Shown here: in pieces, positions 1-64,000 of the stretch | How the letters are laid out: every line of letters starts with the position of its first letter | How positions within the stretch are numbered: the first letter of the stretch is position 1 | NCBI RefSeq assembly: GCF_034120055.1 | Contig: NZ_CP139368.1 | Location: 3,844,001 to 3,908,000 of the forward strand | Reading direction: 5' to 3' | Length of the DNA stretch: 64,000 nt | Source of the DNA: Microbacterium rhizosphaerae | GTDB lineage: Bacteria > Actinomycetota > Actinomycetes > Actinomycetales > Microbacteriaceae | Position numbers and translations under genes: made by a program | Notes under the pieces: generated by a model | The model's database searches: none | What the model was told of the DNA's origin: nothing | Seen by the model: only the letters and a program-made list of their open reading frames with translations

Positions 1-1517
1 CAGTCATCCGGGTCGATCGTCTCGCGGCGGAGGCCGTACCGATCGTTCCGAGTCCCCGCCTGGATGCCGCCATTGAACGGAGGCGTCGTGCTCAGCACCG
101 AGACTCCGGGGGCGTACACCCGCACCCATCCACCGATGTTGCTGAACAGCGCGACCGTACGGTGGTTCGGATTGAGCGCCCCCACCGAGAGGTGCGGCGC
201 CACGTCGTCCGGATCCTCGACGACGAAGTCCGCACCGGGCCAGTCCCACAGCGCGGCGGGGAATGCCGGGCGATCCGTCGCGTCGTTGCCGGCAGAGCAC
301 ACGACTGCGCACCCCTGCCGGCGCGCCGCCACGAGCAGCTCGGACAACGTGTGGTCGAAGAGCTCGTCCTCGGGAGTCTCGTGGTAGTAGCCGAGCGACA
401 TGTTGATCACGTCGATCCGGCGCCCGCCCTCGTCCTCGGGGGTCGCCATCCACCTGACGAGTGACCGCACCGCCATCATGAAGTCGCCTTCGAGAAGCAC
501 GCCGGCGCTGTTCGCCACGCGGACCGCGATGAGGTCGGCCTCCGGTGCGAGCTGGCGGATGATCCCCGCGATGAAGGTGCCGTGCCCGGATGCGGGGTCG
601 ATGGCCCCGTCGAACTGTCCGATGAGGTCGCCGTGCAGCTCGGGATCGGTCGCCGCGCGGTGCTCGCCGATCGCATGACCGTCGAACGAGGGCGTCCGCG
701 TCACGATCTCGTCCGTCAGCCAGGGATGCACGCCGCATCCGGTATCGAGAATGGCCACGACCGGACGGCGTCCTTCGGACGCCAGCGCCCCGGAACGCGC
801 GGGAGCCGGCCCGATGTAGTCGACCACCTGTCTTCCGCCGCTGCCCGGCTGGGCGTAGCTGTCGGTACCCGGCGCGTTCGTGCCGCCGAAAGGGTTCGTG
901 CCGCCGAACGGGTTCGTCCCGCCGAAGGGGTTCGTCCCCCCGAAGGGATTGGTCCCGCCGAACGGGTTCGTCCCCCCGAAGGGGTTCGTCCCCCCGAACG
1001 GGTTCGTCCCGCCGAACGGATCGATGGTGAGCACATGGTCGAGGCTGACGCCGGGCACATCCGGCTTGCCGCCGTTCGTGCTGACCCGGGCCCGGGCGCG
1101 CTGCAGCAGGCGCCAGGCGTCGATCGGCGGCACCGGCTGATCGTCCTTGTCGGGGCTCGGCGCCGGGAAGATCGACACGCGGTGCACCGTGGGAAGGTCG
1201 AGCGCATCGCGCCAGCGGCGCGCACGGGCCGACGCATCCTCCCGGCTGACCGGCGTGCCGTCCATGTTCTGCAGCTCGATGCCCCAGCCGAAGTCCGACG
1301 CGGCCTCCCCCAGCAGGTCGAGCAGCGCGTCCAGCGCTCCGTCGGCGACCGTCACCAGCAGGTGCGACCGGTCGTACGAGGTCGGATAGGCGTTGACCCC
1401 CTGCACAGGCTCACTGGCCGGATCGAGCGGCACGCCCTGCGCTCGGGCGGCGTCGTACCGATCACGCCAGGAAGCGGCCGGGCGGTCAGCGGACGAGTCG
1501 GGGGGAAGGTCTGTCAT
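1..1517 (-). CDS. Subtilisin-like S8 serine protease (C-terminus beyond left edge)
   Basis: From the ATG at 1515-1517 the frame is open to the window edge, showing 505 residues. The catalytic Asp sits in VVAILDTGCGVHPW (about residue 255), the catalytic His in SGHGTFIAGII (about residue 311), and VVCSAGND supplies the oxyanion-hole Asn. The Ser motif should lie just outside the window. No signal peptide is visible, so a cytoplasmic protease is likely. Residues ~166-212 form a low-complexity spacer of about eight NPFGGT hexapeptides between an N-terminal domain of unknown fold and the protease. GAGGA lies 7 bases before the start. The gene follows a small unknown gene and an ECF sigma gene in the same direction, so it is probably under that sigma factor's control. 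Substrate unknown. Confidence 0.9.
   Translation of the reverse strand, partial: MTDLPPDSSADRPAASWRDRYDAARAQGVPLDPASEPVQGVNAYPTSYDRSHLLVTVADGALDALLDLLGEAASDFGWGIELQNMDGTPVSREDASARARRWRDALDLPTVHRVSIFPAPSPDKDDQPVPPIDAWRLLQRARARVSTNGGKPDVPGVSLDHVLTIDPFGGTNPFGGTNPFGGTNPFGGTNPFGGTNPFGGTNPFGGTNPFGGTNAPGTDSYAQPGSGGRQVVDYIGPAPARSGALASEGRRPVVAILDTGCGVHPWLTDEIVTRTPSFDGHAIGEHRAATDPELHGDLIGQFDGAIDPASGHGTFIAGIIRQLAPEADLIAVRVANSAGVLLEGDFMMAVRSLVRWMATPEDEGGRRIDVINMSLGYYHETPEDELFDHTLSELLVAARRQGCAVVCSAGNDATDRPAFPAALWDWPGADFVVEDPDDVAPHLSVGALNPNHRTVALFSNIGGWVRVYAPGVSVLSTTPPFNGGIQAGTRNDRYGLRRETIDPDD
883..1020 (-). repeat. In-frame 18-bp tandem repeats (NPFGGT spacer)
   Basis: About 7.6 copies of an 18-base unit lie inside the S8 protease gene and encode repeated NPFGGT. 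Copies differ only at third positions, which suggests selection or recent expansion at the protein level. They form a flexible Gly/Pro-rich linker before the catalytic domain. Confidence 0.9.
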
Positions 1518-1532
1518 CGCCTGTCCTCAAGG

Positions 1533-2000
1533 TCACACTTCGAACTGCGGGGTCTGGAAGTCGTGGAGGTCGCCTCCCTCGTCTCGCACGGCCAGCTTGA
1601 GGCGCGACACACCGGCAGGGACGCCGTCGAAGGCGAAGCGGCCGTGCTCGCCGAGCTCGGCCGGCAGCTCCCGGGTGGCCTGGACGAGGCGGACCGCGAG
1701 GGCCGAGGCATCCACCCATCCGTCGATCCGGTGCTTGCCCGACTCGGTCTGCGTGATGTGCAGCAGCACGGTCGTGGTGCCGTCGCTGAACTGCAGCGTC
1801 ATGGTGTCCGAATCGCTGCGGGTGGCGGCGAGGTTCGTCTCCACGAGCGTCAGCAGCGCGTACTCCCGCGACAGGTCCTCCACGGCGACCGCCGCCACCA
1901 TCCTGTCGACGAGGTCGGCCGGCATCGGGTCGACGTCCTCCCACACCGAGCGAAGTCGTGCGAAGAGCGCGGCATCCGCCGCGAAGTCCTCAGTTTGCAT
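1533..2000 (-). CDS. Unknown 155-residue protein between ECF sigma factor and S8 protease
   Basis: The start ATG overlaps the end of the sigma-factor gene by 11 bases (ATGCAAACTGA), so the two are translationally coupled. The protein is soluble, acidic and without membrane segments. The N-terminal part (FAADAALFARLRSVWEDVDP, then PADLVDRMVAAVAVEDLSRE) resembles short segments seen in actinobacterial proteins beside ECF sigma factors. The C-terminal half is predicted beta-rich. A regulatory partner of the sigma factor or protease is inferred from position only; no family is recognised with certainty. Confidence 0.75.
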   Translation of the reverse strand: MQTEDFAADAALFARLRSVWEDVDPMPADLVDRMVAAVAVEDLSREYALLTLVETNLAATRSDSDTMTLQFSDGTTTVLLHITQTESGKHRIDGWVDASALAVRLVQATRELPAELGEHGRFAFDGVPAGVSRLKLAVRDEGGDLHDFQTPQFEV

Positions 2001-2646
2001 CGTGGTCCCTCCATCCGTCGCCCTCGAGCAAGGCGCGCAGCTTTCCCAGGCACCGCTGGCGCGTCGGTCCGATCAAGCCGACCGGCATCGACAGGTCCGC
2101 GGCGATGCGCGCGTAGTCTGGCCGGTCGTCGAACGCGATGACACGCAGCAGGCGCTGGCATCGGTCGTCGAGTTTGCCGACCGACGTCCACAGGCGCCGC
2201 TGGTCGTCTTCGACCCCGGCGGTGTGCTCGGCCGACTCGTACGTCGGAAGGTGGGGTTCCAGGTGCTCGACCTCGGTCGGATCGGCGCGGCGCTGCAGTC
2301 TGCCGACGCGCCACGCTTCGCGGCGCGCGCACATCGTCAGCCATCCGGACACCGCACGAGGATCGATGATCGTCTCGTGCCGGCGCACGAGCGTGAGCCA
2401 CGTGGTCTGGACGACGTCCTCGGCGAGCGCGGCATCGAGCCCGTACGCGCGCACGACGTGCCAGAGCACGGGTGTCATGAGGCGCACGAGCTCGTCCATC
2501 GCACGGGTCTCACCCTCGCGCCAGCGCAGGAACAGGTCTGCCGCGTGCTCCCATCGTGCGGGCGCGGCCGAATCGTCGGATGCCGCAGCCCACGCGTTCC
2601 CAGTACGCTCTTGGCCGTCCGGCTCCGACCGATCGATGTCGGTCAT
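1990..2646 (-). CDS. ECF-type RNA polymerase sigma factor
   Basis: 218 residues. Region 2 is recognisable around MTPVLWHVVRAYGLDAALAE and DVVQTTWLTLVRRHETI, and region 4 around LDDRCQRLLRVIAF with a following helix-turn-helix (YARIAADLSMPVGLIGPTRQ). These are the core-binding, -10 and -35 recognition regions of sigma-70 group 4. The start at 2646 (MTDIDRSE) is preceded by GGAGAC; an ATG nine bases upstream is an alternative. First gene of a three-gene operon with the unknown 155-residue protein and the S8 protease. No anti-sigma membrane protein is adjacent, which is unusual; control may act through the neighbouring soluble protein or proteolysis. Confidence 0.88.
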   Translation of the reverse strand: MTDIDRSEPDGQERTGNAWAAASDDSAAPARWEHAADLFLRWREGETRAMDELVRLMTPVLWHVVRAYGLDAALAEDVVQTTWLTLVRRHETIIDPRAVSGWLTMCARREAWRVGRLQRRADPTEVEHLEPHLPTYESAEHTAGVEDDQRRLWTSVGKLDDRCQRLLRVIAFDDRPDYARIAADLSMPVGLIGPTRQRCLGKLRALLEGDGWRDHDAN

Positions 2647-2762
2647 AGCGCCCATTGTCTCCACATAGGGAACGAGTGGGAAGTGTTTCGCTTGATACAA
2701 CCCCTTCGGAAATCTCCAGGGACGGATGCGTCGGCCCGCGGCCGACCCATAGACTCGGCGCC

Positions 2763-3488
2763 ATGAGCGCCCGCCTGCTGTACGTCTGCGTGCGTCCTCA
2801 GCGCGGTGCGGGCGAGGCCGAATACGAATCCTTCCGCAGCGCGGCGGGGCTCGCGGCCGACGAGATCGACGCGCTGGACCTCGTCCGCAATCCGATGCCC
2901 GACCTGGACGCGTACACCGCCTACATGGTCGGCGGCAGCCCCTTCAACATGACGGATCCCGAGACGTCGAAGACCGAAGCGCAGAAGCACGTCGAAGCCG
3001 GCCTGGCGGAGCTGGCGCAGGCGGCGGCCGACGGCGGTCCGGCCGCGCTGTTCACCTGCTACGGCATCGGGATCGCCACGAGAACGCTCGGCGGCGAGGT
3101 CAGCCGGGCGCACCCCGAGGACACCGGGCCGACGGTCGTCGCCCTCACGCCCGAGGGCGAGCGCGATCCGCTCTTCGGCGACCTCGCCACGCGGTTCACC
3201 GCCCTGACGGCGCACAAGGAAGGGTCGTCGACCGTGCCGCCGGGCGGCGTGCTGCTGGCGCAGGGCGATGCGTCCGCGGTCCAGGCGTACCGCTACGGCG
3301 ACCGGCTGTACGCGACGCAGTTCCACCCGGAGGCGACGACCAAGGCGTTCACGGAGCGCATGGCGATCTACCGCGACGACGGGTACTTCGCCTCCGCGGA
3401 CTACGAGGTGCTCGCCGCCCGCGTCCTCGCGACATCGGTCACCGAGCCGATGCGCCTCGTGCGCGCCTTCGCCGGGCGGTTCGGCTGA
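2763..3488 (+). CDS. Class-I glutamine amidotransferase-like protein
   Basis: 241 residues, divergent from the sigma-factor operon. The nucleophile Cys is in ALFTCYGIGI and the His/Glu pair in TQFHPEAT, giving the complete triad of the GMP synthase-like amidotransferase fold. It is a stand-alone GATase domain with no synthetase partner nearby, so the acceptor substrate is unknown. Stand-alone members of this family are usually annotated GMP synthase-like or gamma-glutamyl hydrolase-like. Confidence 0.85.
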   Translation: MSARLLYVCVRPQRGAGEAEYESFRSAAGLAADEIDALDLVRNPMPDLDAYTAYMVGGSPFNMTDPETSKTEAQKHVEAGLAELAQAAADGGPAALFTCYGIGIATRTLGGEVSRAHPEDTGPTVVALTPEGERDPLFGDLATRFTALTAHKEGSSTVPPGGVLLAQGDASAVQAYRYGDRLYATQFHPEATTKAFTERMAIYRDDGYFASADYEVLAARVLATSVTEPMRLVRAFAGRFG

Positions 3489-3489
3489 C

Positions 3490-4071
3490 TCAGAAGAGGC
3501 CGGCGAGGGGCACCAGTGCCTCGTCGACGATCTCCGCCGGCGCGCGCGGGTCGTCGCCACGTGCCCACCACACGAGCGCCGCGTAGGACGCACCGCCGAT
3601 CGCTCCGGTGAGTGCCGCGATGCGCAGGCTGTCGGCAGGCAGACCGAGCGCCTCGGACACGTGCGCGGCGAGATGCTCGCCCATCCGCTCCTGCAGCTCG
3701 GAGCCGACCGCGGCGAGCGCCGGGCTCGAGTCGATGAAGCGCAGGCGCAGGCGCGTCGCATCCGGTTCCGGGCCCAGGGGGGCGAGGGATGCCTCGTACC
3801 CCGCGCGCACCCGGTCGAGCAGCGGCAGATCCGCGGCGGCCGCCCACGCCGCCTCGAAGCGTTCGTCCGCCTCGGAGGCTCCGCCCCACACGAGCGCGCC
3901 CTTGGACGGGAACCAGCGGTAGAGCGTGCGGCGACTCACGCCGGCGGCCTCCGCGACGTCGGCCATCGTGACCTCGTCGATGCCGCGGGCCGCGAACAGA
4001 CGCAGGGCCGTGAGCGCGATCGCCTCGGGGTCCGCCTCGACCGGGCGACCGGGCCCTCTGCCTGCTGCCAT
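3490..4071 (-). CDS. TetR-family transcriptional regulator
   Basis: 193 residues. The N-terminal helix-turn-helix is typical: ALRLFAARGIDEVTMADVAE, then AAGVSRRTLYRWFPSKGALV. The helical ligand-binding domain is divergent. The start at 4071 has GAGG nine bases upstream; an ATG at 4080 is an alternative. The gene is divergent from the SDR gene at 4216 with a 144-base shared promoter region holding an inverted repeat, so it probably represses that SDR in response to its substrate. Confidence 0.9.
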   Translation of the reverse strand: MAAGRGPGRPVEADPEAIALTALRLFAARGIDEVTMADVAEAAGVSRRTLYRWFPSKGALVWGGASEADERFEAAWAAAADLPLLDRVRAGYEASLAPLGPEPDATRLRLRFIDSSPALAAVGSELQERMGEHLAAHVSEALGLPADSLRIAALTGAIGGASYAALVWWARGDDPRAPAEIVDEALVPLAGLF

Positions 4072-4130
4072 GCCGTACATCCTCGCAGTGCGGCCGCGAC
4101 GGCCGGGAACGCCGCCCGGAAGCCTCGAGG

Positions 4131-4146
4131 GATTCTCTCGGGAATC
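4131..4146. promoter_or_regulatory. Inverted repeat GATTC-n6-GAATC
   Basis: Perfect 5-bp arms separated by six bases in the tetR/SDR divergent promoter region, four bases left of a second imperfect palindrome. Possible operator half of an autoregulated TetR system. Confidence 0.35.
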
Positions 4147-4149
4147 AAT

Positions 4150-4168
4150 TATGGCACCGAGTGTTATA
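4150..4168. promoter_or_regulatory. Imperfect palindrome TATGGCAC-CGA-GTGTTATA
   Basis: Six of eight positions pair between the arms. It is an AT-rich dyad about 50 bases upstream of the SDR start, where a TetR operator would overlap the promoter. Position and symmetry are seen; binding is inferred. Confidence 0.4.
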
Positions 4169-4215
4169 TTTCGATGGAGGGGTGGACCCGCCGCCCCGGA
4201 AGGAGACACATCCCC

Positions 4216-4977
4216 ATGAGCACCGCCATCGTCCCGGGCCGATTCGAGGGCAGGACCGCCGTCGTCACGGGCGCCGGCTCCGGCATCGGCAAGGCGACCG
4301 CCCTGCGCCTGCTGGCCGAGGGAGCGACCGTCGTCGCATCCGACATCTCCGCCCCCCGTCTCGAGGAGCTCGCGGCCGAGGTCGGCAGCGCCAAGCTGAA
4401 GACCGTGCCCGGCGATGTCGCTGCGGCCGACACGATCGACGCGATCCTCGCCGCGGCCGACGGTGTCGTCGACGCGCTCGCCAACAACGCCGGCATCATG
4501 GATGCCTTCCTCCCGGTCGGCGAGCTCACCGACGAGATGTGGGACCGCGTCATGGGCGTCAACGTCACCGGGCCGATGCGCCTGACCCGCGCCGTGCTGC
4601 CCGGCATGCTCGCGCGCGGCGCGGGCGCCATCGTCAACACGGCGAGCGAGGCCGGCATCCGCGCCTCCGCCTCGGGCACCGCGTACACCGCATCGAAGCA
4701 CGCGGTCATCGGGCTGACCAAGAGCACCGCGTTCTTCTACGGCCCGCAGGGAGTGCGCACGAACGCCGTCGCGCCCGGCGCGGTCATGACGAACATCGAG
4801 GCGCCGTTCCACTCGGAGTTCGCCGCCGGCCGCATCGGTCCGATCATGCAGACCACGATTCCCGGGGCCGCTCAGCCGGAGGAGCTCGCCGCCGCGATCA
4901 CCTGGCTGCTCAGCGACGACGCATCTTTCATCAATGGCGCGATCCTCATGGCCGACGGCGGCTGGTCGGCCGTCTGA
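4216..4977 (+). CDS. SDR-family NAD(P)-dependent oxidoreductase
   Basis: 253 residues, classical short-chain dehydrogenase. Cofactor motif TGAGSGIG near residue 20, NNAGIMD, the catalytic Ser region INTASEAGIRA-type strand, and YTASK as the catalytic Tyr/Lys pair. AAGGAGACA precedes the ATG. Divergent from a TetR regulator that probably controls it. The alcohol/ketone substrate cannot be told from sequence. Confidence 0.9.
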   Translation: MSTAIVPGRFEGRTAVVTGAGSGIGKATALRLLAEGATVVASDISAPRLEELAAEVGSAKLKTVPGDVAAADTIDAILAAADGVVDALANNAGIMDAFLPVGELTDEMWDRVMGVNVTGPMRLTRAVLPGMLARGAGAIVNTASEAGIRASASGTAYTASKHAVIGLTKSTAFFYGPQGVRTNAVAPGAVMTNIEAPFHSEFAAGRIGPIMQTTIPGAAQPEELAAAITWLLSDDASFINGAILMADGGWSAV

Positions 4978-4980
4978 GCG

Positions 4981-5472
4981 TCAGGTCGCGCCCTGCGGCG
5001 GATGCCGCAGGAGCTCGACCCGCTCATCGAGGTAGCCGGCGAGCGGCGCGAAGCCGCCGGAGCGGCTCCAGCGCACGACCGGCTCGCCGTCGCGCAGCGC
5101 GAGCGGACCGGAGCTGCCGCCCCGCTCGACGGCGCCGAGGTCGAGTTCGCGCCAGCCGACGTGCACCGTCTCTCCCTCGGCGAAGCCGCCCCGCCGGGCG
5201 GCCGCGGCCAGTGCCGCGCGCTGCCGCTGCGACTCGGCGGCGAACCCCCGGCGCACCTCTTCGCGCGCCCGGAGGATCTCGCCCGTCTCGAGGACGCCCT
5301 CGTCGGTCAGCAGCAGCACGCCGAGATGCCACGCGGCGCCGCGCGGAACGATCCGCGCCGCGCGCGGGACGCCGAGAATCCGCCGTCCCGGCAGGAGCTC
5401 GCCGAGCCGCTCCTGCGGCGCGCCGGCCAGCCTGCCGCGCGCGATGTCGAACAGCTCGCGGAGCCCGGTCAC
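4981..5472 (-). CDS. Conserved hypothetical protein, 163 residues
   Basis: GTG start overlapping the antiporter stop codon (GTGA), so translationally coupled to the cation/proton antiporter upstream. Soluble and Arg-rich, no membrane segment, with a long central helix (REEVRRGFAAESQRQRAALA). No recognised domain. Coupling hints at a regulatory or accessory role for the antiporter, but this is inference. Confidence 0.7.
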   Translation of the reverse strand: MTGLRELFDIARGRLAGAPQERLGELLPGRRILGVPRAARIVPRGAAWHLGVLLLTDEGVLETGEILRAREEVRRGFAAESQRQRAALAAAARRGGFAEGETVHVGWRELDLGAVERGGSSGPLALRDGEPVVRWSRSGGFAPLAGYLDERVELLRHPPQGAT

Positions 5473-6665
5473 AGCTTCTCTTCGGCCACTTCGGCGGCCG
5501 GATCGACGCGCTCGTGCCGCAGCGACATCCCGATGAGCGGGTAGACGAGCATCGACAGCATGCCGGCGCCGACCAGGACGGCCGCGGCGCTGCTCGGAAT
5601 GATGTGCTTGTCCACGCCGATGCCGGTGACGGCGACGATGATCGGCAGCGCCGTCGCACCGAGCAGAGCGATCGATATCCGATCGCGGGCGCCGGAGCCG
5701 GCCGGAGCGGCGAGCATCGACGGCACGCCGCGCACGAGGAGAAGGGCGAGCGCGGTCGCCGGCACGAGGGCGAGCAGCACGGGGGTCTTCAGCAGGGATG
5801 CGAGATCGAACGTCACCCCCGTGTAGATGAAGAAGATCGGCACGAGGAAGCCGAAGGCGACGGCCTCGATCTTGCTCTCCACCTGCTCGCGCAGGTGCTC
5901 GTCGGCATCCCGGATCATGAGCCGCCAGACGATGCCGGCCGTGAACGCGCCGAGCAGCATGTCGATGTCGAGAACGAGGCTGAGGAACACGAGCGCCGCG
6001 AGGATCAGCAGGACGAGCCGCACGGCGAACTGGCCTGAGGTGTGCAGCGTCGACGTCACGAAGCCGTGCAGGCGCCCACGCGGGGCCCTGAAGGCATACC
6101 AGACCGCGCCGGCGGCGATGAGGACGAAGAGAGCGAGCACGATCGTCGCCCGTCCCGGCGAGCGATTGCCCAGGAAGATCGAGATCGCAACGAGCGGGCC
6201 GAACTCCCCGACCGTGCCGAGTGCGCCCACGGCGCGCCCGAAGGGCGTCTTCAGCTCTCCCGCATCCCGCAGGATCGGCAGCAGCGCGCCGAGCGCGGTC
6301 GACGCCATCGCGATGCCGATGATGATCGCGGGCTCCCCGGGCGCGATGATCCAGCCGACCGCGACACCGACGGCGAGGCTGATGAGCCACCCGAGTCCTG
6401 CTCGACGGCCCGTGCGACCCCGCAGCGCCTGGAACTCGATCTCGGTGCCGGCGACGAAGAAGAGCATCGCGAGCCCGAGCTGCGACAGCGTGTGCATGAA
6501 CGCGGTCGGATTCGCCCATCCCAGCACGCTGGGTCCGAAGACGATGCCGAGCACCAGTTCGAAGACGACGACGGGGATGGGGACCCATCGGCCGAGGCCG
6601 CGGGCCAGCAGCGGCGCGAGCACCGCGGCGAGAGGGACCAGCACCAGGTCGAGGCCGAAGTCCAT
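5469..6665 (-). CDS. Cation:proton antiporter, CPA2/KefB-type membrane protein
   Basis: 398 residues with about 11-12 hydrophobic segments starting with LVLVPLAAVLAPLLARGLG. Conserved Na+/H+ exchanger features include VPIPVVVFELVLGIVFGPSV, FVAGTEIEF, GIAMASTALGALLP and LLGAFTAGIVW. No C-terminal TrkA-N domain, so it is the short membrane-only form. Exchanges monovalent cations or protons across the plasma membrane. The ATG at 6665 is the only start that keeps the first transmembrane helix near the N-terminus. Confidence 0.88.
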   Translation of the reverse strand: MDFGLDLVLVPLAAVLAPLLARGLGRWVPIPVVVFELVLGIVFGPSVLGWANPTAFMHTLSQLGLAMLFFVAGTEIEFQALRGRTGRRAGLGWLISLAVGVAVGWIIAPGEPAIIIGIAMASTALGALLPILRDAGELKTPFGRAVGALGTVGEFGPLVAISIFLGNRSPGRATIVLALFVLIAAGAVWYAFRAPRGRLHGFVTSTLHTSGQFAVRLVLLILAALVFLSLVLDIDMLLGAFTAGIVWRLMIRDADEHLREQVESKIEAVAFGFLVPIFFIYTGVTFDLASLLKTPVLLALVPATALALLLVRGVPSMLAAPAGSGARDRISIALLGATALPIIVAVTGIGVDKHIIPSSAAAVLVGAGMLSMLVYPLIGMSLRHERVDPAAEVAEEKL

Positions 6666-6727
6666 TCCGCCAGGGTACTGAGCCTGCTCGTCGCGCGGGG
6701 GCGGTCGCCGAACAGGTGCGGCGCCGA

Positions 6728-7438
6728 TCAGCGCAGGGTCACGGCATCCCAGTGTCCCGGCTCGGCGAATTCCGCGTACCGGACGTCGATGCCGTCCGCG
6801 CTCGTCGAGGCCGCGCACAGGAGCGTCGACAGGGTCGGATAGCCCAGTGGCCGGTTGTCGCGCACGATCGCACGCTCGTCGTCGGGATCGACGCCGGCCG
6901 ATGCCCGGAGCACCTCGAGCCACGGCACGAACCAGTCCGGGCCGTCCGTCGGCGCGAGGGCGAACGCGTCGCGCCAGGCCGCGATGCGCGCGGTGGCGGG
7001 GTCGTCGAGACCCTCGTGGGCGATCATGTGGGTGCCGGGCGGGATGCGGGTCTCCCCCCGCTCCACGCCGTCCCACGTGAGGACGCTCGCGCCCGAGGCA
7101 TCCACTGTCACGAGGTTGAACCCCGCGGTCGCCGCCGTCGGCGCGATCGGGATCCCCGCCACCGCGTCGAGCGGGATGCCCCCGCGGGAGATCAGCTGCA
7201 CGCCGTCCGGCGGCTCGGGGCTGCGGCGGTTCAGCAGCACCGCGAGGCGGTGGGATGCGAGGTCGGCCGCGAGCCACGCCCCGCCCGCGCGCCGGTCTCG
7301 CACGCCGACGACACCCGGGCGATCGGGCCAGTTCTCACCGAGCGGCATCCATCCCCGGTCCGGATCCTCGTCGCGCACCGCGAGGAGCCGAACCGGCCCC
7401 TCGCCCGGCTCGGGCACCCGGATGACGACCGTGCACAT
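6728..7438 (-). CDS. NRDE/TANGO2-family protein
   Basis: 236 residues beginning MCTVVIRV. In this family Cys2 becomes the N-terminal residue after Met removal, as in Ntn-hydrolases. Other family marks are LLAVRDEDPDRGW (the NRDE-like segment), AGGAWLAAD, and the region VAVLLNRR. The start at 7438 was chosen because Cys must directly follow Met. Function in bacteria is not established; eukaryotic TANGO2 is linked to heme or acyl-CoA handling. Divergent from coaBC with only 38 bases between the starts. Confidence 0.82.
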   Translation of the reverse strand: MCTVVIRVPEPGEGPVRLLAVRDEDPDRGWMPLGENWPDRPGVVGVRDRRAGGAWLAADLASHRLAVLLNRRSPEPPDGVQLISRGGIPLDAVAGIPIAPTAATAGFNLVTVDASGASVLTWDGVERGETRIPPGTHMIAHEGLDDPATARIAAWRDAFALAPTDGPDWFVPWLEVLRASAGVDPDDERAIVRDNRPLGYPTLSTLLCAASTSADGIDVRYAEFAEPGHWDAVTLR

Positions 7439-7476
7439 GTTCCCTCCCGCGTGCACCCGCGTGGGAGGATCGACAC

Positions 7477-8691
7477 GTGTTCGTCGTCGTCGCAGTCACG
7501 GGCGGGATCGCCGCATATAAGACGGTACAGGTCGTGCGCTCGCTCGTGCTCGCCGGGCACGAGGTGCACGTCGTCCCCACCGAGAACGCCCTCCGATTCG
7601 TGGGCGCACCGACGTGGGAGGCGATCAGCCGCCACCCCGTGACCGCGAGCGTGCACGACGACGTCGCCGCCGTGCGGCACGTCGCGCTCGGGCAGGCCGC
7701 CGATATCGTGATCGTCGCTCCCGCCACGGCGAACACCCTCGCCAAGATGGCCGCCGGCCTCGCCGACGACCTCGTCGGCACGACCCTCCTGGCCACGACG
7801 GCGCCGGTGGTCGTCGCCCCCGCGATGCACACCGAGATGTGGCGGCACCCCGCCACGGTGGCGAACATCGAGACACTGCGGGCCCGCGGCGTGCACATCG
7901 TCGGACCCGACGAGGGCGCCCTGACGGGCGCGGACGTCGGTCCCGGGCGCATGTCCGAGCCGGACGAGATCGTCGCCCGCGCGCTCGCCCTCGTCGAGGG
8001 CCGCCGCGACCTCGCGGGCCTGGTGGTCGTGGTCTCGGCAGGCGGCACGCGCGAGCCCCTCGATCCAGTGCGCTTCCTCGGCAACCGCTCGAGCGGACTG
8101 CAGGGCGTCGCCCTCGCCCGCGCGGCCGCCGAGCGCGGCGCCGAGGTCAGGCTCGTCGCGGCCCACGTCGACGACGGAGTCCTGAGGGATGCCGCATCCC
8201 CTCGCATCCGCCTCACCCGCGCCGGGACGGCGGCAGAACTGGGCGACGCGGTGCGCGCGGCATCCGTCGGCGCCGATGTCGTCGTCATGGCCGCCGCCGT
8301 CGCGGACTACCGACCAGTCGACGTCGCCGACGCCAAGCTCACGAAGGAGTCGGTTCCCGGACCGCGCCTCACGCTCGAGCTCGTGCAGACGGAGGACATC
8401 CTCGCGCGCCTCGTCGCCGATCGGACGGATGGTGCGCAGACGATCGTCGGCTTCGCAGCCGAGACCGCGCCGACCCGTGCGGAACTGCTCGAGCGCGGCC
8501 GGCGCAAGCGCGAGCGCAAGGGCGTCGACCTCCTCGTCGTGAACGAGGTCGGCTGGAGCCTCGGCTTCGAGAGCGGCGACAACGCGGTCGTCGTCATCGG
8601 TCGTCGGGGCGAACCGATCGCCGAGGCTTCCGGTTCGAAGCGCGCGGTCGCCGACGCCGTCTGGGACGCGGTCCTCGCCGCCCGCGCGTGA
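7477..8691 (+). CDS. coaBC: Bifunctional phosphopantothenoylcysteine decarboxylase / phosphopantothenate-cysteine ligase
   Basis: 404 residues, full length. The N-terminal CoaC flavoprotein domain shows VAVTGGIAAYK, the APATANTLAKMA segment and the PAMHTEMW substrate-recognition motif. The C-terminal CoaB domain shows VVSAGGTREPLDPVRFLGN and AAAVADYRPVD. It converts 4-phosphopantothenate and cysteine (with CTP) to 4-phosphopantetheine in coenzyme A synthesis, in the cytoplasm. GTG start with GGGAGGA upstream. No other CoA genes are adjacent. Confidence 0.95.
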   Translation: MFVVVAVTGGIAAYKTVQVVRSLVLAGHEVHVVPTENALRFVGAPTWEAISRHPVTASVHDDVAAVRHVALGQAADIVIVAPATANTLAKMAAGLADDLVGTTLLATTAPVVVAPAMHTEMWRHPATVANIETLRARGVHIVGPDEGALTGADVGPGRMSEPDEIVARALALVEGRRDLAGLVVVVSAGGTREPLDPVRFLGNRSSGLQGVALARAAAERGAEVRLVAAHVDDGVLRDAASPRIRLTRAGTAAELGDAVRAASVGADVVVMAAAVADYRPVDVADAKLTKESVPGPRLTLELVQTEDILARLVADRTDGAQTIVGFAAETAPTRAELLERGRRKRERKGVDLLVVNEVGWSLGFESGDNAVVVIGRRGEPIAEASGSKRAVADAVWDAVLAARA

Positions 8692-8808
8692 CCTCGCCGC
8701 AGACCCGGATACAGCGTCCGAGAACCGTGCGGGAAACCGACGATCAGCACGGGTGACCGGCCGGGGGTCCCCGAGTATCGTCGGGTGGGAGCCCAACGGA
8801 GGTCTTTC

Positions 8809-10209
8809 ATGTCGCTCACAACCGAACCCGTCGCCCGTACCGACGCCGAACTGCAGGCCATGGCCCGCGAGCATCTGTGGATGCACTTCTCGCGGCAGTC
8901 CACGATGGAGCGCGACGGCGTGCCCATCATCGTCCGCGGCGAGGGTCATCACATCTGGGACTCGAACGGCAAGCGGTACATCGACGGGCTGGCGGGCCTG
9001 TTCGTGGTCAACGCCGGCCACGGCCGCAAGCGCCTCGCCGACGTCGCCGCGAAGCAGGCCGAGGAACTCGCCTTCTTCCCGATCTGGTCGTACGCGCACC
9101 CGGCCGCCATCGAGCTGGCCGATCGCCTGGCCGGCCTCGCCCCGGGCGACCTGAACCGGGTGTTCTTCTCGACGGGCGGCGGTGAGGCGGTCGAGACCGC
9201 CTTCAAGCTCGCCAAGTACTACTGGAAGCTGCAGGGCCGCCCCACCAAGCACAAGGTGATCTCGCGGGCCATCTCGTATCACGGCACGACGCAGGGCGCA
9301 CTGGCCATCACCGGTCTGCCGGGCATCAAGGGCATGTTCGAGCCCGTCACCCCGGGCGGCTTCCGCGTGCCGAACACGAACTTCTACCGCGCGGCCGAGA
9401 TGGGCGCGCCGGCCGACGACATCGAGGCGTTCGGCGTCTGGGCCGCCGACCGCATCGAGGAGATGATCCTCTTCGAGGGCCCCGAGACGGTGGCCGCCGT
9501 GTTCCTGGAGCCGGTGCAGAACTCGGGTGGATGCTTCCCCCCTCCCCCCGGCTACTTCCAGCGCGTGCGCGAGATCTGCGACAAGTACGACGTGCTGCTC
9601 GTCAGCGACGAGGTCATCTGCGCCTTCGGTCGTATCGGCGAATACTTCGCGTGCAACGCGTACGGCTACCAGCCCGACATGATCACGTTCGCGAAGGGCG
9701 TCACGAGCGGCTACGCGCCCCTCGGCGGCACCATCATCTCCGACAGGATCTACGAGCCGTTCCGGCACGGCGACACCGCGTTCTACCACGGGTACACGTT
9801 CGGCGGGCACCCGGTGTCGTCGGCCGTCGCCCTCGCCAACCTCGACATCTTCGAGGAAGAGGGTCTCAACGCCCACGTGCGGGAGAACTCCCCGCTCTTC
9901 CGCGCCGAGCTGGAGTCCCTCAGCGACCTCCCGATCGTCGGCGACGTCCGCGGCGACGGCTACTTCTTCGGCATCGAGCTGGTCAAGGACAAGCACACCC
10001 GCGAGACGTTCGACGACGACGAGGCCGAGCGCCTGCTGCGCGGATTCCTGTCGAAGGCCCTGTTCGACGCGGGCCTGTACTGCCGCGCCGACGACCGCGG
10101 CGACCCCGTCATCCAGCTCGCTCCGCCGCTGACGATCGGGCCGTCCGAGTTCGCGGAGATCGGCCAGATCCTGCGCGGCGTGCTGACGGAGGCGTGGACG
10201 AGGCTCTGA
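8809..10209 (+). CDS. Class-III PLP-dependent aminotransferase (omega-amino acid/putrescine type)
   Basis: 466 residues. The PLP-binding Lys is K296 in TFAKGVTSGYAPLGG; VFFSTGGGEAVETAFKLAK and SDEVICAFGR are class-III hallmarks. Closest in style to omega-amino acid:pyruvate or diamine:pyruvate aminotransferases (450-470 residues). GGAGG sits six bases before the ATG. No polyamine genes are adjacent, so the amine donor is open. Confidence 0.9.
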   Translation: MSLTTEPVARTDAELQAMAREHLWMHFSRQSTMERDGVPIIVRGEGHHIWDSNGKRYIDGLAGLFVVNAGHGRKRLADVAAKQAEELAFFPIWSYAHPAAIELADRLAGLAPGDLNRVFFSTGGGEAVETAFKLAKYYWKLQGRPTKHKVISRAISYHGTTQGALAITGLPGIKGMFEPVTPGGFRVPNTNFYRAAEMGAPADDIEAFGVWAADRIEEMILFEGPETVAAVFLEPVQNSGGCFPPPPGYFQRVREICDKYDVLLVSDEVICAFGRIGEYFACNAYGYQPDMITFAKGVTSGYAPLGGTIISDRIYEPFRHGDTAFYHGYTFGGHPVSSAVALANLDIFEEEGLNAHVRENSPLFRAELESLSDLPIVGDVRGDGYFFGIELVKDKHTRETFDDDEAERLLRGFLSKALFDAGLYCRADDRGDPVIQLAPPLTIGPSEFAEIGQILRGVLTEAWTRL

Positions 10210-10219
10210 CGGCGACCGC

Positions 10220-11920
10220 TCAGTGCGGCAGGCTGCCGTCGTCGGTCTGAGCGGGTGAAGGGACGTAGTCGAGCGGGCGGGATGCGGTGATGGCCGCACC
10301 CGCCCGTTCGTACAGGTAGATCTCGCTGCTGTGCAGGCGCACGGAGCCGACGCGGATGAAGCCGGTCGCCTCGATCTCCTTCACGCCGTAGGTGTCGACC
10401 GAGGTCGCATCGGCGTACTCGACCACCCACACGCGGCTGACGTCGGCCAGCCGTCCCCGCTGGATGACCTTCGCGATCGGAAGCGTCGCATCCGCCCAGT
10501 TCGCGACGTCGTAGTAGGGCTTCGACAGGCTGACGTCCTTCACATTCGCGAAGCCGGCGGGGTAGGCGCGCATCGCGAGACGCGTCTTGCGCGAGGGCCG
10601 CACGCCCTCGTCGAACACGATCGCGTCGCCCTGACGGGCCTCGGCGCCGATCGTGTCGCTGATCTGGGACCAGTCGCTGTTGTTCTTCGAATACGGAGTC
10701 CGCTGCGCGGCCCAGACCGGCGCGGTGAGGCCGCCGAGCGCGATCGCGAGGAGCACGCCGGTCGCCGTCGCGAGGAACGCCGGGCCTCGCAGGCGTCGCA
10801 TGGCGTCCGATCGCCGCGCCGCCTCGCGCACGAGAACCACGAGCTCGCGCACGCCGAGCACGATCGCCACCGCCACGGCCGGCGCGCACATCGTGAGGTA
10901 CCTCGAGGTGAAGGCGGGGATCGCGGCGTTCAGCAGCTCGAGCAGGATGAACGGCGCGAACGCCCAGGGCAGGACGAGGGCCTCGAGCGTGTCGGACGGC
11001 GTCCACGCGACGCGACGGATGCGTCGCACCGTGAAGCCGATCACGGCGACGAGCGACAGGCCCCAGCCGAGGTACGCGAGAGGCACGCTGGAGAAGAACG
11101 CGCCGGGAAGCACGACGCCGAGGCTCGCGTCATCCCGGTACGCGAGGAACGAGATCTGGGAGTGCTCGGATGCGGCGAGCACGACGAACGGGAGCGCGAC
11201 CGCCGCCGCGATCGCACAGGTCTTGAGCCAGGCCCGCCACACGACGCGGGCCGACCGCAGCAGCGCGAGCGACATCGCATGCGCGACGGGGATGATCGCG
11301 AGGTAGAGGAACAGCTGCGTTCCGAGCGCCAGCAGGATGCCGTACCCGATCCATCCCCACGCCTCTCCCCGCATCGCTCCGCGCTGCGCGGAGCCTCGGG
11401 CGCGTGGGCCCAGCCGGTCGCCGTGGCGGGAGCGGCGGACGGTCGCGGCGAGGATCACGGTGAGCCACACCGCGATGGCGGCGGTCATCGCATACGAGCG
11501 CGCCTCCTCGCCCGCGTATGTCATGCGCGGCAGCACGGCGCACGCGAGTCCCGCGACGACCGCGAAGGGCGTGGAGGAGAAGCGCCGAACGAGCACGACG
11601 ATGCCCGCGGCGGCGACACCCGCGGCGAGCGCGCTCGGGAACCGGATCGAGAACGGGCTGTCGCCGAACGCCGAGATCCAGATGTGCAGGAACACGTAGT
11701 AGCCGGCGTGCACGGCATCCACGTGGTTGATCATCGACCACAGGCTCGGCAGCGACCGCTCCGCGGACAGCAGGGACGCGGCCTCGTCTCCCCACAGGTT
11801 CGGGATCCACGAGCCGACGACCGCCACGGTGAAGGCGACGAGGCCGACGACGACCGCGGGCAGGGCCTCGCGCAACGCGCGCGACACGCGCCGAAGGAGC
11901 CCCACCTCAGCAATCGGCAT
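10220..11920 (-). CDS. Polytopic membrane glycosyltransferase, GT39/ArnT-like (GT-C fold)
   Basis: 566 residues. The first transmembrane helix is followed by SWIPNLWGDEAASL, whose Asp-Glu is the metal/lipid-phosphate motif of the first extracytoplasmic loop in GT-C enzymes. About ten hydrophobic segments follow, then a C-terminal extracytoplasmic domain of roughly 150 residues. Likely transfers a sugar from a polyprenyl-phosphate donor to a cell-wall polymer or protein. Divergent from the teichoic-acid-type transferase at 12045, consistent with a cell-envelope role. Confidence 0.8.
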   Translation of the reverse strand: MPIAEVGLLRRVSRALREALPAVVVGLVAFTVAVVGSWIPNLWGDEAASLLSAERSLPSLWSMINHVDAVHAGYYVFLHIWISAFGDSPFSIRFPSALAAGVAAAGIVVLVRRFSSTPFAVVAGLACAVLPRMTYAGEEARSYAMTAAIAVWLTVILAATVRRSRHGDRLGPRARGSAQRGAMRGEAWGWIGYGILLALGTQLFLYLAIIPVAHAMSLALLRSARVVWRAWLKTCAIAAAVALPFVVLAASEHSQISFLAYRDDASLGVVLPGAFFSSVPLAYLGWGLSLVAVIGFTVRRIRRVAWTPSDTLEALVLPWAFAPFILLELLNAAIPAFTSRYLTMCAPAVAVAIVLGVRELVVLVREAARRSDAMRRLRGPAFLATATGVLLAIALGGLTAPVWAAQRTPYSKNNSDWSQISDTIGAEARQGDAIVFDEGVRPSRKTRLAMRAYPAGFANVKDVSLSKPYYDVANWADATLPIAKVIQRGRLADVSRVWVVEYADATSVDTYGVKEIEATGFIRVGSVRLHSSEIYLYERAGAAITASRPLDYVPSPAQTDDGSLPH

Positions 11921-12044
11921 TGATCGATGACACCACACCGGCCTTAACGCACGCTGAAAGCCGCCGGGACGCAGCGATGTCCCGGCGGTGGGGCGGCGAT
12001 GCGCGCCCGAGGCTTTTCCAAGGTGGGTGCGGAAGACTGAGGGG

Positions 12045-14636
12045 ATGCCGCCCTCCCCTGCCCGACTGATCAACACCGCCTGGCAGCGCGTCGCGAAGAA
12101 CGCACGCCGTCTGCGCCGCGCCGGCACCGCCGACCGCAACGCGTTCTACCGGTCACGCCCGGTGCGCCCGGACACGGTGCTGTACGAGTCGTTCGCCGGC
12201 AACGGGATGCTGTGCAACCCGGAGGCGATCTTCCGCCGGCTGCTGCATGATCCGGATTTCCGCCGCCTCACGCACATCTGGGCGCTGGATGACGCGGCGG
12301 CCGAGGCCGCCTTCGCCGCAGAGTTCCGCCACCACCCTCGGGTGAGGATGGTCAAGCGCGAATCCGGCGCGTACTGGAAGGCGCTGTCGACGAGCCAGTA
12401 CCTCGTGAACAACGCGACCTTCCCGCCGCAGTTCGGCAAGCGGCCCGGACAGGTGTATCTGAACACGTGGCACGGCACGCCGCTGAAGCACATGGGCTTC
12501 GACATGCCCGACGGAGCATACGAGTCGGCGAACACGCTGCGGAACTTCCTCTCGGCGGACTACCTCCTCGCCGCCAACGACTTCATGGCCGAGGGCATGT
12601 ATGAAGACGCCTACCGCCTGCACAACGTGTATCCCGGCCGGATCATCACCGAGGGCTACCCGCGCATCGACCGGCAGTTCCTCTCGCCGGGCGAGGATGT
12701 GCGCACCCGCGACGCGCTGCGCGCGCACGGCCTGGAGCCGGGCGACCTGCCCATCGTGCTGTACGCCCCCACGTGGCGCGGCACGTCGTTCAGCGACCCG
12801 GCCGACGACCTCGACGCGCTGGCCGCGCAGACCGCGGCCCTGCAGGCCGCGCTGGGCGCCGGCATCCGGGTGTTCCTGAAGACCCACCAGGTCGTACACG
12901 GCCTCGCCGCGCAGCGGCCGGACCTCCAGCGGCTGCTCGTGCCGAACACGATCCCGACGAACGTGCTGCTGGGTGCGGCAGCCGGCCTCGTGACGGACTA
13001 CTCGTCGATCTTCTTCGACTACCTCGCGACCGGCCGGCCCATCGTCTTCCTGACGCCGGACGCCGAAGACTACAACGACAACCGCGGCACCTACTTCCCG
13101 GCCGACGAGCTGCCCGGCCCCGTCATCGCCGACGCGACCGAGGCGGGCATCGCCCTGCGCGCGCTGATGGAGGGCCGCGAGGAGCTCGTGCCGGGCTACG
13201 CGGACTGGAAGGCCCGGTTCACGGGATACGACGACGGGGATTCGGCATCCCGCGTCGTCGACATCGTGTTCCGGGGCCGCACCGACGGCTACCGCGTCCG
13301 CGCCGCGCGCACCGACGGCCGCAAGCGCCTGCTGATCTTCCTCGGCGGCATGAAGTCCAACGGCATCACGACCTCGGTGCTGAACCTGCTGAACGCGATC
13401 GACCACCAGAGATACGACGTCACGGCGCTCATGCCGCTCGTGCGCAAGCGCACACTTCGCGAGAACCAGCGGCACGTGCATCCCGCTGTGCGCCAGGTGT
13501 TCCGCATCGGCGGCATGAACGGATCGAAGGTCGCCCAGCTGAGGCGGAAGGCCGACGACTGGCGGGGCACCGCGCCGCACCCGCACGAGGACACCCGGCA
13601 CGCCGATCTGTGGAACGACGAGTGGACCCGCGTGCTCGGCGACGCGCAGTTCGACTGGCTGGCGGACTTCAGCGGCTACAGCCCCTTCTGGTCGAACCTC
13701 CTCCTGCGATCCCCCGACATGCCGCGGGCGATCTGGCTCCACAACGAGATGGCCGCCGACCGCCGCCGCACGGTGGACGGCAAGCAGCGGTTCTTCCGCA
13801 GCCTCGGACTCGTGTTCTCGCTGTACCACTCGTACGACAAGCTCGTGTCGGTCTCGCCGCTGCTCACCGAGCTCAACCGCGCCGAGCTGGAGGAGTATGC
13901 GCCCGCCGACCGGTTCGTCACAGTCCGGAACCTGCCGAACGTCGAGCGGGTCGCACGCGGCCGCGCCGTGCCGGTCCTCGATCTCTGGAACGACGTGGAG
14001 GGCGACGAGGACGAGGAGATCGAGCCGCCGGCGTGGGCCGCGCAGCTCGCCGACCCCGCGCGGACGGAGAAATGGTTCGTCACGGTCGGCAGGCTGTCGC
14101 CGGAGAAGAACCAGGCGCGCCTGCTGCGCGCGTTCGCGAAGGTGCACGCGCAGCGCCCCGACACGCGGCTGCTGATCGTGGGCGGCGGTCCCCTCTCCGG
14201 CGACCTCGAGGCGCTGATCTCGGAGCTCGGATTGACGGATGCCGCGTTCCTCGGCGGCGAGCAGAGCAACCCCTTCGCCATCATGGCGGCGGCCGACTGC
14301 TTCGTGCTCTCGAGCCGCTACGAGGGCCAGCCGATGGTGCTGCTCGAGGCGGCGCTGTGTGACCTGCCGATCGTGTCGACGTCGTTCGCGTCGGTCCGCG
14401 ACGCACTGCCCAACGACACGATCCACGCGGTCGCGCAGAGCGACGAGGCGCTGCGCGACGGCATGCTCGCGTACCTGGACGGCCAGGTGGACGCCAGCCA
14501 CCTCGACATCCCCTCGTACGTGCGCGAGGTGCTCGGCGAACTGGACGCCGTCATCCACGGAGCCGCAGCCGCGCCCCCAGCCGCGCGGGCGGAGGACGCC
14601 GCGCGCACCGATCCGATCGGAGCCGCTGCGGACTGA
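12045..14636 (+). CDS. CDP-glycerol glycerophosphotransferase / GT4 glycosyltransferase fusion
   Basis: 863 residues in two domains. Residues ~35-420 match the TagB/TagF-type polyol-phosphate transferase fold (YLNTWHGTPLKHMGFDM, IVLYAPTWRG, VTDYSSIFFDYLATGRPI). Residues ~430-840 match a GT4 glycosyltransferase (VTVGRLSPEKNQARLLRAF, then SSRYEGQPMVLLEAALCDLP with the EGxxxxxLE pattern). It probably builds and glycosylates a teichoic-acid-like wall polymer at the inner membrane face. The fusion of polymerase-type and glycosyl-decoration activities in one chain is notable. GGAAG lies ~10 bases before the ATG. Confidence 0.88.
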   Translation: MPPSPARLINTAWQRVAKNARRLRRAGTADRNAFYRSRPVRPDTVLYESFAGNGMLCNPEAIFRRLLHDPDFRRLTHIWALDDAAAEAAFAAEFRHHPRVRMVKRESGAYWKALSTSQYLVNNATFPPQFGKRPGQVYLNTWHGTPLKHMGFDMPDGAYESANTLRNFLSADYLLAANDFMAEGMYEDAYRLHNVYPGRIITEGYPRIDRQFLSPGEDVRTRDALRAHGLEPGDLPIVLYAPTWRGTSFSDPADDLDALAAQTAALQAALGAGIRVFLKTHQVVHGLAAQRPDLQRLLVPNTIPTNVLLGAAAGLVTDYSSIFFDYLATGRPIVFLTPDAEDYNDNRGTYFPADELPGPVIADATEAGIALRALMEGREELVPGYADWKARFTGYDDGDSASRVVDIVFRGRTDGYRVRAARTDGRKRLLIFLGGMKSNGITTSVLNLLNAIDHQRYDVTALMPLVRKRTLRENQRHVHPAVRQVFRIGGMNGSKVAQLRRKADDWRGTAPHPHEDTRHADLWNDEWTRVLGDAQFDWLADFSGYSPFWSNLLLRSPDMPRAIWLHNEMAADRRRTVDGKQRFFRSLGLVFSLYHSYDKLVSVSPLLTELNRAELEEYAPADRFVTVRNLPNVERVARGRAVPVLDLWNDVEGDEDEEIEPPAWAAQLADPARTEKWFVTVGRLSPEKNQARLLRAFAKVHAQRPDTRLLIVGGGPLSGDLEALISELGLTDAAFLGGEQSNPFAIMAAADCFVLSSRYEGQPMVLLEAALCDLPIVSTSFASVRDALPNDTIHAVAQSDEALRDGMLAYLDGQVDASHLDIPSYVREVLGELDAVIHGAAAAPPAARAEDAARTDPIGAAAD

Positions 14637-14637
14637 C

Positions 14638-15390
14638 ATGACGACGACGCTGCTGGCGCTCTTGCCCTCGGTCGTCGGGGTGGTGGTGCTCGCCGCCCTG
14701 GCGACGGGCGTGCTGTTGGCGTTCCGCGTGCGCGGGGCCTGGTCGCCCAGCACTGCGATCCTCCGCGGCGCGCTGCAGCTCGCCATCCTGAGCGTCATCC
14801 TCACCGGGATCATCTCGAGCTCGATCTGGATCGCGCTCGCGCTCGTCGTGATGTTCTCCGTCGCCTCGACGGTCGCCGCCCGCCGCATCGGCTGGACGAT
14901 CCGCACCGCGGGGATGACCGCGTCGTCGATGGCGGCCGGCATCCTGATCTCGCTGACCGTCGTGTTCACGAGCGGTGCGCTGCAGCTCACCCCGCGCTAC
15001 GCCCTGGCGATCGGTGCGATCGTGATCGGCAACTCGATGTCGATCGCGACGCTCACCGGGCGCCACTTCGTCTCGGGGACGGTCGATCGCTGGGACGAGG
15101 TGGAGGCGTGGCTGGCTCTCGGCGCCACGCCGCGCCAGTCCACCCTGGAACAGGCGCGGCGTGCCGTGCGAGAGGCGCTCGTGCCCACGATCGACCAGAC
15201 GAAGACGACCGGGCTGGTCGTGCTGCCCGGCGCCTTCGTCGGCGCGATCTTCGGCGGGATCTCGCCCCTCGAGGCGGGGCGATTCCAGCTCGTCGTGCTC
15301 GCATCGATCATGGCCGCGGGCGCGGTCACGGCGGTGCTCACGGTGCTGTGGCTCGGACCGGTGAAGGTCAAGCCCACGGCCGTGCGCTGA
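14638..15390 (+). CDS. UPF0014/FetB-type ABC transporter permease
   Basis: 250 residues with about seven membrane segments and family landmarks LRGALQLAILSVILTGI, IGNSMSIATLTG and LVVLPGAFVGAIFGG. UPF0014 proteins include E. coli FetB (iron export) and plant ALS3/STAR2. The start is one base after the preceding stop. No FetA-like ATPase is adjacent, so the partner must be encoded elsewhere. Confidence 0.85.
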   Translation: MTTTLLALLPSVVGVVVLAALATGVLLAFRVRGAWSPSTAILRGALQLAILSVILTGIISSSIWIALALVVMFSVASTVAARRIGWTIRTAGMTASSMAAGILISLTVVFTSGALQLTPRYALAIGAIVIGNSMSIATLTGRHFVSGTVDRWDEVEAWLALGATPRQSTLEQARRAVREALVPTIDQTKTTGLVVLPGAFVGAIFGGISPLEAGRFQLVVLASIMAAGAVTAVLTVLWLGPVKVKPTAVR

Positions 15391-15405
15391 CGCCCGCTCG
15401 CCGTC

Positions 15406-15897
15406 TCAGTCGCTGTCGCGGACGTCGCGGACGAAGTTCGCGACGTTGAGGCGCATCGTCTCGATGCGGCGCTGCCGCGCGGCCTCCACGTCATACCCGA
15501 GGTAGGCGGGGGGCGGCGTGCGCCGGGCGTTGACCTGGCACTCGAAGCCCTCGCAGACGAGGGTACCGACGGTGTTGCCGTTGCGGCCCGACTTCCCGGC
15601 GCGCCGTGCGGCGTAGAAGACGACGTCGTTCGGCAGGGTGACATCCTCGCACCACGAGCACTGGGCACGGGTGCGCGGCTTGGACTCGCCGCGGCGGAGC
15701 TGGATGCCGACGGCCTGCCCGTCGAGCTCGACGACGACGTAGCCGACGCCCGCGAGCTTGGCATCGCGCCAGCCGAGGTAGTCGAGGTCGTCCCAGTCGA
15801 GGTCGGCCCAGGCGGTGGGGAGCGTCATGACGGTGCGCTCGCGCTGCGAGGCGTTGACGAAGGCGGCGCGAAGCTGCTTCTCGGTGAGGGCGTGCAT
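15406..15897 (-). CDS. FBP-domain protein (EF-G-binding protein C-terminal treble-clef zinc finger)
   Basis: 163 residues. A central pair CSWCED and a later Cys pair around LVCEGFECQ form the four-Cys zinc site of the FBP_C family, related to the C-terminal domain of fusidic-acid-resistance EF-G-binding proteins. MHALTEKQLRAAFVNASQRE is the characteristic N-terminus, which fixes the start at 15897. Here the domain stands alone. A ribosome/EF-G role is family knowledge, not shown here. Confidence 0.82.
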   Translation of the reverse strand: MHALTEKQLRAAFVNASQRERTVMTLPTAWADLDWDDLDYLGWRDAKLAGVGYVVVELDGQAVGIQLRRGESKPRTRAQCSWCEDVTLPNDVVFYAARRAGKSGRNGNTVGTLVCEGFECQVNARRTPPPAYLGYDVEAARQRRIETMRLNVANFVRDVRDSD

Positions 15898-16112
15898 GGA
15901 GGATCCTGTTTCTGCGGGTGGGCCCGATCGGCCCGGGGATGGGATGAGCACGACGACGCCGCGCACCGAGGGCCGACGATCGGCCACGGTGCGCTGCGGA
16001 GCGGGGTCATCTCATGCCGGCGAAGACGCCGCCGACCCCCTCCTCCCGCCCGAAGGGCAGTTCAGCTGCAGAAAGCACGTCGTCCAGTCTCGCACGACCT
16101 GCCGGGAGAAGG
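15898..16112. other. Intergenic region without recognised gene
   Basis: Between the FBP-protein start and the lacI-type stop. Contains several short GC-rich dyads such as CCGATCGG variants but no convincing open frame or terminator with a T-run. Confidence 0.5.
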
Positions 16113-17132
16113 TCAGGCCCCCGCGGTGCGCGTCGACTGACGCACGACGAGCTGCGTCGGGATCGGCGTGTCCTCGGTGAGCGTGTCCGGCTCCTCGACC
16201 GCGAGCAGCACCTTCTGCATCATGAGGTGGCCGAGGGCCGCGAAGTCCTGGCGGATCGTCGTGAGCGGCGGGTACAGGAACGCCGCCTCCGGGACGTCGT
16301 CGAAACCGACGACGCTGACGTCCTCCGGCACGCGCAGGCCGCGCTCGCGCAGGGCCGAGAGCAGCCCGATGGACATGTGGTCGTTCGCGGCGAAGATGGC
16401 CGTCCCCGGGGCGATCTCGACGCTGGAGCCGAAGCGGTAGCCGCTCGCCGCGCTCCAGTCCCCCGCCGACGGCTCGACGATCTCCAGGCGCCGAGCCGCG
16501 AGCTCGTCGCGCCAGCCGCGCACGCGCTCGACGGCGTCGGGCGCCTGCGGGGGCCCCGCGACGTGCAGGATGCGGGTGTGCCCGAGCTCGGCGAGATGCC
16601 GCACGGCTTGCCGCGCACCCCGGTACTGGTCGATCGAGACGAGGTGCCGGCTGCGTCGCTGCGTCGCCGCCGCGGCGACGACCGGGATCGACAGGTCGAT
16701 GCCCCGGACGCTCTCGAGCGCCGCGAGATCGACCACGACGAGCACGATCGCGTCGACGCGCTGGCGCAGCAGGCCCTCCACCGCCGAGCGGACCCCGACG
16801 GCGGGGTCCTCGTCGAGGACGCTGACCGTGTCGACGTTGTAGCGCGCGGCCCGCGCCGCGACGTTGAAGTGCATCGCGATGGCCGTCGGCCCGTACTCCA
16901 GCGCTCCGGGGGTCACGAGCCCGATCGTGCGGGTGCGCCGCGTGACGAGCGCCCGGGCGGCGGGTGACGGGCTGTACCGCAGCTGGGAGATCGCCTGCTC
17001 GACGCGCGCCCGGGTCGCCGGCCGCACGTTCGGCAGGTCGTTGATCACGCGCGACACCGTCTGGTGGGAGACCCCGGCGAGACGGGCGACGTCGAAGATG
17101 TTGGCGGCGCGCGCCGGCGTGTCGTCGGTCAC
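16113..17132 (-). CDS. LacI-family transcriptional regulator
   Basis: 339 residues. N-terminal helix-turn-helix and hinge: IFDVARLAGVSHQTVSRVIN then a hinge helix near SPSPAARALVTRR; periplasmic-binding-like effector domain follows (AIFAANDHMSIGLLSALRE, VSVVGFDDVPEAAFLYPPLT). The GTG start is one base after the stop of the upstream ABC ATPase gene, whose end supplies the ribosome site, so it is the last gene of the sugar ABC operon and probably regulates it through the TGTTA-n4-TAACA sites near 23.7 kb. Confidence 0.92.
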   Translation of the reverse strand: MTDDTPARAANIFDVARLAGVSHQTVSRVINDLPNVRPATRARVEQAISQLRYSPSPAARALVTRRTRTIGLVTPGALEYGPTAIAMHFNVAARAARYNVDTVSVLDEDPAVGVRSAVEGLLRQRVDAIVLVVVDLAALESVRGIDLSIPVVAAAATQRRSRHLVSIDQYRGARQAVRHLAELGHTRILHVAGPPQAPDAVERVRGWRDELAARRLEIVEPSAGDWSAASGYRFGSSVEIAPGTAIFAANDHMSIGLLSALRERGLRVPEDVSVVGFDDVPEAAFLYPPLTTIRQDFAALGHLMMQKVLLAVEEPDTLTEDTPIPTQLVVRQSTRTAGA

Positions 17133-17133
17133 G

Positions 17134-18852
17134 TCACTCCTCGTCGTTCTCGGCCGCGGCGGACGAAGGTGCGGCAGCGTCGGACGGGGGTGCGGTCGCG
17201 TCCGACGGGCGTGCGGTCGCGTCCGACGGGCGTGCGGTCGCGTCCGACGGGCGTGCGGTCGCGTCCGACGGGCGTGCGGTCGCGTCCGACGGGCGTGCGG
17301 TCGCGTCCGACGGGCGTGCGGTCGCGCCCTCGGCCGATGCCTCCGCATCGTCGGGCTGCGCGACCATGGCGAGCAGCGAGTCGACGGTGAGGTCGTCGGA
17401 GGCGACGGTCTCGACGACGCGGCCGCCGCGCAGGATCGCGACCCGGTGCCCGACACGCAGCACCTCCTCGAGCTCCGCCGAGATGAACACGACGGAGAGC
17501 CCGTTGTCGGCGAACTCGCCGACGAGGTTCTGGATCTCGACCTTGGCGCCGACGTCGATGCCGCGCGTGGGCTCGTCGAGCACCAGCAGGCGCGGAGACA
17601 GGGCGAGCAGCCGAGCCAGCAGCACCTTCTGCTGATTGCCGCCGGACAGGGTCGCTGCCGGTCGGTCGAGATCGGCGGGACGGATGCCGAGTGCCTCGAC
17701 CCAGCTCGCGGCCAGCTCTCGCTGGCGCGATCGGCGCAGCCGCCGCCAGATGCCGCGCTGCGCCTGCAGCGACAGCGTGATGTTGTCCTGCACGCTCAGC
17801 TCGCCGATGATGCCCTCGGTGCGGCGGTTCTCCGACGAGTAGACGATGCCGAGGTTCACGGCCTGGCGCGGCCGGCCGAAGCGCCGCGGCGTGCCCTCGA
17901 TGCGCAGGATGCCGGCATCCAATCGGTCGACGCCGGTGAGCGCCCGCGCGAGTTCCGTCCGACCCGAGCCGAGCAGCCCCGCGACGCCGAGGACCTCGCC
18001 CTCTGCGAGCTCGAGGTCCGCGTCGACGATGCCGGTGCCGACCGTCAGCCCGCTCGCGCTCAGCAGCGAGCGCTCGCTGTCGTCGAGCGTCTCGGACCGC
18101 GGATGCGCCAGGTGGTCGGGGATGGTGCGGCCGAGCATCTTCTCGACGAGGTCGATGCGCAGCAGCTCCTTCGTGAGGTACTCCCCCACGAGCCGTCCGC
18201 TGCGCAGCACCGTGACGCGGTCGCAGATCTCGTAGACCTGATCGAGGAAGTGCGACACGAACAGGATCGCGACACCGCGCTTCTTGAGCTTGCGGATGAC
18301 GCGGAAGAGCTCGGCGACCTCGTCGACGTCGAGGCTCGAGGTCGGCTCGTCGAGCACGAGCACCTTGACGTCGGTGGAGATGGCGCGAGCGATCGCGACC
18401 AGCTGCTGGACGGCCAGGGAGTGCGAGCCGAGCGCGGACGCCGGGTCGATGTGCAGGCCGAGGCCGGCGAGGACGGATGCGGCGTCCTTCCGCATCTGCC
18501 GGAAGTCGATGCCGCCCCACCGGCGAGGCTCGCGGCCGAGGGCGATGTTCTCCGCGACGGAGAGGTTCGGCAGCAGGTCGATCTCCTGGTAGACCGTGCT
18601 GATACCGGCGCGCTGGGCCTCCGCGGGCGACGAGAAGCGGACGGCCTCTCCCTCGAGCCGCACGATGCCGGCGTCGAGGGCGAGGGCTCCCGTGAGCGCC
18701 TTGATGAGCGTGGACTTTCCGGCGCCGTTCTCGCCCATGAGCGAGTGCACCTCGCCCGGGAACATGCGGAAGTCGACCCCGTCCAACGCCGTCGAGCCCT
18801 GGAAGCGCACGGTGGCTCCCAGGGCTTCGATGACGGGCACGGGCGTCGGCAT
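17134..18852 (-). CDS. Sugar ABC transporter ATPase (second of two), with repeat tail
   Basis: 572 residues with two nucleotide-binding domains as in MglA/XylG/YtfR. First Walker A GENGAGKST with a degenerate signature SLAVQQLVAIARA; second domain GLLGSGRTEL, signature LSGGNQQKVLLAR and Walker B LLVLDEPTRGIDV. The C-terminal ~70 residues are six perfect ARPSDAT heptapeptides plus degenerate copies ending in acidic residues, absent from the paralogue at 21005. Start taken at ATG 18852; an in-frame GTG at 18891 with GGAGG close by is an alternative. Lies between the second permease and LacI. Confidence 0.9.
   Translation of the reverse strand: MPTPVPVIEALGATVRFQGSTALDGVDFRMFPGEVHSLMGENGAGKSTLIKALTGALALDAGIVRLEGEAVRFSSPAEAQRAGISTVYQEIDLLPNLSVAENIALGREPRRWGGIDFRQMRKDAASVLAGLGLHIDPASALGSHSLAVQQLVAIARAISTDVKVLVLDEPTSSLDVDEVAELFRVIRKLKKRGVAILFVSHFLDQVYEICDRVTVLRSGRLVGEYLTKELLRIDLVEKMLGRTIPDHLAHPRSETLDDSERSLLSASGLTVGTGIVDADLELAEGEVLGVAGLLGSGRTELARALTGVDRLDAGILRIEGTPRRFGRPRQAVNLGIVYSSENRRTEGIIGELSVQDNITLSLQAQRGIWRRLRRSRQRELAASWVEALGIRPADLDRPAATLSGGNQQKVLLARLLALSPRLLVLDEPTRGIDVGAKVEIQNLVGEFADNGLSVVFISAELEEVLRVGHRVAILRGGRVVETVASDDLTVDSLLAMVAQPDDAEASAEGATARPSDATARPSDATARPSDATARPSDATARPSDATARPSDATAPPSDAAAPSSAAAENDEE
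17200..17325 (-). repeat. Six perfect 21-bp tandem repeats (ARPSDAT)
   Basis: Six consecutive identical 21-base units within the 3' end of the ABC ATPase gene, encoding a disordered Pro/Ser/Asp/Thr tail. Identity at every third position suggests very recent slippage expansion. The copy number is likely to vary between strains. Confidence 0.95.
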
Positions 18853-18897
18853 CCTCTTATCGTGCCGGATGCGGACCGTCTCGCAGTGCACGCCTCC

Positions 18898-19917
18898 TCA
18901 TCGTCGGCGCGTCCGGGTGACGATCAGTCGCTGGACCACCACGAACACGAGCAGCAGGATGCCGATGATGATCCGCATCCATGCCGTGTCGGCGCCCATG
19001 AAGCTGATCGCCACCTTGATCAGGCCGTAGACGAGCACGCCGAACAGCGACCCGAGCACGTAGCCGCTGCCGCCGCTGAGGAGCGTCCCGCCGATGACCA
19101 CGGCGGCGATCGTGTCGAGCTCGGTGCCTATGCCGTTCAGGCTGTAACCCGCGCCCGTGTAGGCGGTGAAGACGACCCCGGCGATACCGGCGCACATGCC
19201 GCTGATGACGTAGACGAGGAACTTGGCGCGGGCGACCGGGAGCCCCATGAGGCGAGCCGACTGCTCGTTGCCGCCGACTGCGTACACCGTGCGGCCGAAG
19301 CGCGTGCGGCTGAGCACCCACAGCGCGACGCCGACCGCGACGAGCGAGAGGATGACGCTCGGGGTGATGTACCAGCCGCCGGGTGCCTTGAAGCGTGCGG
19401 ACTGGATCCAGGCGAACACCGGGTTCGACACCTGGATGGCCTCGAGGCTGACGACGAACGACAGGCCGCGGGCGAGGAACATCGCCGCGAGCGAGGCGAT
19501 GAACGGCTGCACGTCGAAGACCTGCACGAGCACGCCGGTCATCGACCCGATGACGGCGCCGCTCACGATCATGATCGGGATGACGACGGCCACCGGGATC
19601 CCGTCGTGCAGGAGCCGCGCTCCCAGGATGCCGGTGAAGGCCATGACCGATCCGACCGAGAGGTCGATGCCCCCGGTGAGGATGACGAAGGTCATGCCGA
19701 CCGCGAGGATCAGCAGATACGCGTTGTCGAGGAAGAGCGAGGACAGCAGGCGCGGCGACACGAAGGTGCCGAAGTACAGCTGGCCGGCCAGCAGCATCGC
19801 GAGGAAGATCGCCACCGCCGCGATGACGGGGACCCACCCGCTGTGCCTGGAGCCGAAGGAGCGCAGTCCCGAGGCGAAGCCCTCGACGGGAGGGGTGGTC
19901 GCGGTCGTCGCGCTCAT
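18898..19917 (-). CDS. Sugar ABC transporter permease, YjfF-like
   Basis: 339 residues, about nine to ten membrane segments. BPD_transp_2-type signature MTFVILTGGIDLSVGSVMAF and VGGNEQSARLMGLPV. The ATG overlaps the stop of the other permease gene (ATGA). With the YtfT-like permease it would form the heterodimeric channel of a ribose/galactofuranose-type importer. Confidence 0.9.
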   Translation of the reverse strand: MSATTATTPPVEGFASGLRSFGSRHSGWVPVIAAVAIFLAMLLAGQLYFGTFVSPRLLSSLFLDNAYLLILAVGMTFVILTGGIDLSVGSVMAFTGILGARLLHDGIPVAVVIPIMIVSGAVIGSMTGVLVQVFDVQPFIASLAAMFLARGLSFVVSLEAIQVSNPVFAWIQSARFKAPGGWYITPSVILSLVAVGVALWVLSRTRFGRTVYAVGGNEQSARLMGLPVARAKFLVYVISGMCAGIAGVVFTAYTGAGYSLNGIGTELDTIAAVVIGGTLLSGGSGYVLGSLFGVLVYGLIKVAISFMGADTAWMRIIIGILLLVFVVVQRLIVTRTRRR

Positions 19918-21008
19918 CGCGCCTTCCCTTCGCCTGCGCCGACGAGCGCCGGCGTCTGTTCGCTGTCTCCCACGGGTGCGGGGGTGGATGTCGGGGTCTG
20001 AGTGCGCTGGCTGCGGCGCGAGCGGAACCACGACCGCACACGCGCGGACTGCGCAAGGCAGACGATGACGATGACCGCTGCCTTGAACACCGGCGTCACG
20101 GCCGGCGGCACGCCGAGGAACGTGATCGTGGAGGTGAGGGTCTGGATCGTGTAGACCCCGATGACGGTTCCCGCGATGGTGAACCGGCCGCCGGTGAGCA
20201 GCGTGCCGCCGAGCACGACGGCGAGGATCGCGTCGACCTCGATGTTGAGCCCCGCCGCGTTGGCGTCGGCGGCCATGATGTTCGAGCTGTAGAGCACTCC
20301 CGCCATGCCGGCGAGAAGGCCGCTCGCGGCGTAGGCGCCCCAGATGATCCCCCGCGACCGGACGCCGGCGATGCGGCTCGCCGTCGGGTTGATGCCGACC
20401 GCCTCGGTCAGCATGCCGAGTGCCGTGCGGCGCTCGACGAGGGCCACGATGACGATGACGGCCACCGCCACGAGGAAGGCGAACGGCATCCCGAACACGT
20501 ATCCCTGCGCCATGAACTGATACGGGACGCTGTTGATCGTCGTGATGTAGCCCTGCGTGATCAGGAGCGCGATGCCGCGGCCGGCGAGCATCAGCACGAG
20601 CGTCGCGATGATCGGCTGGATGCCGAGCACCGAGACGAGGAAGCCGTTCCACACCCCGAGGAACAGGGTCGTCAGGACGCCGGCGACGATCGCGACGGCG
20701 AGTACCCCGAGGTCATCGGGTCGCGGTGACGCCTTGATGATGGTGAGGCTCACGGCGCCCGACACCGCCATCAGCGCGCCGACCGAGAGGTCGATGCCGC
20801 GTGTGGCGATGACGATCATCATGCCGAGCGACACGAGCATCAGCGGCGAGCTGTTGCGCAGGATGTCGACGATCGAGCCGTAGAGCTGCCCGTCGCGGAC
20901 GGTGATGCTCAGGAACGAGGGGCGGGCGATCGTGTTCAGCAGCACGAGGGCCAGCAGCGCGCCGATCGGCAGCGCGAGCCGGTGCGTGATGATCTTCTTC
21001 AGCTTCAT
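19914..21008 (-). CDS. Sugar ABC transporter permease, YtfT-like
   Basis: 364 residues. Signature MMIVIATRGIDLSVGALMAV and GINPTASRIAGVRS. A C-terminal ~45-residue hydrophilic extension (Thr/Pro-rich) follows the last membrane segment. ATGA overlap with the upstream ATPase stop. Gene order binding protein, ATPase, this permease, YjfF-like permease equals that of ytfQRT-yjfF. Confidence 0.9.
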   Translation of the reverse strand: MKLKKIITHRLALPIGALLALVLLNTIARPSFLSITVRDGQLYGSIVDILRNSSPLMLVSLGMMIVIATRGIDLSVGALMAVSGAVSLTIIKASPRPDDLGVLAVAIVAGVLTTLFLGVWNGFLVSVLGIQPIIATLVLMLAGRGIALLITQGYITTINSVPYQFMAQGYVFGMPFAFLVAVAVIVIVALVERRTALGMLTEAVGINPTASRIAGVRSRGIIWGAYAASGLLAGMAGVLYSSNIMAADANAAGLNIEVDAILAVVLGGTLLTGGRFTIAGTVIGVYTIQTLTSTITFLGVPPAVTPVFKAAVIVIVCLAQSARVRSWFRSRRSQRTQTPTSTPAPVGDSEQTPALVGAGEGKAR

Positions 21009-22567
21009 GCGGCGTCCTCCTTCAGACGCGCTGCGGTATCCGGGAGCGCCGCATCGCCCTGCGCGATGATGGCGACGAGGTCGTCGACATCCGTGTCGGC
21101 GGTGGTGGTCAGTTCGCCGATCTTACGGCGATCGCGCATCACGACGATGCGCTGCGCGAGACGCAGCACCTCCTCGAGCTCGGACGAGATGTACAGGACC
21201 GACATCCCCTCGGCCGAGAGGCGGGCCACGAGCCGCTGGATGTCGGCCTTCGCGCCGACGTCGATCCCGCGCGTGGGCTCGTCGAGGATCAGCAGTTCAG
21301 GGGCGGTGGCGAGCCAGCGGGCGAGGACGACCTTCTGCTGGTTGCCGCCCGACAGGTTGCGAACGCGGGCGTTCGGATCGGCGGGACGGATGCCGAGCGC
21401 CGAGATGTACTCCGAGACGACGGCATCCTGCTCCGACCTGCTCACCTTGCGGAGCCAGCCGCGCTGGGCCTGGATGCCGAGCACGATGTTCTCGGCGACG
21501 GTGAGGTCGCCGACGATGCCCTCCTCCCGGCGGTCCTCCGACGTGAAGGCGATGCGCGCGCCGATGGCGTCGCGCGGCCTGCCGATGCGCACCGGGTCGC
21601 CGTGGACCTCGATCTCGCCGGCATCCGCCCGATCTGCGCCGTAGAGGAGGCGCACGAGCTCCGTGCGCCCGGAGCCGAGAAGGCCGGCGATGCCGACGAC
21701 CTCCCCGTCGAAGACGTCGAGGTCGACAGGCTGGATCGAGCCGCGCTTGCCGACGCCCGTCGCGCGAAGCACGGGAGCTCCGTGGCGATCGATGATCCGC
21801 TCCGCGGCGTCGATGGACTCGAGCTCGTCGAGCTCGCGGCCGAGCATGAGCGCGACCAGCTGGGTGCGCTCGAGCTCCGCAGCCGGGTACTCGCCGACGA
21901 GGCGGCCGTTGCGCAGCACGGTCAAGCGATCCGAGATCTCGTAGACCTGGTCGAGGAAGTGCGTGACGAACAGGATGGCGACGCCGCGATCGCGCAGGTC
22001 GCGCATCACGGCGAACAGCTGCTCGACCTCGCCGCGGTCGAGGCTCGAGGTCGGCTCGTCCAGGACGAGCACCTTGCAGTCCGAGACCATGGCTCGGCTG
22101 ATCGCGACCAGCTGCTGGACGGCGAGCGAGTGGCTGGCCAGCGGCGAGCGCGGGTCGATCGTGAGGCCGAGCCCCTCGAGGTGCGAGCGGGCGGCCGCGT
22201 GCGTGCGACGCCAGTCGATGCCGAACGCGCCGCGGATCTCCTGGCCGAGCATGACGTTCTCACCGACCGAGAGGTTCGCGCAGAGGTTGACCTCCTGGTA
22301 TACGGTCCAGACGCCGGCATCCTGCGCATCCGCCGTCCCGCCGAAGACCCGGCGCTCGCCGTCGACCTCGATCGTGCCGCCGTCGATGCGGTAGACGCCG
22401 GTCAGCGCCTTGATGAGCGTGGACTTGCCGGCGCCGTTCTCACCCATGAGGGTGTGCACCTCACCGGCGCGGAGGCTGAAGTCGACCTCCTGCAGCGCCT
22501 TGACGCCGGGGAATTCGATCGTGATGCCACGCATCCGGATGACGCTGCGGCGGTCGTCGCTGACCAT
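21005..22567 (-). CDS. Sugar ABC transporter ATPase, YtfR-like
   Basis: 520 residues, two fused nucleotide-binding domains: GENGAGKST with SLAVQQLVAISRA, then GLLGSGRTELVRLLYG, LSGGNQQKVVLARW and LLILDEPTRGIDVG. The start at ATG 22567 is chosen because AGAAAGG lies six bases upstream; a GTG at 22582 would place that site inside the gene. Energises sugar uptake with the two permeases and the lipoprotein. Confidence 0.92.
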   Translation of the reverse strand: MVSDDRRSVIRMRGITIEFPGVKALQEVDFSLRAGEVHTLMGENGAGKSTLIKALTGVYRIDGGTIEVDGERRVFGGTADAQDAGVWTVYQEVNLCANLSVGENVMLGQEIRGAFGIDWRRTHAAARSHLEGLGLTIDPRSPLASHSLAVQQLVAISRAMVSDCKVLVLDEPTSSLDRGEVEQLFAVMRDLRDRGVAILFVTHFLDQVYEISDRLTVLRNGRLVGEYPAAELERTQLVALMLGRELDELESIDAAERIIDRHGAPVLRATGVGKRGSIQPVDLDVFDGEVVGIAGLLGSGRTELVRLLYGADRADAGEIEVHGDPVRIGRPRDAIGARIAFTSEDRREEGIVGDLTVAENIVLGIQAQRGWLRKVSRSEQDAVVSEYISALGIRPADPNARVRNLSGGNQQKVVLARWLATAPELLILDEPTRGIDVGAKADIQRLVARLSAEGMSVLYISSELEEVLRLAQRIVVMRDRRKIGELTTTADTDVDDLVAIIAQGDAALPDTAARLKEDAA

Positions 22568-22624
22568 GACTGCCTTTCTCACGAGTGCGGGGAGGACGCG
22601 GCGTGCGCGCCCTCCCCGGTGTGC

Positions 22625-23611
22625 TCAGTACTTGCGGGTGGGCAGGGCCTGCTTGGCCTGCTCCTGGTCGAAGGCCTGGTCGGTCGCGGTCTGCTTCTTC
22701 TCGACCGCCTTGCCTGCCAGGACGTCCTTGACGGTCTTCGCCACGGTCGGGCCGAGCAGCGGGTTGCACTCGACGACGTAGTTGAACTGGCCGTCCGCGA
22801 GGGCCTGCAGGCCGTCGTGCGTGCCGTCGATCGTGACGATCTGGATGTCCTTGCCGGGGGTCAGGCCGGCCGCCTTGATGGCATCGAGCGCGCCCAGGCC
22901 CATGTCGTCGTTCTGCGCGAACAGGAGGTTGATGTCCTTGCCGTACTTCTGCAGGAAGCCCTCCATGACGGTCTTGCCGTCGGCGCGTGTGAAGTTGCCC
23001 GTCTGGGAGTCGAGCGTCTTGATCTGGGTGCCCGAGATGGCGGAGCTGAAGCCGGTCGAGCGGTCGATGGCGGGAGCCGAGCCCGTCGTGCCCTCGAGCA
23101 CGACCATGTTGGTCGCCTTGTCACCGAGGTTCGTCTTGGCCCAGGCTCCGGCGGTCTCGCCCTCCTTCTTGAAGTCGTCGCCGATCCACGCCTTGTAGAG
23201 GTCGCTGCTGCCGTCGATCGTGCGGTCTTCGAGGATGACGGGGATGTCCGCGTCCTTGGCCTCTTTCAGCACGTCGTCCCAGCCGGTGGTGACCACCGGA
23301 GCGATGACGATGGCGTCGACGCCCTGGTTGATGAAGCTGCGGACGGCCGCGATCTGGTTCTCCGGCTTGTTGTCGGCGGCGTTGAAGATCAGCTTGAAGC
23401 CGTTCTTGGCCGAGAAGGCGTCCTTCATGGACTCCGTGTTGGCGCTGCGCCAGCCGCTCTCGGATCCGGTCTGGGCGAAGCCCACCGTGATGACCTTGCC
23501 GTTGGAGCCGCTGCCGCCCTTGTTGCTGGCGTCGGCTGCGCCGGAGCACCCCGTCGCCGCGAGCGCCACGACGCCCAGCAGCGCGAGCCCCGCGATGATG
23601 CCCTTCTTCAC
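22625..23611 (-). CDS. Sugar-binding lipoprotein of ABC importer, YtfQ-like
   Basis: 328 residues. N-terminal signal KKGIIAGLALLGVVALAATG ends in a lipobox Cys (ATGC), so it is anchored to the outer membrane face. VITVGFAQTGSESGWRSANT and FAQNDDMGLGALDAIKAAG are typical of the galactofuranose/ribose-binding periplasmic family. GTG start with AAGGAGG seven bases before it. First gene of a five- to six-gene operon; a hexose furanose substrate is inferred from gene order. Confidence 0.92.
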   Translation of the reverse strand: MKKGIIAGLALLGVVALAATGCSGAADASNKGGSGSNGKVITVGFAQTGSESGWRSANTESMKDAFSAKNGFKLIFNAADNKPENQIAAVRSFINQGVDAIVIAPVVTTGWDDVLKEAKDADIPVILEDRTIDGSSDLYKAWIGDDFKKEGETAGAWAKTNLGDKATNMVVLEGTTGSAPAIDRSTGFSSAISGTQIKTLDSQTGNFTRADGKTVMEGFLQKYGKDINLLFAQNDDMGLGALDAIKAAGLTPGKDIQIVTIDGTHDGLQALADGQFNYVVECNPLLGPTVAKTVKDVLAGKAVEKKQTATDQAFDQEQAKQALPTRKY

Positions 23612-23683
23612 TGCAAACCTCCTTGTTAGATCCGGCCCCTGTGCCGGATGTGCTGTGCGGACGCCGAGGTCCGTGATTCAGAA

Positions 23684-23697
23684 TGTTAGCCTTCACA
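23684..23697. promoter_or_regulatory. LacI-type operator, imperfect (TGTTA-GCCT-TCACA)
   Basis: Nine of ten arm positions match the TGTTA-n4-TAACA dyad. It lies 73 bases upstream of the binding-protein start and 32 bases (about three helical turns) from the second site, suiting side-by-side binding of LacI-family dimers. Confidence 0.55.
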
Positions 23698-23715
23698 TTC
23701 CCATCACATACAAGA

Positions 23716-23729
23716 TGTTAGCGGTAACA
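23716..23729. promoter_or_regulatory. LacI-type operator TGTTAGCGGTAACA
   Basis: Perfect 5-bp arms TGTTA/TAACA around GCGG, close to the operator consensus of actinobacterial LacI sugar regulators. Best candidate target of the regulator encoded at 16113-17132, which is the last gene of the operon. Confidence 0.65.
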
Positions 23730-24066
23730 GTTTGGTAACGAGGATGTCACACTCTCCGGTGCCGCGCGCGGGTTTCCGCGGGTCGCCAGCCTGGGGCGGT
23801 GCCTTCCGTGAGCGATCACACCGCGGCAGATTTCCGTGCGGCGTGCCCTTCGGCGGCGCCGTGCTGTTCTCGCCGCGCGGCCGGAATCGCCGCGCACGCG
23901 TGCGCAACGCCGGTTCCCGGCTGCGTGCACGGCTGCGCATCGCCTGTTTCCGGCTGCGTGCACGGCTGTGCGTCGTCGGTTCCCGGCTGATCGGGCGGCC
24001 GATCGACGGCTCCGCGGCGGTTCCGGGTCTCCGCATCCGGCACGATGGATGCGGAGGACACCGACG
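23730..24066. other. Intergenic stretch with 33-bp tandem repeats
   Basis: From the operator to the RNase HI start. The only structure seen is about 2.7 copies of a 33-base unit at roughly 23912-24000 (copies aligned on CGGCTGCGTGCACGGCTG). Open frames crossing it are repetitive in composition on both strands and no gene is supported. Confidence 0.6.
23912..24000. repeat. 33-bp tandem repeat, ~2.7 copies
   Basis: The core CGGCTG recurs at 23918, 23951 and 23984, exactly 33 bases apart, with a few substitutions. Noncoding on available evidence. Confidence 0.8.
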
Positions 24067-24681
24067 ATGACCAGCAGCGACACCAGCGCGCGAAAGAGCG
24101 GCGACGGGTACCCCACCGTCCCCGAGAGCGGCGACGGGTACAGCACCGTGCGCGAAAGCGGCGACAAGTACACCGTCGCCACAGACGGCGCCTGCAAGGG
24201 CAACCCCGGGCCGACCGGCTGGGCCTGGGTCGGCGAGGACGGACACTGGGCCGCGGGGTCTCTCATCTCGGGGACCAACAACATCGGCGAGCTGCTCGCC
24301 CTGCTTTACGCGCTGCGCGACCACGCCGACGTGCGCGACCTCGTGATCCAGGCGGATTCCCGGTACGCGATCGACACCTACACGAAGTGGATGTCAGGGC
24401 ATGCCCGCCGCGGGTGGAAGACGGCATCCGGGTCTCCGGTCAAGAACCGCCAGATCCTCGAGCAGCTGATGGAGGCCCGCGACGCTCGGAAGGATGCGGG
24501 ACTCCCTGAGGCCGTCCTGGAGCACGTGCGCGGCCACGCCGGGCACGTGCTCAACGAGTGGGCGGACGAACGCGCGGTGCGTGCCGCGGCCCATGCCGAG
24601 AAGGGAACCGAGAGCATCTGGTCGTCGCTCGGCGCGCAGGAGCGCATCGACGTGTCGACTGCTCCCAAGAAGTCGCGCTGA
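24067..24681 (+). CDS. rnhA: Ribonuclease HI
   Basis: 204 residues. Active-site carboxylates are in VATDGACKGNPGPTGWAWV (Asp), NNIGELLALLYAL (Glu), IQADSRYAIDTY (Asp) and LNEWADERA (Asp); HVRGHAGH gives the catalytic-loop His. Degrades RNA in RNA-DNA hybrids. The N-terminal ~30 residues are three repeats of a SGDGYxTVxE decapeptide leading straight into the first strand, an extension not usual for RNase HI. GGAGG lies 11 bases before the ATG. Confidence 0.92.
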   Translation: MTSSDTSARKSGDGYPTVPESGDGYSTVRESGDKYTVATDGACKGNPGPTGWAWVGEDGHWAAGSLISGTNNIGELLALLYALRDHADVRDLVIQADSRYAIDTYTKWMSGHARRGWKTASGSPVKNRQILEQLMEARDARKDAGLPEAVLEHVRGHAGHVLNEWADERAVRAAAHAEKGTESIWSSLGAQERIDVSTAPKKSR

Positions 24682-24686
24682 GCCAC

Positions 24687-24723
24687 AGCCGGAGGCACTC
24701 CTCAGCCGGAGGCACTCCTCAGC
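24687..24723. repeat. 17-bp direct repeat between convergent genes
   Basis: AGCCGGAGGCACTCCTC occurs twice in direct succession and begins a third time, between the ends of rnhA and the small membrane-protein gene. Each copy can form a short GGAG/CTCC hairpin, so it may act as a weak terminator. Confidence 0.6.
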
Positions 24724-25003
24724 CGGCCGTGGGGCTCTTCGCGAAGAGTCCCACGATGCCGGCGACGGCGGCAGTGGCGATGGGCCATGCGCCCGAGGCC
24801 AGGTCGGACTTCCCCATGAGGATCAGCACCACCGCTGCCACGATGCTCGCGAGCGCGATCACGAGGACGCCGATGATGAGCGTCATCCAGAGCTTCATCC
24901 GGTCGGCCTCGCTGGTCGGCTGCGTTGTCGCGGGCGCGACGGGCGCGGGCATGGTCGGGGCCGGTGCCTTGGCCTTCCCGCGAGTGATCGACAGCGTCGT
25001 CAT
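24719..25003 (-). CDS. Small two-helix membrane protein, unknown function
   Basis: 94 residues. A Pro/Ala-rich N-terminal ~45 residues is followed by two hydrophobic helices (MTLIIGVLVIALASIVAAVV and a shorter second one ending GIVGLFAKSPTAG). GGAGGT precedes the ATG by five bases. No family recognised. Confidence 0.7.
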   Translation of the reverse strand: MTTLSITRGKAKAPAPTMPAPVAPATTQPTSEADRMKLWMTLIIGVLVIALASIVAAVVLILMGKSDLASGAWPIATAAVAGIVGLFAKSPTAG

Positions 25004-25269
25004 GATGCACCTCCGCTCCGATGGCGTGTCATCGATCAGGAGGCGCGCGAGCATCTCCCTGATACCCGCGTGCGATAGGCGAGGGCGTCCTCGACTCGAC
25101 TCTGACGTGGCGCCTCGATCCGAGGCGTGCGGGCACGCGGCTGCTCCTCGTGCACGACCGCCTCGACCAGTCGACGCCGCTCCGCCGCACGGCGTTCGCA
25201 GGCATGGGCCGCGGCTGGCCGGATGTGCTCGCGCGCATCGCCGCAGTCGTCACCGCGGAGCAGTCCTGG

Positions 25270-26668
25270 TCAGGCTGCATAGTCGAATCGCTGACGTCCG
25301 CCGAGGCGAGGCGTTCGGGCCGGATCTGCGTGGGCGGGCGGCAGGAACCACACCGCGGCGGCCACACCTCGACCATCGATCAGAACGTCCCAGCCCGTTG
25401 TCGTGAATTCGGTGATGGCAGGCCTCGCACAGGAGCACGAGATTGGCGAGGTCTGTCGGACCGGCGTCGCGCGTCCACCACCGGATGTGGTGCGCTCTCG
25501 TGATGCCGGGAGGAGCCCCACACATCGCACAGCCACCATCCCGCTCGACGAGTGCGAGGCGCTGCGCGCGGGTCGCGAACCTCTTCTCACGACCCCAGTC
25601 CAGGAGTTCGCTGTGGGCTTCGAATACGGCGGCGATGACGCCTCCGCCCGCCGCCATGCGCCGCGCCGTACTGGCCGTGACGGGCTGATCGATTCCGTCG
25701 ATCGTCGCCGCACCGGTCTCCGTGAGCAGCTCTTGGAGCGTGATCCGCACGATGACTGTCGCACCGGCCACGGGCTGTTCGGTGTGGGCGCAGGCAAGAT
25801 AGTGCCGCGCGAGGAGCGCGAGGGCGTCGGCCTGCCGTTGTGGAAGAGTCCGTGGCGCGGTCTCCCCCTCCGGTCGTGGCTGGGACTCGTCCGGGATTCC
25901 CGAAACGAAGCCGTCTGCTGCACGGTTCGCCGGGCGGGGGTCGTCCCCCGATCGGAAGTCAGCGCTCACGAGGGCTTCGATGGCGGTCACGATGGGCGAA
26001 GCCGTTTCAGAGTCGAAGACGCCATTGAGGTGGACCAGCCCATCGCGCTGATAGACGCGGAGCGAACGCGCGTCACGAAGCTCGGCCTCCCGAGACGCGA
26101 CACCCTGCGGATCGAGCTGCGCCTCCGCGCGGAGGAGGATCTTCCGCAGCTGATCGAGCGACAACCCCGCCGCCTGATCGACCAGTGTGCGCTCAGCGGC
26201 ATCCACGCCAGCCCGTGTCGCCCGGCGGCCCACCTTGTCCAGAAGGGCGATGATCGCATCGGCCGCTTGCGCGCCGATCTCACCGGTCTTGAGCGCCTCG
26301 GCGACGGCCGGCCGCCGAGCAGGCATGGTGTCGCCGAAGACTGCGCGCGGTGCCGTGGCGTCGCCGATCCGCAGGAGGCGCGCAGCATCCGCCGTCGACG
26401 TGCCGCTCGTCGCCGCGATGAGCGCCGTGGGAGACCGGTGACCCTGCTTCTTCGCAAGTGCGTCCGCACCCAGATCCACGCTCGAGGCGCGTGCGATCTG
26501 CGAGGCGACCGCGGCATGGACGGCATCCAGTCGGCGTCGAAGCAGTCCAAGCGCGTCGTTCACCGCGATGAGGTCTGGCTCTGGGAGCTCCATCGCGTCC
26601 TGCCGAGGACCCCAAGCAGCCTCCGCAGCGGCCAGCGCTGCGGACAGACCGGTCAGAGGTGAGTCCAT
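25270..26668 (-). pseudogene. DUF222/HNH endonuclease-type (13E12 family) gene with 3'-terminal frameshift
   Basis: N-terminal DUF222 helical domain and C-terminal HNH nuclease motif (CAMCGAPPGITRAHHIRWW, then NLVLLCEACHHRIHDNG). Just after HDNG, around 25390-25397, the reading frame is off by one base: the expected family ending GWDVLIDGRG...VWFLPPAHADP...RFDYAA continues in the next frame to a stop at 25270, while the uninterrupted frame runs to 25250 with an unrelated Arg/Ser-rich tail. All HNH catalytic residues precede the shift, so activity may survive. It could be a real mutation or a sequencing error. These genes are multi-copy in actinobacteria and of unsettled function. Confidence 0.75.
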
Positions 26669-26715
26669 GCGTCTATAGTACATATGTTCGAGGCTAGATT
26701 CAAATATTTGTTCTA
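26669..26715 (-). promoter_or_regulatory. AT-rich promoter region with two palindromes
   Basis: Immediately upstream of the HNH gene; contains ACATATGT and CAAATATTTG (26701-26710), both perfect palindromes in an otherwise GC-rich region. Likely promoter/operator of the HNH gene. Confidence 0.45.
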
Positions 26716-26741
26716 GTGGAGTGGGTGCCCCAGCGTTCGGG

Positions 26742-26965
26742 GGCGACCCGTTTCGTCTCGCTCCGCTCGCTCAACGATCGGGGGGCAACGCCGGCCGCTC
26801 GCTCAACGACCGGGGCACGACCCGAACAGGCAACCCGTTTCGTCTCGCTCCGCTCGCTCAACGACGGGGGGCAACACTCGCCCCTCGCTCAACGACCGGG
26901 GGGCAACGCCGGCCGCTCGCTCAACGACCGGGGCACGACACATTTCGTCTCACTGCGCTCGTACC
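26742..26965. repeat. Intergenic repeat cluster (TTTCGTCTCGC / CTCGCTCAACGACCGGGG family)
   Basis: The 305-base gap between HNH and SDR genes consists mostly of repeated pieces: TTTCGTCTC starts near 26750, 26838 and 26943, and CGCTCGCTCAACGA or variants occur at least five times. Related copies lie at 57188-57300 and 62370-62730. No gene is supported here. Confidence 0.85.
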
Positions 26966-26973
26966 TTGGATGC

Positions 26974-27762
26974 ATGACACTTCAGCTCACGGGCACGACC
27001 GCCCTCGTCACCGGCGCCAGCTCCGGCCTCGGCACCGCCTACGCCACGGAGTTCGCCCGACGAGGCGCCGACGTCGTGCTCGTCGCCCGCCGTGAGGACC
27101 GCCTGCGCGAGCTCGCCGACCGGCTGTCGTCCAGGTACGGGGTCACCGCGACCGTGATCCCGGCCGACCTGGCGGCTGCGGGCGCCGCGGCGAAGCTGCG
27201 CGCGGATGTCGAGGCTCGCGGCATCCACGTGCACGCCCTCGTCAACAACGCGGGCTTCGGTCTGCACGACGCCTTCCTCGAGGCGGATGCCGAGCGCACC
27301 GCTGAGATGATCGACCTCAACGTGAACGCGCTCGTCGCTCTGACCCGCGAGTTCCTGCCCGCGATGGTCGCTGCAGGCACCGGCATCGTCGTGAACATCG
27401 CGAGCACCGGCGCCTTCTCGCCGTGCCCGACGATGGCCGTCTACGGCGCGACCAAGGCGTTCGTGCTCTCGTTCACCGAGGCGCTCGCCTACGAGGTGCA
27501 CCCGAAGGGGGTGCAGGTGCTCGCCGTCTGTCCCGGGGCGACGGCGACGGAGTTCCGTGAGGTCTCCGGCCTGCACGCGGAGCGCATGACCCCGGACGGC
27601 TCGCAGACTCCCGATCAGGTCATCGCGACGACTTTCAGGGCGCTCGACGGAGGCAAGGTCGGCAGCGTCACGTCGGGCGGACGCAACAAGCTGCTGCAGG
27701 GCCTCACCCGCCTCGCGCCGCGACGCACCGCCACCGCGATGGCCGCGCGCATCCTCTCCTAG
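26974..27762 (+). CDS. SDR-family oxidoreductase (DltE/YdfG-like)
   Basis: 262 residues. TGASSGLG cofactor motif, LVNNAGFGLHD, and YGATK as catalytic Tyr/Lys; the C-terminal part PDQVIATTFRALDGGK is typical of the DltE-like SDR group, often keto-acyl or steroid-type reductases. Weak ribosome site; the start codon lies just after the repeat cluster, which may carry or modify its promoter. Ends adjoin the convergent membrane gene directly. Confidence 0.88.
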   Translation: MTLQLTGTTALVTGASSGLGTAYATEFARRGADVVLVARREDRLRELADRLSSRYGVTATVIPADLAAAGAAAKLRADVEARGIHVHALVNNAGFGLHDAFLEADAERTAEMIDLNVNALVALTREFLPAMVAAGTGIVVNIASTGAFSPCPTMAVYGATKAFVLSFTEALAYEVHPKGVQVLAVCPGATATEFREVSGLHAERMTPDGSQTPDQVIATTFRALDGGKVGSVTSGGRNKLLQGLTRLAPRRTATAMAARILS

Positions 27763-28299
27763 TCAGAACCGGCGTGCGAACGGGAAGGGCCGGCGCATCC
27801 GCACGAGCAGGAGGATCGGCAGCAGCACGTACGGCAGGTTGAACGCCAGGAACTTCAGCGGGTTCGGCGTCACCCACTGCGGCTCGCCGAAGAACTCCAC
27901 ACCGAAGACGACCACTCCCGTGATCGTGGCGATCATCGTCGCGTAGATCACCGAGGGCAGCTGGATCCAGTTCCAGCCCTTCACGAGCGAGATCACCAGG
28001 GTCACGTAGAACACCGGGTAGACGAACGCCGACAGGCCGGTCACGAGCCGCATCCATACCGGCGGGTGCAGGAACAGCGGGTCGGTGTCGTGGGCGTACC
28101 ACCAGTTGGAGTTCACGAAGAAGTTCGGGGACGGATGCGAGAACGGGATGCCGAGCGTCGGCAGCATGTCGCTGATCATGCTCGTGACCGTGAACAGCGA
28201 GAACACGACGATGAACACGCAGTCGAACGGTCGCGCCCGCAGCGGGAGGTTCGCAGGGCGGCAGGGCTCGGTGGATGCGTCGGTCGTCGGTGAGGTCAC
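27763..28299 (-). CDS. EXPERA/TMEM97-like four-helix membrane protein
   Basis: 178 residues with four hydrophobic segments (FDCVFIVVFSLFTVTSMISD; LSAFVYPVFYVTLVISLV; a third near MIATITGVVVFGVEFFGE; LKFLAFNLPYVLLPILLLV). The pattern of Trp/His/Asp in the first loop and an acidic residue in helix 3 recalls the EXPERA (emopamil-binding/TMEM97) family, which binds sterol-like ligands. Family placement is tentative. Confidence 0.6.
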   Translation of the reverse strand: MTSPTTDASTEPCRPANLPLRARPFDCVFIVVFSLFTVTSMISDMLPTLGIPFSHPSPNFFVNSNWWYAHDTDPLFLHPPVWMRLVTGLSAFVYPVFYVTLVISLVKGWNWIQLPSVIYATMIATITGVVVFGVEFFGEPQWVTPNPLKFLAFNLPYVLLPILLLVRMRRPFPFARRF

Positions 28300-28333
28300 G
28301 CGCAGAGCGTAGCGGTCGGCTCAATGGCCGGGA

Positions 28334-28405
28334 CGGTCCCCGAGCTTGTCGAGGGGTCGCACCACGATCAGCGGACGCGCGGCCCCTCGACAGGCTCGGG
28401 GACCG
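28334..28405. repeat. Inverted pair of ~23-bp repeats (REP/REPIN-like hairpin)
   Basis: Arms at 28334-28356 and 28383-28405 match at 22 of 23 positions in inverted orientation with a 26-base loop. Arm core is GGTCCCCGAGCYTGTCGAGG. Single copies of the same core occur inside several coding sequences in this window. Could also act as a terminator or mRNA stabiliser downstream of the thiolase gene. Confidence 0.85.
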
Positions 28406-28426
28406 GAGGGGTCCGTCAGGGGGCCG

Positions 28427-29596
28427 TCAGCGGTCCAGGACGACGGCGAGGCCCTGACCGACGCCGATGCAGATCGCGGCGACCGCGACGCCCGATCCGC
28501 GGCGGGCGAGCTCGTGAGCCGCGTGGCCGATGATGCGGCCGCCGGAGGCGCCGAGTGGGTGGCCGATCGCCAGGGCACCACCGTGGATGTTCACCTTCTC
28601 CGGGTCGAGATCGGGCCACCCCTGGATGCAGGCGAGGGACTGGGATGCGAACGCCTCATTGAGCTCGACCAGGTCGACGTCGGCCCACGTGTACCCCGCG
28701 CGGGCGAGCGCCTTGTTCGCCGCCTCGATGGGGGCGATCGGGAACATGTCCGGGTCCACGCCGTGCGACGCCCGGGAGGCGATGCGGGCGAGGGGCTCGG
28801 CATCCACCACCCCTTCCGCACCCAGCAGCACGGCCGAGGCCCCGTCGTTGATGGGCGACGAGTTGCCCGCGGTCACGCTGCCGTCGGAGGCGAACAGCGC
28901 CCGAAGCCCCGCGAGGACCTCCACCGACGTGTCGTCGCGGATGCCCTCATCCCGCGCCAGCTCGGCGCCGGGGACCTGCACGATCTCGGAGTCGTACACG
29001 CCCTCAGCCCACGCGGCAGCGGCGAGCCGGTGCGAGCGGACCGCGAACCCGTCCTGCGCCCCGCGGCCGATCCCCCACGCGCGAGCGATCTTCTCCGCCG
29101 ACTCGCCGTTGGAGATCGTCCAGTGCCGCGGCAGCGCAGGGTTCACCATCCGCCAGCCGATCGACGTGTTCCACAGCGTCTGGTTGCCGACCGACGGCCA
29201 CGCCCGCGGCGACTTCTCCACGACGAACGGGGCACGACTCATCGACTCCACCCCGCCGGCCAGGACGATCTCGGCATCACCCGTCTCGATCGCGCGGGAC
29301 CCCTGGATCACGGCCTCGACGCTCGACGCGCACAGCCGATTGACCGTCACCCCGGTCACACTCGTCGGAAACCCCGCCAGCAGCGCGCCCATCCGGCCGA
29401 TGTTCCGGTTGTCCTCCCCCGCCTGATTCGCGTCTCCGAAGACCACATCGTCGATCCGCGCCGGGTCCAGGCCGGTGCGCTCCACGATCGACCGCATCAC
29501 GACCGCCGCCAGGTCGTCGGGGCGCACCCCCGACAGGGCGCCGCCGGCACGACCGAACGGCGTGCGCACCGCGTCGAAGACGAAGGATGTGGTCAT
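28427..29596 (-). CDS. Acetyl-CoA acyltransferase (thiolase, beta-ketoadipyl-CoA type likely)
   Basis: 389 residues. Nucleophile Cys in VNRLCASSVEAV (about residue 89), His in GGALAIGHPLGASGGR and second Cys in AICIGVGQG make the thiolase triad. Divergent from an IclR regulator and next to pobA, so the last step of the beta-ketoadipate pathway (PcaF) is a reasonable reading; fatty-acid thiolase is the alternative. Confidence 0.85.
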   Translation of the reverse strand: MTTSFVFDAVRTPFGRAGGALSGVRPDDLAAVVMRSIVERTGLDPARIDDVVFGDANQAGEDNRNIGRMGALLAGFPTSVTGVTVNRLCASSVEAVIQGSRAIETGDAEIVLAGGVESMSRAPFVVEKSPRAWPSVGNQTLWNTSIGWRMVNPALPRHWTISNGESAEKIARAWGIGRGAQDGFAVRSHRLAAAAWAEGVYDSEIVQVPGAELARDEGIRDDTSVEVLAGLRALFASDGSVTAGNSSPINDGASAVLLGAEGVVDAEPLARIASRASHGVDPDMFPIAPIEAANKALARAGYTWADVDLVELNEAFASQSLACIQGWPDLDPEKVNIHGGALAIGHPLGASGGRIIGHAAHELARRGSGVAVAAICIGVGQGLAVVLDR

Positions 29597-29684
29597 GTCG
29601 GGTTCTCCTTCGGGGATTCGCGGCGCTGCGACGGTGGGCGCTCAGCGACCGGTTTCAGGCTACCCGCGCCCGAGGGCAGTGGAT

Positions 29685-29699
29685 TCCCATCCAATGGGA
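29685..29699. promoter_or_regulatory. Palindrome TCCCAT-CCA-ATGGGA
   Basis: Perfect 6-bp arms midway in the thiolase/iclR divergent promoter region. Candidate binding site for the IclR regulator. Confidence 0.45.
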
Positions 29700-29729
29700 T
29701 TCGGCGGCGGATGCTGTCATCCTGGAGCC

Positions 29730-30482
29730 ATGGCGAATTCCCCGTCGGGCGATTCGGTCACCGACCGACTGCTCCGGGTGCTCGAGACCTTCACGCCGAC
29801 CCGCACGGTGCAGACGGCGGCGGAGATCGGACGCCGTGCCGGACTGCCGACGTCGACGGCGCACCGGCTCGTCGGCGAGCTCGTCGAGGCGGGGCTGCTC
29901 GAGCGCGACGAGGACCGGCGCATCCGCATCGGCATGCGCCTGTGGGAGCTCGCGACCCGCTCCTCGCAGGCCCTGCGCCTGCGGCAGGCGGCCATGCCGT
30001 CGATGGAGCGCGTGCAGGCCCGCATCCACGAGCACACGCAGCTGGCGATCCTCGAGCAGGACGAGGCGCTCTTCCTCGAGCGGCTCTCGAGCCCCGACTC
30101 GGGCGCGAACGTCACGCGCGTGGCCGGGCGCCTCCCCCTCCACGCATCGTCGTCGGGGCTCGTGCTCCTCGCGTTCGGAAGCCGCGAGCTGCAGGAGCGG
30201 ATCCTCGCGGCTCCCCTCGCTCCCGTCTCGCGCGAGACGCTCACGGATGCCGGCGCCCTGCGCCGCAAGCTCGCCGAGGTGCGCCGGCTCGGCCACGCGA
30301 TCGCCCCCGGGTACATCGAGGCGGTCTCGACCGGCGCCGCGGTGCCCATCCGCGACGAGACCGGGACGGTGATCGCGGCGCTCTCGGCCGTGCTGCCGCG
30401 GGATGCGGCGGTCGACCCGCCGCTCGTGGAGCTGCACGGCGCTGCCCGCGAGATCGCCGCCGCGCTGCGCGACCACGGCTGA
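29730..30482 (+). CDS. IclR-family transcriptional regulator
   Basis: 250 residues. Winged helix-turn-helix (TAAEIGRRAGLPTSTAHRLV) followed by the IclR effector domain (LQERILAAPLAP..., AIAPGYIEAVSTGAAVPI). Sits between a divergent thiolase gene and pobA; PobR/PcaR-type IclR regulators control 4-hydroxybenzoate and beta-ketoadipate genes, so local control is likely. Confidence 0.9.
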   Translation: MANSPSGDSVTDRLLRVLETFTPTRTVQTAAEIGRRAGLPTSTAHRLVGELVEAGLLERDEDRRIRIGMRLWELATRSSQALRLRQAAMPSMERVQARIHEHTQLAILEQDEALFLERLSSPDSGANVTRVAGRLPLHASSSGLVLLAFGSRELQERILAAPLAPVSRETLTDAGALRRKLAEVRRLGHAIAPGYIEAVSTGAAVPIRDETGTVIAALSAVLPRDAAVDPPLVELHGAAREIAAALRDHG

Positions 30483-30534
30483 GCGACCACCGCTGAGCCT
30501 TCCAGCGGCCCGAATCGGACGCCGGGCTGGACAA

Positions 30535-30557
30535 CTGTTCCCGTTGAATGAGAACAG
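30535..30557. promoter_or_regulatory. Palindrome CTGTTC-n11-GAACAG upstream of pobA
   Basis: Perfect 6-bp arms 52 bases before the pobA start. Spacing suits an IclR dimer; candidate activator site for pobA. Confidence 0.5.
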
Positions 30558-30608
30558 CCCCCGCATCACGACGCGCACTTGGGATGCTGGGCGGGTCGAA
30601 GGAGACCC

Positions 30609-31796
30609 ATGACCACCACCATCCGCACCCAGGTCGCCATCATCGGCGCCGGGCCCGCCGGGCTGCTGCTCTCGCACCTGCTGGATGCCGCCGGCATCGA
30701 CTCGATCGTCATCGATCAGCGCAGCCGCGACGAGATCGAGCACACGATCCGCGCCGGCATCCTCGAGCAGGGCACCGTCGATGTGCTCGTCTCGACCGGC
30801 GCCTCGACGCGCGTCCTCAGCGAGGCCCACCAGCACGACGGCATCGAGCTGCGCTTCGACGGCGGCGGCCACCGGTTCGACTTCCCCGCGCTCACCGGGC
30901 GCAGCGTCTGGCTCTACCCGCAGCACGAGGTGCTGAAAGACCTCATCGGGGCCCGCCTGGCCGCGGGCCAGGACCTGCGCTTCAACGTCACGGCGCAGTC
31001 CGTGGAGGGCGCCGAGACCGACCGCCCGCACGTGATCGCCACCGACGCGGACGGCCAGACCCTCGACATCGAGGCCGACCTCGTCGTCGGCGCGGACGGC
31101 TCCCGCAGCGTCGCGCGCGTCGCGGTGTGCGGGTCGAGCCGCGACGGCTACTTCCGCGAGTACCCGTTCGCCTGGTTCGGCATCCTGTGCGAGGCGCCCC
31201 CGAGCAACGACGTGCTCATCTACAGCAATTCCGACAACGGCTTCGCCCTCATCAGCCAGCGCAGCGACACCGTGCAGCGCATGTACTTCCAGTGCGACCC
31301 GGATGCCGACCCCGACGCCCTCACCGAGGAGCAGATCTGGGAGGAGCTGCAGTCCCGCGTCCCCGGCACGACGCTGAAGGAGGGTCCCATCTTCCAGCGC
31401 GACATCCTCCGCTTCCGCAGCTTCGTCGCGCACGAGATGCGACGCGGCCGCGTGGTGCTGATCGGGGATGCGGCGCACACCGTGCCGCCGACCGGCGCCA
31501 AGGGCATGAACCTGGCGGTCGCCGATGTGGTGCTGCTCGAGAAGGCGATCCGCGCTCTGCTCCTCGAGGACGACGAGCGCCCGCTCGACCGCTACCCCGA
31601 GGTCGCCTCGCGCCGCATCTGGAAGGCGCAGCACTTCTCCTGGTGGATGACGAGCATGCTCCATGTGGCGCCGGACGCCTCGGAGTTCGACCGCCGCCGG
31701 CAGCTCGGCGAGCTCCGCATGGTCACCGAGTCCGAGGCCGGTCGCGCGTACCTCGCGGAGGCCTACACCGGCTGGCCTTTCGAGACGCAGCGCTGA
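30609..31796 (+). CDS. pobA: 4-hydroxybenzoate 3-monooxygenase
   Basis: 395 residues, the usual PobA length (~390). FAD-binding GAGPAG near residue 13, ARAGILEQG-type segment (IRAGILEQGTVD), GADGSRS, and GRVVLIGDAAHTVPPTGAKG near the C-terminal third. Hydroxylates 4-hydroxybenzoate to protocatechuate with NAD(P)H and O2. GAAGGAGACCC precedes the ATG. The protocatechuate ring-cleavage genes are not in this window. Confidence 0.92.
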   Translation: MTTTIRTQVAIIGAGPAGLLLSHLLDAAGIDSIVIDQRSRDEIEHTIRAGILEQGTVDVLVSTGASTRVLSEAHQHDGIELRFDGGGHRFDFPALTGRSVWLYPQHEVLKDLIGARLAAGQDLRFNVTAQSVEGAETDRPHVIATDADGQTLDIEADLVVGADGSRSVARVAVCGSSRDGYFREYPFAWFGILCEAPPSNDVLIYSNSDNGFALISQRSDTVQRMYFQCDPDADPDALTEEQIWEELQSRVPGTTLKEGPIFQRDILRFRSFVAHEMRRGRVVLIGDAAHTVPPTGAKGMNLAVADVVLLEKAIRALLLEDDERPLDRYPEVASRRIWKAQHFSWWMTSMLHVAPDASEFDRRRQLGELRMVTESEAGRAYLAEAYTGWPFETQR

Positions 31797-31810
31797 GGGC
31801 CGTCGGAGAG

Positions 31811-31830
31811 GCCCCGCGGGTGGCCGGGGC
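31811..31830. terminator. Hairpin GCCCCG-n8-CGGGGC between convergent genes
   Basis: Perfect 6-bp GC stem between the pobA stop and the convergent FAH gene stop, without a T-run. Likely bidirectional terminator. Confidence 0.5.
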
Positions 31831-32880
31831 TCAGCGGTGTCGGGCGCGCGAGCGCGGGCGTGCCGACGGGATCTCCGGTCCGGCGACCGCCGGGCCGACA
31901 GCGCCGGACAGCTCGCCGATGCCCTCCACCACCAGACGCACGACATCGCCCTCGACCAGCGGAGGCGGCGTGAGGCCGCCGTTGCGACCCCACAGCTCGC
32001 CGAGGCATCCACCGTTCCCGACCGTCCCCGATCCGAGGACGTCGCCCGGCACCACGCGCGAGTTGCGGGATGCGTAGGCCACGAGCTCGGGCAGCGGCCA
32101 CCCCATGTTCGATACGAGGTCCTCGCCGACGAGCTCGTCGTTGATGTACGCCTCGGCGCGGATCGCCAGGAAGCCGTCCTCGTCGAGGTAGGGCTCGAAC
32201 TCGTCCGCCGTGACGATCCACGGCCCGAGACTCATCCCGAAGTCCTTGCCCTTCGCCGGCCCGAGCCGCACCTTCATCTCACGAGCCTGGAGGTCGCGGG
32301 CCGACCAGTCGTTCATGATCGTGTAGCCGAAGACGACCTGCTTCGCCTCGGCCGCGGAGAGGTTCGCCCCTGGGGTCCCCGAGCGCGTCGAGGGGCCCTC
32401 GGCCGCGCCGATGACGACCGCCACCTCGAGCTCGAAGTCCAGGCGCTGCGTGACGGGCGGCGACACGGGTTCGCCCGGACCGAGGATCGTGTGCGGGTTC
32501 GTGAAGTAGAAGGTCGGCGCCTGGTACCACTCCGGCGCGACGTCGCTCTTGCCCTCGATCCCCGCGCTGACGCCCTCGACGTGCTCCTCGAACGCCACGA
32601 AGTCGCGGATCGCCGCGGGCACGACGGGCGCCAGCAGCTGCACGTCCGCGAGCGGCAGGCCCGCGGCCGGGCCCACTCCCCCGGAGGCCCCGGCCGGCGC
32701 CCCGGCGACGGGTGGAGGGGGCGCGGGAATGCTCACCTGCTCGAACAGGGCGCGCGTCTGCGCGAGTCCGCGGGCGAGCACGTCCGCGACCGTCAGGCCG
32801 TCGGGGAACGGCACGACGCGATCACCGACGACGAACCCCTCCCCGATCACGCCTCCCGTGGTCCAGCGGGCGATCCTCAT
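31831..32880 (-). CDS. Fumarylacetoacetate hydrolase-family protein
   Basis: 349 residues. FAH domain with metal ligands expected in FVAFEEHVEG, LDFELEVAVVIG and the NDWSARDLQ region. Compared with the paralogue at 42799, a segment of about ten extra residues (within GPSTRSGTPG) is encoded by a copy of the GGTCCCCGAGC repeat at 32374-32395, an in-frame insertion. ATGA overlap with the alpha/beta hydrolase upstream. FAH enzymes hydrolyse, hydrate or isomerise ring-cleavage products. Confidence 0.88.
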   Translation of the reverse strand: MRIARWTTGGVIGEGFVVGDRVVPFPDGLTVADVLARGLAQTRALFEQVSIPAPPPPVAGAPAGASGGVGPAAGLPLADVQLLAPVVPAAIRDFVAFEEHVEGVSAGIEGKSDVAPEWYQAPTFYFTNPHTILGPGEPVSPPVTQRLDFELEVAVVIGAAEGPSTRSGTPGANLSAAEAKQVVFGYTIMNDWSARDLQAREMKVRLGPAKGKDFGMSLGPWIVTADEFEPYLDEDGFLAIRAEAYINDELVGEDLVSNMGWPLPELVAYASRNSRVVPGDVLGSGTVGNGGCLGELWGRNGGLTPPPLVEGDVVRLVVEGIGELSGAVGPAVAGPEIPSARPRSRARHR

Positions 32881-34058
32881 GCCGACAGCTCCGCGAAGGT
32901 CTCGGCGACCCAGTCGGCCGTCCACTGCGAGACGTAGGGCATGTTGTCGAGGCCGATGTGCTCCGCGCCGCCCTCCTCCTGGGTGAAGATGCGCAGCTCG
33001 CGCTTGGGCGAGTTCACGGCAGCCTCGTACTCCTTGTACGCGTACTCGACGGGGATCTGCCGGTCGCCGATGCCGTGGGTCACGAGGAACGGCACCGTGA
33101 TGTCCTCGACGACGCCCTCGAGGCGCATGTTCTCCGTCTTCTCGATGAAGTCGTCCATGTCGCTCGCGCCGAAGACCCAGTGCACGTGGTCCCAGTAGTG
33201 GGGCACGGGGTTCTCGCCTTCGCGCCGGCGGCGGGCCTCCTGCACGGCTGCCCAGTCGTAGTTGGCCCCCCAGGCGACCGCGAGCGCGATGCGCTTCTCG
33301 AACGCCGTCGCGCGCGGCACGTAGTAGCCGCCGAGCGACCAGCCGACGAGTCCGACGAGCTTCGGGTCGATGCCGAGCTCGGCGGCGTTCTCCTCGATCC
33401 AGTCGAGGGTGGATGCGGCCCACACCTCGGTGTCGTAGCGGGCGCGCAGATCGCGCATGCGCAGTGCCTCGCCGGAACCGGGCGGGTCCATCATGAGCGT
33501 CGAGATGCCCCGCGCGGCCAGCAGCTGCGGGAACCCCGAGGTGTACATCATCTCCTTGGTCGAGTCGAGGCCGTTCCACATCACCACGAGCGGGTGCGGG
33601 CCCTCGCCCGGGGCGCGGTGGAAGTACGACGGGATCGCGGAGCCCGCCGGGGCGTCGTCGCCCGTGTACGGGACGTCCACGACGGTCAGCGGCACCTCGC
33701 CCAGCTCGACGTGCTTCAGCAGCAGGTCGATCGACTTCTGGTAGGCGGCCTTGCGGCCCTCCCACTTCGGCGACTGGAGGCGCTCGGCCTGCGACGTGTA
33801 CAGCGCAGCGCGGTAGTACTTCTCGGCCGCTCCGCGGCGCCAGCCGCGCGCCTCATCCTCCTGCGCGGAGGCGAGGATGCGGTCGGCCACCGCCTGCCAT
33901 GAACCGTAGAGCAGCTCGGTGCCGACGTCATCCCCGTGCTCGGAGGCCTCGAGCACCGGACGCGACGCCTTGTCGACGTCGTCGATCAGACCGCCGTTGT
34001 TGAGCGTGGCGACGACCGACATGCTCCAGACGTAGTTGGTGGGGAAGTACATGTACAC
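32877..34058 (-). CDS. Alpha/beta hydrolase, 2,6-dihydroxypseudooxynicotine hydrolase-like (C-C hydrolase)
   Basis: 393 residues. Nucleophile elbow GWSLGGYY, acidic residue and a late His (EEGGAEHIGLDN). A helical N-terminal ~130 residues precedes the core, as in 2,6-dihydroxypseudooxynicotine hydrolase, which cuts a C-C bond between an acyl chain and a dihydroxy ring. GTG at 34058 is preferred: AGGAG lies eight bases upstream; ATG 34052 is an alternative. Within the five-gene operon it may remove an acyl side chain from a hydroxylated aglycone. Activity is inferred from family resemblance. Confidence 0.8.
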   Translation of the reverse strand: MYMYFPTNYVWSMSVVATLNNGGLIDDVDKASRPVLEASEHGDDVGTELLYGSWQAVADRILASAQEDEARGWRRGAAEKYYRAALYTSQAERLQSPKWEGRKAAYQKSIDLLLKHVELGEVPLTVVDVPYTGDDAPAGSAIPSYFHRAPGEGPHPLVVMWNGLDSTKEMMYTSGFPQLLAARGISTLMMDPPGSGEALRMRDLRARYDTEVWAASTLDWIEENAAELGIDPKLVGLVGWSLGGYYVPRATAFEKRIALAVAWGANYDWAAVQEARRRREGENPVPHYWDHVHWVFGASDMDDFIEKTENMRLEGVVEDITVPFLVTHGIGDRQIPVEYAYKEYEAAVNSPKRELRIFTQEEGGAEHIGLDNMPYVSQWTADWVAETFAELSA

Positions 34059-34069
34059 GGAACTGACTC

Positions 34070-34879
34070 CTAGGAGGTGGGAGGACGCACGGCGTCCGAG
34101 AGGTAGGTGGCGACGCCCGACAGCAGCTGGCCGCCGTCGACGCCGACTTCGGCGCCGGTGACGTAGGAGGCGGCGTCGGAGAGGAGGAACACGACGACGT
34201 TCGCGACGTCGTCGGGCTCCCCTCCGCGGTGCAGCGGGGCGATGGCGATGTTCGCGTCGAGGAAGGCGGGCGGCGCGCTCGCGGTCATCTCGGTGCGGAT
34301 GTAGCCCGGGTGGACGATGTTGACGCGGATGCCGCGGGGCCCGAGCTCCGTGACGCACGAGTGGGTGAGGCCGCGCAGGGCCCACTTGCTGGTCGTGTAC
34401 GCGGCCGTGTAGTGGCCGGTCACGCCGGCGGCCGAGCCGATGTTCACGATGGAGGACCCGGCATCCATCAACGGAAGAAGGGCCTGGATGCCGAGCATCG
34501 CCCCCGTCACGTTGATCGCGAGCACGCGGTCCCAGTCGGCGCGCTCGACGCTGCCGATGCGCACGCGATGGGTGACGCCGGCGTTGTTGACGAGGCCTTT
34601 CACCGTGCGTCCTCCGAGCGAGGCGGCGAGCTCGGCCCAGGCCGCTTCGTCGGTCACGTCGAGTCGGCGGTAGGTCACGGTGCCCGGCCTGACGCCCTCG
34701 GCGAAGCTCAGTGAAGCGGCATCCCGGAGCAGTCCCGGTGCGTCGTCGCGGATGTCCGCCGCGATGACGTCGGCGCCCAGGGCGGCCAGCAGCAGGGCCT
34801 CCGCGGCCCCCTGGCCACCAGCGGCCCCGGTCACGACGAAGAGGCTCCCGGTGATGCCGGGCAGCTGAAGTCCGGTCAT
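34070..34879 (-). CDS. SDR-family oxidoreductase
   Basis: 269 residues. TGAAGGQG cofactor motif, NNAGVTHRV, and YTTSK catalytic pair; VDGGQL near the C-terminus. ATGA overlap with the cupin gene. Presumably oxidises or reduces an intermediate of the operon's pathway. Confidence 0.88.
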   Translation of the reverse strand: MTGLQLPGITGSLFVVTGAAGGQGAAEALLLAALGADVIAADIRDDAPGLLRDAASLSFAEGVRPGTVTYRRLDVTDEAAWAELAASLGGRTVKGLVNNAGVTHRVRIGSVERADWDRVLAINVTGAMLGIQALLPLMDAGSSIVNIGSAAGVTGHYTAAYTTSKWALRGLTHSCVTELGPRGIRVNIVHPGYIRTEMTASAPPAFLDANIAIAPLHRGGEPDDVANVVVFLLSDAASYVTGAEVGVDGGQLLSGVATYLSDAVRPPTS

Positions 34880-35430
34880 ATGGCGCGGTCCCGGGGTCCG
34901 TGGCGCAGGAGGCCGTTGCGCACGTCGGCGGGCAGCACGTCGAGGACGTCCTCGCCGAACGCACCGCCCACGAGCACGAAGGCGACGCGGGCGACGGCGT
35001 CCCCGCGATTGGCCCACGCGTGGTCGGTGCCCCGCTGGACGACGATGTCGCCGGCGCCGGCCGTGACCTCGCTGTCGTCCAGGATCAGCGTGATCTCACC
35101 CTCGAGGACGATGCCGTAGTCGATCGACTCGGTGCGGTGGACAGGCGACTGCAGGCCGCGGTCGTCCAGATGCCCGGGGAGGAACTCGTTGATCCGGATG
35201 CGGGTCCCCTGCGTCGGCGGCGGCACCGTCAGAGCGCCGGCGGTCGGGTCCTCGAACCCGCCCCCGATCGTCGCGGGGGCGGACGTCGTGACCCACACCT
35301 CGTGGAACGCGACGCCGTCCTCCTGGAGCTCGCGCGTGACCGGCACCGGGCCGTCGCTGACGACGACCGATGCGCCGGCGGCGTCGTGGCCCGTGACGAT
35401 CCGGCGAGGGATGCGGAAGCCGCCGGTCAC
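34876..35430 (-). CDS. Cupin-domain protein
   Basis: 184 residues. Double-stranded beta-helix with PVHRTESIDYGIVLEGEITL (metal His/Glu region) and GDIVVQRGTDHAWANRGD (second cupin motif). GTG start overlaps the monooxygenase stop (GTGA). It resembles cupins that accompany flavin monooxygenases in aromatic pathways; dioxygenase, isomerase or sensor roles are all possible. Confidence 0.85.
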   Translation of the reverse strand: MTGGFRIPRRIVTGHDAAGASVVVSDGPVPVTRELQEDGVAFHEVWVTTSAPATIGGGFEDPTAGALTVPPPTQGTRIRINEFLPGHLDDRGLQSPVHRTESIDYGIVLEGEITLILDDSEVTAGAGDIVVQRGTDHAWANRGDAVARVAFVLVGGAFGEDVLDVLPADVRNGLLRHGPRDRAI

Positions 35431-36551
35431 GGCGCGGGCACCAGGGCGGCGAGAGCCTGCCCCATGACGCGACCGGGGTCGGCGTCGGGTGCACCCGGGT
35501 CGAGCTCCCACTTCGCGAGGAGCATCGTGGAGTCGACGACGCCCTTGACCCGGGGGATGCGGCGCGCGTGGAACTCCGCGACCTGCGTGTCGAAGTCGCC
35601 GTCGGCGGTCACGTACTCGGCGAACAGCAGCGCGTCCTCGACGCACTGCGCGGCGCCCTGTGCGATGAGCGGGGGGACGGCGTGCACAGTCTCGCCGAGT
35701 GCGACGACCCGGCCCCGGTTCCACGGCCCCTCCACGAAGATCCACTCGATCTCCTGGAAGTTGAGGAATGTGTCGGGCCCGATCGACTCGCGCAGGTAGT
35801 CGAACTGCCCGTGGTAGTTCGCCATGAGCCGCTGCACCTCCTGCCAGCCCTCGAGGCCGTTGTCCGGACGCTGCGGCGGGCACAGCACGAAGATGTAGCA
35901 CTGGCTGTCGCTCACCGGCGTGTAGCCGACCTTGAACGCGCCCTGGTCGTCGAAGGGGTACGCGATGCCGCCGGTCATCTCCGGCAGCCGCGACGTGACC
36001 GCGCGCCAGATGCCGAGTCCGCTCGGGCGTCGGTCCTCCGTGATGCCGAGCTTGGGGCGCGTCTGCGACTTGATGCCCTCCGCGACGACGATGACGTCCC
36101 ACGACTCGGTCGTGCCGTCGGACAGCACGGAGGTCGCGGTGTCGCCGTCGTTCTCGAACGACGTGAGCTCGAAGCCGAGGCGGATCTCGACGCCGAGCGA
36201 CTCCGCCTTGCGCACGAGGATCTCGTGCAGGTCGGGACGCAGGGCGCCGATCGTCGCGGGCAGGTCGTCACCGCCGGTGCGCGGAGTCGGCATCTCGGCC
36301 ATCACCCGCCCGTCCGCGAAATAGAGGGTGACGGCGTTCTCCGCCTGGCCGACGGCGAGCACCTCGTCGATGACGCCGATCTCCTTGAAGACGCGGAGCG
36401 CGTTGCCCTGGATCGTCAGGCCGTGCCCGACGCGCGCCCACGCGGGCGCCTTGTCGACGAGCGTGACCTCGACCCCCCGCTGGGCGAGGGCGATCGACGT
36501 CGTGAGGCCGGTGAATCCACCGCCGACGATGAGCGCGCTGCGAACCGACAT
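35427..36551 (-). CDS. FAD-dependent aromatic monooxygenase
   Basis: 374 residues. ALIVGGGFTGLTTSIALAQRG at the N-terminus binds FAD; RPDLHEILVRKA, VIVVAEGIKS and GRVVALGETVHAVPPL are the group-A flavoprotein hydroxylase motifs. Start at ATG 36551, since GGAG lies seven bases before it; an ATG at 36563 has a poorer site. First gene of a five-gene operon and divergent from a LysR gene. Likely hydroxylates a phenolic or pyridine ring before cleavage. Confidence 0.88.
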   Translation of the reverse strand: MSVRSALIVGGGFTGLTTSIALAQRGVEVTLVDKAPAWARVGHGLTIQGNALRVFKEIGVIDEVLAVGQAENAVTLYFADGRVMAEMPTPRTGGDDLPATIGALRPDLHEILVRKAESLGVEIRLGFELTSFENDGDTATSVLSDGTTESWDVIVVAEGIKSQTRPKLGITEDRRPSGLGIWRAVTSRLPEMTGGIAYPFDDQGAFKVGYTPVSDSQCYIFVLCPPQRPDNGLEGWQEVQRLMANYHGQFDYLRESIGPDTFLNFQEIEWIFVEGPWNRGRVVALGETVHAVPPLIAQGAAQCVEDALLFAEYVTADGDFDTQVAEFHARRIPRVKGVVDSTMLLAKWELDPGAPDADPGRVMGQALAALVPAP

Positions 36552-36651
36552 CTTCGTCTCCATCCCGGACGCGCCTCTGCGTTGGGTGCGTTCCGTCCGT
36601 TACCGACGTTACGTCCGGTGCCGGACGACGACCAATCGCCGTTGCTGATGC

Positions 36652-36661
36652 CTGATATCAG
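36652..36661. promoter_or_regulatory. Perfect palindrome CTGATATCAG
   Basis: Lies between the end of the LysR gene and the monooxygenase operon start, 100 bases upstream of that operon. Similar GATATC-centred sites occur upstream of the cyclase operon (41611-41620) and between the 48-kb dioxygenase and ROK genes (48246-48255). Confidence 0.4.
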
Positions 36662-36664
36662 CGA

Positions 36665-37579
36665 TCAGGAATGCAGGAGGCCGTCAGCGACGCCTCGCGC
36701 GACGAGCCCGCGGAACCAGGCGTGGCCGTCGTCGTGCGCGTGCGCCGGATGCCACCACATCCGCTGGAGTAGCTCCACACGCGGGAACGGCGTGGGCACG
36801 GCCACCGTGCCGGTGAGCGCCGCGCTGTCGGCTGCGAGCCGGCCGGGCACGACCCCGATGAGGTCCGTGCCGCTCACGGTCAGCGGAATGGAGAGCAGTG
36901 TGGAGGTCGTGACCCGCACCCGCGGATGCAGGTCGAGCTCGTGCATGCGCCTCTCCGCCGCCGTGATGTGCGCGCGGCCGAAGTCGCAGCGGATGAAGGG
37001 ACTCGCCAGGAAATCGTCCAGCGAGACCGTCCCGTCGGCCACGATCGGATTGCCGCGGTCGGCGATCACGACGTACTCGTCACGGAAGAGCTCCATGCTG
37101 TCGACCTCGATGCCGATGCCGGGCGGGGCGACGATGAAGTCGTTGGCGAGCAGGTCGCGCATCGCATCCGTCGGCTCGGCGGGGAGGCGGAGCGTGTCGA
37201 AGCGGATGCCGGGGGCCTGCGCCTGCGCAAGGTCGAACACCGGGCCCAGCTCGAGGGCGCTGAAGTCCGAGACCTGGATGCGGAAGATCCGCCGGCTCGT
37301 CTCCGGATCGAACGGCTCGGCCTGACCGAGCGCCTGGGCGACCAGCGGCAGCGTGAGCTGGATCTGCGGGAGTATCTGCCGCGCCAGCGGCGTCAGCTCG
37401 TACTCGCGCCCCACGCGTACGAGCAGCTCGTCCTGGAAGACGGTGCGCAGACGCGCGAGAGCGCTCGACATCGTCGACTGACCACTGCCGATGCGCTCCC
37501 CGGCGCGGGTGACGTTCGCCTCCTCGAGCAGCGCGCGCAGCGCCACGAGGAGGTTGAGATCGGTGTCTCCGCTCGTCAC
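36665..37579 (-). CDS. LysR-family transcriptional regulator (NodD/NahR-like)
   Basis: 304 residues from GTG 37579; an earlier GTG at 37612 is possible. The N-terminus DLNLLVALRALLEEANVTRA and SGQSTMSSALARLR form the winged helix-turn-helix in the NodD/NahR subgroup style, whose members sense aromatic compounds or flavonoids. Divergent from the extradiol dioxygenase operon and placed directly upstream of, and in the same direction as, the monooxygenase operon. Confidence 0.88.
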   Translation of the reverse strand: MTSGDTDLNLLVALRALLEEANVTRAGERIGSGQSTMSSALARLRTVFQDELLVRVGREYELTPLARQILPQIQLTLPLVAQALGQAEPFDPETSRRIFRIQVSDFSALELGPVFDLAQAQAPGIRFDTLRLPAEPTDAMRDLLANDFIVAPPGIGIEVDSMELFRDEYVVIADRGNPIVADGTVSLDDFLASPFIRCDFGRAHITAAERRMHELDLHPRVRVTTSTLLSIPLTVSGTDLIGVVPGRLAADSAALTGTVAVPTPFPRVELLQRMWWHPAHAHDDGHAWFRGLVARGVADGLLHS

Positions 37580-37699
37580 AGATGCATGGTATCCGGCGGG
37601 AGCATGGCTCACCCGGGGGCCGTCGCCCTACTCTCATCACGTCGTTCCGTGCGCTTCGCGTGCCCCGGGGACGCCCCTGACTCACAAGAAAGGTCGACG

Positions 37700-38635
37700 A
37701 TGACTGAGCGACTCGTCTCCCACCTGCGCTACGCCGCCCTCGCCGTGCCGAACTTCGAGGTCGAGCGCGACTTCTTCGTCAGGCACTGGGGCCTGACCGA
37801 GGTTCGCGCCGAGGACGGCCTCTCCTATCTGGCCGCGGAGGGCTCGACCGAGCCCTTCATCCTGCGCCTGCGCAAGGACGACAAGCGCGTCGACCTCGCC
37901 GGCTTCGGCGTGCGCAGTCGCGCCGACGTCGACGCCCTCGCCGCCAAGCTCCACGCCGAGGACGTGCAGTTCATCCACGAGCCGCAGGAGCTCGACGGAT
38001 TCAGCGGCGGCTACGGCTTCCGCGTGTTCGACGGCGACGGCCGCGCGCTCGAGTTCTCGACGGGCTACCAGACGCGCGAGGCGCGCAAGATCCGCGAGCG
38101 CGAGCCGATCCCGGCCAAGCTCTCGCACATGGTCTTCAACTCGCAGGACCTGAACAAGACGGCGCAGTGGTACGTCGACCACCTCGACTTCACGATCTCG
38201 GACTCGCTCGTGCGCCCGGACGGCACCGACATGATGCACTTCATGCGCTGCAACCCGAACCACCACTCGATCGCCGTGGCGATGGGTCCGCACCACTCGC
38301 TGCACCACCTCTCGTTCGAGATGCGCGGCATCGAGGAGTGGATGCGCGGCGCGGGCAAGATCCTCCGCTCGGGCGCGCGCATGATCTGGGGTCCCGGGCG
38401 CCACAACGCCGGCGACAACACGTTCGCCTACTTCCTCGACCCGGCCGGGAACACGATCGAGTACACGACCGAGCTCTCGATGGTGGACGACGAGAACTGG
38501 GTCGCCCACAAGCACGACATCAGCCAACTGTCGACACAGGACCAGTGGGGCACCGCGCAGGAGATGAGCGAGCTCGTCGCCCGCGAGTCCTTCAACGACA
38601 TCGACAAGGGCCTGTTCGTCGCCCCGCCGGTGTGA
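37700..38635 (+). CDS. VOC-family extradiol ring-cleavage dioxygenase
   Basis: 311 residues, two vicinal-oxygen-chelate modules. Second-module iron ligands are His in AKLSHMVFNS, His in HHSLHHLSFEM and Glu in PAGNTIEYTTEL. Type-I catechol 2,3-dioxygenase relatives have 290-330 residues. AGAAAGG precedes the ATG. It would open a catecholic ring by meta cleavage. First gene of a three-gene operon. Confidence 0.88.
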   Translation: MTERLVSHLRYAALAVPNFEVERDFFVRHWGLTEVRAEDGLSYLAAEGSTEPFILRLRKDDKRVDLAGFGVRSRADVDALAAKLHAEDVQFIHEPQELDGFSGGYGFRVFDGDGRALEFSTGYQTREARKIREREPIPAKLSHMVFNSQDLNKTAQWYVDHLDFTISDSLVRPDGTDMMHFMRCNPNHHSIAVAMGPHHSLHHLSFEMRGIEEWMRGAGKILRSGARMIWGPGRHNAGDNTFAYFLDPAGNTIEYTTELSMVDDENWVAHKHDISQLSTQDQWGTAQEMSELVARESFNDIDKGLFVAPPV

Positions 38636-38679
38636 CCGCACGTCTTCGTGAGCCGACGCATCCACTGGGAGAACCGATC

Positions 38680-39198
38680 ATGACACGCATCCACTTCGCC
38701 GCCGACCACGGCGGCTACGAGCTCGGCCGAGCCCTCGAGGCGCGGGCGCGCGCCGCCGGCTTCGACGTCGTATGGCACGGCGCCGATGAGCCCGACCCGG
38801 GGGATGACTACCCGATCTTCGCCGTCCGCGTCGGCCGTTCGGTGGTCGAGGACCAGGATGCGGCGATCGACGCGTTCGGCGTGCTCGTCGTGGACGAAGC
38901 GGTCGCGGGTGTGGTCGCCGCCAACAAGGTCAACGGGGCCCGCGCCGTCACGAGCACGTCTCCCCGCGCGGCGGCGCACGCGCGCGGCGTCGTGGATGCG
39001 AACGTCCTCGTGCTCGAGGGCATCGCCTACGAGGAGTCGGCGTGGCTGAACGTGTCCGCGTTCGTGACGGCATCCATGGAGCAGACCGTCGAGCGCGGCC
39101 GGCAGATCCTGCAGATCGAGGAGTACGAGAACTCCGGGACGATCGAGGGATGGGCCGTGCAGCTCGAGCCGGACCAGATCGCCGTCCGGCACGAGTAA
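38680..39198 (+). CDS. RpiB/LacA/LacB-family sugar-phosphate isomerase-like protein
   Basis: 172 residues. FAADHGGYELGRAL matches the RpiB N-terminal DH-GG motif; GVVAANKVNGARAV resembles the substrate loop. Metabolic partners here are aromatic genes, so it may act on a sugar released from glycosides or on an enol intermediate; true ribose-5-phosphate isomerase activity is unproven. Confidence 0.82.
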   Translation: MTRIHFAADHGGYELGRALEARARAAGFDVVWHGADEPDPGDDYPIFAVRVGRSVVEDQDAAIDAFGVLVVDEAVAGVVAANKVNGARAVTSTSPRAAAHARGVVDANVLVLEGIAYEESAWLNVSAFVTASMEQTVERGRQILQIEEYENSGTIEGWAVQLEPDQIAVRHE

Positions 39199-39208
39199 CG
39201 TCGCGGGC

Positions 39209-40123
39209 ATGAGCAGAGCCGCACTGTACGACCGCACCGGCGGGCCCGAGGTCCTCTACATCGGCGACGCCGCCGATCCCCAGCCGGGGCCCGGCCAGGT
39301 CGTCGTGAGAGTGCAGGCCGCGGGCCTCAATCCGGTGGACTCGAAGCTGCGCAGCGGCTTCATCCCCTCGGATGCGCCGTTCCCGCGGCGCGTGGGCTCC
39401 GATCTCGCCGGAACCGTCATCGCCGTCGGCGAGGGCGCCGTCTACGGGGACGGCAGGCCGGTCTCCGTCGGAGACGAGGTGCTCGGGCGCGGGCCCGGGG
39501 CCGTCGCCGAACGCACGCTGGCCGAGGCGGCCGAGCTCGCGATCCGGCCGCACGAGCTGCCGGTGGATGTCGCGGGTGGCCTGTGGATCGCGGGGCTCAC
39601 CGCGGTCTCGTGCCTCGCGACCGTCCCGGTCGATGCCGACGACGTCGTGCTGGTCGGCGGCAGCACTGGCGGCGTGGGGCTCATGGCGGCTCAGCTCGCC
39701 GTCGCGACCGGCGCCCGCGTGATCGGGACGGCCGGCCCGCGCGCCGCGGAGTTCCTCGAGTCGCTCGGCATCGAGCCCGTCGCCTACGGCGAGGGGCTGG
39801 TCGACCGCCTGCCTCCGGCGGGCACGATCACCGCCGTCATCGACTGCCACGGTCGCGAGGCCCTCGACGCCGGCATCGCCCTCGGCGTGCCCGTCGACCG
39901 CATGGTCGCGATCGCCGCGTACGGCGCTGTGCACGAGCTCGGCGTGCACAACGTCGAGCGCTCCGCCCGCACCGCCCAGAACCTCGCCGGTCTCGCCGCC
40001 GGCATCGCGGCGGGAGACCTCCTGCTGCCCGTCGCGGCGACGTTCCCGCTCGACGAGGTCGCTGCGGCGTTCGAGGCCCTCGAGTCGTCGCACGCGCCGG
40101 GGAAGATCGTCGTCCTCCCCTGA
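39209..40123 (+). CDS. Zinc-independent quinone oxidoreductase-like MDR protein
   Basis: 304 residues of the medium-chain dehydrogenase/reductase superfamily. RVQAAGLNPVDSKLRSG and GSDLAGTVIAVGEG mark the N-terminal domain, VGGSTGGVGLMAAQLA the nucleotide site. Lacks zinc Cys ligands, as in zeta-crystallin/quinone reductases. Ends six bases from the convergent gabD1 stop. Confidence 0.87.
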   Translation: MSRAALYDRTGGPEVLYIGDAADPQPGPGQVVVRVQAAGLNPVDSKLRSGFIPSDAPFPRRVGSDLAGTVIAVGEGAVYGDGRPVSVGDEVLGRGPGAVAERTLAEAAELAIRPHELPVDVAGGLWIAGLTAVSCLATVPVDADDVVLVGGSTGGVGLMAAQLAVATGARVIGTAGPRAAEFLESLGIEPVAYGEGLVDRLPPAGTITAVIDCHGREALDAGIALGVPVDRMVAIAAYGAVHELGVHNVERSARTAQNLAGLAAGIAAGDLLLPVAATFPLDEVAAAFEALESSHAPGKIVVLP

Positions 40124-40129
40124 AGCGGG

Positions 40130-41506
40130 TCAGCCCTTCCAGACCGTCTTCAGGTTGCAGAACTCCCGGATGCCGGCGGCCGCCAGCTCGCGGCCGACAC
40201 CGGAGTCCTTGACACCGCCGAACGGCAGCTCGGGATAGGAGGCCGTCATCCCGTTGACGAACACCGCGCCGGCGTCGAGGTTCTCCACGAACCAGTCCTC
40301 CTCGTCGGGGTCGGTCGTCCAGACCGCCGACGAGAGTCCGAAGGTCGTGCCATTGGCGACGGCGGCGGCCTCCTCGCGGTCGGCCACGCGGTACACCGTG
40401 GCGACGTGGCCGAAGGCCTCCTCGAGGTGCAGGCGCATCCCGGGAGCCACGCCCTCGATCACGGTCGGCTCGTAGAACCAGCCGTCGCGGTCCGGCACGA
40501 ACCCGCCGGTGCGGACGATCGCGCCCTTGGCGACGGCATCCGCCACCTGGCTCTCCAGCTCGTCGCGACCGGACTCGGTGGCGAGCGGCCCGACGTCGGT
40601 CGCCTCGTCGAGCGGGTCGCCCACCGTGAGCGCGGCGACCTTCTCGCAGAAGAGCCGCGTGAACGCGTCGTAGACGTCGGTGTGGACGATGAAGCGCTTG
40701 GCCGCGATGCACGACTGGCCGTTGTTCTGGTTGCGCGCGGTGACGGCGACGGATGCCGCCCGGTCGACGTCGGCGCTCGACATGACGATGAACGGATCCG
40801 AGCCGCCGAGCTCGAGCACCACGTGCTTGACCTCGGAGCCGGCGATCGCGGCGAGCGAGCGCCCGGCGGGCTCGGAGCCCGTGAGCGTGGCGGCCTTGAC
40901 GCGCGGGTCGCGCAGCACCTTCTCGACGCGGGATGCGGGGATCAGCAGGGCGTGGAACGATCCGGCGGGGAATCCGGCGCGCTCGAAGAGCGTGTCGAGG
41001 TAGAGCGCGGCCTGCGGCACGTTCGACGAGTGCTTGAGCAGGCCCGTGTTGCCCGCCATGAGCGCCGGACCGGCGAACCGCAGCACCTGCCACAGCGGGT
41101 AGTTCCACGGCATGACGGCGAGCACGACGCCGATCGGCGCGTAGCGGGTGCCGGCCTGCGAGGCGCCCACCGCAGAGGGGTCGTCAAGCTGCTCGGGCGC
41201 GAGGAACTCCTCGGCGTGGTCGGCGTAGAAGCGCAGTCCCTTGGCGCACTTGAGCACCTCGGCGCGGGCGCCCTTGATCGGCCGACCCATCTCGATCGTG
41301 ATGATGCGGGCGAGCTTCTCGACGTCGTCCTCCAGCAGCTGCGCGGCCGCCCGCATCCATTCCGCACGCTGCGCGAAGCTCGTCCGGCGCAACTCGGCGA
41401 ACGCCGCGTGCGTCGCGGCGATGCGCTCCTCGACCTCGGCGTCGGTGTGCGGCTCGAACTCCTGCTCGGTCCGCCCGGTGAAGGGGTTGATCGTGGCGAT
41501 GGCCAT
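40130..41506 (-). CDS. gabD1: NADP-dependent succinic semialdehyde dehydrogenase
   Basis: 458 residues, full length and closely resembling actinobacterial GabD1. Catalytic Glu in VLELGGSDPF and Cys266 in NNGQSCIAAKRF; TLTGSEPAGRS binds the cofactor. Oxidises succinic semialdehyde to succinate. Succinic semialdehyde is an end product of homoprotocatechuate-type meta cleavage, which fits the neighbouring extradiol dioxygenase and FAH genes. Confidence 0.93.
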   Translation of the reverse strand: MAIATINPFTGRTEQEFEPHTDAEVEERIAATHAAFAELRRTSFAQRAEWMRAAAQLLEDDVEKLARIITIEMGRPIKGARAEVLKCAKGLRFYADHAEEFLAPEQLDDPSAVGASQAGTRYAPIGVVLAVMPWNYPLWQVLRFAGPALMAGNTGLLKHSSNVPQAALYLDTLFERAGFPAGSFHALLIPASRVEKVLRDPRVKAATLTGSEPAGRSLAAIAGSEVKHVVLELGGSDPFIVMSSADVDRAASVAVTARNQNNGQSCIAAKRFIVHTDVYDAFTRLFCEKVAALTVGDPLDEATDVGPLATESGRDELESQVADAVAKGAIVRTGGFVPDRDGWFYEPTVIEGVAPGMRLHLEEAFGHVATVYRVADREEAAAVANGTTFGLSSAVWTTDPDEEDWFVENLDAGAVFVNGMTASYPELPFGGVKDSGVGRELAAAGIREFCNLKTVWKG

Positions 41507-41712
41507 GCGGGCTCCTGTTCGATCGGCGGGGTCGTCGCGATGCTACGTGCCCGCGACGCTGTGCGTCCATCATCCGCCGCGATGCCTCCCATGGGGGCGG
41601 AGGATCGGCTCGGATATCGGATGCCCGGCGGCGAGAATACGTGGCATCGCGCGGTGCCACTCCCGGCGCAGACGGAGCCCGCCCAAGATGGATGTGACCG
41701 AAGGAGCTCCCG
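41507..41712. promoter_or_regulatory. Divergent promoter region gabD1/cyclase operon
   Basis: 206 bases containing CGGATATCGG (41611-41620) and the perfect dyad GTGGCA-n8-TGCCAC at 41641-41660. The two sites probably serve different regulators, one of them a LysR protein encoded nearby. Confidence 0.45.
41641..41660. promoter_or_regulatory. Palindrome GTGGCA-n8-TGCCAC
   Basis: Perfect 6-bp arms, 53 bases before the TTG start of the cyclase gene; candidate operator of the cyclase operon. Confidence 0.5.
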
Positions 41713-42480
41713 TTGCGTTTCGTAGACCTGTCCATGCCGCTGGACGACGTCATCCCCGTCGACCCGCCGTTCCTGCGCCCGAAGATCGAGTACAAGGACC
41801 ACCAGGCCGGTCTGAAGGACATGGATGCGATGTACGGCATCCGCCCCGACCAGCTGCTGGACCAGCAGGGCCTGGCCGCCGAGACGGTGACGATCACGAC
41901 GCACGCCGGCACGCACGTGGATGCGCCGTGGCACTACCACCCGACCATGAACAACGGCGAGCGCGCCTGGACGATCGACGAGGTGCCGCTCGACTGGTTC
42001 TTCCGGCCCGGCGTCAAGCTCGATCTGCGTCATCTGCCCAGCGGGCACCTCGTGACCCCGGACGACATCGACGCGGAGCTCGAGCGCATCGGCTACGAGC
42101 TGAAGCCGCTGGACATCGTGCTCGCCAACACCATCGCCGCGAGCGCCTACGGCCGCGACGACTACATCGACACCGGCATCGGCTTCGGCCGGGATGCGAC
42201 GCTGCACCTCACGGGCAAGGGCGTCCGCGTCGTCGGCACCGACGCGTGGGGCTGGGACCTGCCGGTCAGCATCAACCGCCGCCTCTTCGAGGAGACCGGC
42301 GACCCGACCATCGTGTGGGAGGGCCACAAGGCCGGCGCCGAGGTCGGCTACTGCCAGATCGAGAAGCTCCAGAACCTCGAGGAGCTTCCCGCCTTCGGCT
42401 TCACCGTGGCCTGCTTCCCGGCCAAGGTGCGCGGCGCCTCGGCCGGCTGGACCCGCGCCGTCGCCCTCTTCGACAACTGA
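41713..42480 (+). CDS. Cyclase/kynurenine formamidase-family metal hydrolase
   Basis: 255 residues. The metal motif HAGTHVDAPWHYH matches the family HxGTHxDxPxH. TTG start with GAAGGAG seven bases before it; no ATG fits. These enzymes hydrolyse formyl-amides or lactone-like cyclic intermediates. First gene of a five-gene operon with an ABM protein, an FAH protein, a LysR and an SDR. Confidence 0.85.
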   Translation: MRFVDLSMPLDDVIPVDPPFLRPKIEYKDHQAGLKDMDAMYGIRPDQLLDQQGLAAETVTITTHAGTHVDAPWHYHPTMNNGERAWTIDEVPLDWFFRPGVKLDLRHLPSGHLVTPDDIDAELERIGYELKPLDIVLANTIAASAYGRDDYIDTGIGFGRDATLHLTGKGVRVVGTDAWGWDLPVSINRRLFEETGDPTIVWEGHKAGAEVGYCQIEKLQNLEELPAFGFTVACFPAKVRGASAGWTRAVALFDN

Positions 42481-42503
42481 AACCCCGCCCGAAAGGAAGA
42501 GAC

Positions 42504-42797
42504 ATGGCATTCGTCTGCAGCGCCACCTGGATCGCCAGGCCCGGAGAGGAGGAGACCGTGCGCGACGCGCTGGAGAAGCTCTCCCCCGCCTCGCGCAAGG
42601 AGCCCGGCAACATCTACTACCAGGCCTATCAGAGCCCCGAGGAGCCGCACACGTTCCGCATCTTCGAGGTGTACGTGGACGAGGACGCGTTCACGGCGCA
42701 CGGCACCTACCCCCACTTCGAGCAGTGGGCGCTCGGCCAGGCGATCCCGGCCCTGGAGACCCGTCGGCGCGACTTCTACGCCACGCTGGACTTCTGA
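42504..42797 (+). CDS. ABM-domain (quinol monooxygenase YgiN-like) protein
   Basis: 97 residues forming one dimeric ferredoxin-like ABM domain (FVCSATWIARPGEEETVRDA, then FRIFEVYVDEDAFTAH). GAAAGGAAG precedes the ATG. Cofactor-free monooxygenases of this family oxidise hydroquinones or polyphenols; role here inferred from position. Confidence 0.85.
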   Translation: MAFVCSATWIARPGEEETVRDALEKLSPASRKEPGNIYYQAYQSPEEPHTFRIFEVYVDEDAFTAHGTYPHFEQWALGQAIPALETRRRDFYATLDF

Positions 42798-42798
42798 G

Positions 42799-43764
42799 GT
42801 GGCGCAGTACGCGCGCTACGTCGGGCCGAACGGCATCGTCCACACCGGACGGGTGCAGCACGGCAAGCTGCAGGACATCCCGGGAGACCCGGAGATCCTC
42901 GACCTGCTGAGCGCGCCGGCGGAGGTGCGCCGCGACCTCGACGTGCGCGCCGGTCGGCAGCAGAAGCTGCCCATCCCCGAGGCGACGTTCGCCGTGCCGG
43001 TGCAGCCGCGGGCGATGCGTGACTTCCTCGTGTTCGAGGCGCACATCGCCGGCATGAAGAAGAACGAGCCCGGCGACGGGTCGGTGCCGCCGCAATGGTA
43101 CGAGGCTCCCGCGTTCCTGTTCATGAACCCGTGGTCGGTGCTGCCGACCGGGGCAGACATCCCGATGCCGCCGTTCACGCAGAAGCTCGACTTCGAGCTC
43201 GAAGTCGCGATGATCGTCAAGGACACCGTCCGCGACGTGCCGCTCGAGGAGGCCGCCGAGCACCTCGCCGGCTTCTGCATCTTCAACGACTGGAGCGCGC
43301 GCGACATCCAGGCAGGCGAGATGCGGGTCGGCCTCGGACCGTCCAAGGGCAAGGACTTCGCCAACACCCTCGGCCCGTGGATCACCACGCCCGACGAGCT
43401 CGAGCAGTACCGCGAGGGCGACCGCTACGCGTTGGAGATGTCGGTCGCGATCAACGGCGAGGTCGTCGGCACCGACAACCTGCGCAACATGTCCTGGTCG
43501 TTCGAAGAGATGCTCGTGCACGCCTCCCGCGACGCGTGGGTCGGCCGCGGTGACGTGCTCGCCACCGGCACCGCCTCCACCGGCGCCCTCTCCGAGCGCT
43601 GGGCGCGCACCGGGCAGCTCACCCCGCCGCCACTGCAGGTCGGCGACGTCGTCACCATGACCGTCCAGGGCCTCGGCACCATCGAGAACCGCATCGTCGA
43701 GACGGTCAGCCCCGCCCACACCGTCCCGACCGCGCGGCGCACCTACGGGTCCGACCGGCTCTGA
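42799..43764 (+). CDS. Fumarylacetoacetate hydrolase-family protein
   Basis: 321 residues. FLVFEAHIAGM, LDFELEVAMIV and FNDWSARDIQAGEMRVGLGP carry the FAH metal and catalytic regions. GTG start one base after the ABM stop. Paralogue of the gene at 31831 but without its repeat-derived insertion, which makes it the useful comparison. Confidence 0.9.
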   Translation: MAQYARYVGPNGIVHTGRVQHGKLQDIPGDPEILDLLSAPAEVRRDLDVRAGRQQKLPIPEATFAVPVQPRAMRDFLVFEAHIAGMKKNEPGDGSVPPQWYEAPAFLFMNPWSVLPTGADIPMPPFTQKLDFELEVAMIVKDTVRDVPLEEAAEHLAGFCIFNDWSARDIQAGEMRVGLGPSKGKDFANTLGPWITTPDELEQYREGDRYALEMSVAINGEVVGTDNLRNMSWSFEEMLVHASRDAWVGRGDVLATGTASTGALSERWARTGQLTPPPLQVGDVVTMTVQGLGTIENRIVETVSPAHTVPTARRTYGSDRL

Positions 43765-43862
43765 CCGCGGTGCCCGCTTCCGGCGCGGCCGCTGCGCACC
43801 CGAACCCGAAGGGGGGCGCAACGGCCGCGCCGTATGCTGACAGCGAAGCAGGAAGGGCGGCC

Positions 43863-44792
43863 GTGGACGATCTGCGCGGGGTGGACCTCAATCTCCTCGT
43901 CGTGCTCGACACGGTGCTCTCCGAGCGCAGCCTCACGCGAGCCGCCGACGTGCTCGGCACGAGTCAGCCCACCGTGAGCGGCGCCGTCGCGAAGCTGCGG
44001 ACGATGCTCGACGATCCGCTGCTCGTGCGCAGCGGACGCCTGTCCGAGCTCACTCCGCGCGCGCAGGCGCTGCAGCCGATCGTGCGCGCGGCGCTCTCGG
44101 AGATCGATCGGACGCTCAATCTGCGACCGATGTTCGACCCGCTCACGAGCAGCCGCCACTTCCGGCTCTCGACATCCGATTACGCCCTCTCTGTCATGGC
44201 GGCTCCCCTCCTCGCGGTGCTCGAGCAGGCCGCACCGCAGGTCACGATCGACTTCGGGCCGCTCGCGAACTTCGGCCCGGTCGATCTGCTCCGCGACGAC
44301 GTCGTCGTCGCATTCGCGGACCGCGGCGTGCCGGGGAAGCACCGGGCCCTGTTCTCGGACGCGCTCGTCTGCCTCGTGCGGCGCGATCATCCCGCTCTCG
44401 TCGACGGCGCACTGAGCCTCGAGCAGCTCGCGTCGCTGCCCTACGTGCAGGTCGCCTTCGGCGAGGGAATCGTCATGTACGCCGACGACAGCCTCGCCTC
44501 GGCCGGTGTGTCACCGCGCGTCGCCCGCACGGTGCCCGGGTTCCTGCCCGTTCCGTTCACCGTCGCGGGCTCGGACCGGTACGGCTTCGTTCCGGAGCGG
44601 GTGGCCGATCGCTACGCCGCCCAGCTCGGCCTCCAGGTCGCCCGCATCCCGGTCTCCCTCCCGGTCCTCGTCGAGGCGGCGTTCTGGCACCCCTCCCGCA
44701 ACGACGATCCCGCGCTGCGCTGGCTCGTGTCGATCCTGCGAGAGGTCGCGGAGCGCGTCGAGTTCGCGGACGACGAGGGCTCTCCCGTCTGA
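43863..44792 (+). CDS. LysR-family transcriptional regulator (NodD/NahR-like)
   Basis: 309 residues from GTG 43863, with AGGAAGGGC upstream. VDLNLLVVLDTVLSERSLTRAAD and TSQPTVSGAVAKLR are the DNA-binding part, in the same subgroup as the LysR at 36665. It lies inside the operon it probably controls, unlike most LysR genes, which are divergent. Confidence 0.9.
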   Translation: MDDLRGVDLNLLVVLDTVLSERSLTRAADVLGTSQPTVSGAVAKLRTMLDDPLLVRSGRLSELTPRAQALQPIVRAALSEIDRTLNLRPMFDPLTSSRHFRLSTSDYALSVMAAPLLAVLEQAAPQVTIDFGPLANFGPVDLLRDDVVVAFADRGVPGKHRALFSDALVCLVRRDHPALVDGALSLEQLASLPYVQVAFGEGIVMYADDSLASAGVSPRVARTVPGFLPVPFTVAGSDRYGFVPERVADRYAAQLGLQVARIPVSLPVLVEAAFWHPSRNDDPALRWLVSILREVAERVEFADDEGSPV

Positions 44793-44924
44793 CTCGAGCC
44801 GCCGCCCAGCGGCGGGCCTGCCCCTCGCTGCGCGGAGGCGATGCCAGTCATCCCCGGAGACCCGTACCACGGATCCGCGCACCGCCGTAGCGTGTGAGCG
44901 TGACGAGCCGGGGAGGCCGCGACG

Positions 44925-45704
44925 ATGACAGAACTGACCCCCGAAGACCTGTTCAGGCTGGAGGGTCGGGTGGCGATCGTCACCGGCGCGACGAGCGGGA
45001 TCGGACTCGCCTGCGCGGAGGCGCTCGCCGCCGCCGGCGCGAGCGTGCTCCTCGCCGGGCTGGGTGATGCTCCCGGCGCCGCCGAACAGCTCGCCGCCCG
45101 CGGCCTCTCGGCGGTCGGCCTGGAATGCGATCTGCTCGATCCCGGTGCGCCCGCATCCCTCGTCCGCGCGGCGGTCGATCGCTGGGGCCGCCTCGACACG
45201 GTGCTCGCGAATGCCGGAGTCGCCCTGGACCGCCCCGGCGAGCCGATCGACGACGCGCTCGGAAGGTTCGAGGTCATGTTCGGCCTGCACGTCGGCTCGG
45301 TGCTGCGTCTCGCCGACGCCGCGCTGCCGATCATGGCCGAGGGCGGGGGCGGCGCCTTCCTCGTGATGTCCAGCCTGGCGGGCCTGCGCGGAAACCGGAT
45401 GATCGCCGGCTACGGCATCACGAAGGCCGCCAACGCGCAGCTCGCGAGGAACATCGCCGTCCAATGGGGGCCGCACGGAATCCGCGCGAACGCCATCGCG
45501 CCCGGAGTGATCGCCACGGACTTCGCAATGCCGATCACCGGGGATGACGACGTCGCGCGCATCCGGCTCGCGAAGACCCCACTCCGGCGCTTCGGCACCA
45601 CCGCGGAGATCGCCGGGACCGTCGTGTGGCTCGCCTCGCCCGCCGGCGGGTTCGTGAGCGGCCAGACGATCGTCGTCGACGGCGGGACCCTCGCCTCGGA
45701 CTGA
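44925..45704 (+). CDS. SDR-family oxidoreductase
   Basis: 259 residues. TGATSGIG cofactor motif, LANAGVALDRP, catalytic YGITK and VDGGTLASD at the end. Starts 132 bases after the LysR stop, so it may be the last gene of the cyclase operon or have its own promoter. Confidence 0.88.
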   Translation: MTELTPEDLFRLEGRVAIVTGATSGIGLACAEALAAAGASVLLAGLGDAPGAAEQLAARGLSAVGLECDLLDPGAPASLVRAAVDRWGRLDTVLANAGVALDRPGEPIDDALGRFEVMFGLHVGSVLRLADAALPIMAEGGGGAFLVMSSLAGLRGNRMIAGYGITKAANAQLARNIAVQWGPHGIRANAIAPGVIATDFAMPITGDDDVARIRLAKTPLRRFGTTAEIAGTVVWLASPAGGFVSGQTIVVDGGTLASD

Positions 45705-45710
45705 GACGAA

Positions 45711-45746
45711 GGAGGGGGATGCCGTCGGCCGACGGCATCCCCCTCC
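45711..45746. terminator. 36-bp perfect palindrome (bidirectional terminator)
   Basis: Two perfect 18-base arms with no unpaired loop, starting GGAGGGGGAT, between the convergent SDR and MFS genes. No T-run. Very stable in either strand's RNA. Confidence 0.75.
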
Positions 45747-45764
45747 CGGATACTCCGGTCGCGT

Positions 45765-47048
45765 CTACCTGACGCCCCGGATCGGCAGGATGAGCACCGC
45801 CCCGATCAGGCCCGCGATGGCGCCCGTGAGGAACAGGGCCGGGAAGTTCTGGGGATGGGCGGCGGAGGCGCCGATCGCCAGCAGCACCGGCGCCACGGCG
45901 GGGACGATGGACTGCGGCAGTGTGCTCGCGAGCCCCATGATGCCCATGTCCTTCGCGATGTTGTGACGGTCGGGCAGGATCTCGCTGACCAGGGCGAGGT
46001 CGACAGCCATGTAGACGCCCTGGCCGAGGCCGATGATGCCCATCGCGACGAGGAACATCGGGTACGAGGTCGCGAACGTGACGACGATCAGGCCGATTCC
46101 GAACACGAGAGCCGCGACGATGACGAAGGGCTTGCGGCGACGGACGCGGTCGGAGATCTTGCTCGCGATCGGGGCGAAGATCAGCGCCATGACGGTGAGC
46201 ACGAGCGTCGACAGGAACACCGCGGTGGAGACCCCCGCGATCGAGAAGTGCAGCGCGATGATCAGATAGAACGCCTGGTAGGCCTGCACGGCCGCGATGC
46301 CGAAGAAGATCAGCAGGCGGCTCCACCACGCCCATCCGTACGACGGGTGCTTGACGGGATTGACCCAGAAGGTGCCGAAGAAGTCGCGCGCGGTGAACGT
46401 CGGCACCTCGGCCCGGGTGATGGGCCGGTCGGGCAGACGCAGCGCGAGCAGGATCACCGCGATGACGCCGATCGCCGCCGGGATCAGGAACTGCGCCAGG
46501 AGGCTCCCCGACACGAGCTGCGCGAGGAAGAGGCCGATGACGGCCCCCACCGGCAGGCTCAGCCCGATGAGGGCGGAGGCCGGTCCGCGGCGATCCGGCG
46601 AGTACTGGTCCGCGAGGATCGCGGTGCAGGCGACGGTGACCGCGGCGACGCCGAGGAACGTGAGCACGTTGCCGAGGATCAGGATGCCGAGCGAGCCTGC
46701 CGCGTACGACAGCGGTGCGCCGATGGCCATCAGGACCGCGCCGATGATCAGCAGCGGACGGCGACGACCGAGCCGCGTCGTGAGGCGGTCGCTGATGCGG
46801 CCGAAGATCGGGGCGGCGATGAGAGCGACGATCCCGCTGATCGCCATGACGATCGACAGCAGTGTCGTGGCGTTGCTGTGGTCGATCGCCTCCGCCTTGA
46901 GCGAGAGCGTCAGCACGGCCGGCACGAGCTGCGCCATGCCGGCGCCGATCGCCCCGAAGCCGAGGAAGAAGAGGAGCCCACGGCGCGGGTTCGGCCAGTC
47001 GTGGCCCGAGGTGTCGACGTCCTGGGTCGTCGTGCTTGTTGAGGTCAT
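45765..47048 (-). CDS. MFS transporter, SLC45/sucrose-transporter-like
   Basis: 427 residues, 12 predicted membrane segments. Loop motif GRISDRLTTRLGRRRPLLI between helices 2 and 3 is the MFS A-motif in the form seen in SLC45-type glycoside transporters; a second copy ISDRVRRRKPF follows helix 8. AAGGAAG precedes the ATG. Placed between aromatic and C-glycoside genes, so uptake of an intact aryl glycoside is an attractive but untested role. Confidence 0.87.
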   Translation of the reverse strand: MTSTSTTTQDVDTSGHDWPNPRRGLLFFLGFGAIGAGMAQLVPAVLTLSLKAEAIDHSNATTLLSIVMAISGIVALIAAPIFGRISDRLTTRLGRRRPLLIIGAVLMAIGAPLSYAAGSLGILILGNVLTFLGVAAVTVACTAILADQYSPDRRGPASALIGLSLPVGAVIGLFLAQLVSGSLLAQFLIPAAIGVIAVILLALRLPDRPITRAEVPTFTARDFFGTFWVNPVKHPSYGWAWWSRLLIFFGIAAVQAYQAFYLIIALHFSIAGVSTAVFLSTLVLTVMALIFAPIASKISDRVRRRKPFVIVAALVFGIGLIVVTFATSYPMFLVAMGIIGLGQGVYMAVDLALVSEILPDRHNIAKDMGIMGLASTLPQSIVPAVAPVLLAIGASAAHPQNFPALFLTGAIAGLIGAVLILPIRGVR

Positions 47049-47174
47049 GAGGCTTCCTTGCCTGTGCCCGGCGTTCGGGCGGCCGGGGTCTGCAGCGATT
47101 CAACCAACGGGCATCCGCCTGTCCCATGGGCTGCGGCGATTCAACCCATCGCGCAGCCCGATGAAGAACCCGCG

Positions 47175-48191
47175 TCAGCCCTGGCCGTGCTTCGCGTACG
47201 GGTTGAGCAGCGCCTCGCGGATCTCATCCGGCACGCCTTCCTCGGTCGCGCTCGGGCCGTCGGCGGCCGGGAACGACTCGGTCATCGACATCGGCATCGC
47301 GCCGTTGCGATAGAAGTTGTTGGACCCGAGCGACGGCTTCCACGTGTTCGGCTCCCAGTCGGGAACGTAGTTGCGGTAGCCGCCGGTGTTCAGCTCGATG
47401 CGCAGGCTGGACGGCTCGCGGTAGTAGAGGAAGTTCTGCTCGCCGATGCCGTGGATCGACGGGCCGTACTCGATGGGGATGCCGTGCTCCATGAGCGTGT
47501 CGGCGGCGATGAGCAGCTCCTCGCGCGTGTCGACCCAGAAGGCGTAGTGGTTCACGCGGCCGGCGCGCGACGAGCCGTCGAGCACGACGCCCAGGTCGTG
47601 CGACTTCTCGTTCGTGGTGAGCACGGAGAACACCGAAATCGGCGCCTCGTCGAGCAGCGTGCGGGCCATGATCCGGAACCCGAGCACCTCGTTGTACCAG
47701 GCGGCGAACGCGTCGACGTCGCTCGCGGCGATCGTGACGTGGTCGAGCTGGCGCGGAGCGCCGGCGACGGTGCTGCGCTTCTCCGGGCGGTCGGGATAGA
47801 TGGATGCCGTGTGCCCCTGCGCCTGGTGCCGCGTGACATCCCAGTGCAGGGTCATCGAGTGGCCCCACGGGCCGGTGAAGCGGTAGGCGCGGCCGATGGT
47901 GTGGACGTCGACCCACTCCCCCTGGACGCCGGCGGACTCGATGCGCTGCACGGCCTTGTCGAGCGCCTCGAGGCTCGAGGTGCGCCAGGCCATCGTGTCG
48001 AGCGACGGCTCGTCGCCGGGAAGGACGACGACCGAGTACGCGTAGTAGTCGCCCCAGCAGCGCAGATAGACCGCGCCGTCGATCCGGTCGACCACGGTGA
48101 GGCCGACCCGCTCGACATAGAAGGCGACGGAGGCCTCGACGTCGGGCGACGTGATCGCCACGTACGACAGGTGGGACAGGAGCTTGATCAT
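47175..48191 (-). CDS. VOC-family extradiol dioxygenase (catechol 2,3-dioxygenase-like)
   Basis: 338 residues. Iron ligands His in RQLDHVTIAASD, His in AGRVNHYAFWVD and Glu in SLRIELNTGG. Larger than the dioxygenase at 37700 and only distantly alike, so it probably handles a different catecholic ring. GAAAGGA precedes the ATG. Upstream of, and in the same direction as, the MFS gene. Confidence 0.9.
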   Translation of the reverse strand: MIKLLSHLSYVAITSPDVEASVAFYVERVGLTVVDRIDGAVYLRCWGDYYAYSVVVLPGDEPSLDTMAWRTSSLEALDKAVQRIESAGVQGEWVDVHTIGRAYRFTGPWGHSMTLHWDVTRHQAQGHTASIYPDRPEKRSTVAGAPRQLDHVTIAASDVDAFAAWYNEVLGFRIMARTLLDEAPISVFSVLTTNEKSHDLGVVLDGSSRAGRVNHYAFWVDTREELLIAADTLMEHGIPIEYGPSIHGIGEQNFLYYREPSSLRIELNTGGYRNYVPDWEPNTWKPSLGSNNFYRNGAMPMSMTESFPAADGPSATEEGVPDEIREALLNPYAKHGQG

Positions 48192-48428
48192 CGTCGATCC
48201 TTTCGAAGTGCCGGGCGACGGCCCACTTCCACGATCGGCGCTCGGCCGATATCAGGGAAGACCGGGTTCCCTATCTCCACCATCACCGCGACTTATGCAT
48301 TCCGGTTCGCCGTGGAGTGAACCTCGGAGGGGCAGCTTTTGCGCAGATTCCTCCTAAGTCCATGTGGATTCGTCGATAGTTCGCGCGTTTGTGTCGATTT
48401 GATGCGTCGAGTTGTGTGAAAATCAACC
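48192..48428. promoter_or_regulatory. Divergent promoter region dioxygenase/ROK regulator
   Basis: 237 bases. Holds CCGATATCAG (48246-48255) overlapping the dyad AGGGAA-n7-TTCCCT (48254-48272) on the dioxygenase side, and TCGATTTGA (48394-48402) plus GTCGAGTTG on the ROK side. Confidence 0.45.
48254..48272. promoter_or_regulatory. Palindrome AGGGAA-n7-TTCCCT
   Basis: Perfect 6-bp arms 63 bases before the dioxygenase start; candidate LysR-type or other regulator site. Confidence 0.45.
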
Positions 48429-49691
48429 ATGGTCAGGGAGTCAGCACTGCGTTTCGGCGCACAGACGGACGAGGTGACGAGCCTCCTCAGGATCGTCAAC
48501 ATGGTGCGCACGGGCGAGGCCACGACCCGCCCAGAGATCGGTCGCCTCACGGGACTGGGACGTGGCGTCGTCACCCAGCGCGTCGAGGCGGCGATCGCCA
48601 TGGGCTTCCTCGAGGACGGCGCTTTCGGCCCCTCGTCGGGTGGTCGCGCACCCCGCACGCTCGGATTCCGTTCGGACCGCGGTCTCATCGTGGTGTGCGC
48701 GCTCGGCGCCCTGCACATCCACGTGGGACTGGCATCGCTCGACGGCGTGATCATCGCCCAGGATCACCGGGCATGGGAGATCGTCCGGGGGCCGGCCGAG
48801 ACCCTCGAGGCGACGATCGCGATGGTCGAGAAGCTCCTCGCGACCACCGATGGACGCCCCGTCTGGGCCGTGACGGTGGGCGTGCCGGGCCCGGTGGACT
48901 TCGAGTCCGGTACGGTCGTCGCCCCGCCGATCATGCCGGGCTGGAACGGCTTCGATGTGCGGCGCCGCTTCGAGCAGCACTTCCAAGCGCCCGTCTGGGT
49001 CGACAACGACGTGAACATCCTGGCGCTGGCCGAGCGGGTGCACCGCCGGGACGACGCCATCGACCTCATCTATCTGAAGGTCGGCACGGGTATCGGAGCC
49101 GGGCTCCTCTCGCACGGACACCTGCACCGCGGTGCCAACGGCGCTGCCGGAGACATCGGGCACGTCCGCGTGGGCGACTCGGAGGTGATCTGCCGCTGCG
49201 GCAAGATCGGCTGTCTCGAGGCCGAAGCCGGCGGCTGGGCGCTTGTGCGGGATGCCGAGCGAGCCATCGGCGACGGCGCGGTCGGGGTGCTGAAGACCCA
49301 CCACGACGCCGGTGAGCAGCTCACTCCCGAGCTCATCTGCGTGTCGGCGCGCGACGGGGATGCCCTGGCGATCGCGCTCGTGCAGCGCTCCGCGCGGCTC
49401 GTCGGCGAGTCCATCGCGGCGCTCGTCAACATGTTCAACCCGTCGGTGATCGTGATCGGCGGTGCGATGGCGGGTGCCGGAGAGATCTACCTCGCCGGGG
49501 TGCGGCAGCGGGTGTATGAGCTGTCCCTTCCACTCGCGACGCGGGATCTCGTCATCCAGCCCTCGAACAACGACGTCGCCGAGCCGCTGCTCGGCGGGGC
49601 GGAGCTCGCGATCGAGCAGCTGTTCGACGTGACCTTCCCCCGCTGGTTCGCGTCCGGCGTGCCGACGATCGAGCGGGTGCGCGCCGCCTGA
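48429..49691 (+). CDS. ROK-family transcriptional regulator
   Basis: 420 residues. N-terminal winged helix (TTRPEIGRLTGLGRGVVTQR) and a ROK sugar-binding domain with VGTGIGAGLLSHGHLHRGANG, the zinc motif CRCGKIGCLEAEAGG and GHVRVG. ROK repressors release DNA on binding a sugar. First gene before the deglycosidase fusion and probably the regulator of the C-glycoside locus. Confidence 0.9.
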   Translation: MVRESALRFGAQTDEVTSLLRIVNMVRTGEATTRPEIGRLTGLGRGVVTQRVEAAIAMGFLEDGAFGPSSGGRAPRTLGFRSDRGLIVVCALGALHIHVGLASLDGVIIAQDHRAWEIVRGPAETLEATIAMVEKLLATTDGRPVWAVTVGVPGPVDFESGTVVAPPIMPGWNGFDVRRRFEQHFQAPVWVDNDVNILALAERVHRRDDAIDLIYLKVGTGIGAGLLSHGHLHRGANGAAGDIGHVRVGDSEVICRCGKIGCLEAEAGGWALVRDAERAIGDGAVGVLKTHHDAGEQLTPELICVSARDGDALAIALVQRSARLVGESIAALVNMFNPSVIVIGGAMAGAGEIYLAGVRQRVYELSLPLATRDLVIQPSNNDVAEPLLGGAELAIEQLFDVTFPRWFASGVPTIERVRAA

Positions 49692-49724
49692 GTCGTCTTC
49701 CGCGCATCGGCGAGCCGATACTTC

Positions 49725-49753
49725 TTCTGTTATTCGACTTAAGTGTGTAGGTT
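49725..49753 (+). promoter_or_regulatory. Candidate promoter with operator TCGACTTAA for the fusion gene
   Basis: A -35-like TTCTGT and -10-like TAGGTT are 17 bases apart, and TCGACTTAA (49734-49742) lies in the spacer, within an 8-bp palindrome ACTTAAGT. The same nonamer occurs upstream of the 62.3-kb deglycosidase operon. Confidence 0.5.
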
Positions 49754-49785
49754 GTGATCTGAAGTAGGGATCACGAGGAGACCGC

Positions 49786-51360
49786 ATGCTGCCGATCCTG
49801 CGCGAGGGGGCGCTGGCCTGGACCGACCGTGGCATCGCCCTGCGACTGTGCCTCCCGTGGATCCGCTCACTGCCCCTCTCGTCCATCACCGCCATCGAGG
49901 TCGCGGTGGACGGCGAGCCGCTCACGGTTGTCGTCTGCGTCGACGGACGCGCCGTTGCCCCAGGCGAGCTCGCCGACGAGGACGGCTGGTGGTTCGTGCA
50001 GGACCGCCTCGTGCTCGAGGCTCCGCGGTCGCCACGCCCGCTCCCGTCGCTGCCGGGACGTCGTCCGAAGCCTCGCGCCCCGGACGGCCGGCTGCGCCCC
50101 GGGGTGCACGACGTCTCCGTGTCGTTCCGGCTCGTCATCCCCTACCTCCCGGCGGGCCCCGACGCACCGTTGGTGCTGCCGTTCCACGCCGAGGCGCAGC
50201 TCATCCTGGATGCGCCGCGCTCGCCCGCTGCGCGAGCCGCCGAAAGCCCCAGAATCCCCGGAGAGGCGGAGGCCCGGCCCGCAGAGGTCCGACCGCGCGA
50301 GGATTCTCCGAGGTCGGAACGGCTGCCGAGCGGCTGGACGCTCGGCGCGAGCGCCTTCAACTGGACGCCCGTGGTCATCACGGCCGAGCGGCCGGCTCCT
50401 GACATCGCGGTCGGGATCGTCGCCGACGGCGTCGCCGACGTCATCGAGGTCGAGCTGGGTCAGCTGTGGCGCTCGTTCCCCGACCCCGCGGACGCGGATG
50501 CCGACGACCTGCGCGCGGCGCTGGAGGCCGTCGGCGGTTCGGTGAGCATCGTCGGCGCCAGCATCGACGACTGGCGCACCCCGACCCGGCACCGGACGGA
50601 CGAGGAACGGCTCGCCTTCCTCATGCCCCAGCTGCGCGCCGCGCACCGCCTGGGCGCCCACGGCGTGCGTCTGCCGATCGGGCAGGCGGGTGCCGCGCTG
50701 CTGCGTCGCCTGCAGCCCACGCTCGACGAGCTGGACCTCATCCTGTACGAGGAGGTGCAGGGCCACCAGGCGCCGGGAAACCCGGCCGTCGCGGCGGCGT
50801 ACGAGACGATCGCGCGGCTGGACGACCCGCGCATCCGTCTGCTCGTCGACATCAGCATGCTGATGCCGGCGCTCCCGACGTCGTACCTCGGACTCCTGCG
50901 CGATCGTGGAGTGCCCGCATCCCTCGTCGACGCCCTCGAGTCGGACTGGCGGGAACCCGCGATCGGCGCGAAGGTCGTGCGACTCCTGCAGTCAGGTGGT
51001 GTGCCGCCGGCAGTGCACACGGCCTACATGAACCTGCTCGTGCGGTTCGGGCGATCGGATGCGGCCGACCTGCGCAGCATCCTTCCGCGAACCGGAGCCT
51101 TCCATCTGAAGTTCTGGGATCTCGACGACGCCGATGGACGCGTGTCGAGCCCGATCCGCGATCTCGGCGCCCTGCTCGTCGAGCACGGCTGGCGCGGCAC
51201 GCTCACGAGCGAGTGGGGCGGGCACGAGTGGCTCGAGGACCTCGATGCCACCGAGACCACGCGCGCCCACCTCCGCCTCGCCCGCGCGGCACTCGCACAG
51301 GGCGCGCAGACCATGACCGAACAGAAGGAGAATCCATGCCGTACGCCGTCGGCGATCTGA
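49786..51360 (+). CDS. Fused C-glycoside deglycosidase: beta-domain (DUF6379) plus TIM-barrel alpha-like domain
   Basis: 524 residues. Residues 1-~165 align with the two free beta subunits in this window: LALRLC-LPWIRSLPLS, a VDG turn, DGWWFVQDRLVLE and VSVSFRLVIPYL. After a charged linker, residues ~185-515 form a sugar-isomerase-like TIM barrel with plausible Mn ligands Glu (LILYEEVQGH), Asp (RLLVDISM), His (GAFHLKFWD) and Glu (LTSEWGGH). In described C-glycoside deglycosidases alpha and beta are separate chains, so this is a natural fusion in beta-alpha order. It is the first gene of a plus-strand operon, and its 3' end overlaps the next gene by 25 bases. Confidence 0.8.
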   Translation: MLPILREGALAWTDRGIALRLCLPWIRSLPLSSITAIEVAVDGEPLTVVVCVDGRAVAPGELADEDGWWFVQDRLVLEAPRSPRPLPSLPGRRPKPRAPDGRLRPGVHDVSVSFRLVIPYLPAGPDAPLVLPFHAEAQLILDAPRSPAARAAESPRIPGEAEARPAEVRPREDSPRSERLPSGWTLGASAFNWTPVVITAERPAPDIAVGIVADGVADVIEVELGQLWRSFPDPADADADDLRAALEAVGGSVSIVGASIDDWRTPTRHRTDEERLAFLMPQLRAAHRLGAHGVRLPIGQAGAALLRRLQPTLDELDLILYEEVQGHQAPGNPAVAAAYETIARLDDPRIRLLVDISMLMPALPTSYLGLLRDRGVPASLVDALESDWREPAIGAKVVRLLQSGGVPPAVHTAYMNLLVRFGRSDAADLRSILPRTGAFHLKFWDLDDADGRVSSPIRDLGALLVEHGWRGTLTSEWGGHEWLEDLDATETTRAHLRLARAALAQGAQTMTEQKENPCRTPSAI

Positions 51361-51887
51361 CCGAATCGTTCACGCTGCCTCGGGCGGGGGGCGGTGAGGT
51401 GACCGTCGCAACCGCGGGGGCGCCCGCGACCGTCGTCATCTGGACGTGCAACCACTGCCCCTATGCCCTCGCCTGGCATGACCGGCTGCAGCAGGTGGTG
51501 CGCGACTACGCGGACCGCGGGGTCGTCTTCGTGCAGGTCAACGCCAACGACGAGCAGAAGTACCCCGCGGACTCCTTCGCCGAGATGGAGCGGCGCGTGG
51601 CGGCGGGTGAGTTCGCGTCCGACTTCCTGCGGGACGCCGAGCAGTCCCTGTCGAAGCAGTGGGGCGCGCGCGTCACGCCGGATGTCTTCGTGCTCGATCC
51701 GCAGGGCCGGATCGTCTACAAGGGGGCCCCGGACTCGGATCACGACGACCCGACGCAGAACGCGCAGCACCTGCGGAACGTCCTCGATGACGTGCTCGCC
51801 GGCCGCCCCGCCCGCCTCAGCGGCACGCGCGCGGCGGGCTGCAAGATCAAGTGGACCGTCGACGATCAGCCGAACCCCTATGTCTGA
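51336..51887 (+). CDS. Thioredoxin-like (AhpC/TlpA-fold) protein
   Basis: 183 residues. A CxxC pair in WTCNHCPYALAW is followed by a redoxin fold (VVFVQVNANDEQ, WGARVTPDVFVLDPQGRIVY). No signal peptide, so cytoplasmic. GAAGGAG precedes the ATG, which lies inside the fusion gene. Its place in a deglycosidase operon is unexplained. Confidence 0.85.
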   Translation: MPYAVGDLTESFTLPRAGGGEVTVATAGAPATVVIWTCNHCPYALAWHDRLQQVVRDYADRGVVFVQVNANDEQKYPADSFAEMERRVAAGEFASDFLRDAEQSLSKQWGARVTPDVFVLDPQGRIVYKGAPDSDHDDPTQNAQHLRNVLDDVLAGRPARLSGTRAAGCKIKWTVDDQPNPYV

Positions 51888-52191
51888 GAAGCTGACCGTC
51901 CTGGGCTGGTCCGGATGCCCGTCGACCGGGATGGTGGACACGTGGGTGGCCGACGTGTGCGCGGGGGCCGGCATCCAGCCCCCCGCACTGGAGCTCGAGT
52001 ACGTCGAGACGGACGAGGATGCGGCGGCCCGCGGCTTCATCGGATCGCCGACGTTCCTCCGCGACGGCGTCGACCTGTTCCCCGAGCCCGGCGCACCGCC
52101 GGCGTTGACGTGCCGGCTCTATCGGCGCCGCGACGGGCGCCCGTCGCCCCTGCCGGATCCCGCGGACTTCGTCGAGGCCCTGCGACGCTGA
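51880..52191 (+). CDS. Small thioredoxin-fold protein
   Basis: 103 residues. VLGWSGCPSTGMVDTWV has a single Cys at the usual active-site turn, followed by a short alpha/beta fold and GFIGSPTFLRDGVDLFPE, where the cis-Pro region of thioredoxin folds is expected. Overlaps the previous gene by eight bases (ATGTCTGA). May work with its neighbour as a redox pair. Confidence 0.72.
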   Translation: MSEKLTVLGWSGCPSTGMVDTWVADVCAGAGIQPPALELEYVETDEDAAARGFIGSPTFLRDGVDLFPEPGAPPALTCRLYRRRDGRPSPLPDPADFVEALRR

Positions 52192-52207
52192 GTGCCCTGC
52201 TGCCGGA

Positions 52208-52222
52208 CGGGCGCGCCGCCCG
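52208..52222. terminator. Hairpin CGGGCG-n3-CGCCCG between convergent genes
   Basis: 6-bp stem with a 3-base loop between the thioredoxin-like gene and the convergent dehydrogenase gene; no T-run. Confidence 0.4.
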
Positions 52223-52273
52223 CAGGCGCCGGAGCATCGAGCGCCCGTGCGCGACGGCCGGGCGGAACGGAGC

Positions 52274-53266
52274 TCAGCGCGGCTGGAGACCAGCCGCCCG
52301 GTAGATGTCGTCGACGGTGCGCATGGTTCCGACCCCGCGGGCCGCATCGAGGATGCTCGGCGAGCCGTCGTCCAGCACCGCGACGAGGTGCTCCAGCTGA
52401 CGCACGTAGCTGTTCTCGCCCTCGACGGCCTTCTCGTCGATGAGGACGTCGTCGCCCGCGGTCACCCGCAGCGTCGCTCCCCACTGCGGCACGATGACAC
52501 TCGTCGCCTCGAGGTGGGCCGCCGACCCGGCGACCCGCATCCACATCGCACCCTGGTCATCCCCGATGAACGATGCCCGCAGCTGCACCGGCCCGCCGGA
52601 CGGCAGCCGCAGCACGGCATCGGTCTGCAGGTCGATCCGCGGGTCGTCCTCGAAGAGCACCGCCGTCGCCGACTCGACGACGGGCTCGCCCCAGGCGGCG
52701 CGCATCAGATCGACCGCGTAGCATCCGACGTCCATCACGGCCCCGCCGCCGAGGTCTCCGTCGAGCCGGATGTTGCCGGGCTTCACGACGAAGTGGGGGA
52801 TGCTGAAGTCGAAGTCGACCCGCTCGATGTCGCCCAGCGCACCCGAGGAGATGACTTCCAGCAGCCGCTGCGTGAACGAGTGCAGCCGGTAGTGGAAGCC
52901 GACGAACGCGCGCCGGCCGGTCGCCGCGGCCGCGTCGGCGATCGACGCAGCGGTCGTGCCGTTCACCGACAGCGGCTTCTCGCACAGGACGTGTTTTCCG
53001 GCCTGCAGCGCCCGCACGCCCCACTGGGCGTGCACGATGGGCGGCAGTGCGAGGTACACGAGGTCGATCTCGGGGTCGGACAGGATCGCCTCATAGTCGC
53101 CGTGCTGCGGCAGGTGCAGCCGCTCGGCGAACGCCCGCGCACGTTCCGGATCGCGCGCACCGATCGCGACGACCCGGGCGCCGTCGACCTCACGGGAGGG
53201 TTCGACCATCGCCCGCTCGGCGATGCCGCCGGCACCCAGGATGCCGATCCTCAGTTCGGATGCCAT
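52274..53266 (-). CDS. Gfo/Idh/MocA-family NAD(P)-dependent dehydrogenase
   Basis: 330 residues. GILGAGGIAERAM Rossmann motif, VLCEKPLSVNG (the EKP motif with catalytic Lys), and YAVDLMRAAWGEP-type C-terminal domain of the MocA fold. Last gene of the minus-strand C-glycoside operon. Probably oxidises or reduces the C3 of the sugar or keto sugar. Confidence 0.9.
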   Translation of the reverse strand: MASELRIGILGAGGIAERAMVEPSREVDGARVVAIGARDPERARAFAERLHLPQHGDYEAILSDPEIDLVYLALPPIVHAQWGVRALQAGKHVLCEKPLSVNGTTAASIADAAAATGRRAFVGFHYRLHSFTQRLLEVISSGALGDIERVDFDFSIPHFVVKPGNIRLDGDLGGGAVMDVGCYAVDLMRAAWGEPVVESATAVLFEDDPRIDLQTDAVLRLPSGGPVQLRASFIGDDQGAMWMRVAGSAAHLEATSVIVPQWGATLRVTAGDDVLIDEKAVEGENSYVRQLEHLVAVLDDGSPSILDAARGVGTMRTVDDIYRAAGLQPR

Positions 53267-53269
53267 TGG

Positions 53270-54160
53270 TCAGCCCTCGTGGTTGTAGTACGGCCAGGGC
53301 AGGAACCGGCGCTCGCCGCGACGGTCGGGACCCTCGAGCGACACCGAGCCCGTGGCGGCCCACTCGACACCGCGCGGGAACATGCGGATGAACTCGATCC
53401 GGCGGAACGTGTCGATGTCGTGCCCGATCGTGATCGTGAAGGAGCGGCCGGCGCCGTACTCGTTGATCCACGCGATCGGCTGGTCGGTGTTCATTCCCGG
53501 GAGCGCGGCGATGCCCTCCGGCGGGATCGCCACCGGGTAGTGCGACATCGGCCAGATCGGCGCCTTCTGGTACGACTCGAGGTCGTCGTAGGTCGTCAGC
53601 AGCACCTGCGCGCCGTCGGCGATCTCGACGCCGGTGAGGATGTCGTCTCCCGTCACGGTCCACCGAGCGCTGATGCCCTCGGTGATCGCGTGCCGAGGCT
53701 CGACGGTGTCCAGCCGCGCCTCGCCCCACGGGCGCGGACGCAGCCCGTCGGCGACCGTCATCCGCGAGCCGCGCATGACGTTGTACTCGTCGGGGTAGCC
53801 CCAGTCGTCCTCTTGAGCGGCGGATCCGTGGAACCACACGATGCCCTTGCCGTCGTCGTGGACGAAGGTCAGGAGCGCAGCATCCGTCTCGGCGCCGAAG
53901 CCCACCGCCTTCTCGTGATAACCGTCGCGCCCCTCGAACACCACGATCACGACGTCGTACTTGTCGATGATCGCGGCGCCGAGACCCCGCGGATCCTCGA
54001 CGACCCGTACGGTGAACCGGCCGGTGTCCTCGAGGAGCGCCGTGATCCACTCGTTGTGCTTGCGGAAGCTGCGGTGCTCGTTGTCGTGCTCGCGGGTCAT
54101 GTGTCCCGACAGGATGAGGACGCGCAGACCGTCCGATTCGTGCTCTGCCATGTCGTTCAT
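53270..54160 (-). CDS. ThuA-like domain protein
   Basis: 296 residues. ThuA (amidotransferase-like) fold: VLILSGHMTREHDNEHRSF at the start, DVVIVVFEGRDGYHE, a GKGIVWFHGSA elbow and the late GRSFTITIGHDIDTF. ThuA proteins act on trehalose/trehalulose or 3-keto sugars. ATG shared with the stop of the upstream barrel gene (ATGA); ATG 54151 is an alternative start. Confidence 0.82.
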   Translation of the reverse strand: MNDMAEHESDGLRVLILSGHMTREHDNEHRSFRKHNEWITALLEDTGRFTVRVVEDPRGLGAAIIDKYDVVIVVFEGRDGYHEKAVGFGAETDAALLTFVHDDGKGIVWFHGSAAQEDDWGYPDEYNVMRGSRMTVADGLRPRPWGEARLDTVEPRHAITEGISARWTVTGDDILTGVEIADGAQVLLTTYDDLESYQKAPIWPMSHYPVAIPPEGIAALPGMNTDQPIAWINEYGAGRSFTITIGHDIDTFRRIEFIRMFPRGVEWAATGSVSLEGPDRRGERRFLPWPYYNHEG

Positions 54161-55146
54161 ACCCGGGCGACGCGCCTCTCGACGATCGGCTCCAGCACCT
54201 TCTGCACGTACCAGCCGCTGACCATGGCGCTCTCGGCAGGCCGCGGGCTCTGGTCCGACTCGACCACGATCCAGCCCGAGTACGAGGAGTCGGCGACGGC
54301 CTGCGCGAAGGCCTCGAAGTCGATCAGTCCGCCTTCATCGGTCGGCTCGAAGAACCAGCGCTCGATCCGCCGGGAGCCGCCTTCGGTGCGCACGAACTGC
54401 TCGGCGTGGGGCGTCAGCGCTTCCGCGTCGTCGACGACGTCGTGCGCGTTCTTGAGCTGGATGTGCCACACGCGGTCGGCATGGCGACGGAAGAACTCCA
54501 CCGGCTCGATGCCGGCGACGGCGAGCTCCGCCGTGTCGAGCGCGAGGCCGACGTGGTCGGGATCGGTGGCGGCGAGGAGCCGGTCGAGGCCGTCCTCGAG
54601 GCGCAGCGCCGACAGGAAGTCGACGTGCAGCGCCAGTCGCACGTCGTGCTCGGCGATACGGCGGCCCACCTCGTCCCAGAGCACGGCGAGCGTGCCGATC
54701 TGCTCATCGCTGAGGGCGCCCGTCTGCCATGCGGAGCCGGCGGGGCGCACGACGAGGACATCGCCGCCGAGGCGATGCACCGCATCGGCGAACCACACCG
54801 CGGTGGCGGCGATCTGCTCGCGTGCATCCGGATCCAGCGGATCGGGACCGCGACCCATCTCCACATCGAATCCGACGGACGGGTCGTAGACGTAGCTGCT
54901 CACGGCGTCGAGCGCGCACTCGGCGAGGAACGAGCGCAGATCCTCGAGCGATCCGTAGAGGTGCGCGATCTCATCGGGGCTGCCGAACGGCTCCCAGGGA
55001 CCGAAGCTCACCGCCGTCAGCTCGACCCCGCTGAACCCGCTGATCGAGATGGTCTTGAACGCGCGCTCATGGTCGCGCCGGCGAACGAACGCATCGATGT
55101 TGGTGTCCCACTGGTTGAGGGCGTAGCCCCACCGGATGCCGCTCAC
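54157..55146 (-). CDS. Xylose isomerase-like TIM-barrel protein (divergent metal site)
   Basis: 329 residues. Barrel strands carry LALHVDFLSA, VGLALDTAEL, RVWHIQLKNAH and SGWIVVESDQSP. The first metal position holds His in place of the usual Glu, as in the next gene upstream, so metal use or chemistry may differ from classical isomerases. GTG start overlaps the upstream stop (GTGA). Confidence 0.85.
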   Translation of the reverse strand: MSGIRWGYALNQWDTNIDAFVRRRDHERAFKTISISGFSGVELTAVSFGPWEPFGSPDEIAHLYGSLEDLRSFLAECALDAVSSYVYDPSVGFDVEMGRGPDPLDPDAREQIAATAVWFADAVHRLGGDVLVVRPAGSAWQTGALSDEQIGTLAVLWDEVGRRIAEHDVRLALHVDFLSALRLEDGLDRLLAATDPDHVGLALDTAELAVAGIEPVEFFRRHADRVWHIQLKNAHDVVDDAEALTPHAEQFVRTEGGSRRIERWFFEPTDEGGLIDFEAFAQAVADSSYSGWIVVESDQSPRPAESAMVSGWYVQKVLEPIVERRVARV

Positions 55147-56120
55147 TTCGCACCCTCCCCGTAGATGCCGTCCAGCACGTTCTTGGCGTACCACCGCGCG
55201 ATCGCCGTGCTCTCGGAGTAGTCGCCGCCGAGCTTGTCGGCCTTGTCGTGCTCGACGCTGATCCAGCCGGAGTACCCGTGATCGCGCACCGAGCGCATCA
55301 TCGACTCGAAGTCGACGAGACCCTCGGCGGTGCCCATCTCGTAGAACCACTTCTCGGTCGTGACCGCCGAGAGCTCGGCATCCGGCCAGAGTCGGTAGTC
55401 CTCGTTCACGTCCTTCGTGCGCGTGTCCTTGAAGTGGAACCCCGTCACCCGATCGTGATGGGCCTCGTAGACGTCCACCGGGTCGACATCCGCGATGCAG
55501 TGCTGGGCGGTGTCCACGAAGAACTTCACGTAGTCCGGATCGGCGTAGTCGTAGAACGTGTCGATCTGGGCACGCGTGCGGATGCCGCCGTAGAACTCGT
55601 GGTGGCACGTGAGGTTGACCCCGTACTCCTGCGTGATCCGTCCGACCTCGCCCCACACGTCCGCCGCGTGCTTGAGTCCGTCGTCGCTGACGCCCACCTC
55701 GTCGAAGTACCTCGAGCCCGGCATGACGATGATGTTGTCCAGCTGGATGCCCGACCACCGGTCCATCGTCACCTTGAAGTCCTCGAGGATCGTCGGATGG
55801 GTCGCGGGGACCTCCGGGGCGTACCGCTCGGGCGTGTAGTAGACGCCGTGGAACGTGTTCACGATGCGCTCCAGCCCCTGCTCCTGCACGAACTCCTGGT
55901 AGTTCGCAACGGACCCGTACTGCTCGAGGATCTGCCAGAACCGGAAGTCGAACGTGTCGATCGCGTCGAATCCGACGGCTGCGACCTGACGCAGGAACCG
56001 GGTCATCGCCAGCCGCGACTGCCATTGATCGATCGGGCCGGCCGGACCCTGGCTGCGCCAGTGGTCCATGTAGCTCCACTTGATCTTCGGGGGCTCGGTG
56101 GTCGGCATCGTCATCGTCAT
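55143..56120 (-). CDS. Xylose isomerase-like TIM-barrel protein (divergent metal site)
   Basis: 325 residues. Barrel motifs VNLTCHHEFYGG, VKFFVDTAQHC, VTGFHFKDTRTKD and SGWISVEHDKAD. The N-terminal IKWSYMDHWRSQGPAGPIDQ is unlike the other barrels of the locus. As with its neighbour, the canonical first Glu is replaced by His. Function unknown; isomerase, epimerase or lyase on a keto sugar is inferred from context. Confidence 0.85.
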   Translation of the reverse strand: MTMTMPTTEPPKIKWSYMDHWRSQGPAGPIDQWQSRLAMTRFLRQVAAVGFDAIDTFDFRFWQILEQYGSVANYQEFVQEQGLERIVNTFHGVYYTPERYAPEVPATHPTILEDFKVTMDRWSGIQLDNIIVMPGSRYFDEVGVSDDGLKHAADVWGEVGRITQEYGVNLTCHHEFYGGIRTRAQIDTFYDYADPDYVKFFVDTAQHCIADVDPVDVYEAHHDRVTGFHFKDTRTKDVNEDYRLWPDAELSAVTTEKWFYEMGTAEGLVDFESMMRSVRDHGYSGWISVEHDKADKLGGDYSESTAIARWYAKNVLDGIYGEGAK

Positions 56121-56173
56121 GTCTGCTTTCGTGTGGAGTGGAGAGGAGCCGACCCTCCGGCTGGAAGACCGGC

Positions 56174-57175
56174 CTACTTCGTCGAGAAGGCGGCGTCGAA
56201 GGCGGCGGCGGGCGGGGTGATGGCGTTCAGCTCGCGGACGAACGCGATGGCCTCCGGTGCGCCCTGCAGGCGGTCCATGCCGGCGTCCTCCCACTCGACC
56301 GAGGTCGGGCCGGTGTAGCCGATGAAGTTCAGCGCCCGGAAGATCGGCTCCCACGGCACCTCGCCGTGCGCGGTCGACACGAACGTCCAGCCGCGGCGCG
56401 GGTTGTTCCAGGGCAGGTGCGAGCCGAGCACCCCGTTGCGGCCGTCGAGGTTCGTGACGGACTCCTTCACGTGCACGTGGAAGATGTGGTCGGCGAAGTC
56501 GAGGATGAACGCCACCGGGTCCAGCTGCTGCCACATGAAATGCGACGGGTCGAAGTTGATGCCGAAGCTCTCCCGGTGGCCGATCGCCTCCAGTGTCGCC
56601 TTCGCGGTCCAGTAGTCGTAGGCGATCTCGGACGGGTGCACCTCGAGCGCGAACCGCACGCCGACCTCTTCGAACACGTCGAGGATCGGGTGGAACCGGT
56701 CGGCGAAGTCCTGGTAGCCGGCGGCGATCCACTCGTCGGATGCCGGCGGGAACATCGCCACCGCCTTCCAGATCGACGAGCCCGTGAACCCGGTCACCGT
56801 CTTCACGCCGAGCTTCGCGGCGAACCGGGCCGTCATCTTCAGCTCCTCGGCAGCCCGCTGCCGCACTCCCTCCGGGTCGCCGTCGCCCCACACCCGATCG
56901 TTCAGGATGTCACGGTGCCGCTCGTCGATCGGGTCGTCGCAGACGGCTTGACCCGCGAGGTGGTTCGAGATCGTCCACACCTTCAGGCCGTTGCGCTCGA
57001 GGATGTCCTTGCGGGACTGCACGTACTCCTCGTCATCCCACCGCCCCACATCGATGTGGTCGCCCCAGCAGGCGATCTCCAGGCCGTCGTAGCCCCACTC
57101 GCCGGCGAGGCGAGCCACCTCCTCGAACGGCAGATCGGCCCACTGTCCGGTGAACAGCGTGATCGGACGCGTCAT
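56174..57175 (-). CDS. Sugar phosphate isomerase/epimerase-like TIM-barrel protein
   Basis: 333 residues with all four expected metal ligands: Glu in [11 protein letters not shown], Asp in [12 protein letters not shown], His in [10 protein letters not shown] and Glu in TSVEWEDAG. Typical of IolE/DTE-type epimerases. [20 protein letters not shown] opens the barrel. Preceded by a repeat-containing 111-base gap. Confidence 0.9.
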
Positions 57176-57187
57176 TGCTTCTCCTTT

Positions 57188-57300
57188 GTCATTCTTCGGT
57201 CGTTGAGCGGGCGCAGCGAGTCGAAACGTGGTGATCGATCGACGTCGGCGGCATGCCGCGTTTCGTCTCGTCGCTGCGCTCCTCGCTCAACGACCGACCT
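57188..57300. repeat. Inverted pair of the CGTTGAGCG/GTCTCG repeat family
   Basis: Between two operon genes: TCGTTGAGCGGGCGCAGCGA near 57203 and its inverted partner TCGCTCAACGACCG near 57285, with TTTCGTCTC between. The pair can form a long hairpin in the operon mRNA. Same family as 26742-26965 and 62370-62730. Confidence 0.8.
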
Positions 57301-58492
57301 CCAGGACATCCGCACCGACGCGCACCCACGAGGAATCCTTCGCCGCGCTCGCCTCGACCGCGGACAGGACACGCTGCACGCTCAGCCCTTCGTCGAACGA
57401 GGGATGCGGGTCGGTGCCGTCGTGGATCGCGGCCACGAGGTCCACGACCTGGTGCGTGAACCCGTGTTCGTAGCCGAGCATGTGCCCGGGGGGCCACCAG
57501 GCGGCGACATACGGATGCTGCGCCTCGGTGACCAGGATCTTCGTGAACCCCTGCCGGTCCGCCGGTGCCGTGCGATCGTAGAACCGGAGGCTGTTCAGGT
57601 CCTCCAGGTCGAACGCGAGCGCCCCCTTGTCGCCGGAGACCTCGATCGTGAGCGCATTCTTGCGGCCCGTCGCGAACCGGGTCGCTTCGAACGAAACGAG
57701 TGCGCCGCCCGACAGGCGCCCGGTGAACAGGGCGGCATCGTCGACCGTGACATCGCCGTAGCCCTCGGCCGCCGTGCCCGTGAGACCCGAGCCCGAACCG
57801 AGGAGAGGGCGCTGCTTCACGATGGTCTCGAGAGTCCCGGAGACGGCATCCACCGTCTCACCGGTGACGAACTGGGTCATGTCGATGATGTGCGCGCCGA
57901 TGTCGCCCAGGGCGCCGGAGCCCGCGTGCTCCTTCTGCAGGCGCCACGCGAGCGGCATCTCGGGGTCGACCAGCCAGTCCTGCCGGTACGCGGCCCGCAC
58001 CTGCTGAACCCGCCCGACGACGCCCTCCGCGATGAGATCGCGCAGGAACGTGACGGCGGGCACCCGGCGGTAGGTGAACCCGACCATCGCCTTCGCGCCG
58101 CCGCGCGCGGCCCGTTCGGCCGCGGCGGCCATCGCCTCGGCCTCCTCGACCGAGTTCGCCAGCGGCTTCTCGCACAGCACGTGCTTGCCGGCATCCAGCG
58201 CGGCGATCGCGATCTCGGCGTGCGAGTCGCCCGGCGTGACGATGTCGACGATGTCGATGTCGTCCCGCGCGATCACCTCGCGCCAGTCGGTGGCCGACTC
58301 GGCCCAGCCCCAGTGCGCGGCGGCCTGTGCGACCGCGTCCGCGTTGCGACCGACGAGCACGGCCATCTCGACGTCCTCCGGGAGGTCGAACACGTGCGGC
58401 GCCTGCCGCCAGCCCACCGAGTGCGCCGCGCCCATGAAGCCGTAGCCGATCATCGCCACCCGCAGTGGTCCCCGAGCCTGTCGAGGGGTCAT
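57287..58492 (-). CDS. Gfo/Idh/MocA-family dehydrogenase, levoglucosan dehydrogenase-like
   Basis: 401 residues. VAMIGYGFMGAAHSVGW Rossmann motif, VLCEKPLANSVEEAE, and a C-terminal fold with GSGALGDIGAHIIDMTQFV, close in style to the levoglucosan dehydrogenase of Arthrobacter relatives, which oxidises C3 of anhydroglucose. The first residues MTPRQARGP are encoded by a copy of the GGTCCCCGAGC repeat (58467-58488), so the start codon abuts the repeat. ATGA overlap with the beta-subunit gene. Confidence 0.88.
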   Translation of the reverse strand: MTPRQARGPLRVAMIGYGFMGAAHSVGWRQAPHVFDLPEDVEMAVLVGRNADAVAQAAAHWGWAESATDWREVIARDDIDIVDIVTPGDSHAEIAIAALDAGKHVLCEKPLANSVEEAEAMAAAAERAARGGAKAMVGFTYRRVPAVTFLRDLIAEGVVGRVQQVRAAYRQDWLVDPEMPLAWRLQKEHAGSGALGDIGAHIIDMTQFVTGETVDAVSGTLETIVKQRPLLGSGSGLTGTAAEGYGDVTVDDAALFTGRLSGGALVSFEATRFATGRKNALTIEVSGDKGALAFDLEDLNSLRFYDRTAPADRQGFTKILVTEAQHPYVAAWWPPGHMLGYEHGFTHQVVDLVAAIHDGTDPHPSFDEGLSVQRVLSAVEASAAKDSSWVRVGADVLEVGR

Positions 58493-58905
58493 GACAGCAC
58501 GACCTCTCGCTCGACCGGGACGCGGTTGGTCACGTAGCGGCCGGGACCGCCGTCCTGTCCGGGCATGATCTGCATGTAGAGCAGACGCATCGTGAGCACC
58601 ACCTCGATGGTGAGCCTCTCACCGGCGGCGGGCACCTCATCGAGCTGGATGACGACCTCGGGGCGATCGGCGACGAACCAGAGGGTCTCCCACTGCGCGG
58701 GGAGCTCCTCGATCCGGTACGACCGTCCGTTCAGCTCGAACCGCAGGCGGTCACGCGGGATCGCCGTGCCGTTGACGGTGGCGTCGACGCCGTCGACCGC
58801 GGAGAGCCAGAGGCTGCGGTACCAGGGCAGCTGCACCGACACCGCGATGCCGTCGGGACGCCGGGTGACGTCCTTCTCGGAGAACAGGGAGTTGTGGGTG
58901 GCCAT
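58489..58905 (-). CDS. C-glycoside deglycosidase beta-subunit-like protein (DUF6379)
   Basis: 138 residues, all-beta. IAVSVQLPWYRSLWLSAVDG, ETLWFVADRPEVVIQ and LTIEVVLTMRLLYMQIMP follow the same layout as the free subunit at 61917 and the N-terminal domain of the fusion at 49786. In known enzymes this CarC-type chain packs against the TIM-barrel alpha subunit and completes the active site. Which barrel is its partner is not certain. Confidence 0.82.
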   Translation of the reverse strand: MATHNSLFSEKDVTRRPDGIAVSVQLPWYRSLWLSAVDGVDATVNGTAIPRDRLRFELNGRSYRIEELPAQWETLWFVADRPEVVIQLDEVPAAGERLTIEVVLTMRLLYMQIMPGQDGGPGRYVTNRVPVEREVVLS

Positions 58906-58914
58906 GGCGCTTCC

Positions 58915-59745
58915 TTACGCGAAGGTATCGGTGAACGTGTCGTGCGGAACCGGCGGGACGGGCTCGAGCTTCTGCACCGTCCGCGGGCTGTAGGGATGGT
59001 TCGTGCTCGGGACGGGCTCGTCGGCGGGCGGCATGAACACCGGCTTGCCGTCATCCCCGAAGTACATGAGGTCGAGGTCGAACGCGCCCTGGTTCTTCAA
59101 GCCGAAGCTGACCCAGTTCTCCTCGAACGGCGCGCGGGCGAGCTCGTAGCAGCGGAACTTCCAGAACTTCCACTCGCCGTCCTGCTTCAGGAAGTCGATC
59201 GCGTACTTGCACCACACCCAGTGCGCCCAGACCTTCTTGCCGAGCACCTCCTCCGGCGAGTACATGTCGGGGAACGCCTCGGCGACCGCAGGGTCGGTCA
59301 GACCCGACTCGGTGCCGGCCATCAGCCACACACCCTTCGCAGTCCGGCCGTCGGCGGCGACCTCGATCACGGGCGTGGTCGTGGCGTGCAGGATGAGCTT
59401 GCCCTCGGGCGCCGGCCGATCCCGGTGGTATCGCGTCACGCTCTCCCACGTCGTGTACTGACCGGCGTTGGTGTAGCGCGCGCGGATGCCTTCCGTGCCC
59501 TCCTTCACCCACAGCGGGATGATCTGCTCGTCCTGGAACGCGTTGTGCAGGTACATGTAGCGGTTGAAGAGGTTCTCGACCCGCCCGCGGTCCTCGGCGC
59601 GCTGCGCGAGGCGCCGAGCATCGGCCACCTCCTGCCGGAGCCGCGCGAGCTCGGCCTGCAGATCTTCGACGGTCGCTGAGCCGGTCGAAGCGTCGCTCTT
59701 CGACGCCTCGACGGGCTCGGGCACCAGTGCACGCAGATCAGACAT
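58915..59745 (-). CDS. NTF2/SnoaL-like fold protein
   Basis: 276 residues. After an N-terminal coiled-coil-like stretch (VEDLQAELARLRQEVADARR), the SnoaL-like domain shows NLFNRYMYLHNAFQDEQIIP, HATTTPVIEV and WKFWKFRCYE. Residues ~7-25 (LVPEPVEASKSDASTGSATV) are encoded by an inverted pair of the GGTC..GAGCC..TCGA repeat at 59671-59725. Shares eight bases with the upstream barrel gene (ATGTCTGA). Catalytic or structural role unknown. Confidence 0.83.
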   Translation of the reverse strand: MSDLRALVPEPVEASKSDASTGSATVEDLQAELARLRQEVADARRLAQRAEDRGRVENLFNRYMYLHNAFQDEQIIPLWVKEGTEGIRARYTNAGQYTTWESVTRYHRDRPAPEGKLILHATTTPVIEVAADGRTAKGVWLMAGTESGLTDPAVAEAFPDMYSPEEVLGKKVWAHWVWCKYAIDFLKQDGEWKFWKFRCYELARAPFEENWVSFGLKNQGAFDLDLMYFGDDGKPVFMPPADEPVPSTNHPYSPRTVQKLEPVPPVPHDTFTDTFA

Positions 59746-60781
59746 CCGCGGTCTCCTTCTGGGCGACCGCATCCTCGATCGCACCGCGCATGAGCGCGTG
59801 CTGCTTCTTCACGAGGTCGATGGGGTCTGCTTCGCCGAGGTCCTGGAACGCGTGCCCCTCCCACTCGCTGGAGAGGAACCCCTGGTAGCCGCCCTCGACG
59901 AACTGGCGGACGATGCGCGGGATGTCCATCGCCGGCTCCTCGCCGTCCGCGCCGATGTCGTAGAACTTCGCGTGCACATGGAAGATCTGCGGCATGATGT
60001 CCAGCCACTCCTCCGGCGGCACCAGCCCGTGCATGTTGAACGCCAGCCGGGTGAACGGGCCGAACGTGAGCGGGTCGACGCCCTCGCCGCTCAGGTAGTC
60101 CTCGAAGGTCTGATTGCGCACGTGCATGGGGGTGGGCTCGTGCCAGATCTCGTCCATGACCGCGAAGTGCTTCGGGTCCATGCCCATCTTCTCCAGCTGC
60201 GCGAGCAGCGTCGGCGACAGGCTGTGCATGGTCGACGAGAAGTCCGCGGTGAAGCCCAGGCGGTCGCTGCCGAGCTCGTCGTACAGCTCGCGGATGCCGA
60301 GCACTTTCGGGTCGTTCGGACCCTGCGGCGCGTGGATCTCGTAGCCCAGACGCTGGTCGTACTCCTCCGCGAGCGGCAGCAGGCTGCGCAGCAGCTCGCG
60401 GCCGGCCGACCGGATGACGACCCGCGTGAAGCCGAGCGTGTGCGCGGTCTTCAGCTGGCGGGCGAGGAAGTCGTGCTCCTCGTCTGGGGTCATGTCGCGG
60501 TCCTTGCGACGCCCCATGTCGAGGTTCGTGCCCACCGCGCTCGGCTCGAGACCGTACTTCTCCAGCGAGTCGAACCACAGCTTCACGAACGCACTGTCGA
60601 CGTCCGGGTACGTGCGCAGCAGCTGCGCGATGTTGAACTCCACACCCGGGCCGATGCCGTTCTCGGCGACGGCGGCGATCAGCGTCTCGGGCGTGTACAG
60701 CCCCGCCGCGAACTCGCTCGTCATCGAGTAGAGGGTCGTGCCGAGCCGGATGCCGGTTCCGGCGATGCCGTCCGCGGTCAT
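59738..60781 (-). CDS. C-glycoside deglycosidase alpha-subunit-like TIM-barrel protein
   Basis: 347 residues. TTLYSMTSEFAAGLYTPETL begins the barrel as in its paralogue at 60778. Metal ligands Glu (GYEIHAPQG), Asp (GFTADFSS), His (IFHVHAKFYD) and Glu (SSEWEGHAF) are all present; the His two residues after the first Glu is placed like the proposed catalytic His of CarB-type enzymes. ATGA overlap with the upstream gene. Confidence 0.82.
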   Translation of the reverse strand: MTADGIAGTGIRLGTTLYSMTSEFAAGLYTPETLIAAVAENGIGPGVEFNIAQLLRTYPDVDSAFVKLWFDSLEKYGLEPSAVGTNLDMGRRKDRDMTPDEEHDFLARQLKTAHTLGFTRVVIRSAGRELLRSLLPLAEEYDQRLGYEIHAPQGPNDPKVLGIRELYDELGSDRLGFTADFSSTMHSLSPTLLAQLEKMGMDPKHFAVMDEIWHEPTPMHVRNQTFEDYLSGEGVDPLTFGPFTRLAFNMHGLVPPEEWLDIMPQIFHVHAKFYDIGADGEEPAMDIPRIVRQFVEGGYQGFLSSEWEGHAFQDLGEADPIDLVKKQHALMRGAIEDAVAQKETADV

Positions 60782-61920
60782 GCGCGTGCTCCTTCCGTGT
60801 CGGGCAGCCAGGCCGCCAGTTGTGCGCGGGCGTCCGCGGCATCGGTCACCATGCGGCTGCCCGCGTCCCGAGCGGCGGAGCGCTGCACCTTCTGCTCGCC
60901 CGCGATGATCTCGAAGGGCGACTGCCAGTGGTTCCAGTGCCACCCCTCGTATTCGCTCGAGATGGCGCCGTTGTAGCCGTTCTCCACGAGCAGGCGGATG
61001 AGATCCCGCACCGGCACCGAGGGCTCCTCGCCCGACTCGTCGATGCCGAAGAACTTGCCGTGCACGTGCCTGATCCACGGCATGATCGCCAGCCAGTCGT
61101 CGACGCGCGCGGGCCCGAACAGGCCCGTGCCGTTGATGCCGAAGTCGATGCCCAGGTCGGGGCGGCCGTTCTCGGCCGCCAGGCGGATGAAGGAGCCCAT
61201 GCGCTGGGCGTGATCCTGCTGGTCCTTCGGCGGGCCCTGCTCGTAGTAGGAGTTCCACAGGTCGACGACCCTGCCGAGCAGCTCCTCCGACGCGCCGCGG
61301 CGTCGATACGCCTCGACGAGCGACGGTGCGAACCCGACGGTCGTGGCGCCCCAGTCCATCGTGAAACCGAGGAACGGTGAGCCGATCTTCTCGTAGCGAT
61401 CGCGCAGGGCCAGGATGCGGGGATGCGACGCGTACTGGTCGGCGTGCACCTCGAGCGCGAGGGTGACGCCGTAGTGCTCGGCCACCGGCGCGAGGGCCTC
61501 CATCGAGTCCGGCTCGATCGAGATCTGCACGCGCGCGATCGGGAAGCCGAGCTTGGCGGCGGCCTCGATCTGACGGCGCATGTACTCGATGAGCTCGTCC
61601 TGGTTCAGCAGGCGATCGCGGTGGATTCCGATGTCGGCGTTGATCGCGAGCGAGGTCTGCACGAGCCCGGTCTCCGCGATGAGGTCGCGGAACCACGCGG
61701 CGTAGGCGTCGTCGATCTGGGGGAAGCCACGGAAGCTCGAGAAGCCGATGATCTCGAGGCCCGGGCCGAAGCCCTCGGCTGCACTCTTGCGGATGAGGCC
61801 TTCGAGGTCGTACTCGCGGCCGTGGAACGCGCGCGTGAAGCTGTACAGCGTCACGCCCTGGATCGGTGCCCCCGGTTCCTGCCCTTCGACAGGCTCAGGG
61901 ACCGAAGTCAGATCGGTCAT
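60778..61920 (-). CDS. C-glycoside deglycosidase alpha-subunit-like TIM-barrel protein (CarB-like)
   Basis: 380 residues, directly coupled (ATGA) to a beta-subunit gene, the pairing expected for CarB/CarC. Barrel opens with VTLYSFTRAFHGREYDLEGL; metal ligands Glu (LALEVHADQY), Asp (GFTMDWGA), His (RHVHGKFFG) and Glu (ISSEYEGWHW). Residues 6-13 (SVPEPVEG) are encoded by a copy of the roughly 22-bp repeat (61881-61903). Would break the C-C glycosidic bond of a 3-keto C-glycoside. Confidence 0.85.
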   Translation of the reverse strand: MTDLTSVPEPVEGQEPGAPIQGVTLYSFTRAFHGREYDLEGLIRKSAAEGFGPGLEIIGFSSFRGFPQIDDAYAAWFRDLIAETGLVQTSLAINADIGIHRDRLLNQDELIEYMRRQIEAAAKLGFPIARVQISIEPDSMEALAPVAEHYGVTLALEVHADQYASHPRILALRDRYEKIGSPFLGFTMDWGATTVGFAPSLVEAYRRRGASEELLGRVVDLWNSYYEQGPPKDQQDHAQRMGSFIRLAAENGRPDLGIDFGINGTGLFGPARVDDWLAIMPWIRHVHGKFFGIDESGEEPSVPVRDLIRLLVENGYNGAISSEYEGWHWNHWQSPFEIIAGEQKVQRSAARDAGSRMVTDAADARAQLAAWLPDTEGARA

Positions 61921-62312
61921 GCCGCCACCGCCTTCATCTTCTTGGTGTCGTGCTCCTCGATGTGAAGCACCTCGTTCTCGCCGATGACGATGTACGGGAT
62001 GTACAGGGTGAGGTCGACGCTCACCTCGTGTTCGGCGCTCGGGTCGACGGGCAGGTCTCCGGAGAGCACGGCGGAGTCCGTGGGGAACCACCACTCGTCG
62101 ACGTCGTCGACCATCTCGGCGAAGGTGCGGGAGCGGCCGTTCATCTCCCAGCGCAGGGAGTCGGTCGACGCGGCCACGCCGTCGATCGTCAGCCCGGCGC
62201 CCGCGATGCAGGATGCCGGAAGGGCCCGGTACCAGGGGATGCGCACCTCGACGGCGGCGCGAAAGCCGTCCGTCCGGAGCGTGCCGTGCTCGATGATGCG
62301 ATCCGGGATCAC
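61917..62312 (-). CDS. C-glycoside deglycosidase beta-subunit-like protein (DUF6379, CarC-like)
   Basis: 131 residues. FRAAVEVRIPWYRALPASCI, a DG turn, EWWFPTDSAVLSGD and VSVDLTLYIPYIV follow the family layout. GTG start with GAGGAGG five bases before it. First gene of the long minus-strand operon, behind a promoter that carries two TCGACWTAA motifs. Confidence 0.85.
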   Translation of the reverse strand: MIPDRIIEHGTLRTDGFRAAVEVRIPWYRALPASCIAGAGLTIDGVAASTDSLRWEMNGRSRTFAEMVDDVDEWWFPTDSAVLSGDLPVDPSAEHEVSVDLTLYIPYIVIGENEVLHIEEHDTKKMKAVAA

Positions 62313-62321
62313 AAGTCCTCC

Positions 62322-62330
62322 TCGACTTAA
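62322..62330. promoter_or_regulatory. Operator candidate TCGACTTAA (site 1)
   Basis: Lies between the predicted -10 box and the start of the operon, about 15 bases downstream of the -10. Identical to the nonamer upstream of the fusion gene at 49734. Confidence 0.55.
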
Positions 62331-62343
62331 ATCTTGTTTCTAC

Positions 62344-62372
62344 AGTCTATTGTTTGAAATCGACATAAGCAA
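62344..62372 (-). promoter_or_regulatory. Sigma-70-type promoter of the deglycosidase operon
   Basis: On the minus strand TTGCTT (62367-62372), a 17-base spacer and TAGACT (62344-62349). The region is strikingly AT-rich for this genome. A second operator-like TCGACATAA (62360-62368) overlaps the -35 end and spacer. Confidence 0.6.
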
Positions 62373-62730
62373 GCGCCGCGAGTGAGACGAGGTCGCGAAT
62401 TCCACGTTTCGTCTCGCTCGTTCCTCGCTCGCTCAACGGCCGGCGGGGGAACGGTCGCTGAGCGAGCGCCAGCGAGACGAAACGAGGTCGCGGGTTCCAC
62501 GTTCCGTCTCGCTCGTTCCTCGCTCGCTCAACGGCCGGCGGGGGAACGGTCATTGAGCGAGCGCCAGCGAGACGAAACGAGGTCGCGGGTTCCACGTTCC
62601 GTCTCGCTCGTTCCTCGCTCGCTCGACGACCGGCGGGGGAACGGTCGTTGAGCGAGCGCCAGCGAGACGAAACGAGGACGCGGGTTCCACGTTCCGTCTC
62701 GCTCGTTCCTCGCTCGCTCAACGGCCCGTA
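62370..62730. repeat. 95-bp tandem repeat array, ~3.7 copies
   Basis: GTTCCTCGCTCGCTC recurs at 62420, 62515, 62610 and 62705, each exactly 95 bases apart, with near identity between units. Each unit contains inverted arms (TTGAGCGAGCGCCAGCGAG against CTCGCTCGTTCCTCGCTCG), so each can fold as a hairpin. No spacers and no gene. It separates the oxidase gene from the deglycosidase operon on the same strand and fills most of the 426-base gap. Confidence 0.92.
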
Positions 62731-62738
62731 TCGCTCGC

Positions 62739-64000
62739 TCACCGACCAGGGTCGGCGAGCTCCGCCGCGATACGTCGGGCGCCCCGTACGGCGAGCGCGA
62801 CCGACGTGAGCGTCGGGTTGCACGCGGTGGCCGTCGGGATGACGCCGTTTCCGGCGACGAAGACGCCGGGCGCCGACCACACCTCGCTGTCCGGACCGCA
62901 CACACTGGTGCCGTCGTCCGTCGCTCCCATCCGGACGGTGCCCTGGTAGTGCAGCGAGGCGCCGAGCGGCATCGTGAACGGGCGCTCGTCGATGGGCTCC
63001 CCCACCGCGTTGCCGAGACGCACGATCTCCGCGCGGGCGCGGTCGAGCACCTCCCGGTCGCGGTCGGTCAGCCGATAGTGCAGGCTCATCGACGGCATGC
63101 CGTACGCATCCGTCTCGTCGTCCGAGAACTCGACGCGGTCGTCCCACTGCAGGTCCTTCGCGGTGAACAGGCCCAGGCCCACGATCGAGCCGGGAACCGC
63201 GGGATCGTCCTCGGCGAGCGGGACGGGCGAGGCATCCAGCTGCATGATCTGGCCGTGCCACGGCTCGGCATCGGTGAACGGCACCCAGCTGACCCCGCTC
63301 TGCTCGCTGAGGGCGCCGGCGACGATGTCGTGCTCGTCGGACTGCCCCGCGGGTGCGGCCGCAGCGGAGCCGCCGGGGGCGGCGTCCCGGATCCGCGACG
63401 CGAACACGACCTGCGACTGGTCGTTCAGCATGCGACCAAGGGCGCGGGGGCGGATGCCCGAGGCGAAGAGCACTTGGGGCGTGCGCAGCGCGTCCGCGGC
63501 CACGACGACGAAGCGGGCCCGCACCTCGTGCACCTCTCCGGTGCGCTGATCGCGCACCTCGACGCCCGCCGCGCGGCCGTTCTCGAGGAGCACGCGGGTC
63601 ACGAGCGAGTCGTCGAGCAGGGTGAAATTCGGGTTCCGGCGGGTGACGTCGCCGAAGACGACGTCCGAGCCCGACCACACGAGACGGCCGTCCTCCCGGC
63701 GATGCACGGCGAGCGGCATGCGCTGGACGCGCCGGTCGGCCGGGCGCCCGGCGTCGACGGCTGCCGCGAGGCGATCGCGCACGAGCTCGGTGAAGGGCGC
63801 GCCGTCGAAGGCGTGCGTCGTGACGCCGAGCAGGCGGTCGCCCTCATCCAGCAGCTCGTCCAGGTCGTCGAGGAACGCGATGCGCTCGCTCTCGCCCGGT
63901 CGCGGGCACGCGGCCGTCCAGTGCGCGCCCATGCCGCCGACGTTGCTCGAGAAGGCGGCGACCGGCAAGCCGTCCTCGCCGGGGAACGCGAAGCCCTCGT
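62739..64000 (-). CDS. GMC-family FAD oxidase, C-glycoside 3-oxidase (CarA)-like, N-terminus beyond right edge
   Basis: About 419 residues visible; the frame is open to the right edge, so the FAD Rossmann N-terminus is missing. SSNVGGMGAHWTAACPRPGE, FVVVAADALRTPQVLFASGI, the active-site region SLHYQGTVRMG and VAGNGVIPTATACNPTLTSV with the His/Asn pair mark a pyranose-oxidase-like GMC protein. CarA enzymes of Microbacterium oxidise C3 of C-glycosides, making them substrates for CarBC. The adjoining beta/alpha genes support that assignment over a generic GMC oxidoreductase. Confidence 0.85.
   Translation of the reverse strand, partial: EGFAFPGEDGLPVAAFSSNVGGMGAHWTAACPRPGESERIAFLDDLDELLDEGDRLLGVTTHAFDGAPFTELVRDRLAAAVDAGRPADRRVQRMPLAVHRREDGRLVWSGSDVVFGDVTRRNPNFTLLDDSLVTRVLLENGRAAGVEVRDQRTGEVHEVRARFVVVAADALRTPQVLFASGIRPRALGRMLNDQSQVVFASRIRDAAPGGSAAAAPAGQSDEHDIVAGALSEQSGVSWVPFTDAEPWHGQIMQLDASPVPLAEDDPAVPGSIVGLGLFTAKDLQWDDRVEFSDDETDAYGMPSMSLHYRLTDRDREVLDRARAEIVRLGNAVGEPIDERPFTMPLGASLHYQGTVRMGATDDGTSVCGPDSEVWSAPGVFVAGNGVIPTATACNPTLTSVALAVRGARRIAAELADPGR

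What the first reader, a model, noticed from the sequence alone, without database searches (positions are those of the whole stretch)
48429..64000. Expanded C-glycoside cleavage locus with three beta domains and six TIM barrels
The region has a CarA-like oxidase, two free CarC-like beta subunits, a fused third, and six sugar-isomerase-type barrels, plus two C3-type dehydrogenases, a ThuA protein and a ROK regulator. Known C-glycoside systems need one oxidase and one or two alpha/beta pairs, so this set may serve several aryl C-glycosides or include new keto-sugar steps. Seen: family features and operon structure. Known: CarA/CarBC chemistry from Microbacterium and relatives. Inferred: substrate range and division of labour.
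Basis: partly seen in the sequence, partly recalled or inferred. Interest (0 to 1): 0.85.

Follow-up and report, generated by a model that had tools for sequence, protein, structure and literature searches.

The report
C-glycoside locus with rewired third deglycosidase
This is a soil-bacterial gene cluster for breaking sugars off plant C-glycosides; two of its cleaving enzymes are close relatives of known ones, but the third, a fused one, belongs to a conserved branch that keeps the metal site yet has lost the residues used to break the bond, so it probably does a different job.

Summary
In detail: one CarA/G3Ox-type oxidase (cut by the window end), two free CGDB beta subunits, a fused third, six sugar-isomerase barrels, two Gfo/Idh/MocA dehydrogenases, ThuA and ROK. 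The locus is not specially expanded: it is orthologous to the Arthrobacter globiformis locus that holds AgCGD2, and CGD-positive family members have a median of four beta-domain matches. g057/g055 are AgCarB2/AgCarC2 orthologues, g058/g059 a second canonical pair; g053 is related to a solved 2-hydroxy-3-keto-glucal hydratase, so the ordinary route to glucose looks complete.

The surprise is the fused protein (49786-51360), one of a conserved clade (fused, split, or with beta on the opposite strand). The five metal ligands are kept, but catalytic His149 is Gln, its partner Glu307 is Gly, and the beta tyrosine needed for C-C cleavage is Ile in 80 of 80 covered sequences (own plus 79 of 80 loci), while canonical subunits beside it keep all three. 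In 398 family genomes strong hits occur in 19 of 27 with CGDB and 0 of 371 without. It sits beside the ROK gene and shares a rare promoter motif with the CGD operon. I infer a non-lyase, metal-dependent role on keto-C-glycosides (isomerase/epimerase favoured), or sensing. No activity was tested.

The parts
48429..49691 (+). ROK-family regulator, next to the fused gene
   Evidence: PF00480 196.8 bits; ROK present in 69 of 69 relatives' loci with full flanks
49734..49747 (+). Candidate operator TCGACTTAAGTGTG, about 40 bp before the fused gene
   Evidence: One of only two matches of TCGACWTAAGYRNG in the 4.06 Mb genome; GACWTWAG enriched at this place in relatives
49786..51360 (+). Fused beta-alpha CGD-like protein with rewired active site ('Q-type'): beta about 1-145, linker of low confidence 146-177, lid-bearing TIM barrel about 180-510
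51336..51887 (+). Redoxin/AhpC-TSA-like protein, overlapping the end of the fused gene
   Evidence: PF08534 56 bits
52274..53266 (-). Gfo/Idh/MocA oxidoreductase (Gfo1), candidate 3-keto-glucose reductase
   Evidence: PF01408, PF22725; NCBIfam matches all below cut-off; function inferred
53270..54160 (-). ThuA-family protein
   Evidence: PF06283 94.8 bits
54157..55146 (-). IolE-like TIM barrel (TIM1)
   Evidence: PF01261 69.5 bits; IolE TIGR04379 86 bits, below its cut-off
55143..56120 (-). IolE-like TIM barrel (TIM2), not CGD alpha by sequence
   Evidence: PF01261 66 bits; only two IolE sequences matched in the PDB
56174..57175 (-). TIM barrel (TIM3), candidate 2-hydroxy-3-keto-glucal hydratase
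   Evidence: 8ro4 '2-hydroxy-3-keto-glucal hydratase' E 8.7e-34, 2zds 511 bits
57287..58492 (-). Gfo/Idh/MocA oxidoreductase (Gfo2), levoglucosan-dehydrogenase-like
   Evidence: NF052479 351 bits against cut-off 650; PF22725
58489..58905 (-). CGD beta subunit, AgCarC2 orthologue
   Evidence: PF19906 53.3 bits; 7dnm_B 197 bits
58915..59724 (-). SnoaL_4-domain protein between the alpha and beta genes of the AgCGD2-type pair
   Evidence: PF13577 57 bits; present in 40 of 69 full-flank loci
59738..60781 (-). CGD alpha subunit, AgCarB2 orthologue
   Evidence: 7dnm_A 620 bits over 338 residues
60778..61920 (-). CGD alpha subunit of the other canonical pair; start codon by inspection
   Evidence: 7dnm_A 182 bits; catalytic and metal residues kept
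61917..62312 (-). CGD beta subunit of the other canonical pair
   Evidence: PF19906 50 bits; PWYR tyrosine kept
62360..62373 (+). Second candidate operator TCGACATAAGCAAG, upstream of the beta-alpha operon
62739..64000 (-). FAD-dependent glycoside 3-oxidase (CarA/PsG3Ox type); complete gene runs to 64295
   Evidence: PF00732/PF05199; 7qf8 834 bits, 7dve 782 bits

Best explanation
The region is a conserved actinobacterial locus for using plant C-glycosides as carbon. Oxidase g060 makes 3-keto-C-glycosides; two canonical alpha/beta deglycosidases (g058/g059 and g057/g055) split the C-C bond; TIM3 (g053) hydrates the released 2-hydroxy-3-keto-glucal; a Gfo/Idh protein reduces 3-keto-glucose to glucose. 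The fused protein g046 is a third, divergent deglycosidase whose active site was rewired: the metal cage is intact, but the elimination base (His149 to Gln), its partner (Glu307 to Gly) and the beta-subunit oxyanion tyrosine (to Ile) are gone across its clade. It is therefore most likely not a His-dependent C-C lyase. Because it still keeps a beta domain, which in known CGDs shapes the aglycone pocket, and a metal cage of the kind that barrels such as the 3-keto-glucoside 4-epimerase YcjR use without those two residues, I commit to a metal-dependent isomerase/epimerase of keto-C-glycosides that still carry their aglycone (about 0.4), made beside the ROK regulator and under the same promoter motif as the CGD operon. 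Shown by calls: families, orthology, residue changes, conservation, synteny, motif. Inferred: every reaction in this organism.
Against: No activity data. Q-type proteins keep lid, metal cage and beta domain, so another residue (Glu322 or His480 of g046) could serve as base and the protein could still be a lyase. A more distant relative (G232) keeps the PWYR tyrosine in its neighbouring beta while its alpha has the Gln/Gly motifs, so the beta change is not essential to the new role. The YcjR comparison is a loose alignment in which YcjR has a gap at the His149 column and its Asp is doubtfully placed. One genome (G055) has two canonical CGD pairs and no strong Q-type hit, so the protein is not indispensable; one search scored only the best three candidates per genome. 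The motif is in both upstream regions in only 23 of 57 loci that have both. The model's coordinates could not be inspected.
Confidence: 0.62

Rival explanations
1. The Q-type protein is still an eliminase, with another base, for a substrate class the canonical pairs do not take (other C-glycosides or keto-O-glycosides).
For: Metal ligands, lid helices and beta domain are kept. Invariant Glu322 and near-invariant His480 sit next to metal ligands in sequence. PuCGE Y39F lost effectively all C-glycoside activity but showed only a minor loss with 3-keto-phlorizin, in the paper's words. DfgCD of the dfg cluster is reported to deglycosylate O-glucosides (PMC11170127 passages).
Against: The O-glycoside eliminase AtOGE needs the equivalent His134 (H134A devoid of activity, PMC10628242), and the Q-type clade lacks it.
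Confidence: 0.25
2. The Q-type protein is a non-catalytic or slow sensor/inducer partner of the ROK regulator that binds C-glycosides.
For: It follows ROK on the same strand (ROK within 1.5 kb upstream in 75 of 80 loci), apart from the CGD operon, and shares its promoter motif.
Against: Five metal ligands conserved, which a pure binding protein need not keep; ROK proteins usually sense sugars themselves (recalled).
Confidence: 0.2
3. The Q-type protein hydrates the 2-hydroxy-3-keto-glucal released by the CGDs.
For: The CGD product is this compound (PMC8563793), and in levoglucosan catabolism a Mn2+-stimulated sugar-isomerase-like protein hydrates it (PMC7676230 passages).
Against: g053 already matches a solved 2-hydroxy-3-keto-glucal hydratase and its relatives are in 60 of 69 full-flank loci; a small glycal would not need the beta domain (inference).
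Confidence: 0.1
4. All of it is an ordinary multi-CGD locus and the third pair is a decaying duplicate.
For: The alpha reading frame looks interrupted in a few relatives (G226, G364; L097, L116), and the own protein has an inserted stretch near residues 85-105.
Against: Conservation across the 120 best homologues (53% identity or more) with near-invariant substitutions and metal ligands.
Confidence: 0.03

Closest known systems
AgCGD1/AgCGD2 locus of Arthrobacter globiformis NBRC 12137 (PMC8563793; PDB 7DNM, 7DNN)
   Same: Same gene order: ROK, Q-type pair, TIM3, Gfo2, bC2, aB2, aB1, bC1, GMC1, TIM4 (L071). Contains the exact AgCGD2 alpha; g057 620 bits to it.
   Different: Here the Q-type beta and alpha are fused; in L071 the beta is on the opposite strand. 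ThuA, SnoaL_4 and the IolE-like barrels were not matched in L071.
PsG3Ox cluster of Pseudarthrobacter siccitolerans 4J27 (PMC10646112)
   Same: Oxidase with two CGD_B and two CGD_C neighbours (passages); same organisation in L117.
   Different: The passages I saw name four CGD homologues; the Q-type pair of the same contig (L117) is not among them.
Microbacterium testaceum fused C-glucosyl deglycosidase (PDB 8QRZ, 8UN2)
   Same: Beta and alpha in one chain, so fusion as such is not new. The own genome's g074 has that architecture with a canonical active site.
   Different: Only 20% identity to g046 by Foldseek; g046 belongs to another clade.
YcjR, 3-keto-glucoside 4-epimerase of E. coli (PDB 6WN6)
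   Same: Barrel of the same fold; Foldseek E 4e-7; in a loose alignment, acidic and His residues at most metal-ligand columns and no His149/Glu307 equivalent.
   Different: 262 residues, so no beta domain and no room for the lid; 13% identity.
AtOGE O-glycoside eliminase and the Lgd levoglucosan pathway
   Same: Same chemistry: 3-oxidation, beta-elimination, hydration, reduction (PMC10628242, PMC7676230 passages).
   Different: AtOGE uses a His base; neither has a beta subunit in the passages seen.

Membership tests
C-glycoside oxidase/deglycosidase (CarABC/PurABC type) locus | GMC-type glycoside 3-oxidase | tested here: met
   g060: 7qf8 834 bits, 7dve 782 bits
C-glycoside oxidase/deglycosidase (CarABC/PurABC type) locus | Neighbouring alpha (TIM barrel) and beta (CGDB) genes | tested here: met
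   g058/g059 and g057/g055; a SnoaL_4 gene lies between g057 and g055
C-glycoside oxidase/deglycosidase (CarABC/PurABC type) locus | C-C cleavage of 3-keto-C-glycosides | not testable with these tools
   needs an assay
CGD (C-glycoside deglycosidase), applied to g046 | CGDB-type beta domain plus lid-bearing barrel | tested here: met
CGD (C-glycoside deglycosidase), applied to g046 | Metal ligands Glu147, Asp179, His269, Lys271, Glu305 | tested here: met
   80 of 80 covered sequences
CGD (C-glycoside deglycosidase), applied to g046 | Catalytic His149 and Glu307 | tested here: not met
   Gln and Gly in 80 of 80; 119 of 120 and 119 of 119
CGD (C-glycoside deglycosidase), applied to g046 | Beta tyrosine (PuCGE Tyr39) | tested here: not met
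   Ile in 80 of 80; equivalence to PuCGE Tyr39 taken from the aligned ranges, not printed residue by residue
YcjR-type 3-keto-glucoside epimerase, applied to g046 | Metal cage without the CGD His/Glu pair | tested here: inconclusive
   Consistent in a loose alignment; fold match weak
YcjR-type 3-keto-glucoside epimerase, applied to g046 | Epimerisation of a 3-keto-glycoside | not testable with these tools
   needs an assay
2-hydroxy-3-keto-glucal hydratase, applied to g053 | Sequence relationship to the solved enzyme | tested here: met
   8ro4_A E 8.7e-34 over residues 17-327
2-hydroxy-3-keto-glucal hydratase, applied to g053 | Hydration of 2-hydroxy-3-keto-glucal | not testable with these tools
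   needs an assay

The most novel reading that the evidence does not exclude
The Q-type beta-alpha protein is a new enzyme activity grown out of a C-C lyase: a metal-dependent isomerase or epimerase of 3-keto-C-glycosides with the aglycone still attached, which turns non-gluco or mis-oxidised C-glycosides into forms the canonical deglycosidases can cut. It would be a general, so far overlooked step of soil C-glycoside catabolism, present even in A. globiformis NBRC 12137, whose AgCGD2 was crystallised.
Probability: 0.35. Interest if true: 0.75.

Novelty: new variant of a known kind. Interest (0 to 1): 0.56.

Why it matters
C-glycosides are hard to degrade and their soil catabolism is only partly worked out; the oxidase and the lyases have been solved, the rest of the cluster much less. 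A conserved third 'deglycosidase' without the lyase residues, in the same locus as a crystallised enzyme, gives a defined gene to test: it either does an unknown keto-sugar reaction or senses the substrate. It also warns that counting CGD homologues overestimates lyases, and it offers a natural experiment on which residues make a barrel a C-C lyase. The shared promoter motif and constant ROK partner give a testable regulon.

Tried and rejected
Rejected: 'expansion' (median of 4 CGDB matches per positive genome in the family sample); fusion as the novelty (8QRZ/8UN2 already fused); g046 as the hydratase (g053 fits better); pseudogene. The first motif guess, CGACTTAA, did not hold in relatives (2 of 80 and 0 of 57). 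The wider GACWTWAG did, but it was found in the same upstream sequences in which it was then counted; it is also raised before MFS2 genes (5 of 42) and slightly before ROK (3 of 80); in the window alone its 2 hits are not rare (13 of 100 shuffles reach 2); the own-genome pattern was drawn after seeing both own sites. The first genome-contig scan with the single protein found nothing; the alignment query confirmed 90 relatives and kept 80. In the class sample the profile matched 5 of 394 genomes, but the stretches that I inspected in G673 and G683 carry canonical motifs or none, so Q-type proper is in 3. Paper searches: nothing in the listings or passages that I saw describes the Q-type pair; supplementary files could not be read, subscription papers are mostly absent from the library, and Furlanetto 2024 was seen only as a reference. 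C6/C8 assignment by Mori's determinants gives mixed signs: g057 has Met at 249 like AgCGD2 (aB2 class 63 of 63) and g058 has Gly (aB1 class Gly in 60 of 61), but g055 has a longer beta7-beta8 loop than AgCarC2, a trait listed for the C6 enzymes.
Full report
What is in the window. My gene calls (by codon bias; names g0xx are mine) give a plus-strand unit, ROK (48429-49691), fused beta-barrel g046 (49786-51360), redoxin (51336-51887) and a small protein without a Pfam match (51880-52191), facing a minus-strand run of genes that goes from beyond the window end to 52274: seventh barrel g061, oxidase g060, beta g059, alpha g058, alpha g057, SnoaL_4 protein g056, beta g055, Gfo2 g054, barrels g053, g052, g051, ThuA g050, Gfo1 g049.

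Where it comes from. The window is at 3844001-3908000 of a single 4,057,055-base contig. A genome of the same genus (G258) has a contig of 73,947 bases, the length of a record named Microbacterium sp. K24, so the genus is Microbacterium by inference.

The canonical part. g057 is 620 bits to AgCarB2 (7dnm_A) and g055 is 197 bits to AgCarC2 (7dnm_B). g058/g059 are a second, more distant pair. Both alphas keep the metal ligands Glu147, Asp179, His269, Lys271, Glu305 and the His149/Glu307 pair described for AgCGD2 (PMC8563793). The Arthrobacter globiformis NBRC 12137 locus L071 holds the exact AgCGD2 alpha sequence in the same gene order, so the window locus is an orthologue of a published one. 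A second CGD locus lies beyond the window (80491-84886 in continued window coordinates): fused canonical g074, alpha-like g075, beta g076, oxidase g077.

Not an expansion. CGDB is found in 27 of 398 genomes of the family; those 27 have 1 to 11 matches, median 4. In 394 genomes of the class it is in 5.

The fused third protein. 664 homologues at E <= 0.001 were found among 7,997 scored candidates, a capped set; the best 120 are listed. In those 120 the metal ligands are kept (E147, D179, H269, K271 in 120 of 120; E305 in 119 of 119 covered), while His149 is Gln in 119 of 120 (the other, P0102, reads EEIGAQQ), Glu307 is Gly in 119 of 119 covered and the beta tyrosine is Ile in 119 of 119 covered. 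In the named loci fetched with the family alignment (80 of 90 relatives kept), the own sequence and 79 of the 80 loci gave rows (L068, cut by a contig end, fell out of my sorting rule; L097 is in two alpha pieces): the three changes are in 80 of 80 covered sequences. The canonical classes aB1, aB2, FUScan, aB3 keep His149 in 61/61, 62/62, 6/6, 8/8 and Glu307 in 61/61, 63/63, 4/4, 8/8, and the betas bC1, bC2, FUScan, bC3 keep Tyr in 53/53, 65/65, 6/6, 2/2 (0 to 3 gapped rows per class left out). Other substrate-contact positions change too: Tyr17 to Phe (75 of 75 covered) and Ser124 to Gln (80 of 80). The profile alignment to 7dnm_A places the Gln on His149, which settles a one-residue doubt in the single-sequence alignment.

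Association. Strong hits (55% identity or more) are in 19 of 398 family genomes, all within the 27 CGDB-positive ones; Fisher p 1.7e-26, which ignores kinship, and one search scored at most the three best candidates per genome. Eight CGDB-positive genomes have no strong hit: four have a single CGDB match, three (G016, G232, G292) have the divergent form, and G055 has two canonical pairs. In 69 loci with full flanks, a canonical CGD alpha is within 10 kb in 65 (not in L051, L052, L097, L100), ROK in 69, TIM3 in 60, Gfo2 in 61, a GMC oxidase in 54, SnoaL_4 in 40.

Shared promoter motif. GACWTWAG (in some loci part of a TGACA...TGTCA dyad) occurs within 250 bp upstream of the Q-type gene in 47 of 80 loci and of beta C1 in 35 of 57, against 13 of 1,600 random windows of the same loci; of the other gene classes only MFS2 (5 of 42) and, weakly, ROK (3 of 80) are raised. 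Of 103 sites in 1.59 Mb, 85 lie in these two regions; both regions carry it in 23 of 57 loci. In the own genome TCGACWTAAGYRNG occurs twice, at exactly these two places. The motif was chosen on these data, so the p-values are inflated; the own genome was not in the discovery set, but its pattern was written after seeing its sites. I infer that the ROK protein binds it.

Pathway. The CGD product is 1,5-anhydro-D-erythro-hex-1-en-3-ulose (PMC8563793), which in levoglucosan catabolism is hydrated and then reduced to glucose (PMC7676230 passages). g053 is related to a solved 2-hydroxy-3-keto-glucal hydratase (8ro4) and two Gfo/Idh proteins are present, so the ordinary route needs no contribution from g046.

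What g046 does. The proposed lyase mechanism uses His149 as base (PMC8563793) and, in PuCGE, Tyr39 of beta for C-glycosides much more than for the O-glycoside phlorizin; AtOGE needs its equivalent His (PMC10628242 passages). g046 lacks all of these, so a standard elimination is unlikely. Metal cage and beta domain are kept, which argues for catalysis on a substrate with an aglycone. YcjR, a 3-keto-glucoside 4-epimerase, shows neither residue in a loose alignment. I therefore favour an isomerase/epimerase role at about 0.4, with altered lyase (0.25), sensor (0.2) and hydratase (0.1) as rivals. None is shown.

Literature seen. PMC8563793: outline with abstract, results parts 1-2 of 3, and discussion. 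PMC12724307: abstract and discussion. PMC10628242, PMC10646112, PMC11673046, PMC10807413, PMC7676230, PMC11170127, PMC12141560: passages only. Others: search listings only. No supplementary file was read.

Noticed in passing
window 62384-62726: Tandem array of period 95 bp (about 3.6 units, 95% alike) with internal inverted repeats between the oxidase and the beta gene; a related-looking stretch lies at 57176-57286 (by eye).
   Followed up: partly
G000:C1:3924491-3928886 (outside the window): Second CGD locus in the same genome: fused canonical deglycosidase g074, alpha-like g075, beta g076 and another GMC oxidase g077.
   Followed up: partly
g075 and relatives (aB3 class): Metal ligand His269 is Gln in 8 of 8 aB3-class alpha subunits while His149 and Glu307 are kept: a second, different active-site variant.
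   Followed up: no
window 58915-59724: SnoaL_4 protein between the alpha and beta genes of the AgCGD2-type pair; relatives in 40 of 69 full-flank loci; role unknown. A second SnoaL-like gene lies past the window end.
   Followed up: no
window 41734-48191: Cyclase-like, FAH-like, LysR, SDR, MFS and catechol-dioxygenase-like genes beside the locus (names partly by eye); dioxygenase or FAH relatives in 56 of 69 full-flank loci, suggesting linked aglycone breakdown.
   Followed up: partly
L070-L073, L075, L076, L078, L081-L083, L085, L090, L091, L095, L113, L115, L117: The Q-type beta gene lies on the strand opposite to the Q-type alpha gene (17 of 80 loci, mostly Arthrobacter and Pseudarthrobacter).
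   Followed up: partly
L122, L123 (genomes G364, G226); L097, L116: The Q-type gene is split over several reading frames or pieces in these genomes; decay and sequencing error not told apart.
   Followed up: no
L068, L047: Contigs labelled Stenotrophomonas maltophilia and Planococcus carry this actinobacterial locus; mislabelled or contaminated assemblies are likely (not tested).
   Followed up: no
window 58915-59784 and 61830-61920: N-terminal 'PEPVEA/PEPVEG' stretches in g056 and g058 look like short interspersed repeats read in frame (by eye).
   Followed up: no
PMC12141560 against L071: The review passage assigns AgCGD2 to Microbacterium trichothecenolyticum; the exact alpha sequence is in Arthrobacter globiformis NBRC 12137, as PMC8563793 states.
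   Followed up: yes
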